A stretch of 64,000 nt of DNA from Styela clava (Eukaryota; Chordata; Ascidiacea; Stolidobranchia; Styelidae), in assembly GCF_964204865.1 (NCBI RefSeq), contig NC_135260.1, positions 5,642,001-5,706,000 of the forward strand, written 5' to 3'. Shown here one piece after another: positions 1 through 64,000 of this stretch; within the stretch, counting starts at the first letter, position 1; each line of letters starts with the position of its first letter. The notes below the pieces were generated by a model, which did not search any database, had not been told where the DNA came from, and was given only the letters and a program-made list of their open reading frames with translations. The position numbers and the translations under genes were made by a program.

Positions 1-2769
1 TTTTTGGCTAAAACATTTCAGTACGCACTTCAGCGTTTGAAATGAACTTCCTCCTACGTGTCCTAGCTGTATTCCTAATAGCAATGTGCTCAATTATTTC
101 AAGTCATTATCTACTAGAAACACTGTCCCTTAGAATGTCATTTGACACTTACAAAAAATAGTCTTTTTAGTAAGCAGTTCAGTTTTTTTAAGTCTTTCAA
201 ACTTCTAGAGCTTGAGACCATTCTTTGATTAAATTTTGGAGAAATATTCATTGCCTACTATAATTATTTCTAGACCCATGCATTGATAATCTTGTGTGTT
301 GACTTCTGATAGAAGTAAAAAAAAAAAAAAACAGAAAAGAATTTCATATCATGGCAAAGAGAAAAACAAATAATACATGCTTAAATTGGTGAAATTGATA
401 ATTTTTCAAGTGAAACTATCCCAACAATATAATTTTCAACCATGTATGAGATTGAGAAAATATCAATTCTATACATGTAAACATGTTTTTGGCTTTATAA
501 GACTGATAAAATATGGATAACTTTTTTTGTTAATTCAAATACAGTAGACGAAATATAATTAATTTCGAATCGATTTGAATACCGGTAATTGATTTTGGAC
601 ATTACAGGGAACCTACCACTTTCAAACTAATATTTGCGACTGTTTCTGCATGTCTTTTTAAAATATCTTAGTGTTTTATTTTGTTAAAACCATAATCGGT
701 TTGCTATTGTTTAAATATAACATAAATAAATTTATTGTGAAATATTGAGTGCTGAACATTATTAAACAATATTTAATGGGAGTCACGACAAAAAGTACCA
801 CGACACCAGGAAATGCTAAGATTACCTATTCGCCCACAATCTCGCAGTTTTGAAGCAGTTAGTAGTATGGGATAGGTTTGAAACTGAACTTCAAATGAAA
901 TTTAAAAATGACTGAAAAAGTTTAGTTGCAGCAGATAAGATGCAAAAATCCATTGACAGTAACCAGTAATGCTAACCAGTTTGCTGATCTCATAAAATTC
1001 TGTAAGACGGTTTTATAGAACCGGTGCGAACCGGCTGAATTCCACCACTGAGCATATCGAACTAATATAGATACCCACCGAGTGAGTGTGCATGAGTAGG
1101 GACAAATGGACCAATAAATTTTTGCTTGAGATGTCAAGATGACTAGCGGAATGTTTTTAAGACAACAACAGCCTACTCACAATAAAACTAACTCAAAAGT
1201 GAAATTACAAACAAACACTCAAGAACCACTTGATAATTAATTTATTAATTACTGTTGAGTAGAAGTTTAATTTACAACCATTTCTTATTTATGAACATCT
1301 AATAACTGACAAACTTCATATTTTAATAGCATTAAATTTGAAAAAAATTCTACATTCTAAGAATGACTTGCCTGATTTCTGATTTCTGTTTTGTTTCCTT
1401 TTCAACTTCCTATTCTAACAAATATGTTGTCACACAGATTCTGTAAAATGAATGAAATAAATAATACATTAATGTCTAATAAAGTTTGGCAGTTTCCAAG
1501 AAGCAAAAGTCTGGTTAGTAAAGAAGATTTATTCAATGTAAGAGGGAAGGTTATATTCCCAGAAAACTTTCACTCCTATAAAAGCTCAGCACAAAATAAT
1601 AAATAAAAAAGTGAATTTTGGAAATTTACTCACGAAAGTAAGAGTTATCAGCGGCAGAAATCACAAATCATAATGAAACTCTATGACTCTGATCAAAACC
1701 TTACCTACTCAAAAAAACAAAACAGCTGAATTCAAAAAGCATAATCTATCCAGTTCCCAACTTCACCAATTCCTCATTGTCAGTTTACAGCAAATAAAAA
1801 TAAATTTGACCTCAATAGATAAATAATCTACCATTTATGGTGACTCTGGATATAGCTCCAACCCGAAATAAAAGACACATGAATTCATTGCTTAATCAAG
1901 CCACATTACTATAATTTGAACTAATAAAGTGCTATGCGAAAAATAATTGTTAATATTGCCAATAGCAACTCTGCAATGTAAGAATATCTGAATATGGCAT
2001 ACTTCCTGACTGTCGTTCGACATTCTGACACTTTTTTTCACCCATGAGTGATAAATCAACTTCCTATATACAGAATTAACGATGCTCATTGTAAGTTACA
2101 ATAAATATTTATAATCAGCAGTATTTGATGAAACAATCATCCGTGAGCATTGCTTGTTTCCAGTATTAGTCATAGGGGGAAACTCATTTGAATTAATTAT
2201 CCAGAACTTATAAGTTTGGACATTATTGGTAGACTGAAATAAATAGCAACAATTTACAAGATATGCAACTCAAGAGTCCTGGTACACACTGAAACAGATA
2301 TAATTCTGTAACGTTTCATCTGACCAAAATCAATCATGCGGTTTAAATGTGACGATAAATAAATTCGTTTGAAAATAACTGTGACCTAAATAATGAGTTA
2401 ATTATTTATATTTAGAAACAGATTGTGATGAAAAAAAATACAATCAGACTCCTAAATTGCATAGTATGGTATTTTTATTCCTGCTACAGCATTCTTGCAT
2501 TATCCGCATACGATTCCACTAGCGCAAGGGCATTGAGGAAGGATTGGGAGTTAGTCTAACTCAACCTGTACTGATAATTTACAAGATATTCTAATAATGC
2601 GCAAAAGACAATTTCAAGTTTCGTTTGGCTTCATTTTCCAGCAATGTGGTTGACAAGGGAATCTCACTTAAACTTTACAGTAGGTTTAACATCTCAAATG
2701 TTTTATTTCAAAATGGGCTACATGAGTATTCATTTTCTCATTTCAGAAGAGTCCTATAGTTGAGTAATC
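1..2769. other. Intergenic spacer (duplicated unit)
   Basis: No gene is supported here. The first kilobase is closely similar to 17355-18480 and 27855-28800, where it lies about 600 bases downstream of the tail exons of G3 and G5. This implies that another family member ends just before the window. Short open frames on both strands recur as decayed versions in the other spacers and show no coding signs. Confidence 0.7.
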
Positions 2770-2978
2770 GGTACTCACGTAGTATATGTACCAGGTTAGA
2801 GTTACGTCATAATTTTATTCCGGTTTTTCTTATTTTAGTTCTACTACGATTTCGGGGAATGTCTGTATTAGCCAAGTGAATATACCCCCATAGATTTCAG
2901 TTTGTTCATACAACTTAATGTTAAGTAAGCAAACAAAATTAATTACCTACATATTGGTACATAGACTTCTGGAGCGCC
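2770..2978 (+). mobile_element. GGTACTCC-type MITE, copy 1
   Basis: About 209 bp with imperfect terminal inverted repeats: it begins GGTACTC and ends GGAGCGCC, and the inverted similarity extends through GTAGTATATGTACC-like sequence. It is flanked by GAGTAATC on the left and GAGTAATT on the right, an 8-base target duplication with one mismatch, as expected of hAT-like transposition. It has no coding capacity. The same element sits at the same place upstream of most family genes. Confidence 0.75.
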
Positions 2979-3309
2979 GAGTAATTTATAGATATATCAA
3001 TGAGTAAGTATATTAGCAATTTCAAATAATATTCATCCACCAGTAGCGACTAACCTGTTTAAGGACTGTTCAACCTATGAATCAAATGTTTCGAATTGTA
3101 ACAAAGAAAATCTTAAACTTCTATATAAATGAGAAAACAAAAGTGCCAAGATAATACATGACACAAGTAGACCACCGTTATGTTGTAATGATATTTCGCC
3201 CACATTCCTAATTATAATAATGAATATAAGTCAGTAATCATTACGTAGTAGCAACCAGAGGGAAGTGTTTCATAGTCACTGATTCCTATTAACAAGGAGA
3301 AATTCTGAA

Positions 3310-3316
3310 TATAAAT
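3310..3316 (+). promoter_or_regulatory. Candidate TATA box of G1
   Basis: TATAAAT lies about 150 bases upstream of the G1 start codon inside a roughly 300-base block conserved before nearly every family gene. The position is plausible for a core promoter with a 5' leader of about 120 bases. Confidence 0.45.
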
Positions 3317-3467
3317 CAGAAGCTTGTTACATGAAGTGTTGAGACAGGTCTTTGTTTCGTCAGTTGGATTTTGTCTTTATCTATGTCAGTACTTTATAAT
3401 GAATTAAGTTATTGAAGAAACAAAGTAGAGAGAAGTTTTTAAAGAAGTTGCTGAAGATAAACTCAAC

Positions 3468-6424
3468 ATGTGGAAACGTTCAAAACTCTTCAATTGCAAA
3501 TGGTTGTTTATCATGATAATTGGTGAGATCTTACTTACATAAATAATTCTTACAAAATTACAACTATGGGGAGGCATAAGTATTGCTTCACATTAATTTG
3601 ATAACAGCAAATTTTATTTTAAATTTTTTTTTTTGTCCAATGAATTTGCCTCGATATTAAACCAATCACAATAAATTAGAGATCACATTATGAAAATTTT
3701 AATATGATTTTTCAATTTCTCAAGTGTTTAAAAACAGGAATAAAAAAGTTTCATACATTATATTAATAGCTTAGTTAAGACTTTGTACGTATTACAGATA
3801 TAAACAGATTACATCATTAAAATATGGAGGTCTTTCAATTCCGAAAAATTCAATTTTGAATGCAATTGATCTAGTTTTTGTAATCCTTATAGTACTCATC
3901 ATTGGTCTGAATGGAGCACGAACATGCACTGATTGTCGCAGTGTAACGCTTAGTACAGAGAACAAGAATATCATACATGGACCAAGTAATGAATACAACT
4001 GCAACTGTGATTGGACAATACCAACAAGTATGGAGACAGATCATGAAACTGCAGTTGTTCTGTTGTTACAAAATGTTTCACTTCCAAAGACAACTAGTAG
4101 TGGAAGTATAGACTGCAGCGGAGAAATCAGACTCCCAAGTAAGTTTTAACTGATGTAAGTAGGCTATTCAAGGATGACATCTCCAACATCAAAACATTCG
4201 TTTACTTGACAATATTAATTTGTTTCATGCAGGATGGGATGGATATAAATGTGAATTTCCAAGCAACTACTGTCTTGCATTTGCAACTGCATCAACCGTT
4301 TGCAACATCAACAAAATCAGAGAGAAAATTTCAGTTGCAAATCACACCTGTGATTCAATCATTCCGTGGAATTATGCTGGAGGAAGCCCATACAAGATAC
4401 ATTACTATGCAGCAAACCGTGCTGGTTACACTAAATACTTCACAATACAATACCATGTAATAGATTGCAGACCAACAACAACCACACCTGCACTCAGTGA
4501 GTAAATTCAATATTTTTATGCAATGCTTAATCATGTCTTATGCTCAAGTAGTCACAGATATGCCAATCTATAAAGAACCATAATTATCAAACCCGGGTGA
4601 GGTGGTGGGATGAGGGGAACCTGAGATGTGTAACCTACAACTGGAGTGGGCAAGGTTTTGGACTAGGGGCCAGAAATTTTGCCCATCTAGAATGACGGGC
4701 CATGTAAGTATAACGTGAAAAGTCACATTTTATGAACGATACTTAGTGTTACAAAAGCAAAAGTGGAAAACAATAAGTCTCATGCTAAAACTAAATCAAT
4801 CGCAATCTCAACAAATTCCTTGAGCTATTTTTAGCTAAAATATCAAAATTTAGTTTTAGTTTGGTTATGGCAGCATCAGGCGGGCCAAATTGAACTACCA
4901 AACGATCCGGATTTGGCCCGCAGGCTATAGTTTGCCCATGTCAGTCCTACAATGTGAACACAGTTTAAGTGTAACAACTTAACCCTGTGGTAACACTAGT
5001 GGTACGTACGTGGAAGCTTTCAAGTGGTACGCGAGTAGTTTGAATTATTGCAACAATTAACTTTTGAGTTGGCTAAAATATGGCAACAACGGGTTTATAT
5101 CAGCAGTTCTTGTTTTGAGACAGCCCTCGCCCGCTACTGCCCACCTAAAACGAAACAATGGACAAAACCTTCAACCCCTGATGGCAATCAACGCAAATTC
5201 TATCGTGATTTTGCACGCAATTAACACGTTGTTACTGCATAAAATAAATACTTCGAAACTTTGCAGGAGATCTAAAATGGATGTAGTGCTACATAAAATA
5301 CTATCATAGCGCGTTTCTTGTGCCATGGTTCCCCACCACAAAATAAAGTTTTTTCGGTGGTACGCGGCCAGAGTAAAAAGAACAAAAGTGGTACCGGTCA
5401 GTGGAAGATTGAGAACCGCTGCCTTAACCAATAAGGCCAGGCGATCATGCCCATATTGCTCTTGTTGAAACGATATAACATAATTTCAGGATGTGAGAAT
5501 CAAACTTTTATTACAAAATTTTAGCCACGGTAACTGAGCAAGCAACAACAACAGCAACTCATCAAAAAGATACATCATCTAATAAAATAGACTTTGACTC
5601 AACCAGTGAATCAACCAGAACATCTGGCAATGTTCAATGTTCAACTGAAAACAGTGAAAGCTGCAGCTGCCAAACATCACTGATCATCGCTATCCCAGTA
5701 TCAGGAATTGTGAGTTTGATCGTTGGGGCTTTGTTGACGTTCATAATACCAAGGTAAGCATAGATATTGTATATTAAATGAATGTCAATGAAAATGCATA
5801 AATTACCAAGTGGGCAATCTATCAAGTACAAAAAAATGTGTGCCACTCTGCCTCAGGGTTGACAAAATTTGAATACAAGTTTGAAAAAATAAAACCCAAT
5901 TTCAGCCAATTTTGTATAACAAATTATTTCGTTGAAAATGTTGCCATTTGCAAAATCCAAGTTTCATGGAAAACTTTTGGATACATCTTTTAACTCTGAT
6001 GCCAAAAAAATTTATATCAACTACAGTCTCGGATCCAATTCCAGCTAAATATGACAAACTTGACTGTTTATCGTAGATTCAGTGACGTCAGAAGCAGATA
6101 TTAAAACAGCAAATGATTACCGGTAGTCTCAATTACAGTATCAAGTAAATACATATAGTAATTATTAACTCAGAATCTCAGATTATATTTCTATCAAACA
6201 CCAGGTATTGCAATAACAACAAGAAGAAACCAAAGAACAACGATTCAATGGAAATGGGAAGCATTCAACATCAGCAGCCAACTGTCCATGAACGAACAAC
6301 ATATGAAAACTACACACCAACATCAGATGAAAGTGGATATGAAGTTCCGATTCCAGTTGATAACAAGAATGAACAACAATATGAGATTATAACAACTGGA
6401 AAGGAATATCAATATGATAATTGA
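3468..6424 (+). CDS. G1: CUB-like receptor with Tyr-rich tail (type I stalk)
   Basis: Five exons, 3468-3522, 3893-4138, 4233-4496, 5525-5753 and 6205-6424, join in one frame (1,014 nt, 337 aa) with GT-AG introns of phase 1, 1, 1 and 2. Residues 1-27 form a signal peptide (MWKRSKLFNCKWLF followed by a hydrophobic run). Residues 28 to about 185 hold ten cysteines (CxxC, NCNCDW, DCSG, then five more), three conserved N-glycosylation sequons and the strand-like ends VVLLLQNVSLP and YFTIQY, which resemble a CUB domain. A Thr/Ser-rich stalk leads to a helix at about 240-263 (SLIIAIPVSGIVSLIVGALL). The tail starts RYCNNNKKK and contains TYENY, one SGYEVP repeat and QQYEII. I do not recognise a named gene. 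Receptor signalling through phosphotyrosine is inferred. Confidence 0.8.
4642..4945 (+). mobile_element. hAT-like MITE in intron 3 of G1
   Basis: About 304 bp with GGAGTGGGCAA near the left end and TTTGCCCATGTCAGT at the right. It is flanked by CCTACAAC and CCTACAAT, an 8-base duplication with one mismatch. The right end has GGCCCGC-rich sequence typical of animal hAT ends. It occupies the same site in G2, G4, G10 and G11, so it inserted before those genes duplicated. Confidence 0.65.
4985..5421 (-). mobile_element. hAT MITE private to G1 intron 3
   Basis: About 437 bp absent from the same intron of G2, G4, G10 and G11. On the minus strand it begins CAGCGGTTCTCAATCTT, close to the CAGNGGTTCTCAAAC terminus common among animal hAT elements. 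It is flanked by ACTTAACC and CCTTAACC, and the uninterrupted site in G2 reads CCTTAACC. No transposase is visible. Confidence 0.65.
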
Positions 6425-8748
6425 AAGCTTGGACATATCTTTTTTAAAAGTCACAAACTATGCCACAGAAATTTTGTAACATAAATTTTGGCAAAAATAT
6501 GAACTAAACTTTGATCGGCTCTCCGAAACAATTTAGAAGTTGTTCGTATCTGTGATATATTCTTCAACAACGTTTTACATATTAAATTATATCAATTTAC
6601 AATTATCTATAGGTAATACATTTGATTCGAAGAACTTTTCCATGCAGTGCCTTATCTGGGAAAAGTTGTAGCCCAAGCAGCCACTCAGCATAATCTACTA
6701 ATATAGCTAATCTGTGAGTGAGTGTGTGGACCAATCAAGAGCTTTGCATGATAGTGTCTAGATCAGTGGTTTTCAAACCTATATGTACTGTAGCCCCTTT
6801 ACAGCACTCTATATATCACATCGCCCCCCGGCAAATAAAGAAGAAGACAAATTAATAACACAATTACAAAAATTATAATAATAGAACATGGTATTTGTCA
6901 GCCAAATTAGCTTGGGATCTTCAGCAAATTTATTCAATGTCCAGAGATAATTTGGTCAGGTACAGCCTTAGATGGGCAATTTGATAAGTCAAAGCTAAAA
7001 AAAAACAATTGTTCTACTTCTTCGTAAATAAGTAGGTATTTGAGATAACTTGCGACATAATTAGAACCTCTTTTTGCAAAAATTCATTTTGGTTTGTGAT
7101 AATTTTGACCATTTCAAGAAAGCATTACCCCCAATCCTACCTCCAATGTGACTCCTTTAACCCCAAGACGACGCTACTGGCTTCTTATTATAACAAAATC
7201 CAGTTTACACAACTGTTGATCGACAAATGTCGGTATTTTTACATGCTCCTTAATCACAATGAATTTGAAATGCTTCTATGATAAGTATTCTTGCCTGTTT
7301 TCAGATTTCTTCTTTGTTTCTTTTTCGATTTTTCAACTTGCTCTTGTATCAATAATGTTGTCAAACAGATTCTGTAAAATGAATGAAATAAATTATACAA
7401 ATGTCTGATATAGTTTGGCAGTTTTTATGAACAAAAGTCTGGTTAGTAAAGAAGACTTATTCAATAGAAAGGCAGGTTATATTCCAAGAAATCTTTCACT
7501 CTTATAAAGACTTGACCAATATAGTAGAAAAGAAAAGTAAATCACAATAATGATTAGTTTTCTTCATTTAGGGAGTACGAAAAGGTATCAATGTTGCAAT
7601 CACAAATCATAATAAAACTCTGACTCTGATCAAAGCCTCATCTACTGAAATATGAATGAAATAAAATAAAATAACATAATTTTTCCAGTTTCCAACTGTA
7701 CCAACTCCTTATTGTCAATTGAAGGCAAATAAAAATAAATTTGATCTCAAAAGCTATATAATCTACCATTTATGGTGACTAAAGATATAGCTCCAACTCA
7801 AAATAAACGCAGGAATTCATTGCTTAATCACCTAACATTACTATAATTTAAACTAATAAACTGATAAGCAAAAATAAATGTCAGTATTACTAAAAAAACA
7901 CATTATCTTGCAATGTAAGAATATCTGAAGATGGCATACCTCATGATTGTCAGTCGACATTCTGACACTTTCTTCAACTATGAGTGATAAATCAACTACC
8001 TATATACCAGAATCAACGACGCTCATAGTATGTTATATAATAAATATCTATAATCAGCAGTATTTGATGAAACAATCATTCGTGAGCATTGCTAATAATT
8101 TTAGTTTCCATTATTAGTCATAGGGGGAAACTCGTTTGAATTAATTATCCAGAATTTATAAGTTTGGACATTATTAGTAGATTGAAATAAATAACAACAA
8201 TTTACAAGATATGCAATTCAAGAGTCCTGCTACACACTAAGACAGATATATTTCTGTAACGTTTCATCTGACCGAAATCAGACTCCCTCAGACAAGCAGT
8301 TTACAACAATGACAAGAAAAGAACAATCATGCGGTTTAAATGTGACGATAAATAACTGTGACCTGAATAATGAATTAATTATTTATATTTAGAAACAGAT
8401 TGCGACGAAAAAAATACAATCAGACTCTTGAATTACATAGTATGAAATTTTTATTCCTGCTACAGCATTCTTGCATTATCCGCATACAATTCCACTAGCG
8501 CAAGGGCATTAAGAAAGGGTTGGGAGTTAGTCTCACGCAACCTGTACTGATAATTTACAAGATGTTCCAATAATAGGCAAATGACAATTTCAAGTTTCGT
8601 TTGGCTTCATTTTCCAGCAATGTGGTTGACAAGGGAATCTCACTTAAACTTAACAGTAGGTTTGACATCTCAAATGCTTTCTTTCAAAATGGCCTACAAG
8701 AGTATTTTATTATTTCTGAACAGGATCCAGTCCTATAGTTGAGTAATC
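6425..8748. other. Spacer between G1 and G2
   Basis: It holds the G1 3' untranslated region and duplicated intergenic sequence shared with the other spacers. At 6765 a CAGTGGTTTTCAAAC-like hAT end starts a CCCC-rich decayed element that is also seen after G2 (about 12665) and G4 (about 23219). No gene is supported. Confidence 0.55.
6592..6597 (+). promoter_or_regulatory. Candidate poly(A) signal of G1
   Basis: ATTAAA, the commonest variant of AATAAA, lies about 170 nt after the G1 stop. The same segment after G2 has ATTAAA and after G4 has AATAAA, so the position is conserved. Confidence 0.4.
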
Positions 8749-8962
8749 AGTACTCCCGTAGTATATGTACCAGGTTAGGGTTACGTCATAGTTTTGTTCC
8801 GATTTTCCTTATTTTAGTTCTATTACGAGTTCGGGGACTGTCTGTCTTAGCCAAGTGAATATACCTCCTGCCCATACGATTCAGTCACTTTACACAAGTT
8901 GATGTAAAGTAGGCGAACAAAATTAGTTACCTCCATATTGGTACATATACTACCGGAGCGCG
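8749..8962 (+). mobile_element. GGTACTCC-type MITE, copy 2
   Basis: Same family and same relative position as copy 1, upstream of G2. It is flanked by a perfect GAGTAATC duplication on both sides (8741-8748 and 8963-8970). Confidence 0.75.
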
Positions 8963-9233
8963 GAGTAATCAATAGATATATCAATGAGTAAGTATATTAC
9001 CAATTCAAAATAATATCCATGAACAAAGAAATTCCCACACTCCTACACAAATGGCAAACATTACAAAATGTCAAGATAATACATGCCACAAGAAGATCAT
9101 CACAATGTTGTAATGATAATTCGCCTACATTCTTAATCATAATATTAATATAAGTCAGCAATCATTACGTAGTAGCAACCAGACAGAAGTGTTTCATGGT
9201 CACTGATTCACATTAACAAGGAGAGATTCTGAA

Positions 9234-9240
9234 TATAAAT
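9234..9240 (+). promoter_or_regulatory. Candidate TATA box of G2
   Basis: TATAAAT about 150 bases before the G2 start codon, in the conserved promoter block. Confidence 0.45.
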
Positions 9241-9388
9241 CAGAAGCTTGTTACATCAAGTGTTGAGGCAGGTCTTGTATTTTGTCAGTTGGATTTTGCC
9301 TTTATCTATGTCAGTACTGAGTAATGGATTAAGGGATTGGAGAGAAAACAAAAAGAAGTTTAAAGAAGTTGCTGAAGATAAACTCAAC

Positions 9389-12313
9389 ATGTGGAAACAT
9401 CCAAAACTCTTCAATTGCAAATGGTTGTTTATGCAGATAATTGGTGAGATCTTACTTACTTACAATAAGTTTAGTTACACATTCTGCTGTTACACAACCA
9501 ACTGTGATGGGCATTATTAGTTTCAAATTATTTACAATTACAGTAATTTGAAATTGTCTCACCAAATTATAATAAGCAAATTCTTTAAAATCAAATCGCG
9601 GACAATTGAGGTTATTTAACTTTTGTTTTCAAAACATATTTCACATCCAGATTCAATATAAAAATATTATATAATTTTAACTATTTTGTCTTTCAAATAC
9701 CTCGAATGTTTAAAAAAGGAATAATTAAGTTTTATACAATTATTCATGGATTTAAGAATCTGTAATACAATTGAAAAAGGATTATAAAATATATTTGATT
9801 TATAAATGTGTTTTAAAATTCGTAGTACTTCCAATTAAAAAAAATAAGTTCTATTGCAAATGAATAATCCCTTTTTAGCATTTAGTATTGATCTGAATGA
9901 AGCAGCACCCTGCACTGATTGCTCTAATATCATACTTGGAACAGAGAGCATCAATATAACATATGGACCGAATATGAATGAATACGATTGCAACTGTGAT
10001 TGGACAATACCAACAAGTATGGACACAGATCATGAAACTGCAGTTGTTCTGTTGTTACAAAATGTTTCATTGCCATTGACAACTAGTATTGGAAGTATAG
10101 ATTGCTCTGGAGGAATCAGATTCCCAAGTAAGCTGTATTATACTAATTACCGTACTGTTAATATACTACCGTATGCTATTCTAATATACAGCAACAATGA
10201 ATAAAAAACATCAGTAACTATAAAAATGCATAAAACCTTCACAGGAACGGATAGTTACAAATGTGAATTTTGGTGATCTCTGGTCTACAAAATAGGCTAA
10301 TAACAATGCAAACAAATATGTAATGTTTTAAATTAGAGGTTTGTAAAGCTGCAGTACATAAACAAAGCACACAGACGCTATGCTTATATTTATGACAAGT
10401 TGATACGACATTTGCGGACCCATGTACTTGATTACTGTATACCCTTCTAAAATACAGCAGCGATTAATAACAAAAAAACATTAGTAAATACCAAAAATGT
10501 ATCAACACTTTTATAGGCAATGCTCCTCACAAATGTGATTTTGCAATCAACTACTGTCTTGCATTTGCAACTGCATCAACCGTTTGCAACATCAACATAA
10601 TCAGAGAAAAAATTCCAGTTGCAAATCACACCTGTGATTCAATCATTACATGGAATAAAGCTGGAGGAAGCCCATACAAGATACAATATTATGCAGGAAA
10701 CTATGCTGGTTACACAAAATACTTCACAATACAATATCTTGTAATAGATTGCAGACCAACAACCACAACTGCACTAAGTGAGTAATTTTTTTTTATGCAA
10801 TGCTTAATCATGTCTTATGCTCAAGTAATCACAGATATACCAATCTATAAAAAACCATATTTATCACACCTGGGTGAGGTGGTGGGATGGGGGGAACCTG
10901 AGATGTGTAACCTACAACAGGAGTGGGCAAGGTTTTGGACTAGAGGCCAGAAAGTTTGCCCACCTAGAATGACGGACCATGTAAGTATAACGTGAAAAGT
11001 TACATTTTATGAACGATACTTAGTGTTACAAAAGCAAAATTGGAAAACAATAAGCCTCGTGCCAAAACTAAATTTAATCGCAATCTCAACAAATTCCTTG
11101 AGCTATTTTTGGCTAAAATATCAAAATTTAGTTTTAGTTTGGTTATGGCAGCATCAGGTGAGCCAAATTAAACTACCAAATAAGCCGGATTTGGCCCGTG
11201 GGCTGTAGTTTGCTTATGTCAGTCCTACAATGTTAACACAGTTCAAGTGTAACACCTTAACCACTAAGGCCATACGATCACGCCCATATTGCTCTTGTTG
11301 AACAATATAACTCAATTTCAGGATGTGAGAGTCAAACTTTTATTACAAAATTTTAGCCATGGTAACTGAGCAAGCAACAACAACAGCAACTCATCAAAAA
11401 GATACATCATCTAAAAAAATATACTTTGACTCAACCACTGAATCAACCAGAACATCTGGCAACGTTCAATGTTCAACTGAAAACACAGAATGCAGCAGTT
11501 CCCAAACATCACTGATCATTGCTATCCCAGTATCAGGATTCATGGGTTTGATCATTGGAGCTTTGTTGATGTTCATAATACCAAGGTAAGCATAGATATT
11601 ATATAATAAATGAATGTCAATGAAAATGGATAAATTACCAAGTGGGCAATCTATCAAGTACAAAAAAAATGTGTGCCACTCTCCACCTGAGAGTGATACC
11701 TGCTTCAAGAATGACAAAATTCAAATACAAGTTCGAAAAAATAAAACCCAATCTCAGCCAATTTTGTATAACAAATTATTTTGTTAAAAATGTTGCCATT
11801 TGCAAAATCCAAGTTTCATGGCAAACTATTGGATACATTTATTGACTCTGATGACAAAAAAATTTATATTAACTACAGTTTCGGATCCAATTCCAACTAA
11901 ATATGCCAAACTTGACTGTTTATCGTAGATTCAGTGAAGTCAGAAGCAGATATTAAAACAGCAAATGATTACCGGTAGTCTCAATTACAGTATCAAGTAA
12001 ATACATATAGTAATCATTAACTTTGATTATATTTCTATTAAACACCAGGTATTGCAATAACAACAAGAAGACACCAAAGAACAAAGATTCAATGGAAATG
12101 GGAAGCATTCAAAATCAGCAGCCAACTGTCCATGAACGAACAACATATGAAAACTACACACCAACATCAGATGAAAGTGGATATGAATATCTGAATCAAG
12201 TCGATAAAAAGAATAAACAAAGTGGATATGAAGTTCCGATTCCAGTTGATAACAAGAATGAACGACAATATGAGGTTATAATAACTGGAAAGGAATATCA
12301 ATATGACAATTGA
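9389..12313 (+). CDS. G2: CUB-like receptor with two tail repeats (type I stalk)
   Basis: Exons 9389-9443, 9879-10127, 10517-10777, 11357-11585 and 12049-12313 join to 1,059 nt (352 aa). The signal peptide is MWKHPKLFNCKWLFMQIIA. The ectodomain has one extra residue (GPNMNEYDCNC) but keeps the ten cysteines. The stalk starts TMVTEQATTTATHQKD and leads into the helix SLIIAIPVSGFMGLIIGALL. The tail has TYENY, a variant first repeat SGYEYLNQVDKKNKQ, a second repeat SGYEVPIPVDNKNER, then QYEVI and YQYDN. Intron 1 and exon 2 are closest to G7 and G11, while the stalk matches G1 and G10, a sign of recombination between members. Intron 2 is enlarged and contains a decayed duplicate of the start of exon 3. 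Confidence 0.8.
10245..10276 (+). pseudogene. Relic of a duplicated exon 3 start in G2 intron 2
   Basis: After a good acceptor (CTTCACAG), the reading STDSYKCEFW followed by TGA copies the first residues of exon 3 and then ends. The real exon 3 begins 270 bases later after a second copy of similar intron sequence. This is a partial tandem duplication of the intron 2/exon 3 boundary. If used, this acceptor would give a truncated protein. Confidence 0.6.
10919..11223 (+). mobile_element. hAT-like MITE in intron 3 of G2
   Basis: Same insertion as in G1 intron 3, flanked by CCTACAAC (10911-10918) and CCTACAAT (11224-11231). Confidence 0.65.
12176..12265 (+). repeat. Two 45-nt tail repeats in G2
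   Basis: Two in-frame copies of the 15-residue module. The first has diverged (SGYEYLNQVDKKNKQ) and the second is standard with YEVP. Confidence 0.8.
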
Positions 12314-14617
12314 AAGCTTTGACATATCTTTTTCACAGTCACGAAACTATGCCACAGAAATCTTGTAACATGAATTTTGGCAAAAACATGAACTAAACTT
12401 TGATCAGCACTTCGGAACAATTTATAAATTGTTTGCAACTGTGATATATTCTTTAACAACGTTTAACATATTAAATTATACTAATATACAATTGACTCTA
12501 ATTAATACTTTCCATGAACTTTTCCATGCAGTGCCTTATCTGGGAAAAATTCCAGCCCAAGCAGCCACTCAGCATATTCCATTAATATAGATGGTCTGTG
12601 AGTGAGTGTGCAAGAATAAATAACCAATGGACAAACCAAGATCTTTGCATAAGTGTCTAGATTAGTGGTTTTCAAACCTATAAGTACTGTCGCCCATTTG
12701 TTTGTGTCGGAGCTAAACACCCTTATGGTTCTACTTCCTTATTAATAAACAGGTATTTGGTATAACTTGCAACAAAATATATCAAATTTCTTTTTGCAAA
12801 AATTCATTTTGGTTTTCAATAATTTTGACTATTTAAAAAGAAGCATTACCCCCAAATTCTCCCTCCAATGTGACTCCTTCACCCCCAAGAGGACGCTACT
12901 GGTTTCTTATTATAACAAAATCCAGTTTACACAACTGGTGATTGACAAATGTCAGTATTTTTACATGCTTCTTAATCGCAATGAATTTGAAATGCTTCTA
13001 AAATAAGTATTCTTGCCTGTTTTCATATTTATTTTTCACTTCTCTTATGATTTTTCAACTTCCACTTCTGAGAATTATGTTGTTTCAAAGATTCTGTGAA
13101 ATGAATGAAATAAATTATACATATGTTAAATAAATATTTGCAGTTTTTCTTAACAAAAGTCTTCTTCTGGTTTGTGAATTAGATTTATTCAATATAAGAA
13201 GCAGGTCATAGTATAAACACTTTTCACTCCAATCAAGGCTCCAGACAAGCAGTTACTGGAAAAATGAAGAATACAACTTAAATACACAACTTTATACACA
13301 CCGTTAGCATCGTTCATTCATTAGAACACTATATTTAATTTGTTAACTCAACTCAAGTTACAAACTATATCACTCTATCCAAAGCTGTAAAAAAAACAGC
13401 CAGTGAGACATATAAGACTGCTGAAATCATAAACAGCATAATCTTTGCAGTTCAGCAAACATACATTAACCAACTGAGTTAGTTTAGGAGTGAATTGTTA
13501 AGTAGAACAAAATGAGAGCAAAATGAAAACCGAAATCTATTGGGACAAAACTAATCTAACAGGTATTAAGCTGTCCAACATATATTGAATATTGTATTAA
13601 AAATTGTATTCTTCTATTCTTAAATAATTCAATATAGATTGTGAAGCAAGGAAATGTTCCCTGAAGTCTGAATTATGATAGGAGAGAGATGAAGTCTGAA
13701 TTATAATAGGAGAGAGATAAGCAACATTTATAAATCTGAATCCTATATATGTTCACTGTAGTGAAAAAAAACTGACTGAAGTATATAAAAATATGAATGA
13801 GGGGAAGCACTACCCACTTCTCTCAATAAAAAGGAAAATAGATGTGAATCATGATTGAGTAAATCTACAATTTATGGTGACTGTGGATATAGCCCCACCC
13901 TAAAAACTACACCCATTAATAAAAATTTACCTAATAAATAATTATAGACAGAAGATGGCTAGATATCTGAAGATGACATACTTCCTGATTGTCGATTGAC
14001 ATTCTGACAATTTCTTCACCTATGAGTGATAATTCAACTTCCTATAAACCAGAATGAATGATGATCGTAGTACGTAATACAATAAATATTTATAATCAGC
14101 AGTATTCAGTGAGCATTGCTAATAATTTTAGTAGAGGGGAACTAGTTTGAATTAATTTTCTAGGATTTATAAGTTTAGACATTATTAGTAGACTGAAATA
14201 AAAGAACAACAATTTACAAGAATATTTCTGTAATGTTTCATCTGACCAAAGACAGACTTCCTCATACAAAGAGTTTACAACAATCAGGAATCTTGGAAAG
14301 TATAGTTATGTTCATTTCTTCTACAGCATCCTTGCATTATTCGCATACGAATCGACAAGCATAGAGGGCATAAAAGACCGATGGGAATTAGTCTTGCGTA
14401 ACCTAGCACACCATTTACAAGATGTCGCAATAATACAGAAATGACATTTTCAAGTTTCCTTTGATTAAAAATCTTCCACAAACGGTTTTCAGCAATGTGG
14501 CTAAGAATGAAATATCACTTTACAGTATCTTTGACATCTCAAAAGGTTTATTTCAAAATGGCCTACGAAAGCATTTTCTCATTTCAGAACACGACCCAGT
14601 CCTATAGTGGAGTAATC
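12314..14617. other. Spacer between G2 and G3
   Basis: Duplicated intergenic sequence with no supported gene. It includes a small local tandem duplication around 13660-13725, where the GAAGTCTGAATT...GGAGAGAGAT segment appears twice. From about 14234 on it is almost identical to 24868 onward. Confidence 0.55.
12470..12475 (+). promoter_or_regulatory. Candidate poly(A) signal of G2
   Basis: ATTAAA about 157 nt after the stop, in the position conserved with G1 and G4. Confidence 0.4.
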
Positions 14618-14823
14618 GGTACTCCCGTAGTATATGTACCAGGGTTAGGCCATGATTTTCTTCCGATTTTCCTTATTTCAGTTTTACCACAAGTTCGGGG
14701 ACTGTCTGTGTTGGCCAATTGAATATACCACATCATAGGTTTCAATCAATTCATACAACTTGATGTAAAGTAGGAGAACAAAATTAATTACCTCCATATT
14801 GGTATATACAATTCTGGAGTGAC
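14618..14823 (+). mobile_element. GGTACTCC-type MITE, copy 3
   Basis: Upstream of G3. Flanked by GAGTAATC and GAGTTATC, one mismatch. The right terminus has mutated to GGAGTGAC. Confidence 0.7.
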
Positions 14824-15095
14824 GAGTTATCTATAGATATATCAATGAGTAAGTATATTAGCAATTCCAAATAATGTCCATCAAGCACTTGCAATCTTAC
14901 ACTTTTATACAAATGACAAACAAAAATGCCAAGACAATGCATGACACAAGTAGATCATCGCTATGTTGTAATGATATTTCGCCCACATCCTAATTATAAT
15001 AATAAATATAAGGCAGCAATCATTACAAAAAAGAAACCAGAGGGAAGGAAGTGTTTCATAGTCACTGATTCCTATTAACAAGGAGAAATTCTGAA

Positions 15096-15102
15096 TATAA
15101 AT
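15096..15102 (+). promoter_or_regulatory. Candidate TATA box of G3
   Basis: TATAAAT about 150 bases upstream of the G3 start codon, in the conserved promoter block. Confidence 0.45.
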
Positions 15103-15252
15103 CAGAAGCTTGTTACATCAAGCGTTGAGACAGGTCTTGTATTTTATCAGTTGGATTTTGTCTTTAGCTATGTTAGTACTGTGTAATGATTTGAGTGATT
15201 GAAGAAACAAAGCAAAAAGAAGTTCAAAGAAGTTGCTGAAGATAAACTCAAC

Positions 15253-16756
15253 ATGAGGAAACATTCAAAACTCTTCAATAGCAAATGGTTGTTTATGCAG
15301 ATAGTTGGTGAGATCCCACTTACATAAATAGTTCCAAATCAAGAAATAAATGTACATTTGTTACCCAAAAACATAGTAGCCTGATGAATTCTCATCCAAA
15401 GTCATTCATGAAATAATAATTTTAATATTAGATTTTCATTAATATAAGATTTCTAAATTGTTTAAAAAGAAGAGTAATGGAGTTTTATACAATATAATTC
15501 TCAACCATGTATTAGATTGAGAAAATATCAATTCTATACATATAAACGTGTTTTGGGCTTCATGAGACTGATGAAAATTGGATAGATTTCGCAATGTTGT
15601 AATTGTAAAAACTTATTTCTTTATAGCACTAAGCATCAGTCTGAATGAAGCGGCATCCTGCACTGATTGTTCAAATCCAATACTTGGAACAACCACTTCT
15701 AAACCAAGTAAATCTTAAACAGCATAAAAAATTCAGTTTAAAAGTAAAACATCCAATCCTGAAATAAACTTTCCTTTCAAATTACAGCAGCAACAAATGG
15801 ATGGGAAACAACAACAAAATATCCAGAAGAAATTTCGACAACACTCAAAGCTGAACAGACTACAAAGCTGAACGGTCTACAAACGGAAATTTCGACAACA
15901 CTGAAAGCTGAACCAAATACAAAAGACAAAAGTAATGAAATTTTATTTGTCAAAACAATAGCAATTATCCAATACACAATCATAATAAAAACTAAACTTC
16001 ATGAATTTCAGTTAGTGAAGCTGAGCAGCAAACAACACTATCTGATTCAGACAGAACTGAATCTCATTCAACAACTGATTTGGACAAAAACATCACAGTT
16101 ACCACGGAAACCAATGGAAGTTCTGATTTATTGACAATTGCAATTCCATTGTCAGGAATAGTTGCTTTTATCTTGGGAGCTTTGTCAATCTTTGTCATAC
16201 GAAGGTAACAAGTAAAACAACACATAGTAGCAATAATTTCTCCACAATACTTTCACTTTGAATATCGTTTTGAAAATTCGGCGCAATTTCAAGGTTTCGT
16301 TTGAATGTGGTTGAACAATATGCTAATAAATATTTTTATTAATATTTTGAACCCAGGTATTGCAACAAAAACAAGAAACCGAAAAAGAAAGATTCAATGG
16401 AAATTGGAAGCATCCAACATCAGCAGCCAACTGTCCATGAACGAACAACATATGAAAACTACACACCAACATCAGATGAAAGTGGATATGAAGTTCCGAA
16501 TCAAGTTGATAACAAGAATGAACAAAGTGGATATGAAGTTCCGATTCCAGTTGATAACAAGAATGAACAAAGTGGATATGAAGTTCCGAATCCAGTTGAT
16601 AACAAGAATGAACAAAGTGGATATGAAGTTCCGATTCCAGTTGATAACAAGAATGAACAAAGTGGATATGAAGTTCCGATTCCAGTTGATAACAAGAATG
16701 AACAACAATATGAGGTTGTGAGAAGCGGAGCAGAATACCAATATGAAAATGCGTGA
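15253..16756 (+). CDS. G3: ectodomain-less family member with five tail repeats (type II stalk)
   Basis: Exons 15253-15307, 15627-15707, 15788-15931, 16012-16204 and 16357-16756 join to 873 nt (290 aa). After the signal peptide (MRKHSKLFNSKWLFMQIVA) the first lines of exon 2 are present, through CTDCSNPILGT. They are fused directly to the last codons of a type II exon 3 (TTSKP). About 150 residues of CUB-like domain are missing, yet the frame and the phase 1 boundary are kept. The stalk is the two-exon type (TNGWETTTKYPEE; then EAEQQTTLSDSDRTESHS) with helix LLTIAIPLSGIVAFILGALS. The tail is complete, with five SGYEVP-type repeats, QYEVV and YQYENA. The donor after the fused exon (GTAAAT) is acceptable but not strong. 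It could be a receptor chain without a binding head, or a decaying copy. Confidence 0.7.
16481..16705 (+). repeat. Five 45-nt tail repeats in G3
   Basis: Five head-to-tail in-frame copies of a 15-residue module, SGYEVP(N/I)(Q/P)VDNKNEQ. Copies differ mainly at residues 7 and 8. The near-identical G5 has two, and the length difference between the genes is exactly three units (135 nt). Confidence 0.95.
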
Positions 16757-19412
16757 ATGAGTGAAATAAATTCATCCAAACCTTTTGAATTGAAAAACTC
16801 GTGTTTTTTAGAAAAAAACACAAGTTATGGATTTCTCTCATGAAGAACTAAAATATTTATTTGTATTGAAGTCCAATTCATTTTGACTTCTGACTGAAGC
16901 AATGACAAATTGTGGAAGATTTTATAATTTGTGTTGTATTTTTTTTAATCAGGTCATTGTTTTATCAGAATTCTTCACATAATATATGAAGGATAGGGTT
17001 TTGAACTAAATATGAGTAGTAAGTATATTAATATATTTGAGTGTCCATAAAAAGCAATGATCTGAGAGGGATTGTCTGTACCCCTTCTTGTCATATTTTC
17101 GCTTGTCATTAGATGAAAGTGTGCTCATAATGAATAAAAATGAACGATTATGTTTCTGAATATCTTGAAAAATTTGATCACTATTTAGCTCTTTAAGCTT
17201 CGCTGAACTAATAATGGGTTATAAAGTCATGCTAACAATTGAGTTAAAAAGCTAACATTGAGACATCAAAAATTATGAGCAAAAGTCGTAACTACTGAAT
17301 TTAGGAAACTATGATAGTTCCACTCTGTACAGGTTTCACTTTCAACAACAATTTTTTGGCTAAAACATTTCAGTACGCACTTCAGCGTTTGAAATGAACT
17401 TTCTCCTACATGTCCTAGCTGTATTCCTAATAGCGATGTGCTCAATTATTTCAAGTCATTATCTACTAGAAACACTGTCCCTTAGAATGTCATTTGACAC
17501 TTACAAAAAATAGTCTTTTTAGTAAACAGTTCAGTTTTTTTAAGTCTTTCAAACTTCTAGAGCTTGAGACCATTCTTTGATTAAATTTTGGAGAAATATT
17601 CATTGCCTACTATAATTATTTCTACACCCATGCATTAATAATCTTGTGTGTTGACTTCTGATAGAAGTAAAAAAAAAAAAAAAAGAATTTCATATCATGG
17701 CAAAGAGAAAAACAAATAATACATGCTTAAATTGGTGAAATTGATAATTTTTCAAGTGAAACTATCCCAACAATATAATTTTCAACCATGTATGAGATTG
17801 AGAAAATATCAATTCTATACATATAAACATGTTTTTGGCTTTATAAGACTGATAAAATATGGATAACTTTTTTTGTTAATTCAAATACAGTAGACAAAAT
17901 ATAATTATTTTCGAATCGATTTGAATACCGGTAATTGATTTTGGACATTCCAGGGAACCTACCACTTTCAAACTAATATTTGCGACTGTTTCTGCATGTC
18001 TTTTTAAAATATCTTAGTGTTTTGTTTTGTTCAAACCATAATCAGTTTGCTATTGTTTAAATATAACATAAATAAATTTATTGTAAAATATTGAGTGCTG
18101 AACATTATTAAACAATATTTAATGGGAGTCACGACAAAAAGTATCACGTCACCAGAAAATGCTGTGATTACCTAATCGCCCACAATCTCGCAGTTTTAAA
18201 GCAGTTAGTAGTATGGGATAGGTTTAAAACTGAACTTCAAATGAAATTTAAAAATGACTGAAAAAGTTTAGTTGCAGCAGATAAGATGCAAAAATCCATT
18301 GACAGTAACCAGTAATGCTAACCAGTTTACTGATCTCATAAAATTCTGTAAGACGGTTTTATAGAACCGGTGCGAACCGGCTGAATTCCACCACTGAGCA
18401 TATCGAACTAATATAGAAACCCACTGAGTGAGTGTGCATGAGTAGGGACAAATGGACCAATAAATTTGGTCCGACCCGAAATAAAAGATACATGAATTCA
18501 TTGCTTAATCAAGCTACATTACTATAATTTAAACTAATAAACTGATATGCGAAAAATAATTGTTAATATTACCAATAGCAACTCTGCAATGTAAGAATAT
18601 CTGAATATGGCATACTTCCTGACTGTCGGTCGACATTCTGACACTTTTTTTCACCCATAAGTGATAAATCAACTTCCTATAAACCAGAATCAAACATGGT
18701 GATAGTACATTATACAATTAATATCTATAATCAGCAGTATTTGATGAAACAATCATCAGTGAGCATTGCTAATAATTTTAGTTTCTATCATTAGTCATAG
18801 AGGGAAACTCGTTTGAATTAATTATCCAGAATTTATAAGTTAGACATTATTAGTAGACTGAAATAAATAACAACAATTTACAAGATATGCAACTCAAGAG
18901 TCCTGGTACACACTAAGACAGATATAATTCAGATATAACGTTTCATCTGACCAAAATCAGACTTCCTCTTGTCATCATGCGGTTTAAATGTGGCGATAAA
19001 TAAATTTGTTTAAAAATAGTTGTGACCCAAATAATGAGTTAATTATTTATATTTAGAAACAGATTGTGACGAAAAAAATACAATCAGACTCTTGAATTGT
19101 ATAGTATGGTATTTTTATTCCTGCTACAGCATCCTTGCATTATCTGCATACGATTCCACTAGCGCAAGGGCATTGAGAAAGGATTGGGAGTTAGTCTAAC
19201 GCAACCTGTACTTATAATTTACAAGATGTTCCAATAATACGCAAATGACAATTTCAAGTTTCGTTTGGCTTTATTTTCCAGCAATGTGGTTGACAAGGGA
19301 ATCTCACTTAAACCTTACAGTAGGTTTGACATCTCAAATGCTTTCTTTCAAAATGGCCTACGAGAGTATTTTCACATTTCAGAACAGGACCCAGTCCTGT
19401 AGTTTAGTAATC
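16757..19412. other. Spacer between G3 and G4
   Basis: From about 17355 it repeats the sequence at the start of the window. Relative to that copy it lacks about 740 bases at 18470, where it jumps directly to ACCCGAAATAAAAG. No gene is supported. Confidence 0.55.
16765..16770 (+). promoter_or_regulatory. AATAAA just after the G3 stop
   Basis: AATAAA begins only nine bases after the stop. It may be too close to the coding region to be the main poly(A) signal. Confidence 0.2.
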
Positions 19413-19620
19413 AGTACTCCCGTAGTATATGTACAAGGGGAGGGCCATAATTTTATTCCAATTTTCCCTATTTTAGTTCTATTACGAGCTCGGGACTGTC
19501 TGTGTTAGCCAAGTGAATATACCTCCTGCCCATACGTTTCAGTCACTTTACACAACTTGGTGTAAAGTAGGCGAACAAAATTAGTTACCTCCATATTGCT
19601 ACATATACTACTGGAGAGCC
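19413..19620 (+). mobile_element. GGTACTCC-type MITE, copy 4
   Basis: Upstream of G4, flanked by TAGTAATC and GAGTAATC. Confidence 0.7.
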
Positions 19621-20112
19621 GAGTAATCAATAGATATATCAATGAGTAAGTATTTTAGCAATTCCAAATCATTCCCATCATCCACTAGAAACTAACCTGT
19701 TTAAGGACTGTTTGACCTATGAATCAAATGTTCTAAATTGTAACAAAGAAAATCTTACACTTCTATACAAATGTCAAACATTACAAAATGCCAAGATAAT
19801 ACATGACACAAGTAGATCATCGCTATGCTGTAATGGTATTTCACCCACATCATTAATTAAAAAAATAAATATAAGTCAGTAATCATCAGCCTATGTAGTA
19901 GAAACTAGAGAGAGGTGTTTCATATTCACTGATTCACATTAACAATGAGAGATTCTAAATTAAAATCAGATGGTTGTTACATTAAGTGTTGAAACAGTTC
20001 TTGTATTTTATCATTTGGATTTTGTCTCTATGTCAGTATTGTGTAATGAATTAAGTGATTGAAAAAACAAAGCAAAGAAAAGTTCAAAGAAGTTGCTGAA
20101 GATAAACTAAAC

Positions 20113-22863
20113 ATGTGGAAACATTCAAAACTCTTCATTTGCAAATGGTTGTTAATCCAGATAATTGGTGAGATCTTACTTAGATAAATAGTTCCAAATC
20201 AAAAAATAAATGTACATTTGTTACCGAAAAAACATAGTAGCCTGATGAATTCTCATCCAAAGTCATTCATGAAATAATAATTTTAATATTAGGTTTTCAT
20301 TAATATAAGATTTCTAAATTGTTTAAAAATGGAGTAAAGGAGTTTTATACAATATAATTTTCAACCATGTAATGAGATTGAGAAAATAACAATTTTATAC
20401 ATATAAACATGTTTTTGGCTTTACAAGACTGTTAAAATATGGATGGATTTCTCAATGTTGTAATTGTAAAAACTTATTTCTTTATAGCACTAAGCATCAG
20501 TCTGAATGAAGCGGCACCCTGCACTGATTGTTCAAATACAATACTTGGAACAGAAAGTAAGAATATCACATATGGACCAAGTAATGAATACAACTGCAAC
20601 TGTGATTGGACGATACCAACAAGAATGGACACAGATCATGGAACTGCAGTTGTTCTGGTGTTACAAAAAAATTCAATGCTAATGACAACTGGTAGTGGAA
20701 TTACAGACTGCTCTGGGGAAATCAGATTCCCAAGTAAGCTATATTATACTATTCTAGCTATATTATACTATTACTATACTAATATACGACAACCGTACAG
20801 CAACAATTATTAATAAAAAAACATTAGTAAATACAAAATTGTATCAATACTTTTACAGGTACTGTTTCTCATAAATGCGACTTTCCAAGAAACTACTGTC
20901 TTGCATTTGCAACTGCATCAACCGTTTGCAACATCAACAAAATCAGAGAGAAAATTCCAGTTGCAAATCACACCTGTGATTCAATCATTTCATGGAATGA
21001 AGCTGGAGGAAGCCCATATAAGATACGATATTATGCAAGAAATTATGCTGGTTACTCAAAATACTTCACAATACAATATCTTGTAATAAATTGCAGACCA
21101 ACAACCACACCTGCACTGAGTGAGTAATTTTTTATTTATGCAATGCCTAATCATGTCTTATGCTCAAGTAATCACAGATATACCAATCTATAAAGAACCA
21201 TATTTATCACACCCGGGAGAGGTGGTGGGATGGGGGGAACCTGAGATGTGTATCCTACAACTGGAGTGGGCAAGGTTTTGGACTAGAGGCCAGAAAGTTT
21301 GCCCACCTAGAATGACGGGCCATGTAAGTATAACGTGAAAAGTTACATTTTATGAACGATACCCAGTGTTACAAAAGTAAAAGTGGAAAACAATAAGCCT
21401 CGTGCCAAAACTAAATTAATCGCAATCTCAACAAATTCCTCGAGCTATTTTTAGCTAAAATATAAAAATTAAGTTTTAGTTTGGTTATGGCAGCATCAGG
21501 CGGGCCAAATTGAACTACCAAACGTTCCGATTATGGCCCGCAGGCTATAGTTTGCCCATGTCAGTCCTACAATGTCAACACAGTTTAAGTGTAACATTTT
21601 AACCACTAGGGCCAGGCGACCACGCCCATATTGCTCTTGTTGAACGATATATCTCAATTTCAGGATGTGAGAATCAAACTTTTATTACAAAATTTTAGCC
21701 ACGATAACTGAGCAAGCAACAACAATAGCAACTCATCCAAAAGATACATCATCTTATGAAACATTCTCAACCACTGAATCAACCAGAACCGCTGACAACA
21801 TTCAATGTCCCATTGAAGACTGTGAATGCACCAGCACCCAAGTATCAGAGGAGAATACAGTACCAAACTATTCTCAAACATCACTGATCATTGCTATTCC
21901 AGTGTCAGGAATTGTGGGTTTGATCATTGGAGTTTTGTTGACACTCATAATACCAAAGTAAGCATTGATGGTATAAATTAGATGAATATCATTTATGTTA
22001 CTCAAGTATGCTTGAATACAAGATATCAACAAAGGATTCAACCCAGTACTGTTAAGTCAGTGATAATCTCCATCTTCTGATTGCAAGATTACCAAAATTC
22101 TAACCCAGTCTCAAGCTGCTAATCATGAGTCTACAAGATTTTGACCTCAACTCTCAACTCCACAAATAATAAAAATGACTGACTCTATCTTCTGATGCCT
22201 ATGTTCTATTGAATCAAGTTGATTTTACCAATCTAATTCAAAGTTTAGAGAAAAAAACATAGTACTGTATCCAGATACTGCTGGATGACAATATTTTAAC
22301 TTTGATCATTGTGGAAGTTGCAAGCCTCATTAGTTTCAATTAGAAACGCTAATGACTATAGAATCTTAATAATTTATAATTTTAATTATAACTATTGAAA
22401 CTTGAACAACTAACTCCAGCCATAGTGCATGATTGCCAACAGGTAAATTCATGTTGATAATAAATGGAACACAACCAGTGTTAGCAGCCATGTTTCCAAT
22501 AGAAGCCTCAAATATCAAATTCACATTTTTGTGTGGGACCCAGTGAGGTAATGAAGCAAATGTCAAAATTAAAAGTGATTAGTCTCAGTGACTCTATCTA
22601 TGAATTATTCATCAACTTAGATTATATTTCTATCCAACACCAGGTACCGCAACAACAACAACAAGAAACCAAAGAACAAAGATTCAATAGAGATTGGAAG
22701 CATTCAACAACAGCAGCCAACTGTACATGAACGAATAACATATGAAAACTACGCACTAACATCAGATGAAAGTGCATATGAAGTTCCGATTCCAGTTGAT
22801 AACAAGAATGAACAACAATATGAGGTTATAATAACTGGAAAGGAATATCAATATGACAATTGA
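20113..22863 (+). CDS. G4: CUB-like receptor with one tail repeat (type I stalk)
   Basis: Exons 20113-20167, 20488-20733, 20859-21119, 21699-21957 and 22644-22863 join to 1,041 nt (346 aa). The signal peptide is MWKHSKLFICKWLLIQIIA. The ectodomain keeps the ten cysteines, but the usual LLLQNVSLP has become LVLQKNSMLM, so the second N-glycosylation site is lost. The stalk is ten residues longer than in G1 (extra EENTVPNYSQ before the helix). The tail has TYENY, one variant repeat SAYEVPIPVDNKNEQ, QYEVI and YQYDN. Upstream, the TATA box shared by its relatives has decayed to AAATTAAAATC, so expression may differ. Confidence 0.78.
21262..21565 (+). mobile_element. hAT-like MITE in intron 3 of G4
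   Basis: Same insertion as in G1 and G2 intron 3, flanked by CCTACAAC and CCTACAAT. Confidence 0.65.
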
Positions 22864-25251
22864 AAGCTTGGACATATCTTTTTTGAAAGTCACAAACTAT
22901 GCCACAGAAATTTTGTTACATAAATTTGGGCAAAAACATGAACTAAACTTTGATCAGCTCTCCGGAGCAATTTAGAAGTTGTTTGCATCTGTGATCTATA
23001 TTCTTCAACAACGTTTAACATAATAAATTATATCAATTTACAATTATCTATATTTAATACATTCGATTCGAAGAACTTTTCATGCAGTGCCTTATCTGGG
23101 AAAAGTTCTAGCCCAAGCAGCCGCTCAGCATATTCTACTATTATAGATGATCTGTGAGTGAGTGTGCATGAGTAGATAACTAATGGACCAATCAAGATCT
23201 TTGCATAAGTGTCTGGATCAGTTGTTTCAAACCTATAATTACTGTCGCCCCCTTACAGCACTCTACACATCACATCGCCCCCGGCAAATGAAGAAGAAGA
23301 AGAAATGATAACACAAACCCAATTAAAAAATAATATTACAGTATGGTGTTTGTGAGACAAACGAGCTCGAGATCTTCAGCAAATTTATTTTATGTCCAGA
23401 GATTATTTGGTCAGGTACAATCTTAGATCACCCATTTCTTTATGTCAAAGCTTAAAACCTTCCCGGTTCTACTTCCACGTAAATGAGCAGGTATTTGCTA
23501 GATGACTTGCGCCAAAATATATCAAATTCCTTCTTGCAAAAATTCATTTCGGTTTGCGATAATTTTGACTATTTCCCGAAAGCATTACCCCCAATGTAAC
23601 CTCCAAAGGAATGCTACTGGCTTCTTATTATAACAAAATCCAGTTTACACAACTGGTGACCAACAATTGTCAGTATTTTTACATGCTTCTTAATCGCAAT
23701 GAATTTGAAATGCTTCTAAAATAAGTTTTCTTGCCTGTTTTCTGATTTCGTTTTTGTTTCAAATGTCAAATAAATATATTTACAGTTCATATTCACAGAA
23801 GTCTTCTTCTGGTTTGTAAATTAGATTTGTTCAATATAAGAAGCAGGTCATAGTATAAACACTTTTCACTCCAATCAAGGCTTCAGATAAACAGTCAGTA
23901 AAAATACAACTTAAATACACAACTATATACACACAATCGGCATCATTTAATCATTAAATCACAATATAATAATTTGTTAACACAACTCATGTTACAATTA
24001 CAAACTATATCTCTCTAGCCAAAACTGTAGAAAAACAGCCAGTGAGACATATAAGACTGCTGAAATCATAAAGAGCATAATCATTGCAGTTCAGCAAACT
24101 CTAAACAATACATAACCAATTGGGATAAGTTTAGGAATGAATTGTTAAGTAGAACAAAATGAGAGAAAAGTGGAAACCAAAAACTATGAGGACAAAACTA
24201 ATCTAACAGGTATTAAGCTGTCCAACATATATTGAATATTGTATTAAAAATTGTATTCTTCTATTCTTAAATAATTCAATATAGGTTGTGAAGCAAAGCA
24301 ATGTTCCCTGAAGTCTGAATTATAATAGGAGAGAGATAAGCAACATTTATGAATCTGATTCTTATATATGTTCAATGTAATGAAGAAAACCTGACTGAAG
24401 TATATAAATACATGAATGAGGGGAACCACTACCCACTTCCCTCAATAAAAAGGAAAATAAATGTGACCCATGAGTGAGGTAATCTACCATTTATGGTGAC
24501 TGTGGATATAGCCTCACCCCAAAAACAACACCCATTAATAAAAATTTACCTAATTAATAATTATAGACAGAAGATGGCTGGATATCTTAATATGGCATAC
24601 TTCCTGATTGTCGGTTGACATTCTGACAATTTCTTCACCTATGAGTGATAATTCAACTTCCTATAAACCAGAATGAATGATGATCGTAGTACGTAATACA
24701 ATAAATATCTATAATCAGCAGTATTTGATGAAACAATCATCAGTGAGCATTGCTAATAATTTTAGCAGAGCGAAACTAGTTTGAATTAAATTTTTAGGAT
24801 TTATAAGTTTAGACATTGTTAGTAGAATGAAATAAAAGGACAACAATTTACAAGAATATTTCTGTAACGTTTCATCTGACCAAAGACAGACTTCCTCATA
24901 CAAAGAGTTTACAACAATCAGGAATCTTGGAAAGTATAGTTATGTTCATTTCTTCTACAGCATCCTTGCATTATTCGCATACGAATCGACAAGCATAGAG
25001 GGCATAAAAGACCGATGGGAATTAGTCTTGCGTAACCTAGCACACCATTTACAAGATGTCGCAATAATACAGAAATGACATTTTCAAGTTTCCTTTGATT
25101 AAAAATCTTCCACAAACGGTTTTCAGCAATGTGGCTAAGAATGAAATATCACTTTACAGTATCTTTGACATCTCAAAAGGTTTATTTCAAAATGGCCTAC
25201 GAAAGCATTTTCTCATTTCAGAACACGACCCAGTCCTATAGTGGAGTAATC
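22864..25251. other. Spacer between G4 and G5
   Basis: Duplicated intergenic sequence. It carries the same CCCC-rich decayed hAT-like piece near 23219-23300 as the spacers after G1 and G2. No gene is supported. Confidence 0.55.
23022..23027 (+). promoter_or_regulatory. Candidate poly(A) signal of G4
   Basis: AATAAA about 160 nt after the stop, in the position where G1 and G2 have ATTAAA. Confidence 0.45.
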
Positions 25252-25457
25252 GGTACTCCCGTAGTATATGTACCAGGGTTAGGCCATGATTTTCTTCCGA
25301 TTTTCCTTATTTCAGTTTTACCACAAGTTCGGGGACTGTCTGTGTTGGCCAATTGAATATACCACATCATAGGTTTCAATCAATTCATACAACTTGATGT
25401 AAAGTAGGAGAACAAAATTAATTACCTCCATATTGGTATATACAATTCTGGAGTGAC
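25252..25457 (+). mobile_element. GGTACTCC-type MITE, copy 5
   Basis: Identical copy of the element before G3, carried along by the G3/G5 segmental duplication. Confidence 0.7.
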
Positions 25458-25729
25458 GAGTTATCTATAGATATATCAATGAGTAAGTATATTAGCAATT
25501 CCAAATAATGTCCATCAAGCACTTGCAATCTTACACTTTTATACAAATGACAAACAAAAATGCCAAGACAATGCATGACACAAGTAGATCATCGCTATGT
25601 TGTAATGATATTTCGCCCACATCCTAATTATAATAATAAATATAAGGCAGCAATCATTACAAAAAAGAAACCAGAGGGAAGGAAGTGTTTCATAGTCACT
25701 GATTCCTATTAACAAGGAGAAATTCTGAA

Positions 25730-25736
25730 TATAAAT
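25730..25736 (+). promoter_or_regulatory. Candidate TATA box of G5
   Basis: TATAAAT about 150 bases upstream of the start codon, in a region identical to that before G3. Confidence 0.45.
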
Positions 25737-25886
25737 CAGAAGCTTGTTACATCAAGCGTTGAGACAGGTCTTGTATTTTATCAGTTGGATTTTGTCTTTA
25801 GCTATGTTAGTACTGTGTAATGATTTGAGTGATTGAAGAAACAAAGCAAAAAGAAGTTCAAAGAAGTTGCTGAAGATAAACTCAAC

Positions 25887-27255
25887 ATGAGGAAACATTC
25901 AAAACTCTTCAATAGCAAATGGTTGTTTATGCAGATAGTTGGTGAGATCCCACTTACATAAATAGTTCCAAATCAAGAAATAAATGTACATTTGTTACCC
26001 AAAAACATAGTAGCCTGATGAATTCTCATCCAAAGTCATTCATGAAATAATAATTTTAATATTAGATTTTCATTAATATAAGATTTCTAAATTGTTTAAA
26101 AAGAAGAGTAATGGAGTTTTATACAATATAATTCTCAACCATGTATTAGATTGAGAAAATATCAATTCTATACATATAAACTTGTTTTGGGCTTTATGAG
26201 ACTGATGAAAATTGGATGGATTTCGCAATGTTGTAATTGTAAAAACTTATTTTTTTATAGCACTAAGCATCAGTCTGAATGAAGCGGCATCCTGCACTGA
26301 TTGTTCAAATACAATACTTGGAACAACCACTTCTAAACCAAGTAAATCTTAAACAGCATAAAAAATTCAGTTCAAAAGTAAAACATCCAATCCTGAAATA
26401 AACTTTCCTTTCAAATTACAGCAGCAACAAATGGATGGGAAACAACAACAAAATATCCAGAAGAAATTTCGACAACACTCAAAGCTGAACAGACTGCAAA
26501 GCTGAACGGTCTACAAACGGAAATTTCGACAACACTGAAAGCTGGACCAAATACAAAAGACAAAAGTAATGAAATTTTATTTGTCAAAACAATAGCAATT
26601 ATCCAATACACAATCATAATAAAAACTAAACTTCATAAATTTCAGTTAGTGAAGCTGAGCAGCAAACAACACTATCTGATTCAGACAGAACTGAATCTCA
26701 TTCTACAACTGATTTGGACAAAAACATCACAGTTACCACGGGAACCAATGGAAGTTCTGATTTATTGACAATTGCAATTTCATTGTCAGGAATAGTTGCT
26801 TTTATCTTGGGAGCTTTGTCAATCTTTGTCATACAAAGGTAACAAGTAAAACAACACATAGTAGCAATAATTTCTCCACAATACTTTCACTTTGAATATT
26901 GTTTTGAAAATTCGGTGCCATTTCAAGGTTTCGTTTGAATGTGGTTGAACAATATGCTAATAAATATTTTTATTAATATTTTGAACCCAGGTATTGCAAC
27001 AAAAACAAGAAACCGAAAAAGAAAGATTCAATGGAAATTGGAAGCATCCAACATCAGCAGCCAACTGTCCATGAACGAACAACATATGAAAACTACACAC
27101 CAACATCAGATGAAAGTGGATATGAAGTTCCGATTCAAGTTGATAACAAGAATGAACAAAGTGGATATGAAGTTCCGATTCCAGTTGATAACAAGAATGA
27201 ACAACAATATGAGGTTGTGAGAAGCGGAGCAGAATACCAATATGAAAATGCGTGA
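25887..27255 (+). CDS. G5: ectodomain-less family member with two tail repeats (type II stalk)
   Basis: Exons 25887-25941, 26261-26341, 26422-26565, 26646-26838 and 26991-27255 join to 738 nt (245 aa). It is a near-identical copy of G3 at an offset of 10,634 bases and shares its in-frame loss of the CUB-like domain. Outside the tail repeats I count seven coding substitutions against G3, six of them changing the amino acid: P to T in exon 2, T to A and E to G in the first stalk exon, and E to G, P to S and R to Q in the second. The tail has two SGYEVP repeats rather than five, then QYEVV and YQYENA. It has an intact frame and acceptable splice sites. It could be functional or a recent duplicate of a non-functional copy. 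Confidence 0.7.
27115..27204 (+). repeat. Two 45-nt tail repeats in G5
   Basis: Two in-frame copies of the 15-residue YEVP module. The flanking tail sequence is the same as in G3, which has five. Confidence 0.95.
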
Positions 27256-30200
27256 ATGAGTGAAATAAATTCATCCAAACCTTTTGAATTGAAAAACTCG
27301 TGTTTTTTAGAAAAAAACACAAGTTATGGATTTCTCTCATGAAGAACTAAAATATTTATTTGTATTGAAGTCCAATTCATTTTGACTTCTGACTGCAGCA
27401 ATGACAAATTGTGGAAGATTTTATAATTTGTGTTGAATTTTTTTTAATCAGGTCATTGTTTTATTAGAATTCTTCACATAATATATGAAGGATAGGGTTT
27501 TGAACTAAATATGAGTAGTAAGTATATTAATATATTTGAGTGTCCATAAAAAGCAATAATCTGAGAGGGATTGTCTGTACCCCTTCTTGTCATATTTTCG
27601 CTTGTCATTAGATGAAAGTGTGCTCATAATGAATGAAAATGAACGATTATGTTTCTGAATATCTTGAAAAATTTGATCACTATTTAGCTCTTTAAGCTTC
27701 GCTGAACTAATAATGGGTTATAAAGTCATGCTAACAATTGAGTTAAAAAAGCTAACATTGAGACATCAAAAATTATGAGCAAAAGGCGTAACTACTGAAT
27801 TTAGGAAACTATGATAGTTCCACTCTGTACAGGTTCCACTTTTAACAACAATTTTTTGGCTAAAACATTTTAGTACGCACTTCAGCGTTTGAAATGAACT
27901 TCCTCCTACGTGTCCTAGCTGTATTCCTAATAGCGTTGTGCTCAATTATTTCAAGTCATTATCTACTAGAAACACTGTCCCTTAGAATGTCATTTGACAC
28001 TTACAAAAAATAGTCTTTTTAGTAAGCAGTTCAGTTTTTTTCAGTCTTTCAAACTTCTAGAGCTTGAGACCATTCTTTGATTAAATTTTGGAGAAATATT
28101 CATTGCCTACTATAATTATTTCTACACCCATGCATTAATAATCTTGTGTGTTGACTTCTGATAGAAGTAAAAAAAAAAACAGAAAATAATTTCATATCAT
28201 GGCAAAGAGAAAAACAAATAATACATGCTTAAATTGGTGAAATTGATAATTTTTCAAGTGAAACTATCCCAACAATATAATTTTCAACCATGTATGAGAT
28301 TGAGAAAATATCAATTCTATACATATAAACATGTTTTTGGCTTTATAAGACTGATAAAATATGGATAACTTTTTTTGTTAATTCAAATACAGTAGACGAA
28401 ATATAATTATTTTCGAATCGATTTGAATACCGGTAATTGATTTTGGACATTCCAGGGAACCTACCACATTCAAACTAATATTTGCGACTGTTTCTGCATG
28501 TCTTTTTAAAATATCTTAGTGTTTTATTTTGTTCAAACCATAATCAGTTTGCTATTGTTTAAATATAACATAAATAGGTTTAAAACTGAACTTCAAATGA
28601 AATTTGAAAATGACTGAAAAAGTTTAGTTGCAGCAGATAAGATGCAAAATCCATTGACAGTAACCAGTAATGCTAACCAGTTTACTGATCTCATAAAATT
28701 CTGTGAGACGGTTTTATAGAACCGGTGCGAACCGGCTGAATTCCACCACTGAGTGAGTGTGCATGAGTAGGGACAAATGGACCAATTAATTTTTGCTTGA
28801 GATGTCAAGATGACTAGCGGTGTGTTTTTAAGACAACAACAGCCTACTCACAATAAAACTAACTCAAAAGTGAAATTACAAACAAACACTCAAGAACCAC
28901 TTGATAATTAATTAATTAATTACTGTTGAGTAGAAGTTTAATTTACAACCATTTCTTATTTATGAACATCTAATAACTGACAAATATTCGGTATTTTTTA
29001 CAAGTATTTTAATAGCATTAAATTTGAAAATAATTCTACATTCTAAGAATGACTCACCTGATTTCTGATTTCTGTTTTGTTTCCTTTTTCAACTTCCTAT
29101 TCTAACAATTATGTTGTCACACAGATTCTGTAAAATGAATAAAATTAATCATACATTCATGTCTAATAAATTTTGGCAGTTTCCAAGAAGCAAAAGTCTG
29201 GTTAGTAAAGAATATTTATACAATGTAAGATGGAAGGGTATATTCCAAGAAATCTTTCACTTCTATAAAGGCTCAGCACAAAAGAATAAATAAAAAAGTG
29301 AATTTTGGAAATTTACTTGGGAAGTGAGAGTTATTAGTGGCTGAAATCACGAATCATAATAAAACACTATGACTCTAATCTAAACCTTATCTAATCAAAT
29401 ATACAAAACTGCTGAAATGGAAAAAGCATAACCGATCTAGTTTCCAACTTCACCAACTCCTCATTGTCAGTTTACAATAAATAAATAATAATTTGACCTC
29501 AATAGATAAATAATCTACTATTTATGGTGACTCTGGATATATCTCCAACTCAATATAAAAGACACATGAATTCATTGCTTCATCAAACTACATTACTAAA
29601 ATTTAAACTAATAATCTGATAAGCGAAAAATAATTGTTAATATTACTGAAAAAAATTCATCTCGCAATGTACGAATATCTGAAGATGGCATACTTCCTGA
29701 TTGTCGGTTGACATTCTGACACTTTCTTCACCTATGAGTGATAATTCAACTTCCTATATACCAGAATCAACGATGCTCATGGTACATAACACAATAAATA
29801 TCTATAATCAGCAGTATTTGATGAAACAATCATCAGTGAGCATTGCTAATAATTTTAGTAGAGGGAAACTAGTTTGAATTAATTTTCTAGGATTTATAGG
29901 TTTAGACATTATTAGTAGACTGAAATAAAAGAACATTCATTTACGAGATTATTTCTGTAATGTTTCATCTGACCAAAGACAGACTTCCTTAGACAAGGAG
30001 TTTACAACAATCAGGACTCTTGAATTGCATATTATAGTCATGTTCATTCCTTCTACAGCATCATTGCAATATACGCATACGGATCCACAAGCATAGAGGG
30101 CATAGAAGAAGGATGGGAGTCTCGCGTAACCTAGCACACAATTTACACACAATTTACAAGATGTCGCAATAATACCGAAATGACATTTTCAAGTTTTGTT

Positions 30201-30363
30201 TGACTAAAACTCTATCATAATACGGTTTCCAGCAATGTGACTAAGAATGAAATATCACTTAAACTTTACAGTAGGTTTGACATCTCAAATGCTTTCTTTC
30301 AAAATGGCCAACAAGAGTATTTTATTATTTCAGAACAGGACCCAGTCCAATAGTTGTGTAATC
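27256..30363. other. Spacer between G5 and G6
   Basis: It continues the G3/G5 duplication until about 28577, where 145 bases present at 18075-18220 are missing. It then follows the spacer pattern of the window start. No gene is supported. Confidence 0.55.
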
Positions 30364-30575
30364 AGTACTCCCGTAGTATGTACCAGGTTGGGGTTAAGCC
30401 ATAATTATATTCAGATTTTCCTTTTTTTAGTTCTATTACGGGTTTGGGGACTGTCTGCGTTAGCCAAGTGAGTATACCTACTGTCCATAGGTTTCAGTTC
30501 CTTTACACAACTTGATGTAAAGTAGGCGAACAAAATTAGTTACCTCCATATTGGTACACACACTTCTGGAGCGCA
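30364..30575 (+). mobile_element. GGTACTCC-type MITE, copy 6
   Basis: Upstream of G6, flanked by TGTAATC and GAGTAATC (imperfect). Confidence 0.65.
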
Positions 30576-30911
30576 GAGTAATCTATAGATATATCAATGA
30601 GTAAGTATATTAGCAATTCCAAATCATACACATGAACCACTAGAAACTAATCTGTTTGAGGAATGTTTGACCTATGAATCGAATGTTTCAAATTGTAACA
30701 TAGTAATTATTACACTTCTATACAAATGACAAACATTACAAAATGCCAAGATAATACATGACACAAGTAGATCCTCGCTATGTTGTAATGGTATTTCACC
30801 CACATCGTTAATTATAATAATAAATATAAGTCAGTAATCATCAGCCTACGTAGTAGCAACCAGAGAGAGGTGTTTCATGGTCACCAACCATTAACAAGGA
30901 GAGATTCTGAA

Positions 30912-30918
30912 TATAAAT
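30912..30918 (+). promoter_or_regulatory. Candidate TATA box of G6
   Basis: TATAAAT about 150 bases before the G6 start codon. Confidence 0.4.
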
Positions 30919-31065
30919 CAGATGGTTGTTACATTAAGTGATGAGACGTGTCTTGTATTTTGTCAGTTGGATTTTTGTCTCTATGTCAGTACTGTGTAAT
31001 GAATCAAGTGATTGAAAATACAAAGCAAAGAGAAGTTTAAAGAAGTTGCTGAAGATAAACTCAAC

Positions 31066-32371
31066 ATGTGGAAATATTCAAAACATATCAATTGCAAATG
31101 CTTGTTTATGCAGATAATTGGTGAGAAACTGAGATCTTACTTGAGAAGTCGACATTTTTTAACTAAAAACATAATAACCTAATGAATTCTCATACAAATT
31201 TAAGCATAAAATATTGATTTTAATATGAGATTTTTATTATTAATATCAGATTGCTCAATAGTTTAAAAACAATAATAATGGAGTTTTACACATTATACCT
31301 TTTATTAAACCCCGAAATAAGATTGAAAAAATATCAATTCCAGGTACTCCTGTAGTATGTGAACCAAGATGGCAGACACCGGAACGTAGTATGTGTATCA
31401 GGTTAGAGTTAGGCCATAATTTCATCTATTGTATTTGAGCTATTGCGTCTATATAAAGGTGTTATGTGATATTGTGTCGATATAATGTGATGTTTTTATT
31501 AATACAAAAAAAACAAAAATTTCAGGTACAAATACTATGGGAGTCACTTGGCTAGTCCCCGAACTCGAAATAGAACTAAAATGGGAAAATTGGAATAAAA
31601 TTATGTCTTAACCCTAACCTGGTACACATACAACATTCCGAGGCCCGCCGTCTTGGTTCACATACTACGGGAGTACCCAATTATATAGGTATGAATACCA
31701 TTACCGTATATATAACTTATAAGTGTGTTTTTGGAAATATAAGCCTGCAAGAAAATTTGAAGGATTTTTAAATGTTATTGTGAAACATTTTATAGCACTC
31801 AGCATCAGTCTGAATGAAGCAGCAATATGCACTGATTGTTCAAATACAATACTCAGAACAGAGAGTGTGAATATCACATATGGACCAAGTAATGAGTACA
31901 GCTGCAACTGTGATTGGACAATACCAGAAGATATGGACACAGATCATGAAACTGCTGTTGTTCTGTTGTTACAAAATTTTTCATTACCGAGGACAACTAG
32001 TAGCAGTACTACACACTGCTCTGGGAGAATCAGATTTCCAAGTAAGTGTTCAGTACAATACAAGTATAAAGTAATTAAAAACAAATGATGCTTCACTTGT
32101 TAGAGCAATATAATTGTTCTACAAGTATCAAATGGTCTGGGACATTTGCAATTAACTCAACAATACTAATGTAATTTATGCAGGCACTGATGGATACAAA
32201 TGTGAATTTGCAAGCAACTACTGTCTTGTATTCGAAACTACATCAACCACTTGCAACATCAACAAAATCAGAGAGAAAATTCCAGTTGCAAATCACACCT
32301 GTGATTCAATCATTCCATGGGATAAAGCTGGAGGAATCCCATATAAGATACAATACTATGCAGGAAACTGA
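31066..32371 (+). pseudogene. G6: family member truncated inside the ectodomain
   Basis: Exons 31066-31120, 31796-32041 and 32184-32371 join in frame to a TGA (489 nt, 162 aa). The signal peptide is MWKYSKHINCKCLFMQIIA. Exon 2 and most of exon 3 are intact, with cysteines in place through HTCDSIIPW. Exon 3 stops at YAGN; the last YFTIQY segment, stalk, helix and tail are absent. Immediately after the break the sequence matches 60733 onward, the spacer before G11, so an unequal recombination joined exon 3 to another unit's upstream spacer. Exons 2 and 3 and the intron between them are closest to G10. Intron 1 contains a foldback MITE. It would encode a secreted fragment with an incomplete domain; a pseudogene is most likely. 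Confidence 0.7.
31343..31677. mobile_element. Foldback MITE in G6 intron 1
   Basis: About 335 bp with long inverted arms of roughly 80 bases each: GGTACTCCTGTAGTATGTG at the left end and its near complement at the right. Flanks are CAATTCCA and CAATTATA (6 of 8 match). It is related to the GGTACTCC MITEs, but both ends look like the left arm, so it is a symmetric derivative. Confidence 0.75.
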
Positions 32372-33287
32372 GTACATTTTAAATGTAAACGTATTATTCA
32401 TAAATAATTGTTAATATCAAAAAAATAAGGAAAAATGTCTTGCAATGTAAGAATATCTGAAGATATACTTCTTGATAGTCAGTTGACATTTTGACACTTT
32501 ATTCACCAATAAGTCACAATTCAACTCCTTATAAACCAGAAACAATAAAATGAAACAAATATCATAAAAATTTCATGAATAGATTTACTTCCTTTAGGAA
32601 GGTTTCCAGTAAATTAATCATTTGACAGTTTCTTTACATACGAGAAGTAATTCAACATTTTGTATATCATCATCGGTTGTGGTTTACGTGGTATACTGAA
32701 AGATCACTATAGTCAGCACTAGATAAGAGGTTAATACTCAGCATCAGTAGAGTTCTGAGCTGCCAGGAATTGGAAGAAAGTATGAAAGGTTCAAGATTCA
32801 TCATAATGATAAACCATCAACCAATAGCAACTAAACTGTGTCAAAATTAGTAAGAACTAGTTGGTCTATGACTCAAAAGTCAGATTTATAGCAGCGAAAT
32901 TGCTATGATCCTATTAGAATGACAAACATTACAAAATGCCAAGATAATACATGACACAAGCAGATTATCACAATGTTGTAATAATATTTCGCCCACATTC
33001 TCAATTATAATAATGAATATAACTAATTGCAATAATAAGTAATTGCAAATCAGTAATCATCATTACGTAGTAGCAACCAGCGAGAGGTGTTTCATAGTCA
33101 CTGATTTACATTAACAAGGAGAGATTCTGAAAATAAATCAGAAGCTTGTTACATCAAGTGTTGAGACAGGTCTTGTATTTTGTCAGTTGGATTTGTCTTT
33201 ATCTATGTTACTACTGTGTAATGAATTGAGTGATTGAAGAAACAAAGCAAAGAGGAGTTTGAAGAAGTTGCTGAAGATAAACTCAAC
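32372..33287. other. Short spacer between G6 and G7
   Basis: This 0.9 kb spacer parallels 60733-61613 before G11 almost throughout. It contains the conserved promoter block, but the TATA position reads AAATAAAT instead of TATAAAT. No gene is supported. Confidence 0.6.
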
Positions 33288-35085
33288 ATGTGGAAACATT
33301 CAAAACTCTTCAAATGCAAGTGGTTGTTTATGCAGATAATTGGTGAGATCTTACTTACATTAAGTTTAGTTACACATTCTGCTGTTACACAACCAACTGT
33401 GATGGGCATTATTAGTTGTTATTCGAAAGTTTCAAATTATTTACAATTACAGTACCGGTAATTTCAAATTGTCTTATCAAATTATAATAAGCAACTTCTT
33501 TAAATTCAAATCGCGAGAAAGGAGGTTATTTAACTTTTGTTTTCAAAACATATTTCACATCCAGATTCAATATAAAAAATTATATAATTTCAACTACCTC
33601 GACTTTTAAATACCTCGAACGTTAAAAATAGGAATAATTAAGTTTTATACAATTATTCATGGATTTAAGAATCTGTAATACAATTGAAAAAGGATTATAA
33701 AATATATTTGATTTATAAATGTGTTTTAAAATTCGTAGTTATTCCAATTAAAAAAAAGTTATATTGTGAATGAATAACTTAATTTCTTTTTAGCATTTAG
33801 TATTGGTCTGAATGAAGCAGTACGATGCACTGATTGTTCACCTAAAATACTTGAAACAGAGAGCAAGAATATCACATATGGACCAGGTAATGAATACAAC
33901 TGCAATTGTGATTGGACAATACCAACAAGTATGGACACAGATCATGAAACTGCAGTTGTTCTGTTGTTACAAAATGTTTCACTGCCAAGAACAACTGGTA
34001 TTGGAAGTACAGACTGCTCTGGAGAAATCAGATTCCCAAGTAAGTACAATACTCGAATATGCTAGATCCATTAAATACTAAATCACAATTATTGGTCGAG
34101 AGACATAGCTGCAGTCAGGATTTTCCAAAAGGGAGTGTTCAAAATCAATAATAACCATGTAGAGCTGACGAAAACGATAGGCAGTTTTAACAAAAGTATG
34201 CATGTAAATTCGTACACAATAACAGCTGGTACTCTTCTGGTTATCCTGTAATTTTTAAAAGGGGGAGGGCGTTGAACCTGAAACACCCATCTGACTGCGC
34301 TACTGTCTACAAATATCAGATTTCCTGGTACCACTAATAATTTATTCAAGAATACTAATGTGCTTTTTACAGGCACTGATGGATACAAATGTGAATTTGT
34401 AAGCAACTACTGCTTTGTATTTGCAACTACATCAACCACTTGCAACATCAGCAAAATCAGAAAGAAAATTTCAGTTGCAAATCACACCTGTGATTCAATC
34501 ATTCCATGGAATACAGTTGGAGGAAGCCCATACAAGATACAATACTATGCAGGAAACCATGCTGGTTACACAAAATACTTCACAATACAATACCTTGTGG
34601 TGGACTGCAGATCTCCAACAGCCACTTTTAAACCAAGTATCATTAAGTCATAAATAGCAAAGAAACTTTTAGTTCAGCAGTAAAACATCCAAACCTAAAA
34701 ATGAACTTTTTTCTTTCAAATTACAGCAACAACAAATGGATGGGAAACAACAACAAAAAATTCAGAAGAAATTTCAACAACACTGAAAGCTGAACAAATT
34801 TCAAAGGACAAAAGTAATAAAAGTTTATTTATCAAAACAATAGCAATAATCCAATACACAATGACATTAAATTTAAACTTATTATAAATTCCAGTTACCA
34901 AAGCTGCGCAGCAAACAACAATATCGGATTCAGACAGAACTGTATCTCATTCTACAACTGATTTGGACAAAAACGCCACCGTTACCACGGTAACCAATGG
35001 AAGTTCTGCTTCACTGATGATCGGAATTCCAGTGTCAGGAATAGTTGGTTTTATCTTTGCAGCTTTGTCAATGTTTTTCATATAA
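33288..35085 (+). CDS. G7: tail-less CUB-like membrane protein (type II stalk)
   Basis: Exons 33288-33342, 33794-34039, 34373-34636, 34727-34813 and 34895-35085 join to 843 nt (280 aa). The ectodomain is complete (CTDCSPKI, CNCDW, DCSGE, then five cysteines through VVDCR). The two-exon stalk is type II (TNGWETTTKNSEE; TKAAQQTTISDSDRT) and leads to helix SLMIGIPVSGIVGFIFAALS. The frame ends at TAA right after SMFFI, where relatives have CGA or CAA followed by the splice donor. The donor itself survives, but I find no tail exon before the next spacer; nested transposons occupy that place. Exon 3 uses an unusual donor, GTATCA. The product would be a membrane-anchored ectodomain with no signalling tail, either a decoy form or an early pseudogene. 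Confidence 0.68.
34106..34302. mobile_element. Small inverted-repeat element in G7 intron 2
   Basis: About 197 bp absent from intron 2 of the other members. The left end reads TAGCTGCAGTCAGG and the reverse complement of the right end reads TAGCGCAGTCAG. No target duplication is clear. Confidence 0.45.
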
Positions 35086-35326
35086 AGGTAACAAGTAAAA
35101 CAACACATAGTAGCAATATTCTCCTCGCAATACTTTCACTTTTTATATTGTTATTGAATATTGCATTGCATTTACAATATTGTTTTAAGAATTAAGTATT
35201 CATATATCCTCACATATAAGCCGAACTATTGTTCTGTTTTACTTTTATTAATATCGATAAGAATTGTTTCAAAATCATTCCAATTCATCCTCACGATCGC
35301 TTATCGTGTATCACTATCGTATAGAA
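35086..35326. other. Remnant of G7 intron 4
   Basis: The first 110 bases follow the intron after the type II membrane exon of G3, G5 and G9. The similarity then fades before the transposon nest begins. No tail exon is present. Confidence 0.55.
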
Positions 35327-35417
35327 CAGGGTGGTCCAAACCCAGGCCCGCCGTTTCATTATCTGTCACTGAGTTTTTTGATGGTTTCAGCATGATCTGG
35401 CTTGATATGTGACAATT

Positions 35418-35620
35418 GGTTCCATTACATTTGAACCCACGTACATTTGAACCCATGACAATTGCACCTGTATGCTATTGCACCTATGGAATTCTTTTTG
35501 TTTCACGGATAGTTAAACCCATACTAACCCTAACCCATGGGTTTTAGCACCCGCATATAGATTGAACCCGTGGATATACGCATGGATTCAAATGTACATG
35601 GGTTCAAATGTACGGTCACC
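35418..35620. mobile_element. Nested MITE with 9-base target duplication
   Basis: 203 bp with terminal inverted repeats built on CATTTGAACCCA. It is flanked on both sides by GTGACAATT (35409-35417 and 35621-35629), a perfect 9-base duplication. Nine bases would fit a Mutator-like element better than hAT. No coding capacity. Confidence 0.75.
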
Positions 35621-35694
35621 GTGACAATTTAATGATCAATGTGTTTGGACAATAAATTGTTTGATTTGTATTGCACTGTTTACCTGTTCCTGAC

Positions 35695-36921
35695 TAGAGA
35701 TGTACCGATACCACTTTTGTCGCCGATACCGATCCGATACCAGCTAAAAATGCCGATACCGATACCGATACGCCGATACTACAAAAAGGCCGATATTACC
35801 GATATACCGATACCGATACTATGTAAATATTACTTAATTAGGTGTGCTGTGTAGGGCAGACGGGTTAAAACAATGGTCTTTGAGCGTTGTTCATAGTACA
35901 CATTATTTCAGATCGAAAAATGATATATATATATCACATAATATGAAATTAATGTTTGGTGTTTGCTTCAACTGATTAAGATAAACTGTAAAGTAACGCT
36001 AGTAATCTCGGTGTTCAATTAGAAAACTCATAAGCCGGGATGTCCAATTTGAATTTAATGTTAATATCGCGACCTTCGAATATCGTTATTCGTGTTTAAG
36101 AGAATATCGAATATCACCCACACATTCTAGAGCCGCCGTCCTACGTTCAAATTAAAAGCATTTTTCAAATATTTTATTTCGTGGCTAATCGTAATCGTCG
36201 ACGCAATAAGTCAAAGCCAGCATGAAAGAATATCATTCAGCACCGACCAAAAGAAGGCCTACCTATAACCGTCGAGGATGTTTTTTTACTTTACTATTTT
36301 ATATTATTATACAATTGCTATCATATATTTTGAGACAGTCTAGGACTCTAGGCGCTCTAGGGCTAGGCGGTCATGTCAATATATCTATAAAGAAATTGTG
36401 TTGTTAAACAAAATTAATATCTGCGTAGAGGGATAATTGTGTCGGAATTTAGTTTATCGATGTCGTCGGACTAAATGACACTCGTACTTGACGACAAACA
36501 GTCAGAATTTATACCCGTGCCAAAAGTCCATGTGCCGTTAATAAGGACCCCAATTCCACTGTATGATTTAAAACTGGGCGCCTAATTGCTTTTTGTTATG
36601 TGCCGTGTTGATATATTTCTTCATAATTACTATGTAATATTAAAAATGTCAATATAAAATTTTGACGGCGAAAATAGCTAAAAATACGTGAATCATATTC
36701 TCTCGCGGGGGTAGGGACATGTATGGCTCATAGCTCACGATCTCTCCAGACAAAAAATAAAATAAAAAGTAGTATTCCAACTTATCTTTTAAAACATTCT
36801 GGACCATATCAAAAAGGTAAATATATCGGAAATATCGGCCTTAATCTAACCGATACCGATACATGGCCGATACCGAAAAAATGGCCGATATTGCCGATAC
36901 CGATACATCGGTACATCTCTA
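35695..36921. mobile_element. Nested hAT element with perfect target duplication
   Basis: 1,227 bp with a perfect 15-base inverted terminus TAGAGATGTACCGAT and many CCGATA-type subterminal motifs at both ends. It is flanked by TTCCTGAC on both sides (35687-35694 and 36922-36929). No transposase frame is recognisable, so it is non-autonomous. Confidence 0.9.
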
Positions 36922-37034
36922 TTCCTGACACTATTGTGGCCCGTGAGGCTGATAACCTTTGGACCACCCGAAGATATAGGTATAGATTATCGTACCAATA
37001 TCGGTATACCCTGAGTAATTGTGAACAAGTAGAT

Positions 37035-37533
37035 CAGGAGTCTGCAACCTTCGGCCCGCGGGCCGGATTATATTACTCGAACTATTAGCCGACTCCTAAT
37101 CTACTTGTTCACTTCACTGAATTATAGTAACAAAACAGCTGTTTCGACGATTGTATTCTTTATGTAACAGAATTTATTGTGAGACACGTGTAAACTAAAT
37201 TATATTATAATCTGAGAAGTATAAAATTCACAATTACCCGTTTAACAAGCCTATAATTTAATTATAATTAGACATATGCCAACAAAACACAGAACAGTTT
37301 ATGCTAATTGCAAAGGATTCAACGGTGCCGAAAATATTCAAATAGAATTTTTCGAGATGCAATGGAATGAGAAAATAAATCTATATTCCATTCCATAGAT
37401 GTATAGAATGCTTGATTTTTAATATAAAAAGCATCATCCGTTCAGTTTTAACTTTCTAAATATATGTGCGGCCCGCCAATGACTTGCAACCCTTAATTTT
37501 GGCCTGCGAGCGACAAAAGGTTGCCGACCCCTG
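37035..37533. mobile_element. hAT MITE with perfect target duplication
   Basis: 499 bp. The left end is CAGGAGTCTGCAACCTTCGG and the right end reads CAGGGGTCGGCAACCTTTTG on the opposite strand, the classic animal hAT terminus. It is flanked by AAGTAGAT on both sides (37027-37034 and 37534-37541). Confidence 0.92.
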
Positions 37534-37541
37534 AAGTAGAT

Positions 37542-39226
37542 AATTAATAATTCGACCAATCAAGATCTTTTGCTTGAGATGCCAAGATTACTATGCTTCT
37601 GAGACAATACCAGCCTACTCTCAATAAAAATAAACTTAAGAGTGAAATTACAAACAAACACTCAAGAACCACTGAATAATAAATTTATCAACCACGGATG
37701 AGTATAATTGTAAATTTACGATCATTTCGTATTTATGACCATTTGATAACTGGCAAATGTTAGTATTTTTACAATTTTGCTCATAGCATTAAACTCGAAA
37801 ATGCTTCTACATTACAGGAATACTTGCCTGATTTCTTTTTGTTTCATTTTAATTTTTCAACTTCCTCTCTTCACAAATATGTTGTTACACAGATTCTGCA
37901 AAATGAATGAAATAAATTATACATAAATCTAATAAAATTTTGCAGTTTTTATCTACAAAAGTCTTCTTCTGGTTCGTAACTTAGATTTATTCAACGTAAG
38001 AAGCAAGTTATAGTAACTACAATCAAGGCTCAAGAAAAGCAGTCAATGGAAGCTAACGATAATACAACCTAATAACACATCTTCGTTGTTAAAATACTAT
38101 AATAACTTGTTAACCAACTCATGTTACAAACTATATCTCTCCAGTCTAAGCTGTAAAAAAACAGCCGGTGAGACATGTAAGATTATTAAAATTATAAATA
38201 GCATAATTCTTGCAGTTCAGCAAACTAGAAGGAATACATAACCAATTGGGATAAGTTTAGAAATGAATTGTTAAGTAGAACAAAAAGAGAAGAAAATGAA
38301 ACCGAAATCTATGGGGACAAAACTAATCTAACAGGTGTTAAGCTGTCCAACACATATTGAATATTGTATTAAATGTTGTATTCTTCTATTCTTAAATAAT
38401 TCAATATAGATTGTGGAGCAAGGCAATGTTCCCTGAAGTCTGACTTATATTAGGAGAGAGATAAGCAACATTTATAAATCTGAATCTTATATATGTTCAA
38501 TGTAGTGAGAATAACCTGAGTGAAGCACGGTATATAGAAATATGAATGAGGGGAAGCACTACCCACTTCTCTCAATAAAAAGGAAAATAGATGTGACTCA
38601 TGAGTGAGTTATTCTACCATTTATGGTGACTGTGGATATAGCCCCACCCTAAAAACTACACAAATTAATGAAAATTTACCTAATAAATAATTATAGACAG
38701 AAGATGGCTGAATATCTGAAGATGACATACTTCCAGATTGTCGGCTGACATTCTGACAATTTTTTCCAATATGAGTGATAATTCAACCTCCCATAAACCA
38801 GAATGAACGATGATCGTAGTGCGTAATACAATAAATATCTTAAATATCTATAATCAGCAGTTTTGGATGAAACAATCATCAGTAAGTTGCTACTAATAAT
38901 TTCCACATGTTGAGTCTATCTTCAGCTAGGTACTTCTGTAAACTTTTCTTTGCTTTGTTTCTTCAGTCACTCAATTAATTACACAGTACTGACATAGATA
39001 AAGACAAAATCTAACTGACAAAATACAAACCCTGTCATCATCAAGTTGCTATTGCTAATAATTTTAGTAGAGGGAAACTAGTTTGAATTAATTTTCTAGG
39101 ATTTATAAGTTTAGACATTATTAGTAGACTGAAATAAAAGAACTACAATTTATGACATTATTTGCGCTGATTATTTGGTTTCTGCGAGACTAACTACTTA
39201 TCCGTAGCAAGAGAGTAGAGATAACA
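37542..39226. other. Spacer upstream of G8, left part
   Basis: Family spacer sequence resumes right after the hAT MITE, matching the region downstream of other genes (compare 54080 onward). No tail exon or other gene is found. Confidence 0.5.
38901..39037 (-). repeat. Inverted copy of the family promoter and start codon region
   Basis: Read on the minus strand, this stretch follows the conserved 5' leader of the family genes: the TTGTATTTTGTCAG segment, GAAGAAACAAAGCAAAG, then CTCAACATGTGGAAA containing the exon 1 start codon. It stops a few codons into exon 1. It is inserted in the spacer between two copies of GTTGCT-containing sequence. Confidence 0.7.
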
Positions 39227-39234
39227 ATCCTAAG

Positions 39235-42200
39235 CAGTGTTCACTATTAGCGCACTTTTTTGCGAAAATTGCGAAGCACTTTCGCAACTTTTTTTAGGGA
39301 CTGCGAAATAGCACTTTTTTCCGATTTTGAAGAGAAATAGCACTTTTTTTCAATTTTGAATGGAATAAAAATTCAAAGTTGACAAATATTTTTGTGTGCG
39401 TATCAAGTTGATAAATAAGTAACATACTAGTACTTTTGTAACTCAATTCTGCATATCATAACGATATTTACCGGAATTCTAACCTATGTGGTGAAGACAT
39501 GGAAGATAAAGCTTTTGCATTAATGGCAAAATTCTTGTTTATAATATGATTATTATACAAGCACACGGATTCCGCTTCGACCGCGAAAACATCGGCGGCG
39601 TCTTTGAAACCAGATGTCCGAATGCAAGGCAGTGCGTTTCTCTAAACGAGAGTGGTCATGTGACTGTCAATGACATCGATGAATTGTGACCAAAGTACAC
39701 GATTTTCTAGTACTGGTTTGACAGGTCTGTGTTCTCTTCTTAGTGAATTTACTGGAGCCATTCAGAAATTTCTGATACTCGACACGACATTGTTTAGTAA
39801 TGGAATGTAAACTTGGGCCATTGTTTTTTAAATTAGAAGAAACTTTTAGCAGCATCTCACAGATTTGCAAAATCGCCAAATTGACAAAATACATACGTCG
39901 TATTAACATTTAACAGCCATTTTATTGTAACCACGAATGTTAAAAGCAAATGGCGTTTCGCGGAATTTTGCGATATTCAGTATTAGCTAGTCTAGTCATT
40001 CACGATAAATCAAACTCAGGTCAAAAATCAATCTAAACTATTTCCTCATTAATATGCGAGTAGGGGTGGGCAAAATCGAATATTTTTTCGAATTGAATAT
40101 TTTTAACGAATAAGGAATATTTTTTATGCACAGCAGGAGTCTAGAACGTCGGTCGAAAAATTTGCAAGGAAGCCTTTTCTACTGGTTAATTTCGTTATAA
40201 TAGCTAATTGTTTTTGTCACCGCAATCGTTTTGGCGACTATATCCTGGGTTTGGCAATCCAGGCTTACGCGTGCGTTCACATCGGCAACAGCTGTTAAGG
40301 GCATTCACGACAAATTTCAAAACCAAAATAAACATTTGCGTTGACTTGATATTACCTATCAACGTTTGTAAATTTACTGTCCCAATTTTAAGCGAATGGT
40401 ATTATTATTATCGATGCCGGAATGCAGATATTTAAGAAGATAATTAACTTTTATAATTTTTTTATGGTGTCTGTATTAATTTACAGATAAACCTCGCAAA
40501 TCTGAGATTGTGCCAATCCTGAATGTTGATTTAAAATTGTGATTAAATAATTCGGCAATGAAGGCATTTCTGCGTGGCCATAAGACGAGATGACTTTAAT
40601 AAACAGCACTTCTTTAAGGATATTTTACATATGCGACTAATGCTAAAAACATTGGGCTCGAGTGCTCTGGCCTAATCAGGCGCTAATTGCAACTAATTCA
40701 ACTCAAGTTTCAACGACTTTTCTCGTCTTCACGATATGTTATCTTTTTTATTCGGTACTGATAATGATAAATAAAAAATGTGTAATTGTTGATTGCAATT
40801 CCGGAAAACGTATTTTCCTTCCTCACCATGAAACAATTTAACCGCGGTTAACCGCGCATTGGAAAGCAAAAAACAATTTATTAACATTACTTTACAATGA
40901 GTTACGGGTAAGAATTAACCAGACAGCTATCGCTAACATGTAGAAACAATAAATTTGAAACGATTTTGTATAAAGCGTGTCAACATCGTTTTTGTAAATT
41001 TAGAAACGTCGATAAGTAAAACAAGTAAATAATGTATTTTATGGAACTTTCATGAAATATTGGTGAGAAATATTATTTTGACCATGTCGAAATGCCATTA
41101 TTGCCGATTTATTCACGTGTTTAGTTACTATCAGTGTTTTAACCCAAAGCTGAGTTACGTAAATACTTAACACTGAGTACTCAAGAGATAACCAATTTGC
41201 GGAGATTTCAATTATTATTTTATCCGAAGGCGACAAAAAATTTACTGCAGCCTTCGATTATGACAAAATTATGAAATAATCATTGAATGGCAATAAAAAT
41301 TTAACTTCATTAACAATAATTTTCAAGTACATTTTCATGATTTTGATCGTCGCTACATGCGAGCCTGTTTTTGTACATATAAACCATGATGACACTACTG
41401 ACATCTGCGAGTTATAGATCTCTCCAAATTTAATTTTCGCGATTTTTAATGTTTCATTTCTAGATGCGGATGCCCGCTGACTACGGATAAAGGGTCGATG
41501 TTTAAAAATAGGACTTCGGACCGTTGGGCAAAGAAAGGCGGGCTACACGTCATTGCGAAATTTCGCCGTGAACGACCTTACATTTTAGCTATAAACGCAT
41601 TACGTCGTCGCGAATTGCAGTTTTGGTGTAATGTTTTAACTTCCCCCTAATCTCCCGTTGAAAAAATCCTGGCTGCGCCCCTGCCCGGTGATAATTCTAG
41701 CTAAAATGTTACAATTTTATTTACGGAATTTGCAAATTCACCGTTTTGATAATCACGCCCTAATTATTGGTGCAAAAATACTCAAAATATCACGAATTTA
41801 ATCATTTCCGATGTTAATAGGCGCAATTCATGATGGCGACAGTGTGCGTTATTACATCGAAATTCACGTTTGATTTTACGTTATACTCTTGTTCACGATT
41901 TCAACACTCCACCCGCCATGCATGGCTGAGTGAAAGGTTCAATTTTTCGAAACATTACTTGGCCAAGGATGGGAGGGATCACTAACGAGCTAATTGAAAG
42001 CGCATTAAAAGGATTATGACTTGTCATTTTTTTTCTGGTTATAGCCTGTACATGTTATACCATGTGTGGGCTCTCGGAACGTCAATTTAACTTTTAATTT
42101 TCGACAATCAATTGTATGTGCGGCTCCTACATGAAACGGCTAATTCATGCTGCCAATATACGGAGTTTGAAATCTGGGATTTTATTTCGAATAGTCTATT

Positions 42201-44651
42201 TATTTTGACTCTTCTAAAATTAGGAAGCTTTGTTAGTACCTTTTTTGGCGCAAAGTATGGAATTGAAACGATACGAATATTTTGCCCAGTCCTATAGGCG
42301 AGGTTATGATATTAACGCAGAGAATATTTGTAAGCATATCACTGGATGGAAGTATTTTGCACCGAGACTGTTTGCAGAAGTTGATTTATCGAATACACAG
42401 AAAGTATTTATTTATCATCTCACTTGCGAACATCGGGGTTTGGGCGGAATTATACGATTATGTTGTTGTTCTTAAATAATAACTTTTTCGATGAATGTTT
42501 ATTTTACTTTTGTGTATTAATTATGATATGTTGAGTTTTCGTTTATTTCAAATTCGAAATTGTCCGGAATACTCAAACAGGTGTAATAAGTGTAATATTG
42601 ATAGTATAGTGTAATCGAGTAACCAACTTAGAAGTCTTTAGAGATAACTAATGAACTTGATGTGTTACGGGTGTCGTAAACCCCGTTTTTTTTTTATTAA
42701 ATCCGATTGTTCTACCTTCCGCTTATAAAACAACATCGTTATACAGTCATCTAAGGTAACTCTCGCGACCAAATCTTTTTATTCTGTATGGCATCACCTT
42801 AGCGCCATTTATTACCGACTGAATTTTAATTGTGTTTTATGATAAGTTATTTTCTGTTAGTTGGCGCTGATAACGTCGCTAATTTCTGTATAAACATGGA
42901 AAATTTTAAATATGTTCCTTACGTCTCTGCTATAATTGACAAGCGATAGCACAAGATTCAGCAGCAAATGATAAGCAAAGCTATTTTATAATCATGGGTT
43001 GCTTAATAAAGATTTGCTAATTATGGCAGGATATAAAGAACATGGCCTGAAATATATAATTAACAGAATGATGTTTATTTTTCAGTCGACGAAAACCCTT
43101 AACAATAACAATTGCCGAAATCGCGAAAAAAATGAATACGGATTTTCGATTGTGATCAGATGACTGAGAGGGCACATGTTTTTTTCTCTGTTCAAAGCAG
43201 ATATAAAACGAATACCATGTTGCCGAAAAGCGGTTACGTGTTATCTTTCTTTAGCCAATCAAAATAGTGGTAATGGTATATACAAGAGGTTTCTAAACTT
43301 TACAAACTCGGAACGCAATTAATATTAAAATTACAAGTAATGGTGCATGGAAAAACGAATTTGATTTTATTGAAATTGAAACGCACACACATAAGAGTTT
43401 TACATTTCATGCACAACTAACCGATGCTACATGTGAGATTTGTGCACATGAACGATTATATATCGCGATTATTTATGTGAGAATGCGTACTTCTCTTTCA
43501 ACTTTAATTTCCAGGATTTCGGTGTTCACGTGGTCGACTAAAAAAGATTTATCAAATGGATTGGTATTTCGCGTCACACTCAAAATTATTTGGGAACCAC
43601 TATCATGTCACTCGTTTATTTTTTACATTCATGTTTTTTTCAAGAGTCACCCTGTTGTATTTCCTGTACCTTCGCAAAGGAAAACTCTTTGGTGTCATCA
43701 TTACTATTAGTGTAATTGAAAGTGGCGTTGAGATGCGAATATTTCATACTAGGTCTGCAGCATTAGAGAGAGCGTTATTTATAAATGCTGGAAGTACATG
43801 GCATTTCTAAAAAAAATTGCAAATATATGATGTTTTCTACCCGATTTGAACTGACTGGCACGCAATCCAATGCAAGTCGATATTTGAAAATTACACGTCT
43901 TAGCGGTCTTAGCGTAATCCCTGAGACAGTATAATATAAATTAGGCCAAGCTAGCTCATGAAAGGGATTTCAAAGTGATCTTGCGTAATATTTCGGAAAA
44001 AAAATCTTCGATAGAAAGTAGGTCACTCTATGTATAAAAACAGCGGTACTTTCATGGTGATCTTGCGTTATTTCCCAAAGAAAAACTGGCCGGAGAAACA
44101 TGACTTAACCAATCTCTTAAAAGGGAAGAGGGCGGACTACTTTCAAGCATATTCTTTCGGACGAGGAAGCGTGTTATACTAAAGCGATATTGGTGATGGG
44201 TCATGGGGATGTCATTTTGCCCGGGTTTTGTACAAATGATCCCCCTCCCTAGCTATGGCCAGTAGTAACTATTATCTGCATGTATCAATCGGTGTCTGTT
44301 AGATGGAAGAAACAAGTTTGCAAGGCTTGTCTGTTCAGGCGGGAGTGCGCTTCGTTACTGACGCTGGTGGTTGATTGCACGAAACTTTTATTCCCGACAA
44401 GTGTGCTTATCAGGTGTTCTTTGATGAATTCGCTTGTTTTTAACAAGGGTTTAAACGAAACTCCGTTAACGGAAAGACTTCAATTCACAATTTTAACGAA
44501 GGAGCGCTTTTTCGAGTATCTATGCTGTTTGAAATGAGTTTAAACGAAAGCTAGGGCACCTAACTAGTTAAAATCAGAAAAAGCTCTTTCGCACTTTTTT
44601 TTTCGACTGCGAAGCACTTTCGCACTCATAATTTCCTTAGAGTTAACACTG
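39235..44651. mobile_element. 5.4 kb hAT-like element with perfect target duplication
   Basis: The left end is CAGTGTTCACT and the right end reads CAGTGTTAACT on the opposite strand. Both ends also share subterminal GCGAAGCACTTTCGCA motifs. It is flanked on both sides by ATCCTAAG (39227-39234 and 44652-44659), a perfect 8-base duplication. It splits a family spacer that continues on the right. Its interior is richer in CpG than the flanks. No frame longer than about 85 codons resembles a hAT transposase, so it is either decayed or non-autonomous. Inside, near 41640-41690, there is a fragment with the CCTGGCTGCGCCCCTG end of another transposon family. Confidence 0.85.
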
Positions 44652-44660
44652 ATCCTAAGT

Positions 44661-44826
44661 GATTCAAGAGTCTTGCTGCACACTAACACAAATATATTTC
44701 TGTAACGTTTCGTCTGACCAAGGTCAGACTTCTTCAGACATACATACGTACATACATACATAACCTTGGTCAGACGAAACGTTACAGAAATATATTTGTG
44801 TTAGTGTGCAGCAAGACTCTTGAATC
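44661..44826. repeat. Perfect palindrome with 64-bp arms
   Basis: Arms 44661-44724 and 44763-44826 are exact reverse complements, separated by 38 bases that include CATA/ACAT microrepeats. The arm sequence is the conserved spacer segment found once in other units (for example near 2270-2325). It starts two bases after the hAT target duplication. Confidence 0.95.
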
Positions 44827-45235
44827 AATTATGAGATTATTTCTGTAATATTTCATCTGACCAAAGACAGACTTCCTCAGATAAGGAGTTTACTACAATT
44901 GGATTGCATAGTATAGTAATGTTCATTCCTTCTACAGCATCCTTGCATTATACGCATACAGATCCACAACCATAAAGGGCATAGAAGAAGGATTGGAGTT
45001 AGTCTCGCGTAACCAAGCACACAATTTACAAGATGTCACAATAATACAGAAATGACATTTTTGTAAGTTTCGTTTGACTAAAAATCTTTCATAAAACGGT
45101 TTTCAGCAATGTGGCTAAAGACCAAATCACTTAAACTTTGCGGTAGGTTTGACATCTCAAATGTTTTATTTTAAACTGGTCTACAAGAGTATTTTCTCAT
45201 TTCTGAACAGGACCCAGTCCTACAGTTGAGTAATC

Positions 45236-45446
45236 GGTAGTGGAGTAGTATATGCATCAGTTTAGGGTTAGGCCATAATTTTATTTCGATTTTCTTTATT
45301 TAAGTTCTAGTACAAGTTTGGGGACTGTCTGTTTTAGCCAAGTGAATATACTCCCTGCCTAAAAGTTTCAGTCCCTTTATACAACTTGATGTAAAGTTGG
45401 CGAACAAAATTAGTCCCTATATATTGGTACATATACTTGGAGCGCA
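45236..45446 (+). mobile_element. GGTACTCC-type MITE, copy 7
   Basis: Upstream of G8, flanked by GAGTAATC on both sides; its first bases have mutated to GGTAGTGG. Confidence 0.65.
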
Positions 45447-45774
45447 GAGTAATCTATAGATATATCAATGAGTAAGTATATTACCAATTTCAAATCATAC
45501 CCATGAACCACTAGAAACTAATCTGTTTAAGGAATGTTTGTCCTATGAATCAAATGTAATAAATCGTACCAAAGAAATTATAACACTCCTATGCAAATGT
45601 CAAACAGTACAAAATGCCACGATAATACATCACACAAGAAAATTATCGCTATGTTGTAATGATATTTCGCCCACATAATTATAAAATAAATATAAGGCAG
45701 TAATCATTACGTAGTGGCAACATAAAAAGATGTTTAACAGTCACTGGTTCACATCAACGAGGAGAGATTCTGAA

Positions 45775-45781
45775 TATAAAT
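45775..45781 (+). promoter_or_regulatory. Candidate TATA box of G8
   Basis: TATAAAT about 140 bases before the start codon. Confidence 0.4.
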
Positions 45782-45915
45782 CAGAAGCTTGTTAAGTGCC
45801 GTGACAGGTCTTGTATTTTGTCAGTTGGATTTTGTCTTTATTTATGTCAGTACTGTGTAATGAATTGATTGATTGAAGAAACAAAGCAAAGCAAGTTGCT
45901 GAAGATAAACTCAAC

Positions 45916-48260
45916 ATGTGGAAACATTCAAATCTCTTCAATTGCAAATGGTTGTTTATGCAGATAATTAGTGAGATTTTACTTACTAAAACTAAAAGCT
46001 AAAAATGAACAAATAAATGTACATTTGTCAATTAAAAACATAATAGTCCAATGTATTCTCATATAAATTTATTCATACAATAAATATTTTAATATTAAAT
46101 TTTCACTAATATTATATCGCTCAATTGTTTGAAAACAAGAGAAATAGAGTTTTATACATTATAACTTTTAAATTCTGTAATAAGATATGGAATATATAAA
46201 TATATGTATAAGAGCATTTTGGCAATATAAGCCCGCAAAAAAATTTGGATTGTTGAAATTTTATTGTAAAACTTTTCATAGCACTCAGCATCAGTCTGAA
46301 TGAAGCATGGGGACCATGTGCTGATTGTCCCAATATCATACTTGGAATAGAGAGTAAGAATATCACATATGGACCAAGTAATGAATACAACTGCCAATGT
46401 GATTGGACAATACCAACAAGTATAGAGATAGATAATGAAACTGCAGTTGTTCTGTTGTTACAAAATGTTTCACTGCCGATCACAACTGGTACTGGAAGTA
46501 TAGACTGCTCTGGGTCAATCAGATTCCCAAGTAAGCGTATATTATACTATTTTACTATTACTATACTACCGTACAGCAACAATTAATAAAAACATCACTA
46601 AATACATAACTATATCAATACTTTTACAGGCACTAATTCTCATAAATGTGATTTTCCAAGCAACAACTGTCTTGCGTTTGCAACTTCATCAACCATTTGC
46701 AACATGAACAAAATCAGAGAAAATATTCCAGTTACAAATCACACCTGTGATTCAATCATTCCATGGAATAACGTTGCAAGAGGAAGCCCATACAAGATAC
46801 AATACTATGCAGGAAACCGTTATGGATACACAAAATACTTCACAATTCAATATCTTGTGATAGATTGTAGACCAACAACAACCCCACCAGAAGCAGGTAA
46901 GTCATATACTTCTTGGTTTGCACATCTACACCAACACATAATTGTTTAATTCTCATAATGAAGATAAATTTATTTTCAGCGACAACAATGCAACAGAAAC
47001 AAACAAAAAAGGTTCCATTAACACTTGGAAGAATTATATGTGAAACAACAACTTTTGAAACCACCAAAATTACTGGTATGAATGAATCAAGTAAGTTCAT
47101 AAGTTTGCTTGTACGTCATAATTTTATGTCGATTTTCCTTATTTTAGTTATATTACCAGTTCAGAGACTGTCTGTGTTAGCCAAGTGAATATAAATAACC
47201 CTGCCTATAGGCTTTTGTCCCTTGATGTAAAAGTAGGGGAAAAAGATTAGTTACCTCCATATTGGTACACATACTTCTGGAGTGCCGTTGTTTTAAGATC
47301 AAATTCCTTGGATTTGTAAATAATCCTGTGTGAGATGTTTGACAGTTCAATAAAGAGTTTCTCTCCAAGATTCTGTTTTTCCAAACACTAGTAGATACTT
47401 ACCCAGCAGTGGCTGGCTGATTGTGTGTTCAGAGCGTAAGGCAAATGATACGTCTTGAAAAGCTATTCCAGTTGTAAAAAATCACTAAAGCCAAACAATT
47501 CTTTTCTAGAAATGACTACAAACACAAAAGAAACTGCCAGTGATCAAAAAATGTATAGAAAACTCAGATTCTGCATCCCTAACAATGATTGCAGTAGGTA
47601 CATCATCAGGATTTATTGTAGGAATCATCATCGGAGTTTTGACAACTTGCTTGATTCAGAGGTAAACAAGACAATTTACTGTTTTGTAAAATTAAAATAT
47701 TTCAAGAGCAATAAACTATTTAGTTTAGCTTATTTGATGCTCAAAAACAAAAAAAAAACTTTTGGAAATGGCTGTTCTAAGTGCTAACTTAACCAATTCA
47801 TTATTACCAAAACTTTATTAAAACCATAAAAAAAATTTTTTTTGATGGAAGATCGTATTTTACACTCGTTTGATGGATAATCTGCTTGATAAATAATAAA
47901 AATCTTCAATTTGTATCATTTTATTCAATATTAGTGTAATGAAAATAATTACATTATAATCCAGTCAAATACAGTATAAAAGGCTGTCAATGCAAATGTC
48001 AGTGCACCGTAATCATATTATTAAAAGTTGTAAAAATTATTGTAATTTGTAGATTATTGAGAAAAAAGAAGCAGAAAAACCAAATGGAAATGCAGAGCAG
48101 TCAACATCATCAACATACCACCATGAAAAATGCAGAATATGAAAATCATGAACCAACTTCAAACGGAAACGGATACGAAGTTATAATTCCAGTTGATAAT
48201 AAGAATGAAAGACCATATGAAGAGATAATATGTGGGATGGAATCTGCATATGAAAAATAA
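45916..48260 (+). CDS. G8: divergent CUB-like receptor with ITAM-like tail
   Basis: Exons 45916-45970, 46282-46530, 46630-46896, 46980-47090, 47541-47661 and 48053-48260 join to 1,011 nt (336 aa). The signal peptide and ectodomain follow the family (ACADCPNIILG... wording aside, CxxC, NCQCDW, DCSG and five exon 3 cysteines). The first stalk exon is unlike any other member (ATTMQQKQTKKVPLTLGRI). The membrane exon gives SLTMIAVGTSSGFIVGIIIG. To keep its frame I use the acceptor ending GCCAG at 47540; the stronger-looking CTAG at 47509 would throw the helix out of frame. The tail is RLLRKKKQKNQMEM, then AEYENH, NGYEVIIPVDNKNERPYEEI and AYEK. YEVI and YEEI are ten residues apart, an ITAM-like spacing, and YEEI is the optimal Src-family SH2 ligand. 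The exon 4-5 junction is the least certain part. Confidence 0.65.
47108..47286 (+). mobile_element. 5'-truncated GGTACTCC-type MITE in G8 intron 4
   Basis: Contains the central and right portions of the MITE ending TTCTGGAGTGCC but lacks the left terminus. Confidence 0.6.
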
Positions 48261-49587
48261 GAGAAGAAATAACCTCTATCAAAGCATTCTTCAGCTAATC
48301 ACATAAAGACAATAAAAATGATGTGACTTCATCAATTCGTCACTGAAAACTATATAAACAAACATGAACAAAGAAGTATAGTTCTCTTTCTCAAAATGAG
48401 CTATATTTGTTTACCTAGTTTGAGTTATACTGTTATTTTATCATTTATTTTTGTCAATCCATCATTTTCATAATGCAATATTGCATGTTAGTTACATCAT
48501 CATTCACCACAATATTCTTTCATAATGCGTTCATAATTCTTTCTTGCGTGGACGATATGGCTCAGCCAGTAAAACCCTTTTCCAGCCATTATGCTCTAAT
48601 GGGCTTCAGTACTCTTTGGTGTTGAATTCCGGGACTGGAAGTGTTTTAAAGCGCTCTTTAACTTTTTATTGCTTTATTATGTTGTCATGTAACATGAGAA
48701 ATAAGTTTAGACATGACGCTAAGTGTTAGTTATATGAATAGCATCGTTTTGAAAAGGACAAGTCAGTCGTGCATGAACTTGATGATGAAGCTGTGATTGT
48801 TTGGCTATGTGATAAACCCTAAAGCAGCAAGGAGTCCAGCAATCCTCTTGCAAATAATAATCTTCCTTAGAATTCGAACTTGCGATAATCAGAGGTGCAA
48901 ACATAATTTTAAAGCTTAGCTGACTCCCATTTCACACAAATATTACTATTACAGCATGAAAATGACAAATTTTACAAAAAGGAATAGTAGTTTCCAATAT
49001 TCCAACTGTACGAGTGTTATATAAATAAAGTACATATCAAATATAAGAAAAAGATTTTGCTTCATGGGGCTGAACAAGGCTTTGCACAATGTACTGCTGG
49101 GTTCGGTACTCACCGTAAGTGATTAGTTTACCTTTGACTGGCTAAGGTTGATCATGAATGAGTCATCTAGCATCGGCTTCTGCCACAATGGCTAATCAGT
49201 AAGATGTCATAGATAGGAGTTGTAACAATTAAAATTTTACCAGATGCTCACAACACTTTTATTATTCAGAAAAATTTTCAGACATGATCTTAAACATTAG
49301 TTTTCTAGGAATTTGCTAGCTATTTGTCAGTTTTTAGTTGTGTTTTCTAAAATTTAGGAATGAATCAAATATTTCAATAGAAAATTCGTCTTCTGAAGAG
49401 TTTAAGTTTAGTTGCATCAATCAAAAATCAATACTGTAAATCTGCAACAGGCAATATAACAAGCTAATATATAATAATATAACAAACACTCTCAATATCA
49501 GCATCAAACATTTTACAATGGTGAGGCTTAGAATATATTTTTTCTGAAGTCAAGGGTCAGGAAGACATCCATTTTATTTTTAAATTC
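48261..49587. other. Spacer after G8
   Basis: Unlike the other spacers, this region does not match the duplicated units. I see no supported gene or repeat in it. Confidence 0.4.
48311..48316 (+). promoter_or_regulatory. Candidate poly(A) signal of G8
   Basis: AATAAA about 50 nt after the G8 stop codon. Confidence 0.35.
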
Positions 49588-49804
49588 GGCGCTCCAGAAG
49601 TATGTGTACCAATATGGAAGTAACTAATTTTGTTTACTTGATTTACATCAAGTTGTGTAAAGGGGCGGAAGCCTATGTCTATGAGCAGGGGTTATATTCA
49701 CTTGGCTAACACAAACAGTCCCTAAACTCGTAAAAGAACTATAAGGAAAATCGGAATAAAATTATGGCCTAACTATAACCTGGTATACATACTACGGGAG
49801 TACC
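49588..49804 (-). mobile_element. GGTACTCC-type MITE, inverted full-length copy
   Basis: On the minus strand it runs from GGTACTCCCGTAGTATG to GGAGCGCC over about 217 bp. It is the only full copy in this orientation and away from the conserved upstream site. I see no clear target duplication. Confidence 0.75.
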
Positions 49805-49931
49805 GAGAAAAAGTTCGTATATTCAGAAAGATTGAATTATATTTGCAATATGGTAGGTTCATAGTGTTGGCGTTGTTATATTATATTCTTAACTTCATGC
49901 AATTATTATTAGAAAGTTGCCATGACATTAT

Positions 49932-50070
49932 TATGATAATCAACCCACACCTCTCATCAAGGAAACAATAAAAAAAAGCCAAAATAAAATAATGAAAGGA
50001 ATCCAAATAATGATAATCAACCCACACTTCCATCAAGGAAATGATCAAGAAAAGCCAAAAAAAAATCATA
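49932..50070 (+). repeat. Direct repeat of about 80 bp, two copies
   Basis: GATAATCAACCCACAC followed by a CATCAAGGAAA and AAAAGCCAAAA segment occurs twice in tandem with a few differences. Confidence 0.65.
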
Positions 50071-50399
50071 AAAAGAAACGACTCAGACTTGAACTGAGAC
50101 TCATGCCTCTATTCATGCCATTGATTGATTAGTACATTGATGTAACAAGAATAATGAGCAAAACAAGAGTTGAATATAACAGATAGAATGCATATCCTTT
50201 TATAATATACAGTTAGTGGAAGCTACACGAACGCCTGAATGACACAACTGTCAACATATGATAAAGGAAATTAAAATTACTATAATGTACACAATGTGAT
50301 AAGGAAATGACAGACCTATATTCAATTAACTACAGACAACAGTTTACAGTATGCTGCCCACCTTTTATGTCAGTGTAATATTATATTAAACAATTGATA

Positions 50400-51700
50400 T
50401 ATTACAGATTTTAGTATCCTTGATTAGTATCCTTGAAAGAGAACGAAAGCTCAGCTGATATAAACCTAGAATACAAGTAATAGATTTCAGTAAAAAAGGT
50501 TGAGGTGAATTCTTGAAAATTGACGTTACTCGTGTAATATAGTGTACAGTGTATTATGTATATTATCCCGCCTTGGTAAATATTTCTAATAGTCTAACAG
50601 ATTTATTAAAGATTTTGGATCCTTGAGAGAGACCTAAAGATTAGCAGATATAAACTTAAAAAGTGAGAGCTTAAAATAAAATGTTTTTGTAAGGAAGGTA
50701 AAAGTAAATTCTTGACAGTGACGTTACTTGTGTTTTAGGTGGGGAATCCCGCCTTGGTTAAATAATTCCATCGGTTTAACAGATATATCGAAGATCTAAG
50801 ATTCTTAAAAGGGATCTAAAGATCAGCAGAAATAAACTTGGAATCTTAGAGCTCAAAATAAAAGATTTCAGTAAAGAAGGTTAAGGTAAATTCTTGACAG
50901 TGACTTAACTAATTTGTTTTAAAGTGTGACCCTGCCTTGATTCAATATCTCAGTCGATAAATTTAAGGTTTTTCGACAGTTAATAAATTAAAAGTTTCAG
51001 ATCCTTAAAAGGCAGATTGAGCGCAGTAGATATAAAGTTATAATGTAATGTTCCAAATTATAATATCCTAGCAAAGAAAGCTGAAGGTTTCTTGACAGTG
51101 GCATTACTCACTTGCATTATACACAACCACCTTTTATGTCAGTGAGATATCATATTGAACATATGTTATATTGTTATATTACAGATTTTGGTATCTTTGA
51201 AAGAGACCTAAAGATCAGCAGATATGAACTTAGAATGCAAGATCTCAAAATAAAAGATTTCAGTAAAGAAGGTTAATAAGGTAAATGCTTGACAGTGACG
51301 TTACAAGTGTATTAGCATGGGGATCCCGCCTTGGTTAAATATTACTAACAATCTAACAAATATATTGAATATTTTAGATTCTTGAAAGAAACCTAAAGTT
51401 CAGTAGAAACAAACTTAGAATCTTAAAGCTCAAAATAGAAGACTCGTAAAGAAGATAAGGGGTAGATTCTTGACTTTACTCACTTGCATTGAACTGTGAC
51501 CATGTCTTGGTTCATTATCTCTGACAGTTGATAAAATGAAGATTTTTGGTTATTTGAAAGTTAGCTCAAGCTCAGTAGAAATATATTTAGAATGTAACAT
51601 CTTGAAATAAAATATTTTTGTAAAGAAGACTGAGGTAAATTCTTGGAAGTGACATTACTCATCTGCATTACAGTCTGGACTCCATCTTAGATTTAAAATC
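50400..51700 (+). repeat. Seven-copy tandem array of ~190-bp repeats upstream of G9
   Basis: Diverged head-to-tail copies begin near 50402, 50608, 50789, 50987, 51179, 51357 and 51533. Each has a CTTGAAAGAGACC-like start, a CAGATATAAACTTAGAAT-like middle, then TTCTTGACAGTGACGTTACT and CCCGCCTTGGTT near the end. TGACGTTAC, which resembles a CREB/ATF half-site, is exact in three copies. The last copy ends immediately before the unique first exon of G9. Confidence 0.8.
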
Positions 51701-51730
51701 TCTACCTAGGAGACTTCAGAGAAAATAGAT

Positions 51731-53801
51731 ATGGATTCAAAAATAAAAATGATGACCTGCCAAAGCAGCATATGGATTCTCCTTGGTAAGAACATTTTCC
51801 ATATAGAATACTAATAGGATTTATTCATATTTATTCTGGAAGGGAGCAAATCATCTTGTCATGTGACAAATTATGGCCTCTCTGCCAGTTCCATGTTGGA
51901 TATGGGAAGAGTTAACTAGTTTATCTCCCACAATTATTCAGTACCAAAAGCAGCACATATTACCGAAATTCTAGATATAGTGCTCAAAAGTGGGCTTAAC
52001 CTGTTCTGGTAGGACAACAAATATCTTGTACCAGTCCATGAAAAACAATTGATTGAAGGTGAACGGTACAGATGCTATGAACACACAACTGCACCGATAT
52101 AGTAAAACTAGCAGTCAAAATGAAGAAATCCGAAATGATCTTTATATATTAATTGTGAATATTGAAAATATTACACCAATCTACAGTAAGCATAAATTAT
52201 ACAGAATGAGAAATGAATACCTTGTATATTTTTTTCAGCTATTATGATCAATGTGAATGAAGCATATCAATGCCCTAGTTGTCCCAAAATAACACTTGGA
52301 ACAGAGAACAAGAATATCACATATGGACCAAGTAATGAGCGGGACTGCCAATGTGATTGGACAATACCAACAAGTATGGCCACAGATCACGAAACTGCAG
52401 TTGTTCTGTTGTTACAAAATGTTTCATTGCCAATGACGGCTGGTAGTGGAAGTAGAGACTGCTCAGGAGAAATCAGATTTCCAGGTGAGTATTCAATACT
52501 CTTACGCAGGTAAAACTAGTTGTTGATGAAAATAAACTTTGTGCAGGTGCTAGTGGACACAGATGTGATTTTGCAAACAACCAGTGTATTGTTTTTACAA
52601 CTGAATCAACCATTTGTAACATGAACATAATCAGAGAGAAAATTCCAGTTGCAAATCACACCTGTGATTCAATCATTCCATGGAATAATGCTGGAGGAAG
52701 TCCATATAATGTACAATACTATTCCAGAGGCTATGTTGGTTACACAAAATACTTCACAATACAATATCTTGTGGTAGATTGTAGATCTTCAGCAACAACT
52801 TTTAAACCAAGTAAGTCATAAACAGCAAAAACATTCAGTTTAACAGTAAAACATCCAACACTAAAAATGAATCTTTTTTTTCTCAAAATACAGCAACAGC
52901 AAATGGATGGGAAACAACAACAAAGAATCCAATAGAAATTTCGACAACAGAAAAAACTGAACGGACTACAAAAAACAAAAGTAATAAAAGTTTATTTGTC
53001 GAAACAATAGCAATCATCCAATACACAATCATAGTCAAAATTATTATAAATTTTAGTTACCGAAGCTGAGCAGCGAACAACACAATCTGATTCCGGCATA
53101 ACTAATTCTCATTCCATATGTGATTTGGACAAAAACATCACCATCACCACGGGAATCAATGGAAGTTCTGATTCACTGATGATCGCAATTCCAGTTTCAG
53201 GAATAGTTGGTTTTATCTTTGGAGCTTTGTCAATGTCTTTCATACAAAGGTAAGAAGTAAAATAACAGTAGCAATATTTTCCCCTCGTTACTTTCAATTT
53301 GTATATTGCTTTTGAATATTGTTTTGAGAAATAGGCATAAGTCATTCCGGGTTTTGTTCGAATATGATTAAACAATATGCTATTAAATATTTTTAACCCA
53401 GGTATTGCAACAAGAACAAGAAGAAATTGAAGAACAAAGATTCAATGGAAATGGGAAGCATTCAACATCCAGAGCCAACTGTCCATAAACGAACAACATA
53501 TGAAAACTACACACCAACATCAGATGAAAGTGGATATGAAGTTCCGAATCAAGTTGATAATAAGAATGAACAAAGTGGATATGAAGTTCCGAATCAAGTT
53601 GATAACAAGAATGAACAAAGTGGATATGAAGTTCCGAATCAAGTTGATAACAAGAAGGAACAAAGTGGATATGAAGTTCTGAATCAAGTTGATAATAAGA
53701 ATGAACAAAGTGGATATGAAGTTCCGATTCAAGTTGATAACAAGAATGAACAACAATACAAAGTTATGACAACTGGAAAAGAATATGAATATGAGAATTA
53801 A
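51731..53801 (+). CDS. G9: CUB-like receptor with alternative first exon and five tail repeats
   Basis: Exons 51731-51785, 52239-52484, 52547-52810, 52894-52980, 53057-53249 and 53402-53801 join to 1,245 nt (414 aa), the longest member. Exon 1 is again 55 nt and phase 1 but unrelated in sequence: MDSKIKMMTCQSSIWILL, continuing into AIMINVNEAYQC. The ectodomain keeps the family cysteines (CPSCPKI, DCQCDW, DCSGE, then RCDF and NQC in exon 3). The stalk is type II (TANGWETTTKNPIE; EAEQRTTQSDSG) with helix SLMIAIPVSGIVGFIFGALS. The tail has TYENY, five repeats with YEVP, YEVP, YEVP, YEVL and YEVP, then QYKVM and YEYEN. The usual promoter block is absent and a tandem repeat array lies just upstream, so it is probably regulated differently from its neighbours. 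Confidence 0.78.
53529..53753 (+). repeat. Five 45-nt tail repeats in G9
   Basis: Five in-frame copies of the 15-residue module, mostly SGYEVPNQVDNKNEQ. The fourth reads SGYEVL. Confidence 0.95.
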
Positions 53802-55475
53802 CAGCTCGGACAGATCCTTTTCCCAGTCACAAAACTTTGCCACAGAAATTTTGAAACATAAATTTTGGCAAAAATTTGAACTAAACTTTAATCAGCCCTA
53901 CTGAATCATTTAGAAGTTATTTACATCTGTAAAATATTCATTTACAAAATTTTACATATATTATACCAATTTACAGTTATCTGTAATTACTACTTTGAAA
54001 GAACTTTACATGCCCTGTTTTAACTGGGTGAAACTTTAGCTAAGCAGCTACTCAGCATATCATACCATGTGCATGAGTAGATTATCAATAGACCAATCGA
54101 GATCTCTTGCATGAGATGTCGAGACGACTATGCTTCTGAGGCATTAACAGTCTACTCACAATAAAAACTTAAATGTGAAATTACGAACAAACAAGCAAGA
54201 ACCACTGAATAACTAATTAATTAAGTAATTTCAAGTAATTACTGCTAAGTAGAAGTATATTTAAAACCCTTTCTTATTAAGGACCATTTGATAACCCACA
54301 AATGTCAGTATTTTTACAAGTTTCTTGATATCAATAAATTTGAAACTGATTTTAAATTCTAAGAATGACTTGCCTGATTTCTGATTTCTGTTTTGTTTCC
54401 TTTTTCAGTTTTCTCTTCTAACAATTATGTTGTCACACAGATTGTGTAAAATGAATGAAATAAATTATACATATGTCTGATATAGTTTGGAAGTTTTTAT
54501 AAGCAAAAGTCTGGTTAGTAAAGAAGATTTGTTCAATGAAAAAGGCAAGTTATATTCCAAGAAATCTTTCACTCTTATGAAGACTTAACCAAAATAGTAG
54601 AAAAGAAAAGTAAATCACAATAAGGATTGTTTTTCTTCATTTAAGAAGTAAGAAGAGTTATCAGTGGTTGTAATCACAAATCATAATAAAACAATAAAAC
54701 TCTAACTCTGATCAAAGCCTCATCTACTGAAATATATGACTGCTGAAATAAATAAAAAATATAATTTGCCAGTTTCCAACTTTACCAACTCCTTATCGTC
54801 AGTTGAAGGCAAATAAAAATAAATTTGATCTCAAAAGCTAAATAATCTACCTTTTATGGTAACTCAAGATATAGCCCCAACTTAAAATAAAGAAACACAT
54901 GAATTCATTGCCTAATCAAGCTACATTACTATAATTTAAACTAATAAACTGATAAGCACAAAATAATTGTCAGTATTACTAAAAAAACACTTCATCTTGC
55001 AATGTACGAATATCTGAAGATGTCGTACTTCCTGATTGTCGGTTGACATTCTGACACTTTCTCCACCTATGAGTGATAATTAAATTTCCTATAGACTCGA
55101 AATAAATATCTATAATCAGCAGTATTTGATGAAACAATCATCAGTAAGCATTACTAATAATTTTAGTTTCTATCATTAGACATAGAGGGAAACTCATTTG
55201 AATTATTTTTCCATGATTGATACGTTTGGACATCATTATTAGATTGAAATAAAAAATAAATTACAAGATGTTCCAATAACACTAAAATTGCAATTTCAAG
55301 TTTTGTTTGACTAGAAATCATCCATCAGATCAAACAGTTTCCAGCAATGTGGCTAACAAAGAAATCTCACTTAAACTTTACAGTAGGTTTGACATCACAA
55401 ATGTTTTTTTCCAAAACGGCCCAAAAGAGTATTTTCTCATTTCAGAACAGCACTCAGTCTTATAGTTGAGTAATC
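53802..55475. other. Spacer between G9 and G10
   Basis: Duplicated intergenic sequence like that of the other units; no gene is supported. Confidence 0.55.
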
Positions 55476-55656
55476 AGTACTGGCATAGTATATGTACCAG
55501 CTTAGGGTTAGGCCATAATTTTATTCCAATTTCCCTTATTTTATATCTATTACAAGTTCGGAGACTATCTGGTTTCAGTGCCTTTATACAACTTGATGTA
55601 AAGTAGGCGAACAAAATTAGTTACCTCCATATTGGTACATATACTTCTGGAGCGCC
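55476..55656 (+). mobile_element. GGTACTCC-type MITE upstream of G10
   Basis: Flanked by GAGTAATC on both sides. About 25 bases of the middle are missing relative to other copies. Confidence 0.7.
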
Positions 55657-55971
55657 GAGTAATCTATAGATATATCAATAAGTAAGTATATTAGCAATTC
55701 CAAATAATATTCATCAACCACTAGCAACTGACCTGTTTAATGACTGTTCGACCTATGAATCAAATGTTTTAAAATGTAACAAGGAAAATCTTACACTCCT
55801 ATACAAATGACAAACAATAATGCATGGCACAAGTATATCGCCTTTATGTGGTAATGATATTTCCCACGTCATTAATCATAATATTAATATAAGTCAGTAA
55901 TCATTACGTAGTAGCAACATAAGGAGGTGTTTAACAGTCACTGATTCACATTAACAAGGAGAGATTCTGAA

Positions 55972-55978
55972 TATAAAT
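55972..55978 (+). promoter_or_regulatory. Candidate TATA box of G10
   Basis: TATAAAT about 150 bases before the G10 start codon, in the conserved promoter block. Confidence 0.45.
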
Positions 55979-56124
55979 CAGAAGCTTGTTACATGGTTGA
56001 GACAGGTCATGTATTTTGTCAGTTAGACTTTGTCTTTATCTATGTTAGTACTGTGTAATGAATGGAGTGATTGAAGAAACAAAGCAAAGAGAAGTTTAAA
56101 GGAGTTACTGAAGATAAACTCAAC

Positions 56125-58537
56125 ATGTGGAGACATTCAAATCTCTTCAATTGCAAATGGTTGTTTATGCAGATAATTGGTGAGATCTTACTTGCATAAA
56201 AGTTACACATAAACAAATAAGTTCCAAATCAACAAATAAATGTAATTTGTTAACCAAAAACATAATACCCAATGAATTCTCATCCAAATTTAACCATGAA
56301 ACAATAATTTAATTATAATATTAGATTTACATTATTATTAGACTGCACAATTATTTAAAAACAAGAATAATAGAGTTTTATACATTATAACGTTTAAACC
56401 CTGTAACAAGATAGAGGAAATATCAATTGTATAAGTATAAGCACGCTTTTAGCTTTATGACCCGCAAAAACATTTGCAGAATTTTTGAATGTGATTGAAA
56501 AACTTATTTCTTTATAGTGCTTAGCATCAGTCGGAATGAAGCGGCACCCTGCACTGATTGCTCCAATGAAATACTTGGAACAGAGAGCAAGAATATCACA
56601 TATGGACCAAGTAATGAACACAATTGCAACTGTGATTGGACAATACCAGAAGCTATGGACACAGATCATGAAACAGATCATGTTGTTGTTCTGTTGTTAA
56701 AAAATTTTTCATTACCGAGGACAACTGGTAGTGGAAGTACACGCTGCTCTGGAGAAATCAGATTCCCGAGTAAGTGTTCAATACAATACAAGTGTTCAGT
56801 AAAGTAATTAAAAACACATGATGCTTCACTTGTTAGAGCAATATAATTGTTCTACAAGTATCAAATGGTCTGGGATAATTGTAATTAACTCAACAATACT
56901 AATGTAATTTATGCAGGCACTGATGGATACAAATGTGAATTTGCAAGCAACTACTGTCTTGTATTCGAAACTACATCAACCACTTGCAACATCAACAAAA
57001 TCAGAGAGAAAATTCCAGTTGCAAATCACACCTGTGATTCAATCATCCCATGGAATAGAGTTGGAGGAAGCCCATACAAGATACAATACTATGCAGGAAA
57101 CTTTGCTGGTTACTCAAAATACTTTACAATACAATATCTTGTGGTAGATTGCAGACCAACAACCACACCTGCAATCAGTGAGTAATTTCATTTTTTATCT
57201 AATGCTTAATCATGTCTTATGCTCAAGTAATCACAGATATACCAATCTATAAAGAACCATATTTATAACACCCTGTTGAGGTGGTTAGATGGGGGGAACC
57301 TGAGATGTGTAACGTACAACAGGAGTGGGCAAGGTTTTTGGACTAGAGGCCAGAAATTTTGCCCAACTTGAATGACGGGCCATGTTAGTATAACGCGAAA
57401 AGTTACATTTTATGAACGATACTTAGTGTTACAAAAGCAAAAGTGGAAAACAATAAGCCTTATGCCAAAACTAAATTAATCGCAATCTAAACAAATTCTT
57501 TGAACTATTTTTTAGCTAAAATATCAAAAATTTAAAAATTTAGTTTCAGTTTGGTTATGGCAGCATCAGGTGGAACAAATTAAATTACCAAACGATCCAG
57601 ATTTGGCCCGCGGGCTGTAGTTTGCCCATGTCAGTCCTACAATGTCAACACAGTTCAAGTGTAACACTTTAACCACTAGGGCCAGGCGACCATGCCCAAA
57701 TTGCTCTTGTTGAACGAAATAACTCAATTTCAGGATGTAAGAATCAAACTTTTATTACAAAATTTTAGCAACGGTAACTGAGCAAGCAACAACAATAGCA
57801 ACTCATCAAAAAGATACATCATCTTATAAAACATACTTCAACTCAACCAGTGAATCAACCAGAACATCTGGCAACGTTCAATGTTCAACTGAAAATAGTG
57901 AATGCTGCAGCTGCCAAACGGCACTGATCATTGCTATCGCAGTATCAGGAATTGTGAGTTTGATCGTTGGAGCTTTGTTGATGTTCATAATACTAAGGTA
58001 AGCGTAGATAGGAAGCATAGATAAATGTCGATGGAAATGCATGAATTTACAAGTCCACCAAGAACTGCGCAATCCATCATGTATAAAAATATTTGACAAT
58101 AACAAAACATTTGGTATGAAAATGTTGCAATTTGCAAACTTATAGGTTTCATGATATACTTTTTGATAGATTTTTTGAGTCAACAACTACAGTTTCGGAT
58201 CCAGTTCCATCTAAAATTCCAAACTATCATTTCGTCGTAGATCCAGTGAGATGAAGAAGCAGATATTAAACCAAATACATGCATCTATCAACTAACTTAT
58301 ATTTTATCAAACACCAGGTATTGCAACAACAACAACAAGAAACCGAAGAACAAAGATTCAATGGAAATGGGAAGCATTCAACATCAGCAGCCAACTGTCC
58401 ATGAACGAACAACATATGAAAACTACACACCAACATCAGAGGAAAGTGGATATGCAATTCCGGATCAAGTTGATAAAAAGAATGAACAACAATATGAGGT
58501 TATAACAACTGGAAAAGAATATCAATATGACAATTAA
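56125..58537 (+). CDS. G10: CUB-like receptor with one tail repeat (type I stalk)
   Basis: Exons 56125-56179, 56518-56769, 56917-57177, 57769-57997 and 58318-58537 join to 1,017 nt (338 aa). The signal peptide is MWRHSNLFNCKWLFMQIIV. Exon 2 is two codons longer than usual: a short duplication gives MDTDHETDHVVVLLLKNFSLP where relatives read MDTDHETAVVLLLQNVSLP. The ten cysteines remain. The stalk is TTVTEQATTIATHQKD with helix ALIIAIAVSGIVSLIVGALL. The tail has TYENY, one altered repeat SGYAIPDQVDKKNEQ in which YEVP has become YAIP, then QYEVI and YQYDN. The exon 2-intron-exon 3 segment is nearly identical to that of truncated G6. Confidence 0.78.
57321..57635 (+). mobile_element. hAT-like MITE in intron 3 of G10
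   Basis: Same insertion as in G1, G2, G4 and G11, flanked by CGTACAAC and CCTACAAT. Confidence 0.6.
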
Positions 58538-59994
58538 CAGCTCGGACAGATTCTTTTCCCAGTCACAAAACCATGCCACAGAAATTTCGGCAAAAAATGA
58601 ACTGGACTTTTTTCAGCTCTACTGAACAATTTAGCAGTTGTTTGCATCTGTAATATATTCATCAGCATTATTCTAACATGTATTATTTCAATTTACAATT
58701 ATACAATTATTCTCTGACATATATTATATTAATTTACAATCAACTATAATTAATATTTTCGAATAACTTTTCCATGCAATGCCTTATCTGGAAAAATTTC
58801 TAGTCTTAGCAGCCACTCAGCATATTCTACTAATATAGCTAATCTGTGAGTGAGTGTGCATGAGTAGATAACCAATGGACTAATCAAGATCTTTTACATG
58901 AGATGTCAAGATGACAATGCTAATGAGACAAACTCAAGAGAGAAATTACAAATAAACACTGAAGAACCACTGAATAATTAATCTGTAACATTTACTTCAA
59001 GGAACAACTGCTGAGTAGAAATGTCAATTTACAATCATTTCTCATCTAGGACCATCTGATTACTGACAAAAGTCAGTATTTTTACAAGTTTCTTAATAGC
59101 ATTAATTTGAAAATACCTCTATATTCTGAGAAAACTTGCTTGATTCCGATTTCTTTTTTTGTTTCTTTTTGATTTTATAAACTTCGACATCTAAAGTCTA
59201 TGTTGTCCCAAAGATTCTGCAAAATGAATAAAATAAATTATACAGTTCTCAAATAAACTATTCACAAAAGTCTTCTTCTGGATTGTAAGTTCGATTTATT
59301 CAATGTAAGAAGCAGGTCATATTATAAACAATTTTCGCTCCAATTAGGGCTGTAGACAAGCACTCATTGAATTATGAAAATACAACCTAATTACATATCT
59401 TTGTAGTTAGAATACTATAATAACTTGTTACCCAAACTCATGTTACAAACTATATCTCTCTAGCAAAAGCAATATAAAACAGCCAGTGAGATATATGAGA
59501 CCGCTGATATCATAAACAGCATAATCCTTGCAGTTCAGCAAGCTCTAAACAATACGTAACCAAAAAGAATAAGTTTAGGAATGAATTGTTAATAGGAATA
59601 TAATGAGAATTGGAAGCCATGATGCCCAAACTAATCTAACAGGTAGAAACGTGTCCATACAATATTGTATACCCCCTTTTTAAAAAAATCAATATAGATT
59701 GGGGAGCAGGGCAATGTGTTCACTCATGTCCGAATTATGCTAGAGGAGAAAGGAGCAAAATTTATAGATACCAATTTTTTCGATTACAAGGGAAATAAAT
59801 ATGACTCATTAGTGAGATAATCTACCATTTGTGGTGACTGTGGATATGGCCCACCCAAAACACACCCACTTTTAAAAAACTATTAAATCCTTATAGGCAG
59901 ATTGGAAGATTAAGCATGAGAATCCCAACAAATTAAAATAGGGAATACCATAGGTATTTACACAATAATTGATTGAATGGTTCACTGGGTAGAA

Positions 59995-60612
59995 CAGTGG
60001 TTCCAAACCCTTTTTCTAAATTACCCATTTCCATTTTGAAGAGGGTTTTCATTTTCCACATACTAAGGAATCCCATAAAATTTGGTAAAACTTTGTTTAA
60101 TTGTGTGTGGAAATCGAGAACCCTAGTCTGTTTGAGGCATTTGTATTAAAGCTTTTGTAAAAGCTTGTGGTTAAAGGGAAAAGTAGCAACATGTTTACAA
60201 GAAGTTTCTTCAAAATCTTAAGTAATTGTTGGGGTACTCCTGCATTATATGTACCAACTACCAGGTTAGGGTTAGACCATAATTTTATTCCAATTTTCCT
60301 TATTTTAGTTCTATTACGAGTACGGTGAACTTTTTATGTTAGCCAAGTGAATATATAACTCCTGCCCACAGGGGTCCGTCTCTTTATACAACTTGATGTT
60401 GAGTAGGCGAACGAAATTAGTTACCGCCATATTGGTACACACTACACATACAAAGCCCTTGTTGCCACCATGGCCATCTTTCTTTGCTCAGTGTTATGAT
60501 TTTCATTGTCTAATAATATCAATTGAGTTTACTAAACAATTACGTTTATTCCCCACAAGAAACTCCTTAATTTCTCACAAGTGAGGAATTATCCACCGGT
60601 TGGGAACCACTG
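59995..60612. mobile_element. hAT element with a nested MITE
   Basis: Ends are CAGTGGTTCCAAACCC on the left and, on the opposite strand, CAGTGGTTCCCAACCGG. Flanks GGGTAGAA and GTGTTGAA agree at six of eight bases. A GGTACTCC-type MITE remnant (about 60233-60452) lies inside. Confidence 0.7.
60233..60452 (+). mobile_element. GGTACTCC-type MITE remnant nested in hAT
   Basis: Left terminus and body are recognisable. The right terminus has decayed after TTGGTACACA. Confidence 0.6.
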
Positions 60613-61466
60613 GTGTTGAAGTTTAACTGCCATATAGAAAACATAAAGAACCACCTCAAGTTATTCCATGCTCTATGATTTGAGCCCAGATTATCAGAAA
60701 ATTGATATTTTAAATCCATTGTTTAAGTACCGGTACATTTTAAATTAATGTAAACGCATTATTCATAAATAATTGTTAATATCAATAAAAAGAAATATGT
60801 CTTGCAATGTAAGAATATCTGAAGATATACTTCCTGATAGTCAGTTGACATTTTGACACTTTATTCACCTATAAGTCACAATTCAACTCCCTATAAACCA
60901 GAAACAATAAAATGAAACAAATATCATAAAAATTTCATGAATAGATTTACTCCTTTAGGAAGGTTTCCAGTAAATTAATCATTTGACAGTTTTTTTACCT
61001 ACGAGTAGTAATTCAACATTTTGTATATCATCATCGGCCGTGGTATACATGGTATACTGAAAGATTACTATAGTCAGCACTAGATAAGAGGTTAATACTC
61101 AGCATCAGTAGAGTTCTGAGCTGCCAGGAATTGCAAGAAAGTATGCAAGGTTCAAGACTCATCATAATGATAAACCATCAACCAATAGTAACCAAACTGT
61201 GTCAAAATTAGTAAGAACTAGTTGGTCTATGACTCAAAAGTCAGATTTATAGCAAAGAAATTGCTATGCTCCTATACGAATGAAAAACATTACAAAATGC
61301 CAAGATAATACATGACACAAGCAGATTATCACAATGTTGTAATAATATTTCGCCCACATTCTCAATTATAATAATAAATATAAGTCAGTAATCATCATTA
61401 CGTAGTAGCAACCAACGAGAGGTGTTTCACAGTCACTGATTCACATTAACAAGGAGAGATTCTGAA

Positions 61467-61473
61467 TATAAAT
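61467..61473 (+). promoter_or_regulatory. Candidate TATA box of G11
   Basis: TATAAAT about 147 bases before the G11 start codon. Confidence 0.45.
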
Positions 61474-61613
61474 CAGATGGTTGTTACATGAAGTGTTGAG
61501 ACAGGTCTTGTATTTTGTCAGTTGGATTTTGTCTTTATCTATGTTAGTACTGAGTAATGATTTAAGTGATTGATAAAACAAAGTTTAAAGAAGCTTCTGA
61601 AGATAAACTCAAC

Positions 61614-63498
61614 ATGTGGAAATATTCCAAATTATTCAAATGCAAATGGTTGTTTATGCAGATAATTGGTGAGATCTTACTTACATTAAGTTTAGTAACA
61701 CATTCTGCTGTTACACAATCAACTGTGATGGGTATTATTAGTTGGTATTCGAAAGTTTCAAATTATTTACAATTACAGTAATTTGAAATTGTCTCATCAA
61801 ATTATGATAACAACTTCTTTAAAATCAAATCGCGGACAATTGAGGTTATTCAACTTTTGTTTTCAAAACATATTACACATCCAGATTCAATATAAAAATA
61901 TTATATAATTTCAACTATTTTGTCTTTCGAATACCTCGAATGTTTAAAAAAGGAATAATTAAGTTTTATACAATTATTCATGGATTTAAGAATCTGTAAT
62001 ACAATTGAAAAAGTATTATAAAATATATTTGATTTATAAATGTGTTTTAAAATTCGTAGTATTTTAAAAAAAAAAGGGTATATTGCAAATGAATAACTCA
62101 ATTCCTTTTTAGCATTTGGTATTGGTCTGAATGAAGCAGCACAATGCACTGACTGTCCAACTACAAAACTTGGAACAGAGAGCAAGAGTATCACATATGG
62201 ACCAATTTATAAATACAACTGCTGGTGTGATTGGACAATACCAACAAGTATTGAGACAGATCATGAAACAGCAGTTGTTCTGTTGTTGCAGAATGTTTCA
62301 CTGCCATTGACAACTGGTAGTGGACATACAGACTGCTCTGGAGAAATCAGATTCCCAAGTTAGATATATTTTAAAACTACTCAACTATTACTACACTACT
62401 ACGTTATATACAATTCTAATATACAGAAACAATTAACAAAAAAAAACATTAATACCGGTAAATACAAAATTGTATCAATGCTTTTACAGGCACTGATGGA
62501 TACAAATGTGAATTTGCAATCAACTACTGTCTTGTATTTGCAACTGCAGTAACCATTTGCAATATCAACAAAATCAGAGAGAAAATTCCAGTTGCAAATC
62601 ACACCTGTGATTCAATTATTCCATGGAATAAAGCTGGAGGAAGTCCATATGAGATACAATACTATGCAGCAAACCGTGCTGATTACTCAAAATACTTCAC
62701 AATACAATATCTTGTAATAGATTGCACACCAACAACATCTGCACTGAGTGAGTAATTTTTTTTTTATGCAATGCCTAATCATGTCTTATGCTCAAGTAAT
62801 CACAGATATAGCAATCTATAAAGAACCATATTTATCACACCCGGGTGAGGTGGTGGGATGGGGGAACCTGAGATGTGTAACGTACAACAGGAGTGGGCAA
62901 GGTTTTTGGACTAGGGGCCAGAAAGTTTGCCCACCTAGAATGACGGACCATGTAAGTATAACGTGAAAAGTTACATTTTATGAACGATACTTAGTGTTAC
63001 AAAAGCAAAAGTGGAAAACAATAAGCCTCGTGCCAAAACTAAATTAATCGTTTTAGTTTGGTTATGGCAGCATCAGGTGGGACAAATTAAACTACCAAAT
63101 AAGCCGGATTTAGTCCGCGGGCTGTAGTTTGCCCATGTCGGTCTTACAATGTCAACACAGTTTAAGTGTAACACCTTAACCACTAGGGTCAGGCGACCAT
63201 GCCCATATTGCTCTTGTTGAACAATATAACTCAATTTCAGGATGTGAGAATCAAACTTTTATTACAAAATTTTAGCCACGATAACTGAGCAAGCAACAAC
63301 AACTCATCCAAAAAATACATCATCTGATAAAATATACTTTGATTCAACCACTAAATCAACCAGAACATCTGGCAAAACTCAAAGTCCTATTAAAGACTGT
63401 GAATGCGACAGCACTGAAACATCACTGATCATTGCTATTCCAGTATCAGGAATTGCGGGTTTGACCATTGGAGTTTTGTTGACACTCATAATACCAAA
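61614..63498 (+). CDS. G11: CUB-like receptor, 3' end outside window (type I stalk)
   Basis: Exons 61614-61668, 62113-62358, 62490-62747 and 63276-63498 join in frame to 260 codons plus two bases. By analogy with G4 the tail exon should start about 690 bases further on, beyond the window. The signal peptide is MWKYSKLFKCKWLFMQIIA. Exon 2 reads CTDCPTTKLGT, YKYNCWCDW and DCSGE; the tryptophan between the paired cysteines is unusual. The donor of exon 2 is GTTAGA instead of GTAAGN. If it is not used, translation stops at the TAG directly after PS. The stalk is short (TTITEQATTTHPKN) with helix SLIIAIPVSGIAGLTIGVLL. Exon 4 and its intron resemble G4. Confidence 0.7.
62889..63142 (+). mobile_element. 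hAT-like MITE in intron 3 of G11
   Basis: Same insertion as in G1, G2, G4 and G10 but about 60 bases shorter inside; flanked by CGTACAAC and CTTACAAT. Confidence 0.6.
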
Positions 63499-64000
63499 GT
63501 AAGCATAGATGTTATAAATTATATGAATAACATTCATGCGCACAGTTACTCAAGTATGCTTGAATACAAGATATTAACAAAGTATTCAACCCAGTACTGT
63601 TAAGTCAGTTATATTCTTCATCTTCTGATTGTAAGACGATCAAAATTCTAACCCAGTCCAGTCTCAAGCTGCTAACCATGAGTTGACAAGATTTTGACCT
63701 CAACTCTCAACTCCACAAATAATAAAAATACCCACTGATTCTATCGCCTGATGTCTATTTTCTATTGAATCAAGTTGATTCGAAGTTTCAATCTAATTCA
63801 AAGTTTAAAGAAAAAACATAGTACTGAATCCAGATACTGCTGGATGACAATACTTTAACTATGGACACTGTGGAATTTGCAAACACTCTTAGTTTCATTT
63901 AAAAACGCTTATAACGATAGAATCTTGCAAACTCATTTCTTTAATAAAAACGACCATGTTTTCGATAACAGCCTCAAATACTGAATTCAAGTTTTTGTGT
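63499..64000. other. Intron 4 of G11 (incomplete)
   Basis: It follows intron 4 of G4 (21958 onward) closely to the end of the window. No exon is present. Confidence 0.7.

What the first reader, a model, noticed from the sequence alone, without database searches (positions are those of the whole stretch)
3468..63498. Tandem cluster of eleven CUB-like receptors with phosphotyrosine-type tails
Hand-joined exons show that the window is one gene family: signal peptide, ten-cysteine CUB-like ectodomain, Thr/Ser stalk, one membrane helix, and a tail rich in YENY, YEVP and YxxI/V motifs. Members vary by whole modules (no head, no tail, different stalk, different first exon, different repeat number). 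Such a pattern is typical of clustered recognition receptors, such as allorecognition or innate immune loci. I do not know a described family with this exact combination. The domain call and the function are inference; the gene structures are read from the sequence.
Basis: partly seen in the sequence, partly recalled or inferred. Interest (0 to 1): 0.88.

Follow-up and report, generated by a model that had tools for sequence, protein, structure and literature searches.

The report
Tunicate cluster of CUB-like tyrosine-tailed receptors
A stretch of sea-squirt chromosome carries a long row of related genes for cell-surface receptors, each with one outer recognition-type module and an inner signalling tail; at some of the genes the outer part seems to differ between two animals much more than the tail does, as expected of self/non-self or pathogen recognition, but their function is untested.

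The parts
3468..6424 (+). Gene 1: signal exon 3468-3522, ectodomain exons 3893-4138 and 4233-4496, stalk/TM exon 5525-5753, tail exon 6205-6424 (one GYEV-type unit)
   Evidence: GT-AG throughout; translation identical to RefSeq P0011, LOC144429949
9389..12313 (+). Gene 2: exons 9389-9443, 9879-10127, 10517-10777, 11357-11585, 12049-12313; tail holds DESGYEYL (hemITAM-like)
   Evidence: open spliced model; last 334 residues equal RefSeq P0014, LOC120347067, which starts at an ATG at 9860 instead; motif
15253..16756 (+). Gene 3: headless copy; exons 15253-15307, 15627-15707, 15791-15931, 16012-16204, 16357-16756; tail with 5 GYEV-type units
   Evidence: open spliced model without most of the ectodomain; resembles RefSeq P0038, LOC120347070; units
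20113..22863 (+). Gene 4: exons 20113-20167, 20488-20733, 20859-21119, 21699-21957, 22644-22863
   Evidence: open spliced model
25887..27255 (+). Gene 5: headless copy, near-duplicate of gene 3; exons 25887-25941, 26261-26341, 26425-26565, 26646-26838, 26991-27255
   Evidence: open spliced model; self-BLAST match C14:5655120-5658570 to 5665760-5669204 at 94.9%
31066..32368 (+). Gene 6: signal exon and both ectodomain exons; stop inside the second ectodomain exon; no TM or tail exon found
   Evidence: RefSeq joins it with gene 7 as P0001
33288..35085 (+). Gene 7: signal, ectodomain, stalk and TM exons; stop at the end of the TM exon; no tail exon found
   Evidence: a second copy of this form lies at C14:5716470-5720464
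45916..48257 (+). Gene 8: tail-B type (ITAM-like YEVI-x10-YEEI) with a frame break in the stalk exon; RefSeq P0003 ends after the ectodomain
   Evidence: frame break seen against the paralogue at 5.724 Mb
51731..53801 (+). Gene 9: different first exon (51731-51785); 52239-52484, 52547-52810, 52900-52980, 53057-53249, 53402-53801; five GYEV-type units
   Evidence: open spliced model (the acceptor of the 52900 exon has an alternative); paralogue of RefSeq P0025; units
56125..58537 (+). Gene 10: exons 56125-56179, 56518-56769, 56917-57177, 57769-57997, 58318-58537
   Evidence: identical to RefSeq P0018, LOC144429675
61614..63498 (+). Gene 11: exons 61614-61668, 62113-62358, 62490-62747, 63276-63498; tail exon just beyond the window
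   Evidence: equals the first 260 residues of RefSeq P0013, LOC144429527; tail at C14:5706084
44661..45897 (+). Conserved block just upstream of gene 8's signal exon, with up to 35 overlapping matches elsewhere in the 256 kb; possible shared promoter region
   Evidence: BLAST of the 35.1-45.9 kb gap against the cluster

Best explanation
The locus encodes a family of type I cell-surface recognition receptors, known only from Styela clava as far as my searches reach. One CUB-fold ectodomain with ten cysteines, varying mainly outside its predicted strands, sits on a Thr/Ser-rich stalk and binds a ligand (microbial, altered-self or allogeneic; unknown). Binding clusters the receptors, Src-family kinases phosphorylate tail tyrosines, and the tail class sets the output: tail A (YENY, repeated GYEVP) recruits Grb2/Crk/Nck-type adaptors with gain set by repeat number; tail B (YEVI-x10-YEEI) works ITAM-like; some tail-A members (DESGYEYL) hemITAM-like; tails C/D (YAVV/YSVV) recruit other SH2 proteins, possibly phosphatases. 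Tail-less copies would be decoys and headless ones signal modulators. Shown: gene structure, predicted fold, tail classes, duplication, and an ectodomain/tail contrast at three loci. Inferred: ligand binding, phosphorylation, partners, immune role.
For: Spliced architecture with RefSeq agreement; 37 copies in 256 kb and about 8 more outside; CUB chains lead the VIA re-alignment of two models with different query proteins; motif excess over shuffled tails in 36 tails: YxN 63 vs 26.1 +/- 4.6, YxxP 37 vs 12.6 +/- 3.2, relaxed hemITAM 4 vs 0.0 +/- 0.2; GYEV-type units 0-24; weaker constraint on the ectodomain (0.55-0.63) than on tails (0.34-0.44); same-name loci with tails 95-100% and ectodomain 71-85% identical, three of six; higher variation outside predicted strands, 0.93 vs 0.64 bits.
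Against: No expression, ligand or phosphorylation data. No codon is significant for positive selection after correction (smallest uncorrected p 0.013) and overall dN/dS is below 1. ITIM-type matches are not above shuffled tails (9 vs 6.1 +/- 2.5) and ITAM-type barely (2 vs 0.4 +/- 0.6, shuffled maximum 2). Foldseek has no E below 0.001 and its first row for both models is a p24 GOLD domain. The locus comparison is biased: the database merges proteins above 90% identity, so near-identical pairs are hidden; LOC120347103 shows 94.4% in the one ectodomain exon it shares. That the two protein sets are two animals is recalled, and locus names can link paralogues. Confidence lowered from 0.72 on re-checking because of this bias, that locus, and the within-exon control.
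Confidence: 0.68

Rival explanations
1. Allorecognition locus: the cluster is the histocompatibility system of this solitary tunicate, the functional counterpart of the Botryllus fester/FcoR receptors, with recognition by polymorphic ectodomains.
For: Botryllus is in the same family, Styelidae; its FF/FcoR receptors are clustered, vary in gene content and use ITIM, hemITAM and YxxI/L/V motifs (PMC12065747 sections 9 and 11). Ectodomains more variable than tails at three of six comparable loci. A paper title cited in PMC7344649 reports histocompatibility reactions and fusion in Styela plicata.
Against: No genetics links the locus to compatibility; the ectodomain is not Ig/sushi; the same review calls it unclear whether fusion in Styela plicata is discriminatory; one locus has no strong contrast.
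Confidence: 0.17
2. Gamete recognition: the receptors serve self-sterility or sperm-egg recognition.
For: Self-incompatibility is known in other ascidians (PMC7344649 passage); spermadhesin CUB structures are among the matches; an ascidian fertilisation review mentions CUB domains (PMC9265791, search listings only).
Against: Long tyrosine-docking tails suit blood-cell signalling better (judgement); I did not look for a paired ligand gene or for expression.
Confidence: 0.08
3. Largely neutral tandem expansion of a receptor with an ordinary adhesion or signalling role, with drift and gene conversion making the mosaic pattern.
For: Duplicate blocks at 80-98% identity; dN/dS near 0.6 without significant positive sites; broken copies; low distance correlation even between the two halves of one exon.
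Against: Eight of eleven window copies have open frames; the ten Cys are nearly invariant; ectodomain/tail contrast at three loci; tail repeats kept in frame.
Confidence: 0.2

Closest known systems
Botryllus schlosseri fester (FF) and fester co-receptor (FcoR) families
   Same: Tunicate family Styelidae; clustered multigene families; FcoR are type I proteins with ITIM, hemITAM or YxxI/L/V tail motifs; diverse ectodomains (PMC12065747 sections 9 and 11)
   Different: FcoR ectodomain is IgV, sushi and two IgC2 domains in 520-610 aa proteins; here one CUB-fold domain in full-length proteins of about 320-415 aa; no FF/FcoR-like pairing seen, nor tested
CUB-domain proteins (C1r/C1s/MASP, neuropilin, TSG-6, spermadhesins)
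   Different: No Pfam CUB match; ten cysteines; a single domain on a membrane stalk with a docking tail
Paired immune receptors (NK-complex lectins, CEACAMs, LILRs)
   Same: One ectodomain type carried by members with different tails; ITIM/ITAM/hemITAM logic (PMC11484026 passages; CEACAM and LILR papers seen as search listing only)
   Different: Different ectodomain folds; no charged residue inside the 20-residue TM cores listed (one mis-called row, P0039, set aside)
Halocynthia roretzi ITAM-bearing haemocyte membrane glycoprotein
   Same: Ascidian haemocyte membrane protein with two tyrosine motifs, active in phagocytosis and aggregation (PMC5465252 passages)
   Different: Described there as one glycoprotein; its sequence was not compared here

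Membership tests
CUB domain family (Pfam PF00431) | Sequence profile match | tested here: not met
   No CUB match for the joined ectodomain or for any of the 10 proteins listed in full, E up to 10.
CUB domain family (Pfam PF00431) | CUB beta-sandwich fold | tested here: met
CUB domain family (Pfam PF00431) | Four-cysteine, two-disulphide pattern (recalled) | tested here: inconclusive
   Ten conserved Cys; disulphide pairing was not determined
Botryllus FcoR family | IgV, sushi and two IgC2 domains | tested here: not met
   No Ig or sushi Pfam match in 10 proteins; one CUB-fold domain
Botryllus FcoR family | Tail with canonical ITIM, hemITAM or YxxI/L/V | tested here: inconclusive
   Yxx[ILV] 48 vs 30.5 +/- 5.2 shuffled; near-hemITAM in 4 of 36 tails; ITIM not enriched
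Botryllus FcoR family | Gene-content variation between haplotypes and role in fusion/rejection | not testable with these tools
   Needs several haplotypes and fusion assays; one assembly was at hand
ITAM/hemITAM immune receptors | YxxL/I spaced YxxL/I, or DEDGYxxL | tested here: inconclusive
   YEVI-x10-YEEI in 2 of 36 tails (P0007, P0021) and, by reading, in gene 8's tail; relaxed hemITAM (DESGYEYL) in 4 of 36; no DEDGYxxL in the tails listed (consensus seen in PMC11484026)

The most novel reading that the evidence does not exclude
Styela carries an allorecognition or histocompatibility receptor complex built on a CUB fold instead of Ig domains, convergent with Botryllus fuhc: tails stay fixed at each locus while ectodomain exons (symmetrical phase 1-1, so exchangeable) are diversified or swapped between loci and individuals, so that one recognition repertoire is plugged into activating, inhibitory, decoy and headless forms. 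(Odds lowered from 0.20 on re-checking, because of the database bias and the LOC120347103 result.)
Probability: 0.17. Interest if true: 0.92.

Novelty: new variant of a known kind. Interest (0 to 1): 0.72.

Why it matters
[quoted passage not shown] A large receptor array without a name in a solitary relative, with another ectodomain fold but similar tyrosine-motif logic, would suggest that such repertoires are built repeatedly from different modules. It gives a concrete locus at which blood-cell recognition, and any allogeneic reaction, in solitary Styela can be tested.

Tried and rejected
Pfam scans gave only matches below the curated cut-offs (TMEM154, RIFIN and the like, mostly over stalk and TM); rejected as relatives. 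The best PDB sequence matches were weak (TIM-3, E 0.13; membrane stretches of channel and GPCR entries). RNA-family and tRNA searches were empty. Nine non-family ORFs of the window have no Pfam match below E 0.07. The codon test found 7 ectodomain codons with uncorrected p below 0.05, none significant after correction. The exon-history test is weaker than I first took it: the two halves of the first ectodomain exon correlate as poorly (0.08) as different exons do, so low correlation is not tied to exon borders. That all same-name pairs are alleles is rejected for LOC120347067, whose stalks are 45% identical. ITIM-based inhibition as a family-wide rule is not supported. My first wording that all tails are unrelated was wrong: A and B share GYEV...VDNKNE, and C and D share YAVVQK.

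Could not be done: a survey of true CUB genes and of further tail C/D copies in the own genome (tool busy); expression; population data.
Full report
What was checked. tblastn with exon queries finds eleven groups of matches on the + strand and their borders carry splice signals. I built spliced models for eight copies: the introns are GT-AG, with phases 1, 1, 1, 2 (gene 9 has one extra phase-1 stalk exon), and there is no internal stop. Genes 1 and 10 equal RefSeq proteins P0011 and P0018 letter for letter, and gene 11 equals the first 260 residues of P0013.

What the organism is. A search with a composite ectodomain gave 10 hits among 47 candidates, all 'uncharacterized protein [Styela clava]'. 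The window is position 5,642,001-5,706,000 of contig C14 (22.07 Mb) of a 377-Mb assembly. A profile of seven members gave 40 hits among 6,452 candidates, all Styela clava. A profile of 13 members including divergent ones gave 26 among 7,991 scored candidates, all Styela clava (only the candidates sharing most words were scored). I do not know which other tunicates the collection holds, so 'Styela only' is a statement about these three searches.

Extent. In 256 kb around the window there are 37 copies, headless and truncated ones included; all 171 exon matches are on the + strand. From, counted by hand and a lower bound, about eight more lie outside: two at 5.776-5.787 Mb, three plus single exons on the minus strand at 6.16-6.19 Mb, two divergent ones at 19.045-19.053 Mb (seen again), and one on C13. 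The array contains duplicated blocks, the longest 5.8 kb at 96.8% identity; the 25 longest range from 80 to 98%. About 1 kb upstream of gene 8 has up to 35 overlapping matches in the array.

Modules. The full protein has a signal peptide split over two exons, two ectodomain exons, a stalk/TM exon (sometimes a further stalk exon) and a tail exon. Both ectodomain exons are flanked by phase-1 introns, so they can be lost or exchanged without breaking frame; RefSeq has two isoforms of one locus without the second one (P0010, P0042), while an older record of that locus has it (P0027). Five headless copies occur in the 256 kb, at 5.629, 5.640, 5.657, 5.668 and 5.750 Mb; the one at 5.629 has a stop in its tail. 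In the two that I spliced, the start of the first ectodomain exon runs into the end of the second, in frame. Two copies end at the TM exon (gene 7 and the copy at 5.716 Mb).

Tails. Joined to one kind of ectodomain are at least two groups of tails. A (YENY, GYEVP repeats, QYEVI, YQYDN) and B (AYENH, GYEVIIP, PYEEI) are related to each other; C (ALYSVV, CVYAVV) and D (NAIYGTS, EIYDTT, CLYAVV, SIYAVV) are related to each other; P0005 has a short tail without such motifs and P0037 another tyrosine-rich one. Over 36 tails (P0039 with a misplaced TM call; P0042 an isoform of P0010), YxN occurs 63 times against 26.1 +/- 4.6 in shuffled tails, YxxP 37 against 12.6 +/- 3.2, Yxx[ILV] 48 against 30.5 +/- 5.2, and a relaxed hemITAM pattern 4 against 0.0 +/- 0.2. 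An ITAM pattern with spacing up to 12 occurs 2 times against 0.4 +/- 0.6 (shuffled maximum 2). ITIM matches, 9 against 6.1 +/- 2.5, are not enriched. The tails are related copies, so these are not independent counts. Motif-to-partner assignments (Grb2 for YxN, Crk/Nck for YxxP, Src-type SH2 for YEEI) are recalled; consensus forms of ITIM, ITSM and hemITAM were seen in passages of PMC11484026. GYEV-type units vary from 0 to 24 per tail.

Evolution. Pooled pN/pS is 0.63 and 0.60 for the two ectodomain exons, 0.73 for stalk/TM, 0.43 for tail A and 0.34 for tail D. A parsimony count gives 0.55, 0.60, 0.76 and 0.44 for the first four. Seven ectodomain codons reach uncorrected p below 0.05 for excess amino-acid change and none survives correction; several cysteines and core residues show the opposite. 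Pairwise distances of different exons agree less than random codon splits: first ectodomain exon with TM, rho 0.29 against 0.87 +/- 0.03 (0 of 200 splits as low); second with TM, 0.50 against 0.86 (0 of 200); TM with tail A, 0.40 against 0.87 (0 of 200); second with tail A, 0.30 against 0.54 (4 of 200); first with second, 0.33 against 0.46 (8 of 200); first with tail A, 0.02 against 0.21, not significant (23 of 200). Against a simple exon-shuffling reading, the two halves of the first ectodomain exon correlate only 0.08 (second exon: 0.54), so discordance is not tied to exon borders; short length, uneven rates and within-exon conversion are all possible.

Two protein sets. Nine proteins (P0015, 16, 20, 23, 24, 26, 27, 31, 40) come from records without a contig, probably the annotation of an earlier assembly of another animal (recall: Wei et al. 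2020, not held). Six locus names are shared with this assembly. At LOC120347100 the tails are 94.9% identical but the ectodomains 70.7%, no closer than to the other locus (74.0 and 70.7%); in an ectodomain tree their common ancestor spans 24 of 27 leaves. At LOC120347529 the tails are 94.9% and the first ectodomain exon 74% identical, while tails of these two loci differ from each other (72-73%), so the locus assignment looks sound. At LOC120337975, the only copy found on C13, TM and aligned tail are 100%, ectodomain 85%, stalk 83% identical, and the two are sisters in the tree with support 0.49. LOC120347532 has 74% ectodomain against 90% tail, which is also usual between paralogues; its two are sisters, support 0.83. 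LOC120347067 is probably a paralogue match (stalk 45%). LOC120347103 goes the other way: its one comparable ectodomain exon is 94.4% identical. The database merges proteins above 90% identity, so pairs that hardly differ are hidden from this comparison and divergent ones are over-represented. What remains is the contrast inside a pair at three loci: recognition part divergent, signalling part fixed.

How it most likely works. Given a variable single-domain ectodomain, a stalk, one TM helix without charged core residues and tyrosine-docking tails of several kinds, the simplest mechanism is ligand-induced clustering and phosphotyrosine signalling, with the outcome set by tail class, as in paired immune receptors. 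The Botryllus FF/FcoR system (PMC12065747 sections 9 and 11) works in a related animal with different ectodomains and a similar motif vocabulary. An ITAM-bearing haemocyte protein is cited for Halocynthia (PMC5465252 passages). For Styela plicata, PMC7344649 cites fusion between individuals and calls it unclear whether it is discriminatory (passages). No paper naming any of six locus identifiers was found, and searches for Styela or tunicate CUB receptors returned listings without such a family. Only open-licence papers were searched, no preprints.

Verdict. It is a new variant of a known kind: clustered, diversifying recognition receptors, here with a CUB-fold ectodomain. The immune or allorecognition role remains to be shown. 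On re-checking I lowered the main confidence from 0.72 to 0.68, the allorecognition rival from 0.20 to 0.17, the novel case from 0.20 to 0.17 and the interest from 0.74 to 0.72, and raised the neutral rival from 0.17 to 0.20.

Noticed in passing
C14:5616181-5617425 (locus L018): One family member has a tail of 415 aa with 24 GYEV-type units and 28 tyrosines, an extreme expansion of the 45-bp repeat.
   Followed up: partly
window 15253-16756 and 25887-27255; C14:5.629, 5.640, 5.750 Mb: Headless copies, lacking most of the ectodomain in frame, have been amplified to five; the copy at 5.629 Mb has a stop in its tail.
   Followed up: partly
window 44661-45897: About 1 kb upstream of a signal exon has up to 35 overlapping matches across the array, a candidate shared promoter.
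   Followed up: no
window 35417-37117 and 39163-44661: Stretches without similarity to the rest of the array at the threshold used, between genes 7 and 8; the ORFs tested there have no Pfam match below E 0.07. They may mark an insertion that separated gene 7 from a tail exon.
   Followed up: no
window 31066-34062 and 45916-46946: RefSeq model P0001 (LOC144429792) joins genes 6 and 7, and P0003 reads past the ectodomain of gene 8; annotation is unreliable at broken copies.
   Followed up: yes
C14:5570062-5579762 (locus L014): RefSeq model P0041 (LOC120347104, 624 aa) carries two ectodomains, apparently spanning two neighbouring copies; either a two-headed receptor or a fused model.
   Followed up: no
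L029 (C14:19044501-19053500): Two divergent relatives on the same chromosome; one is P0037 with another tail holding several YDDN/YDDS-type motifs, the other has ectodomain exons about 45-47% identical to the query.
   Followed up: partly
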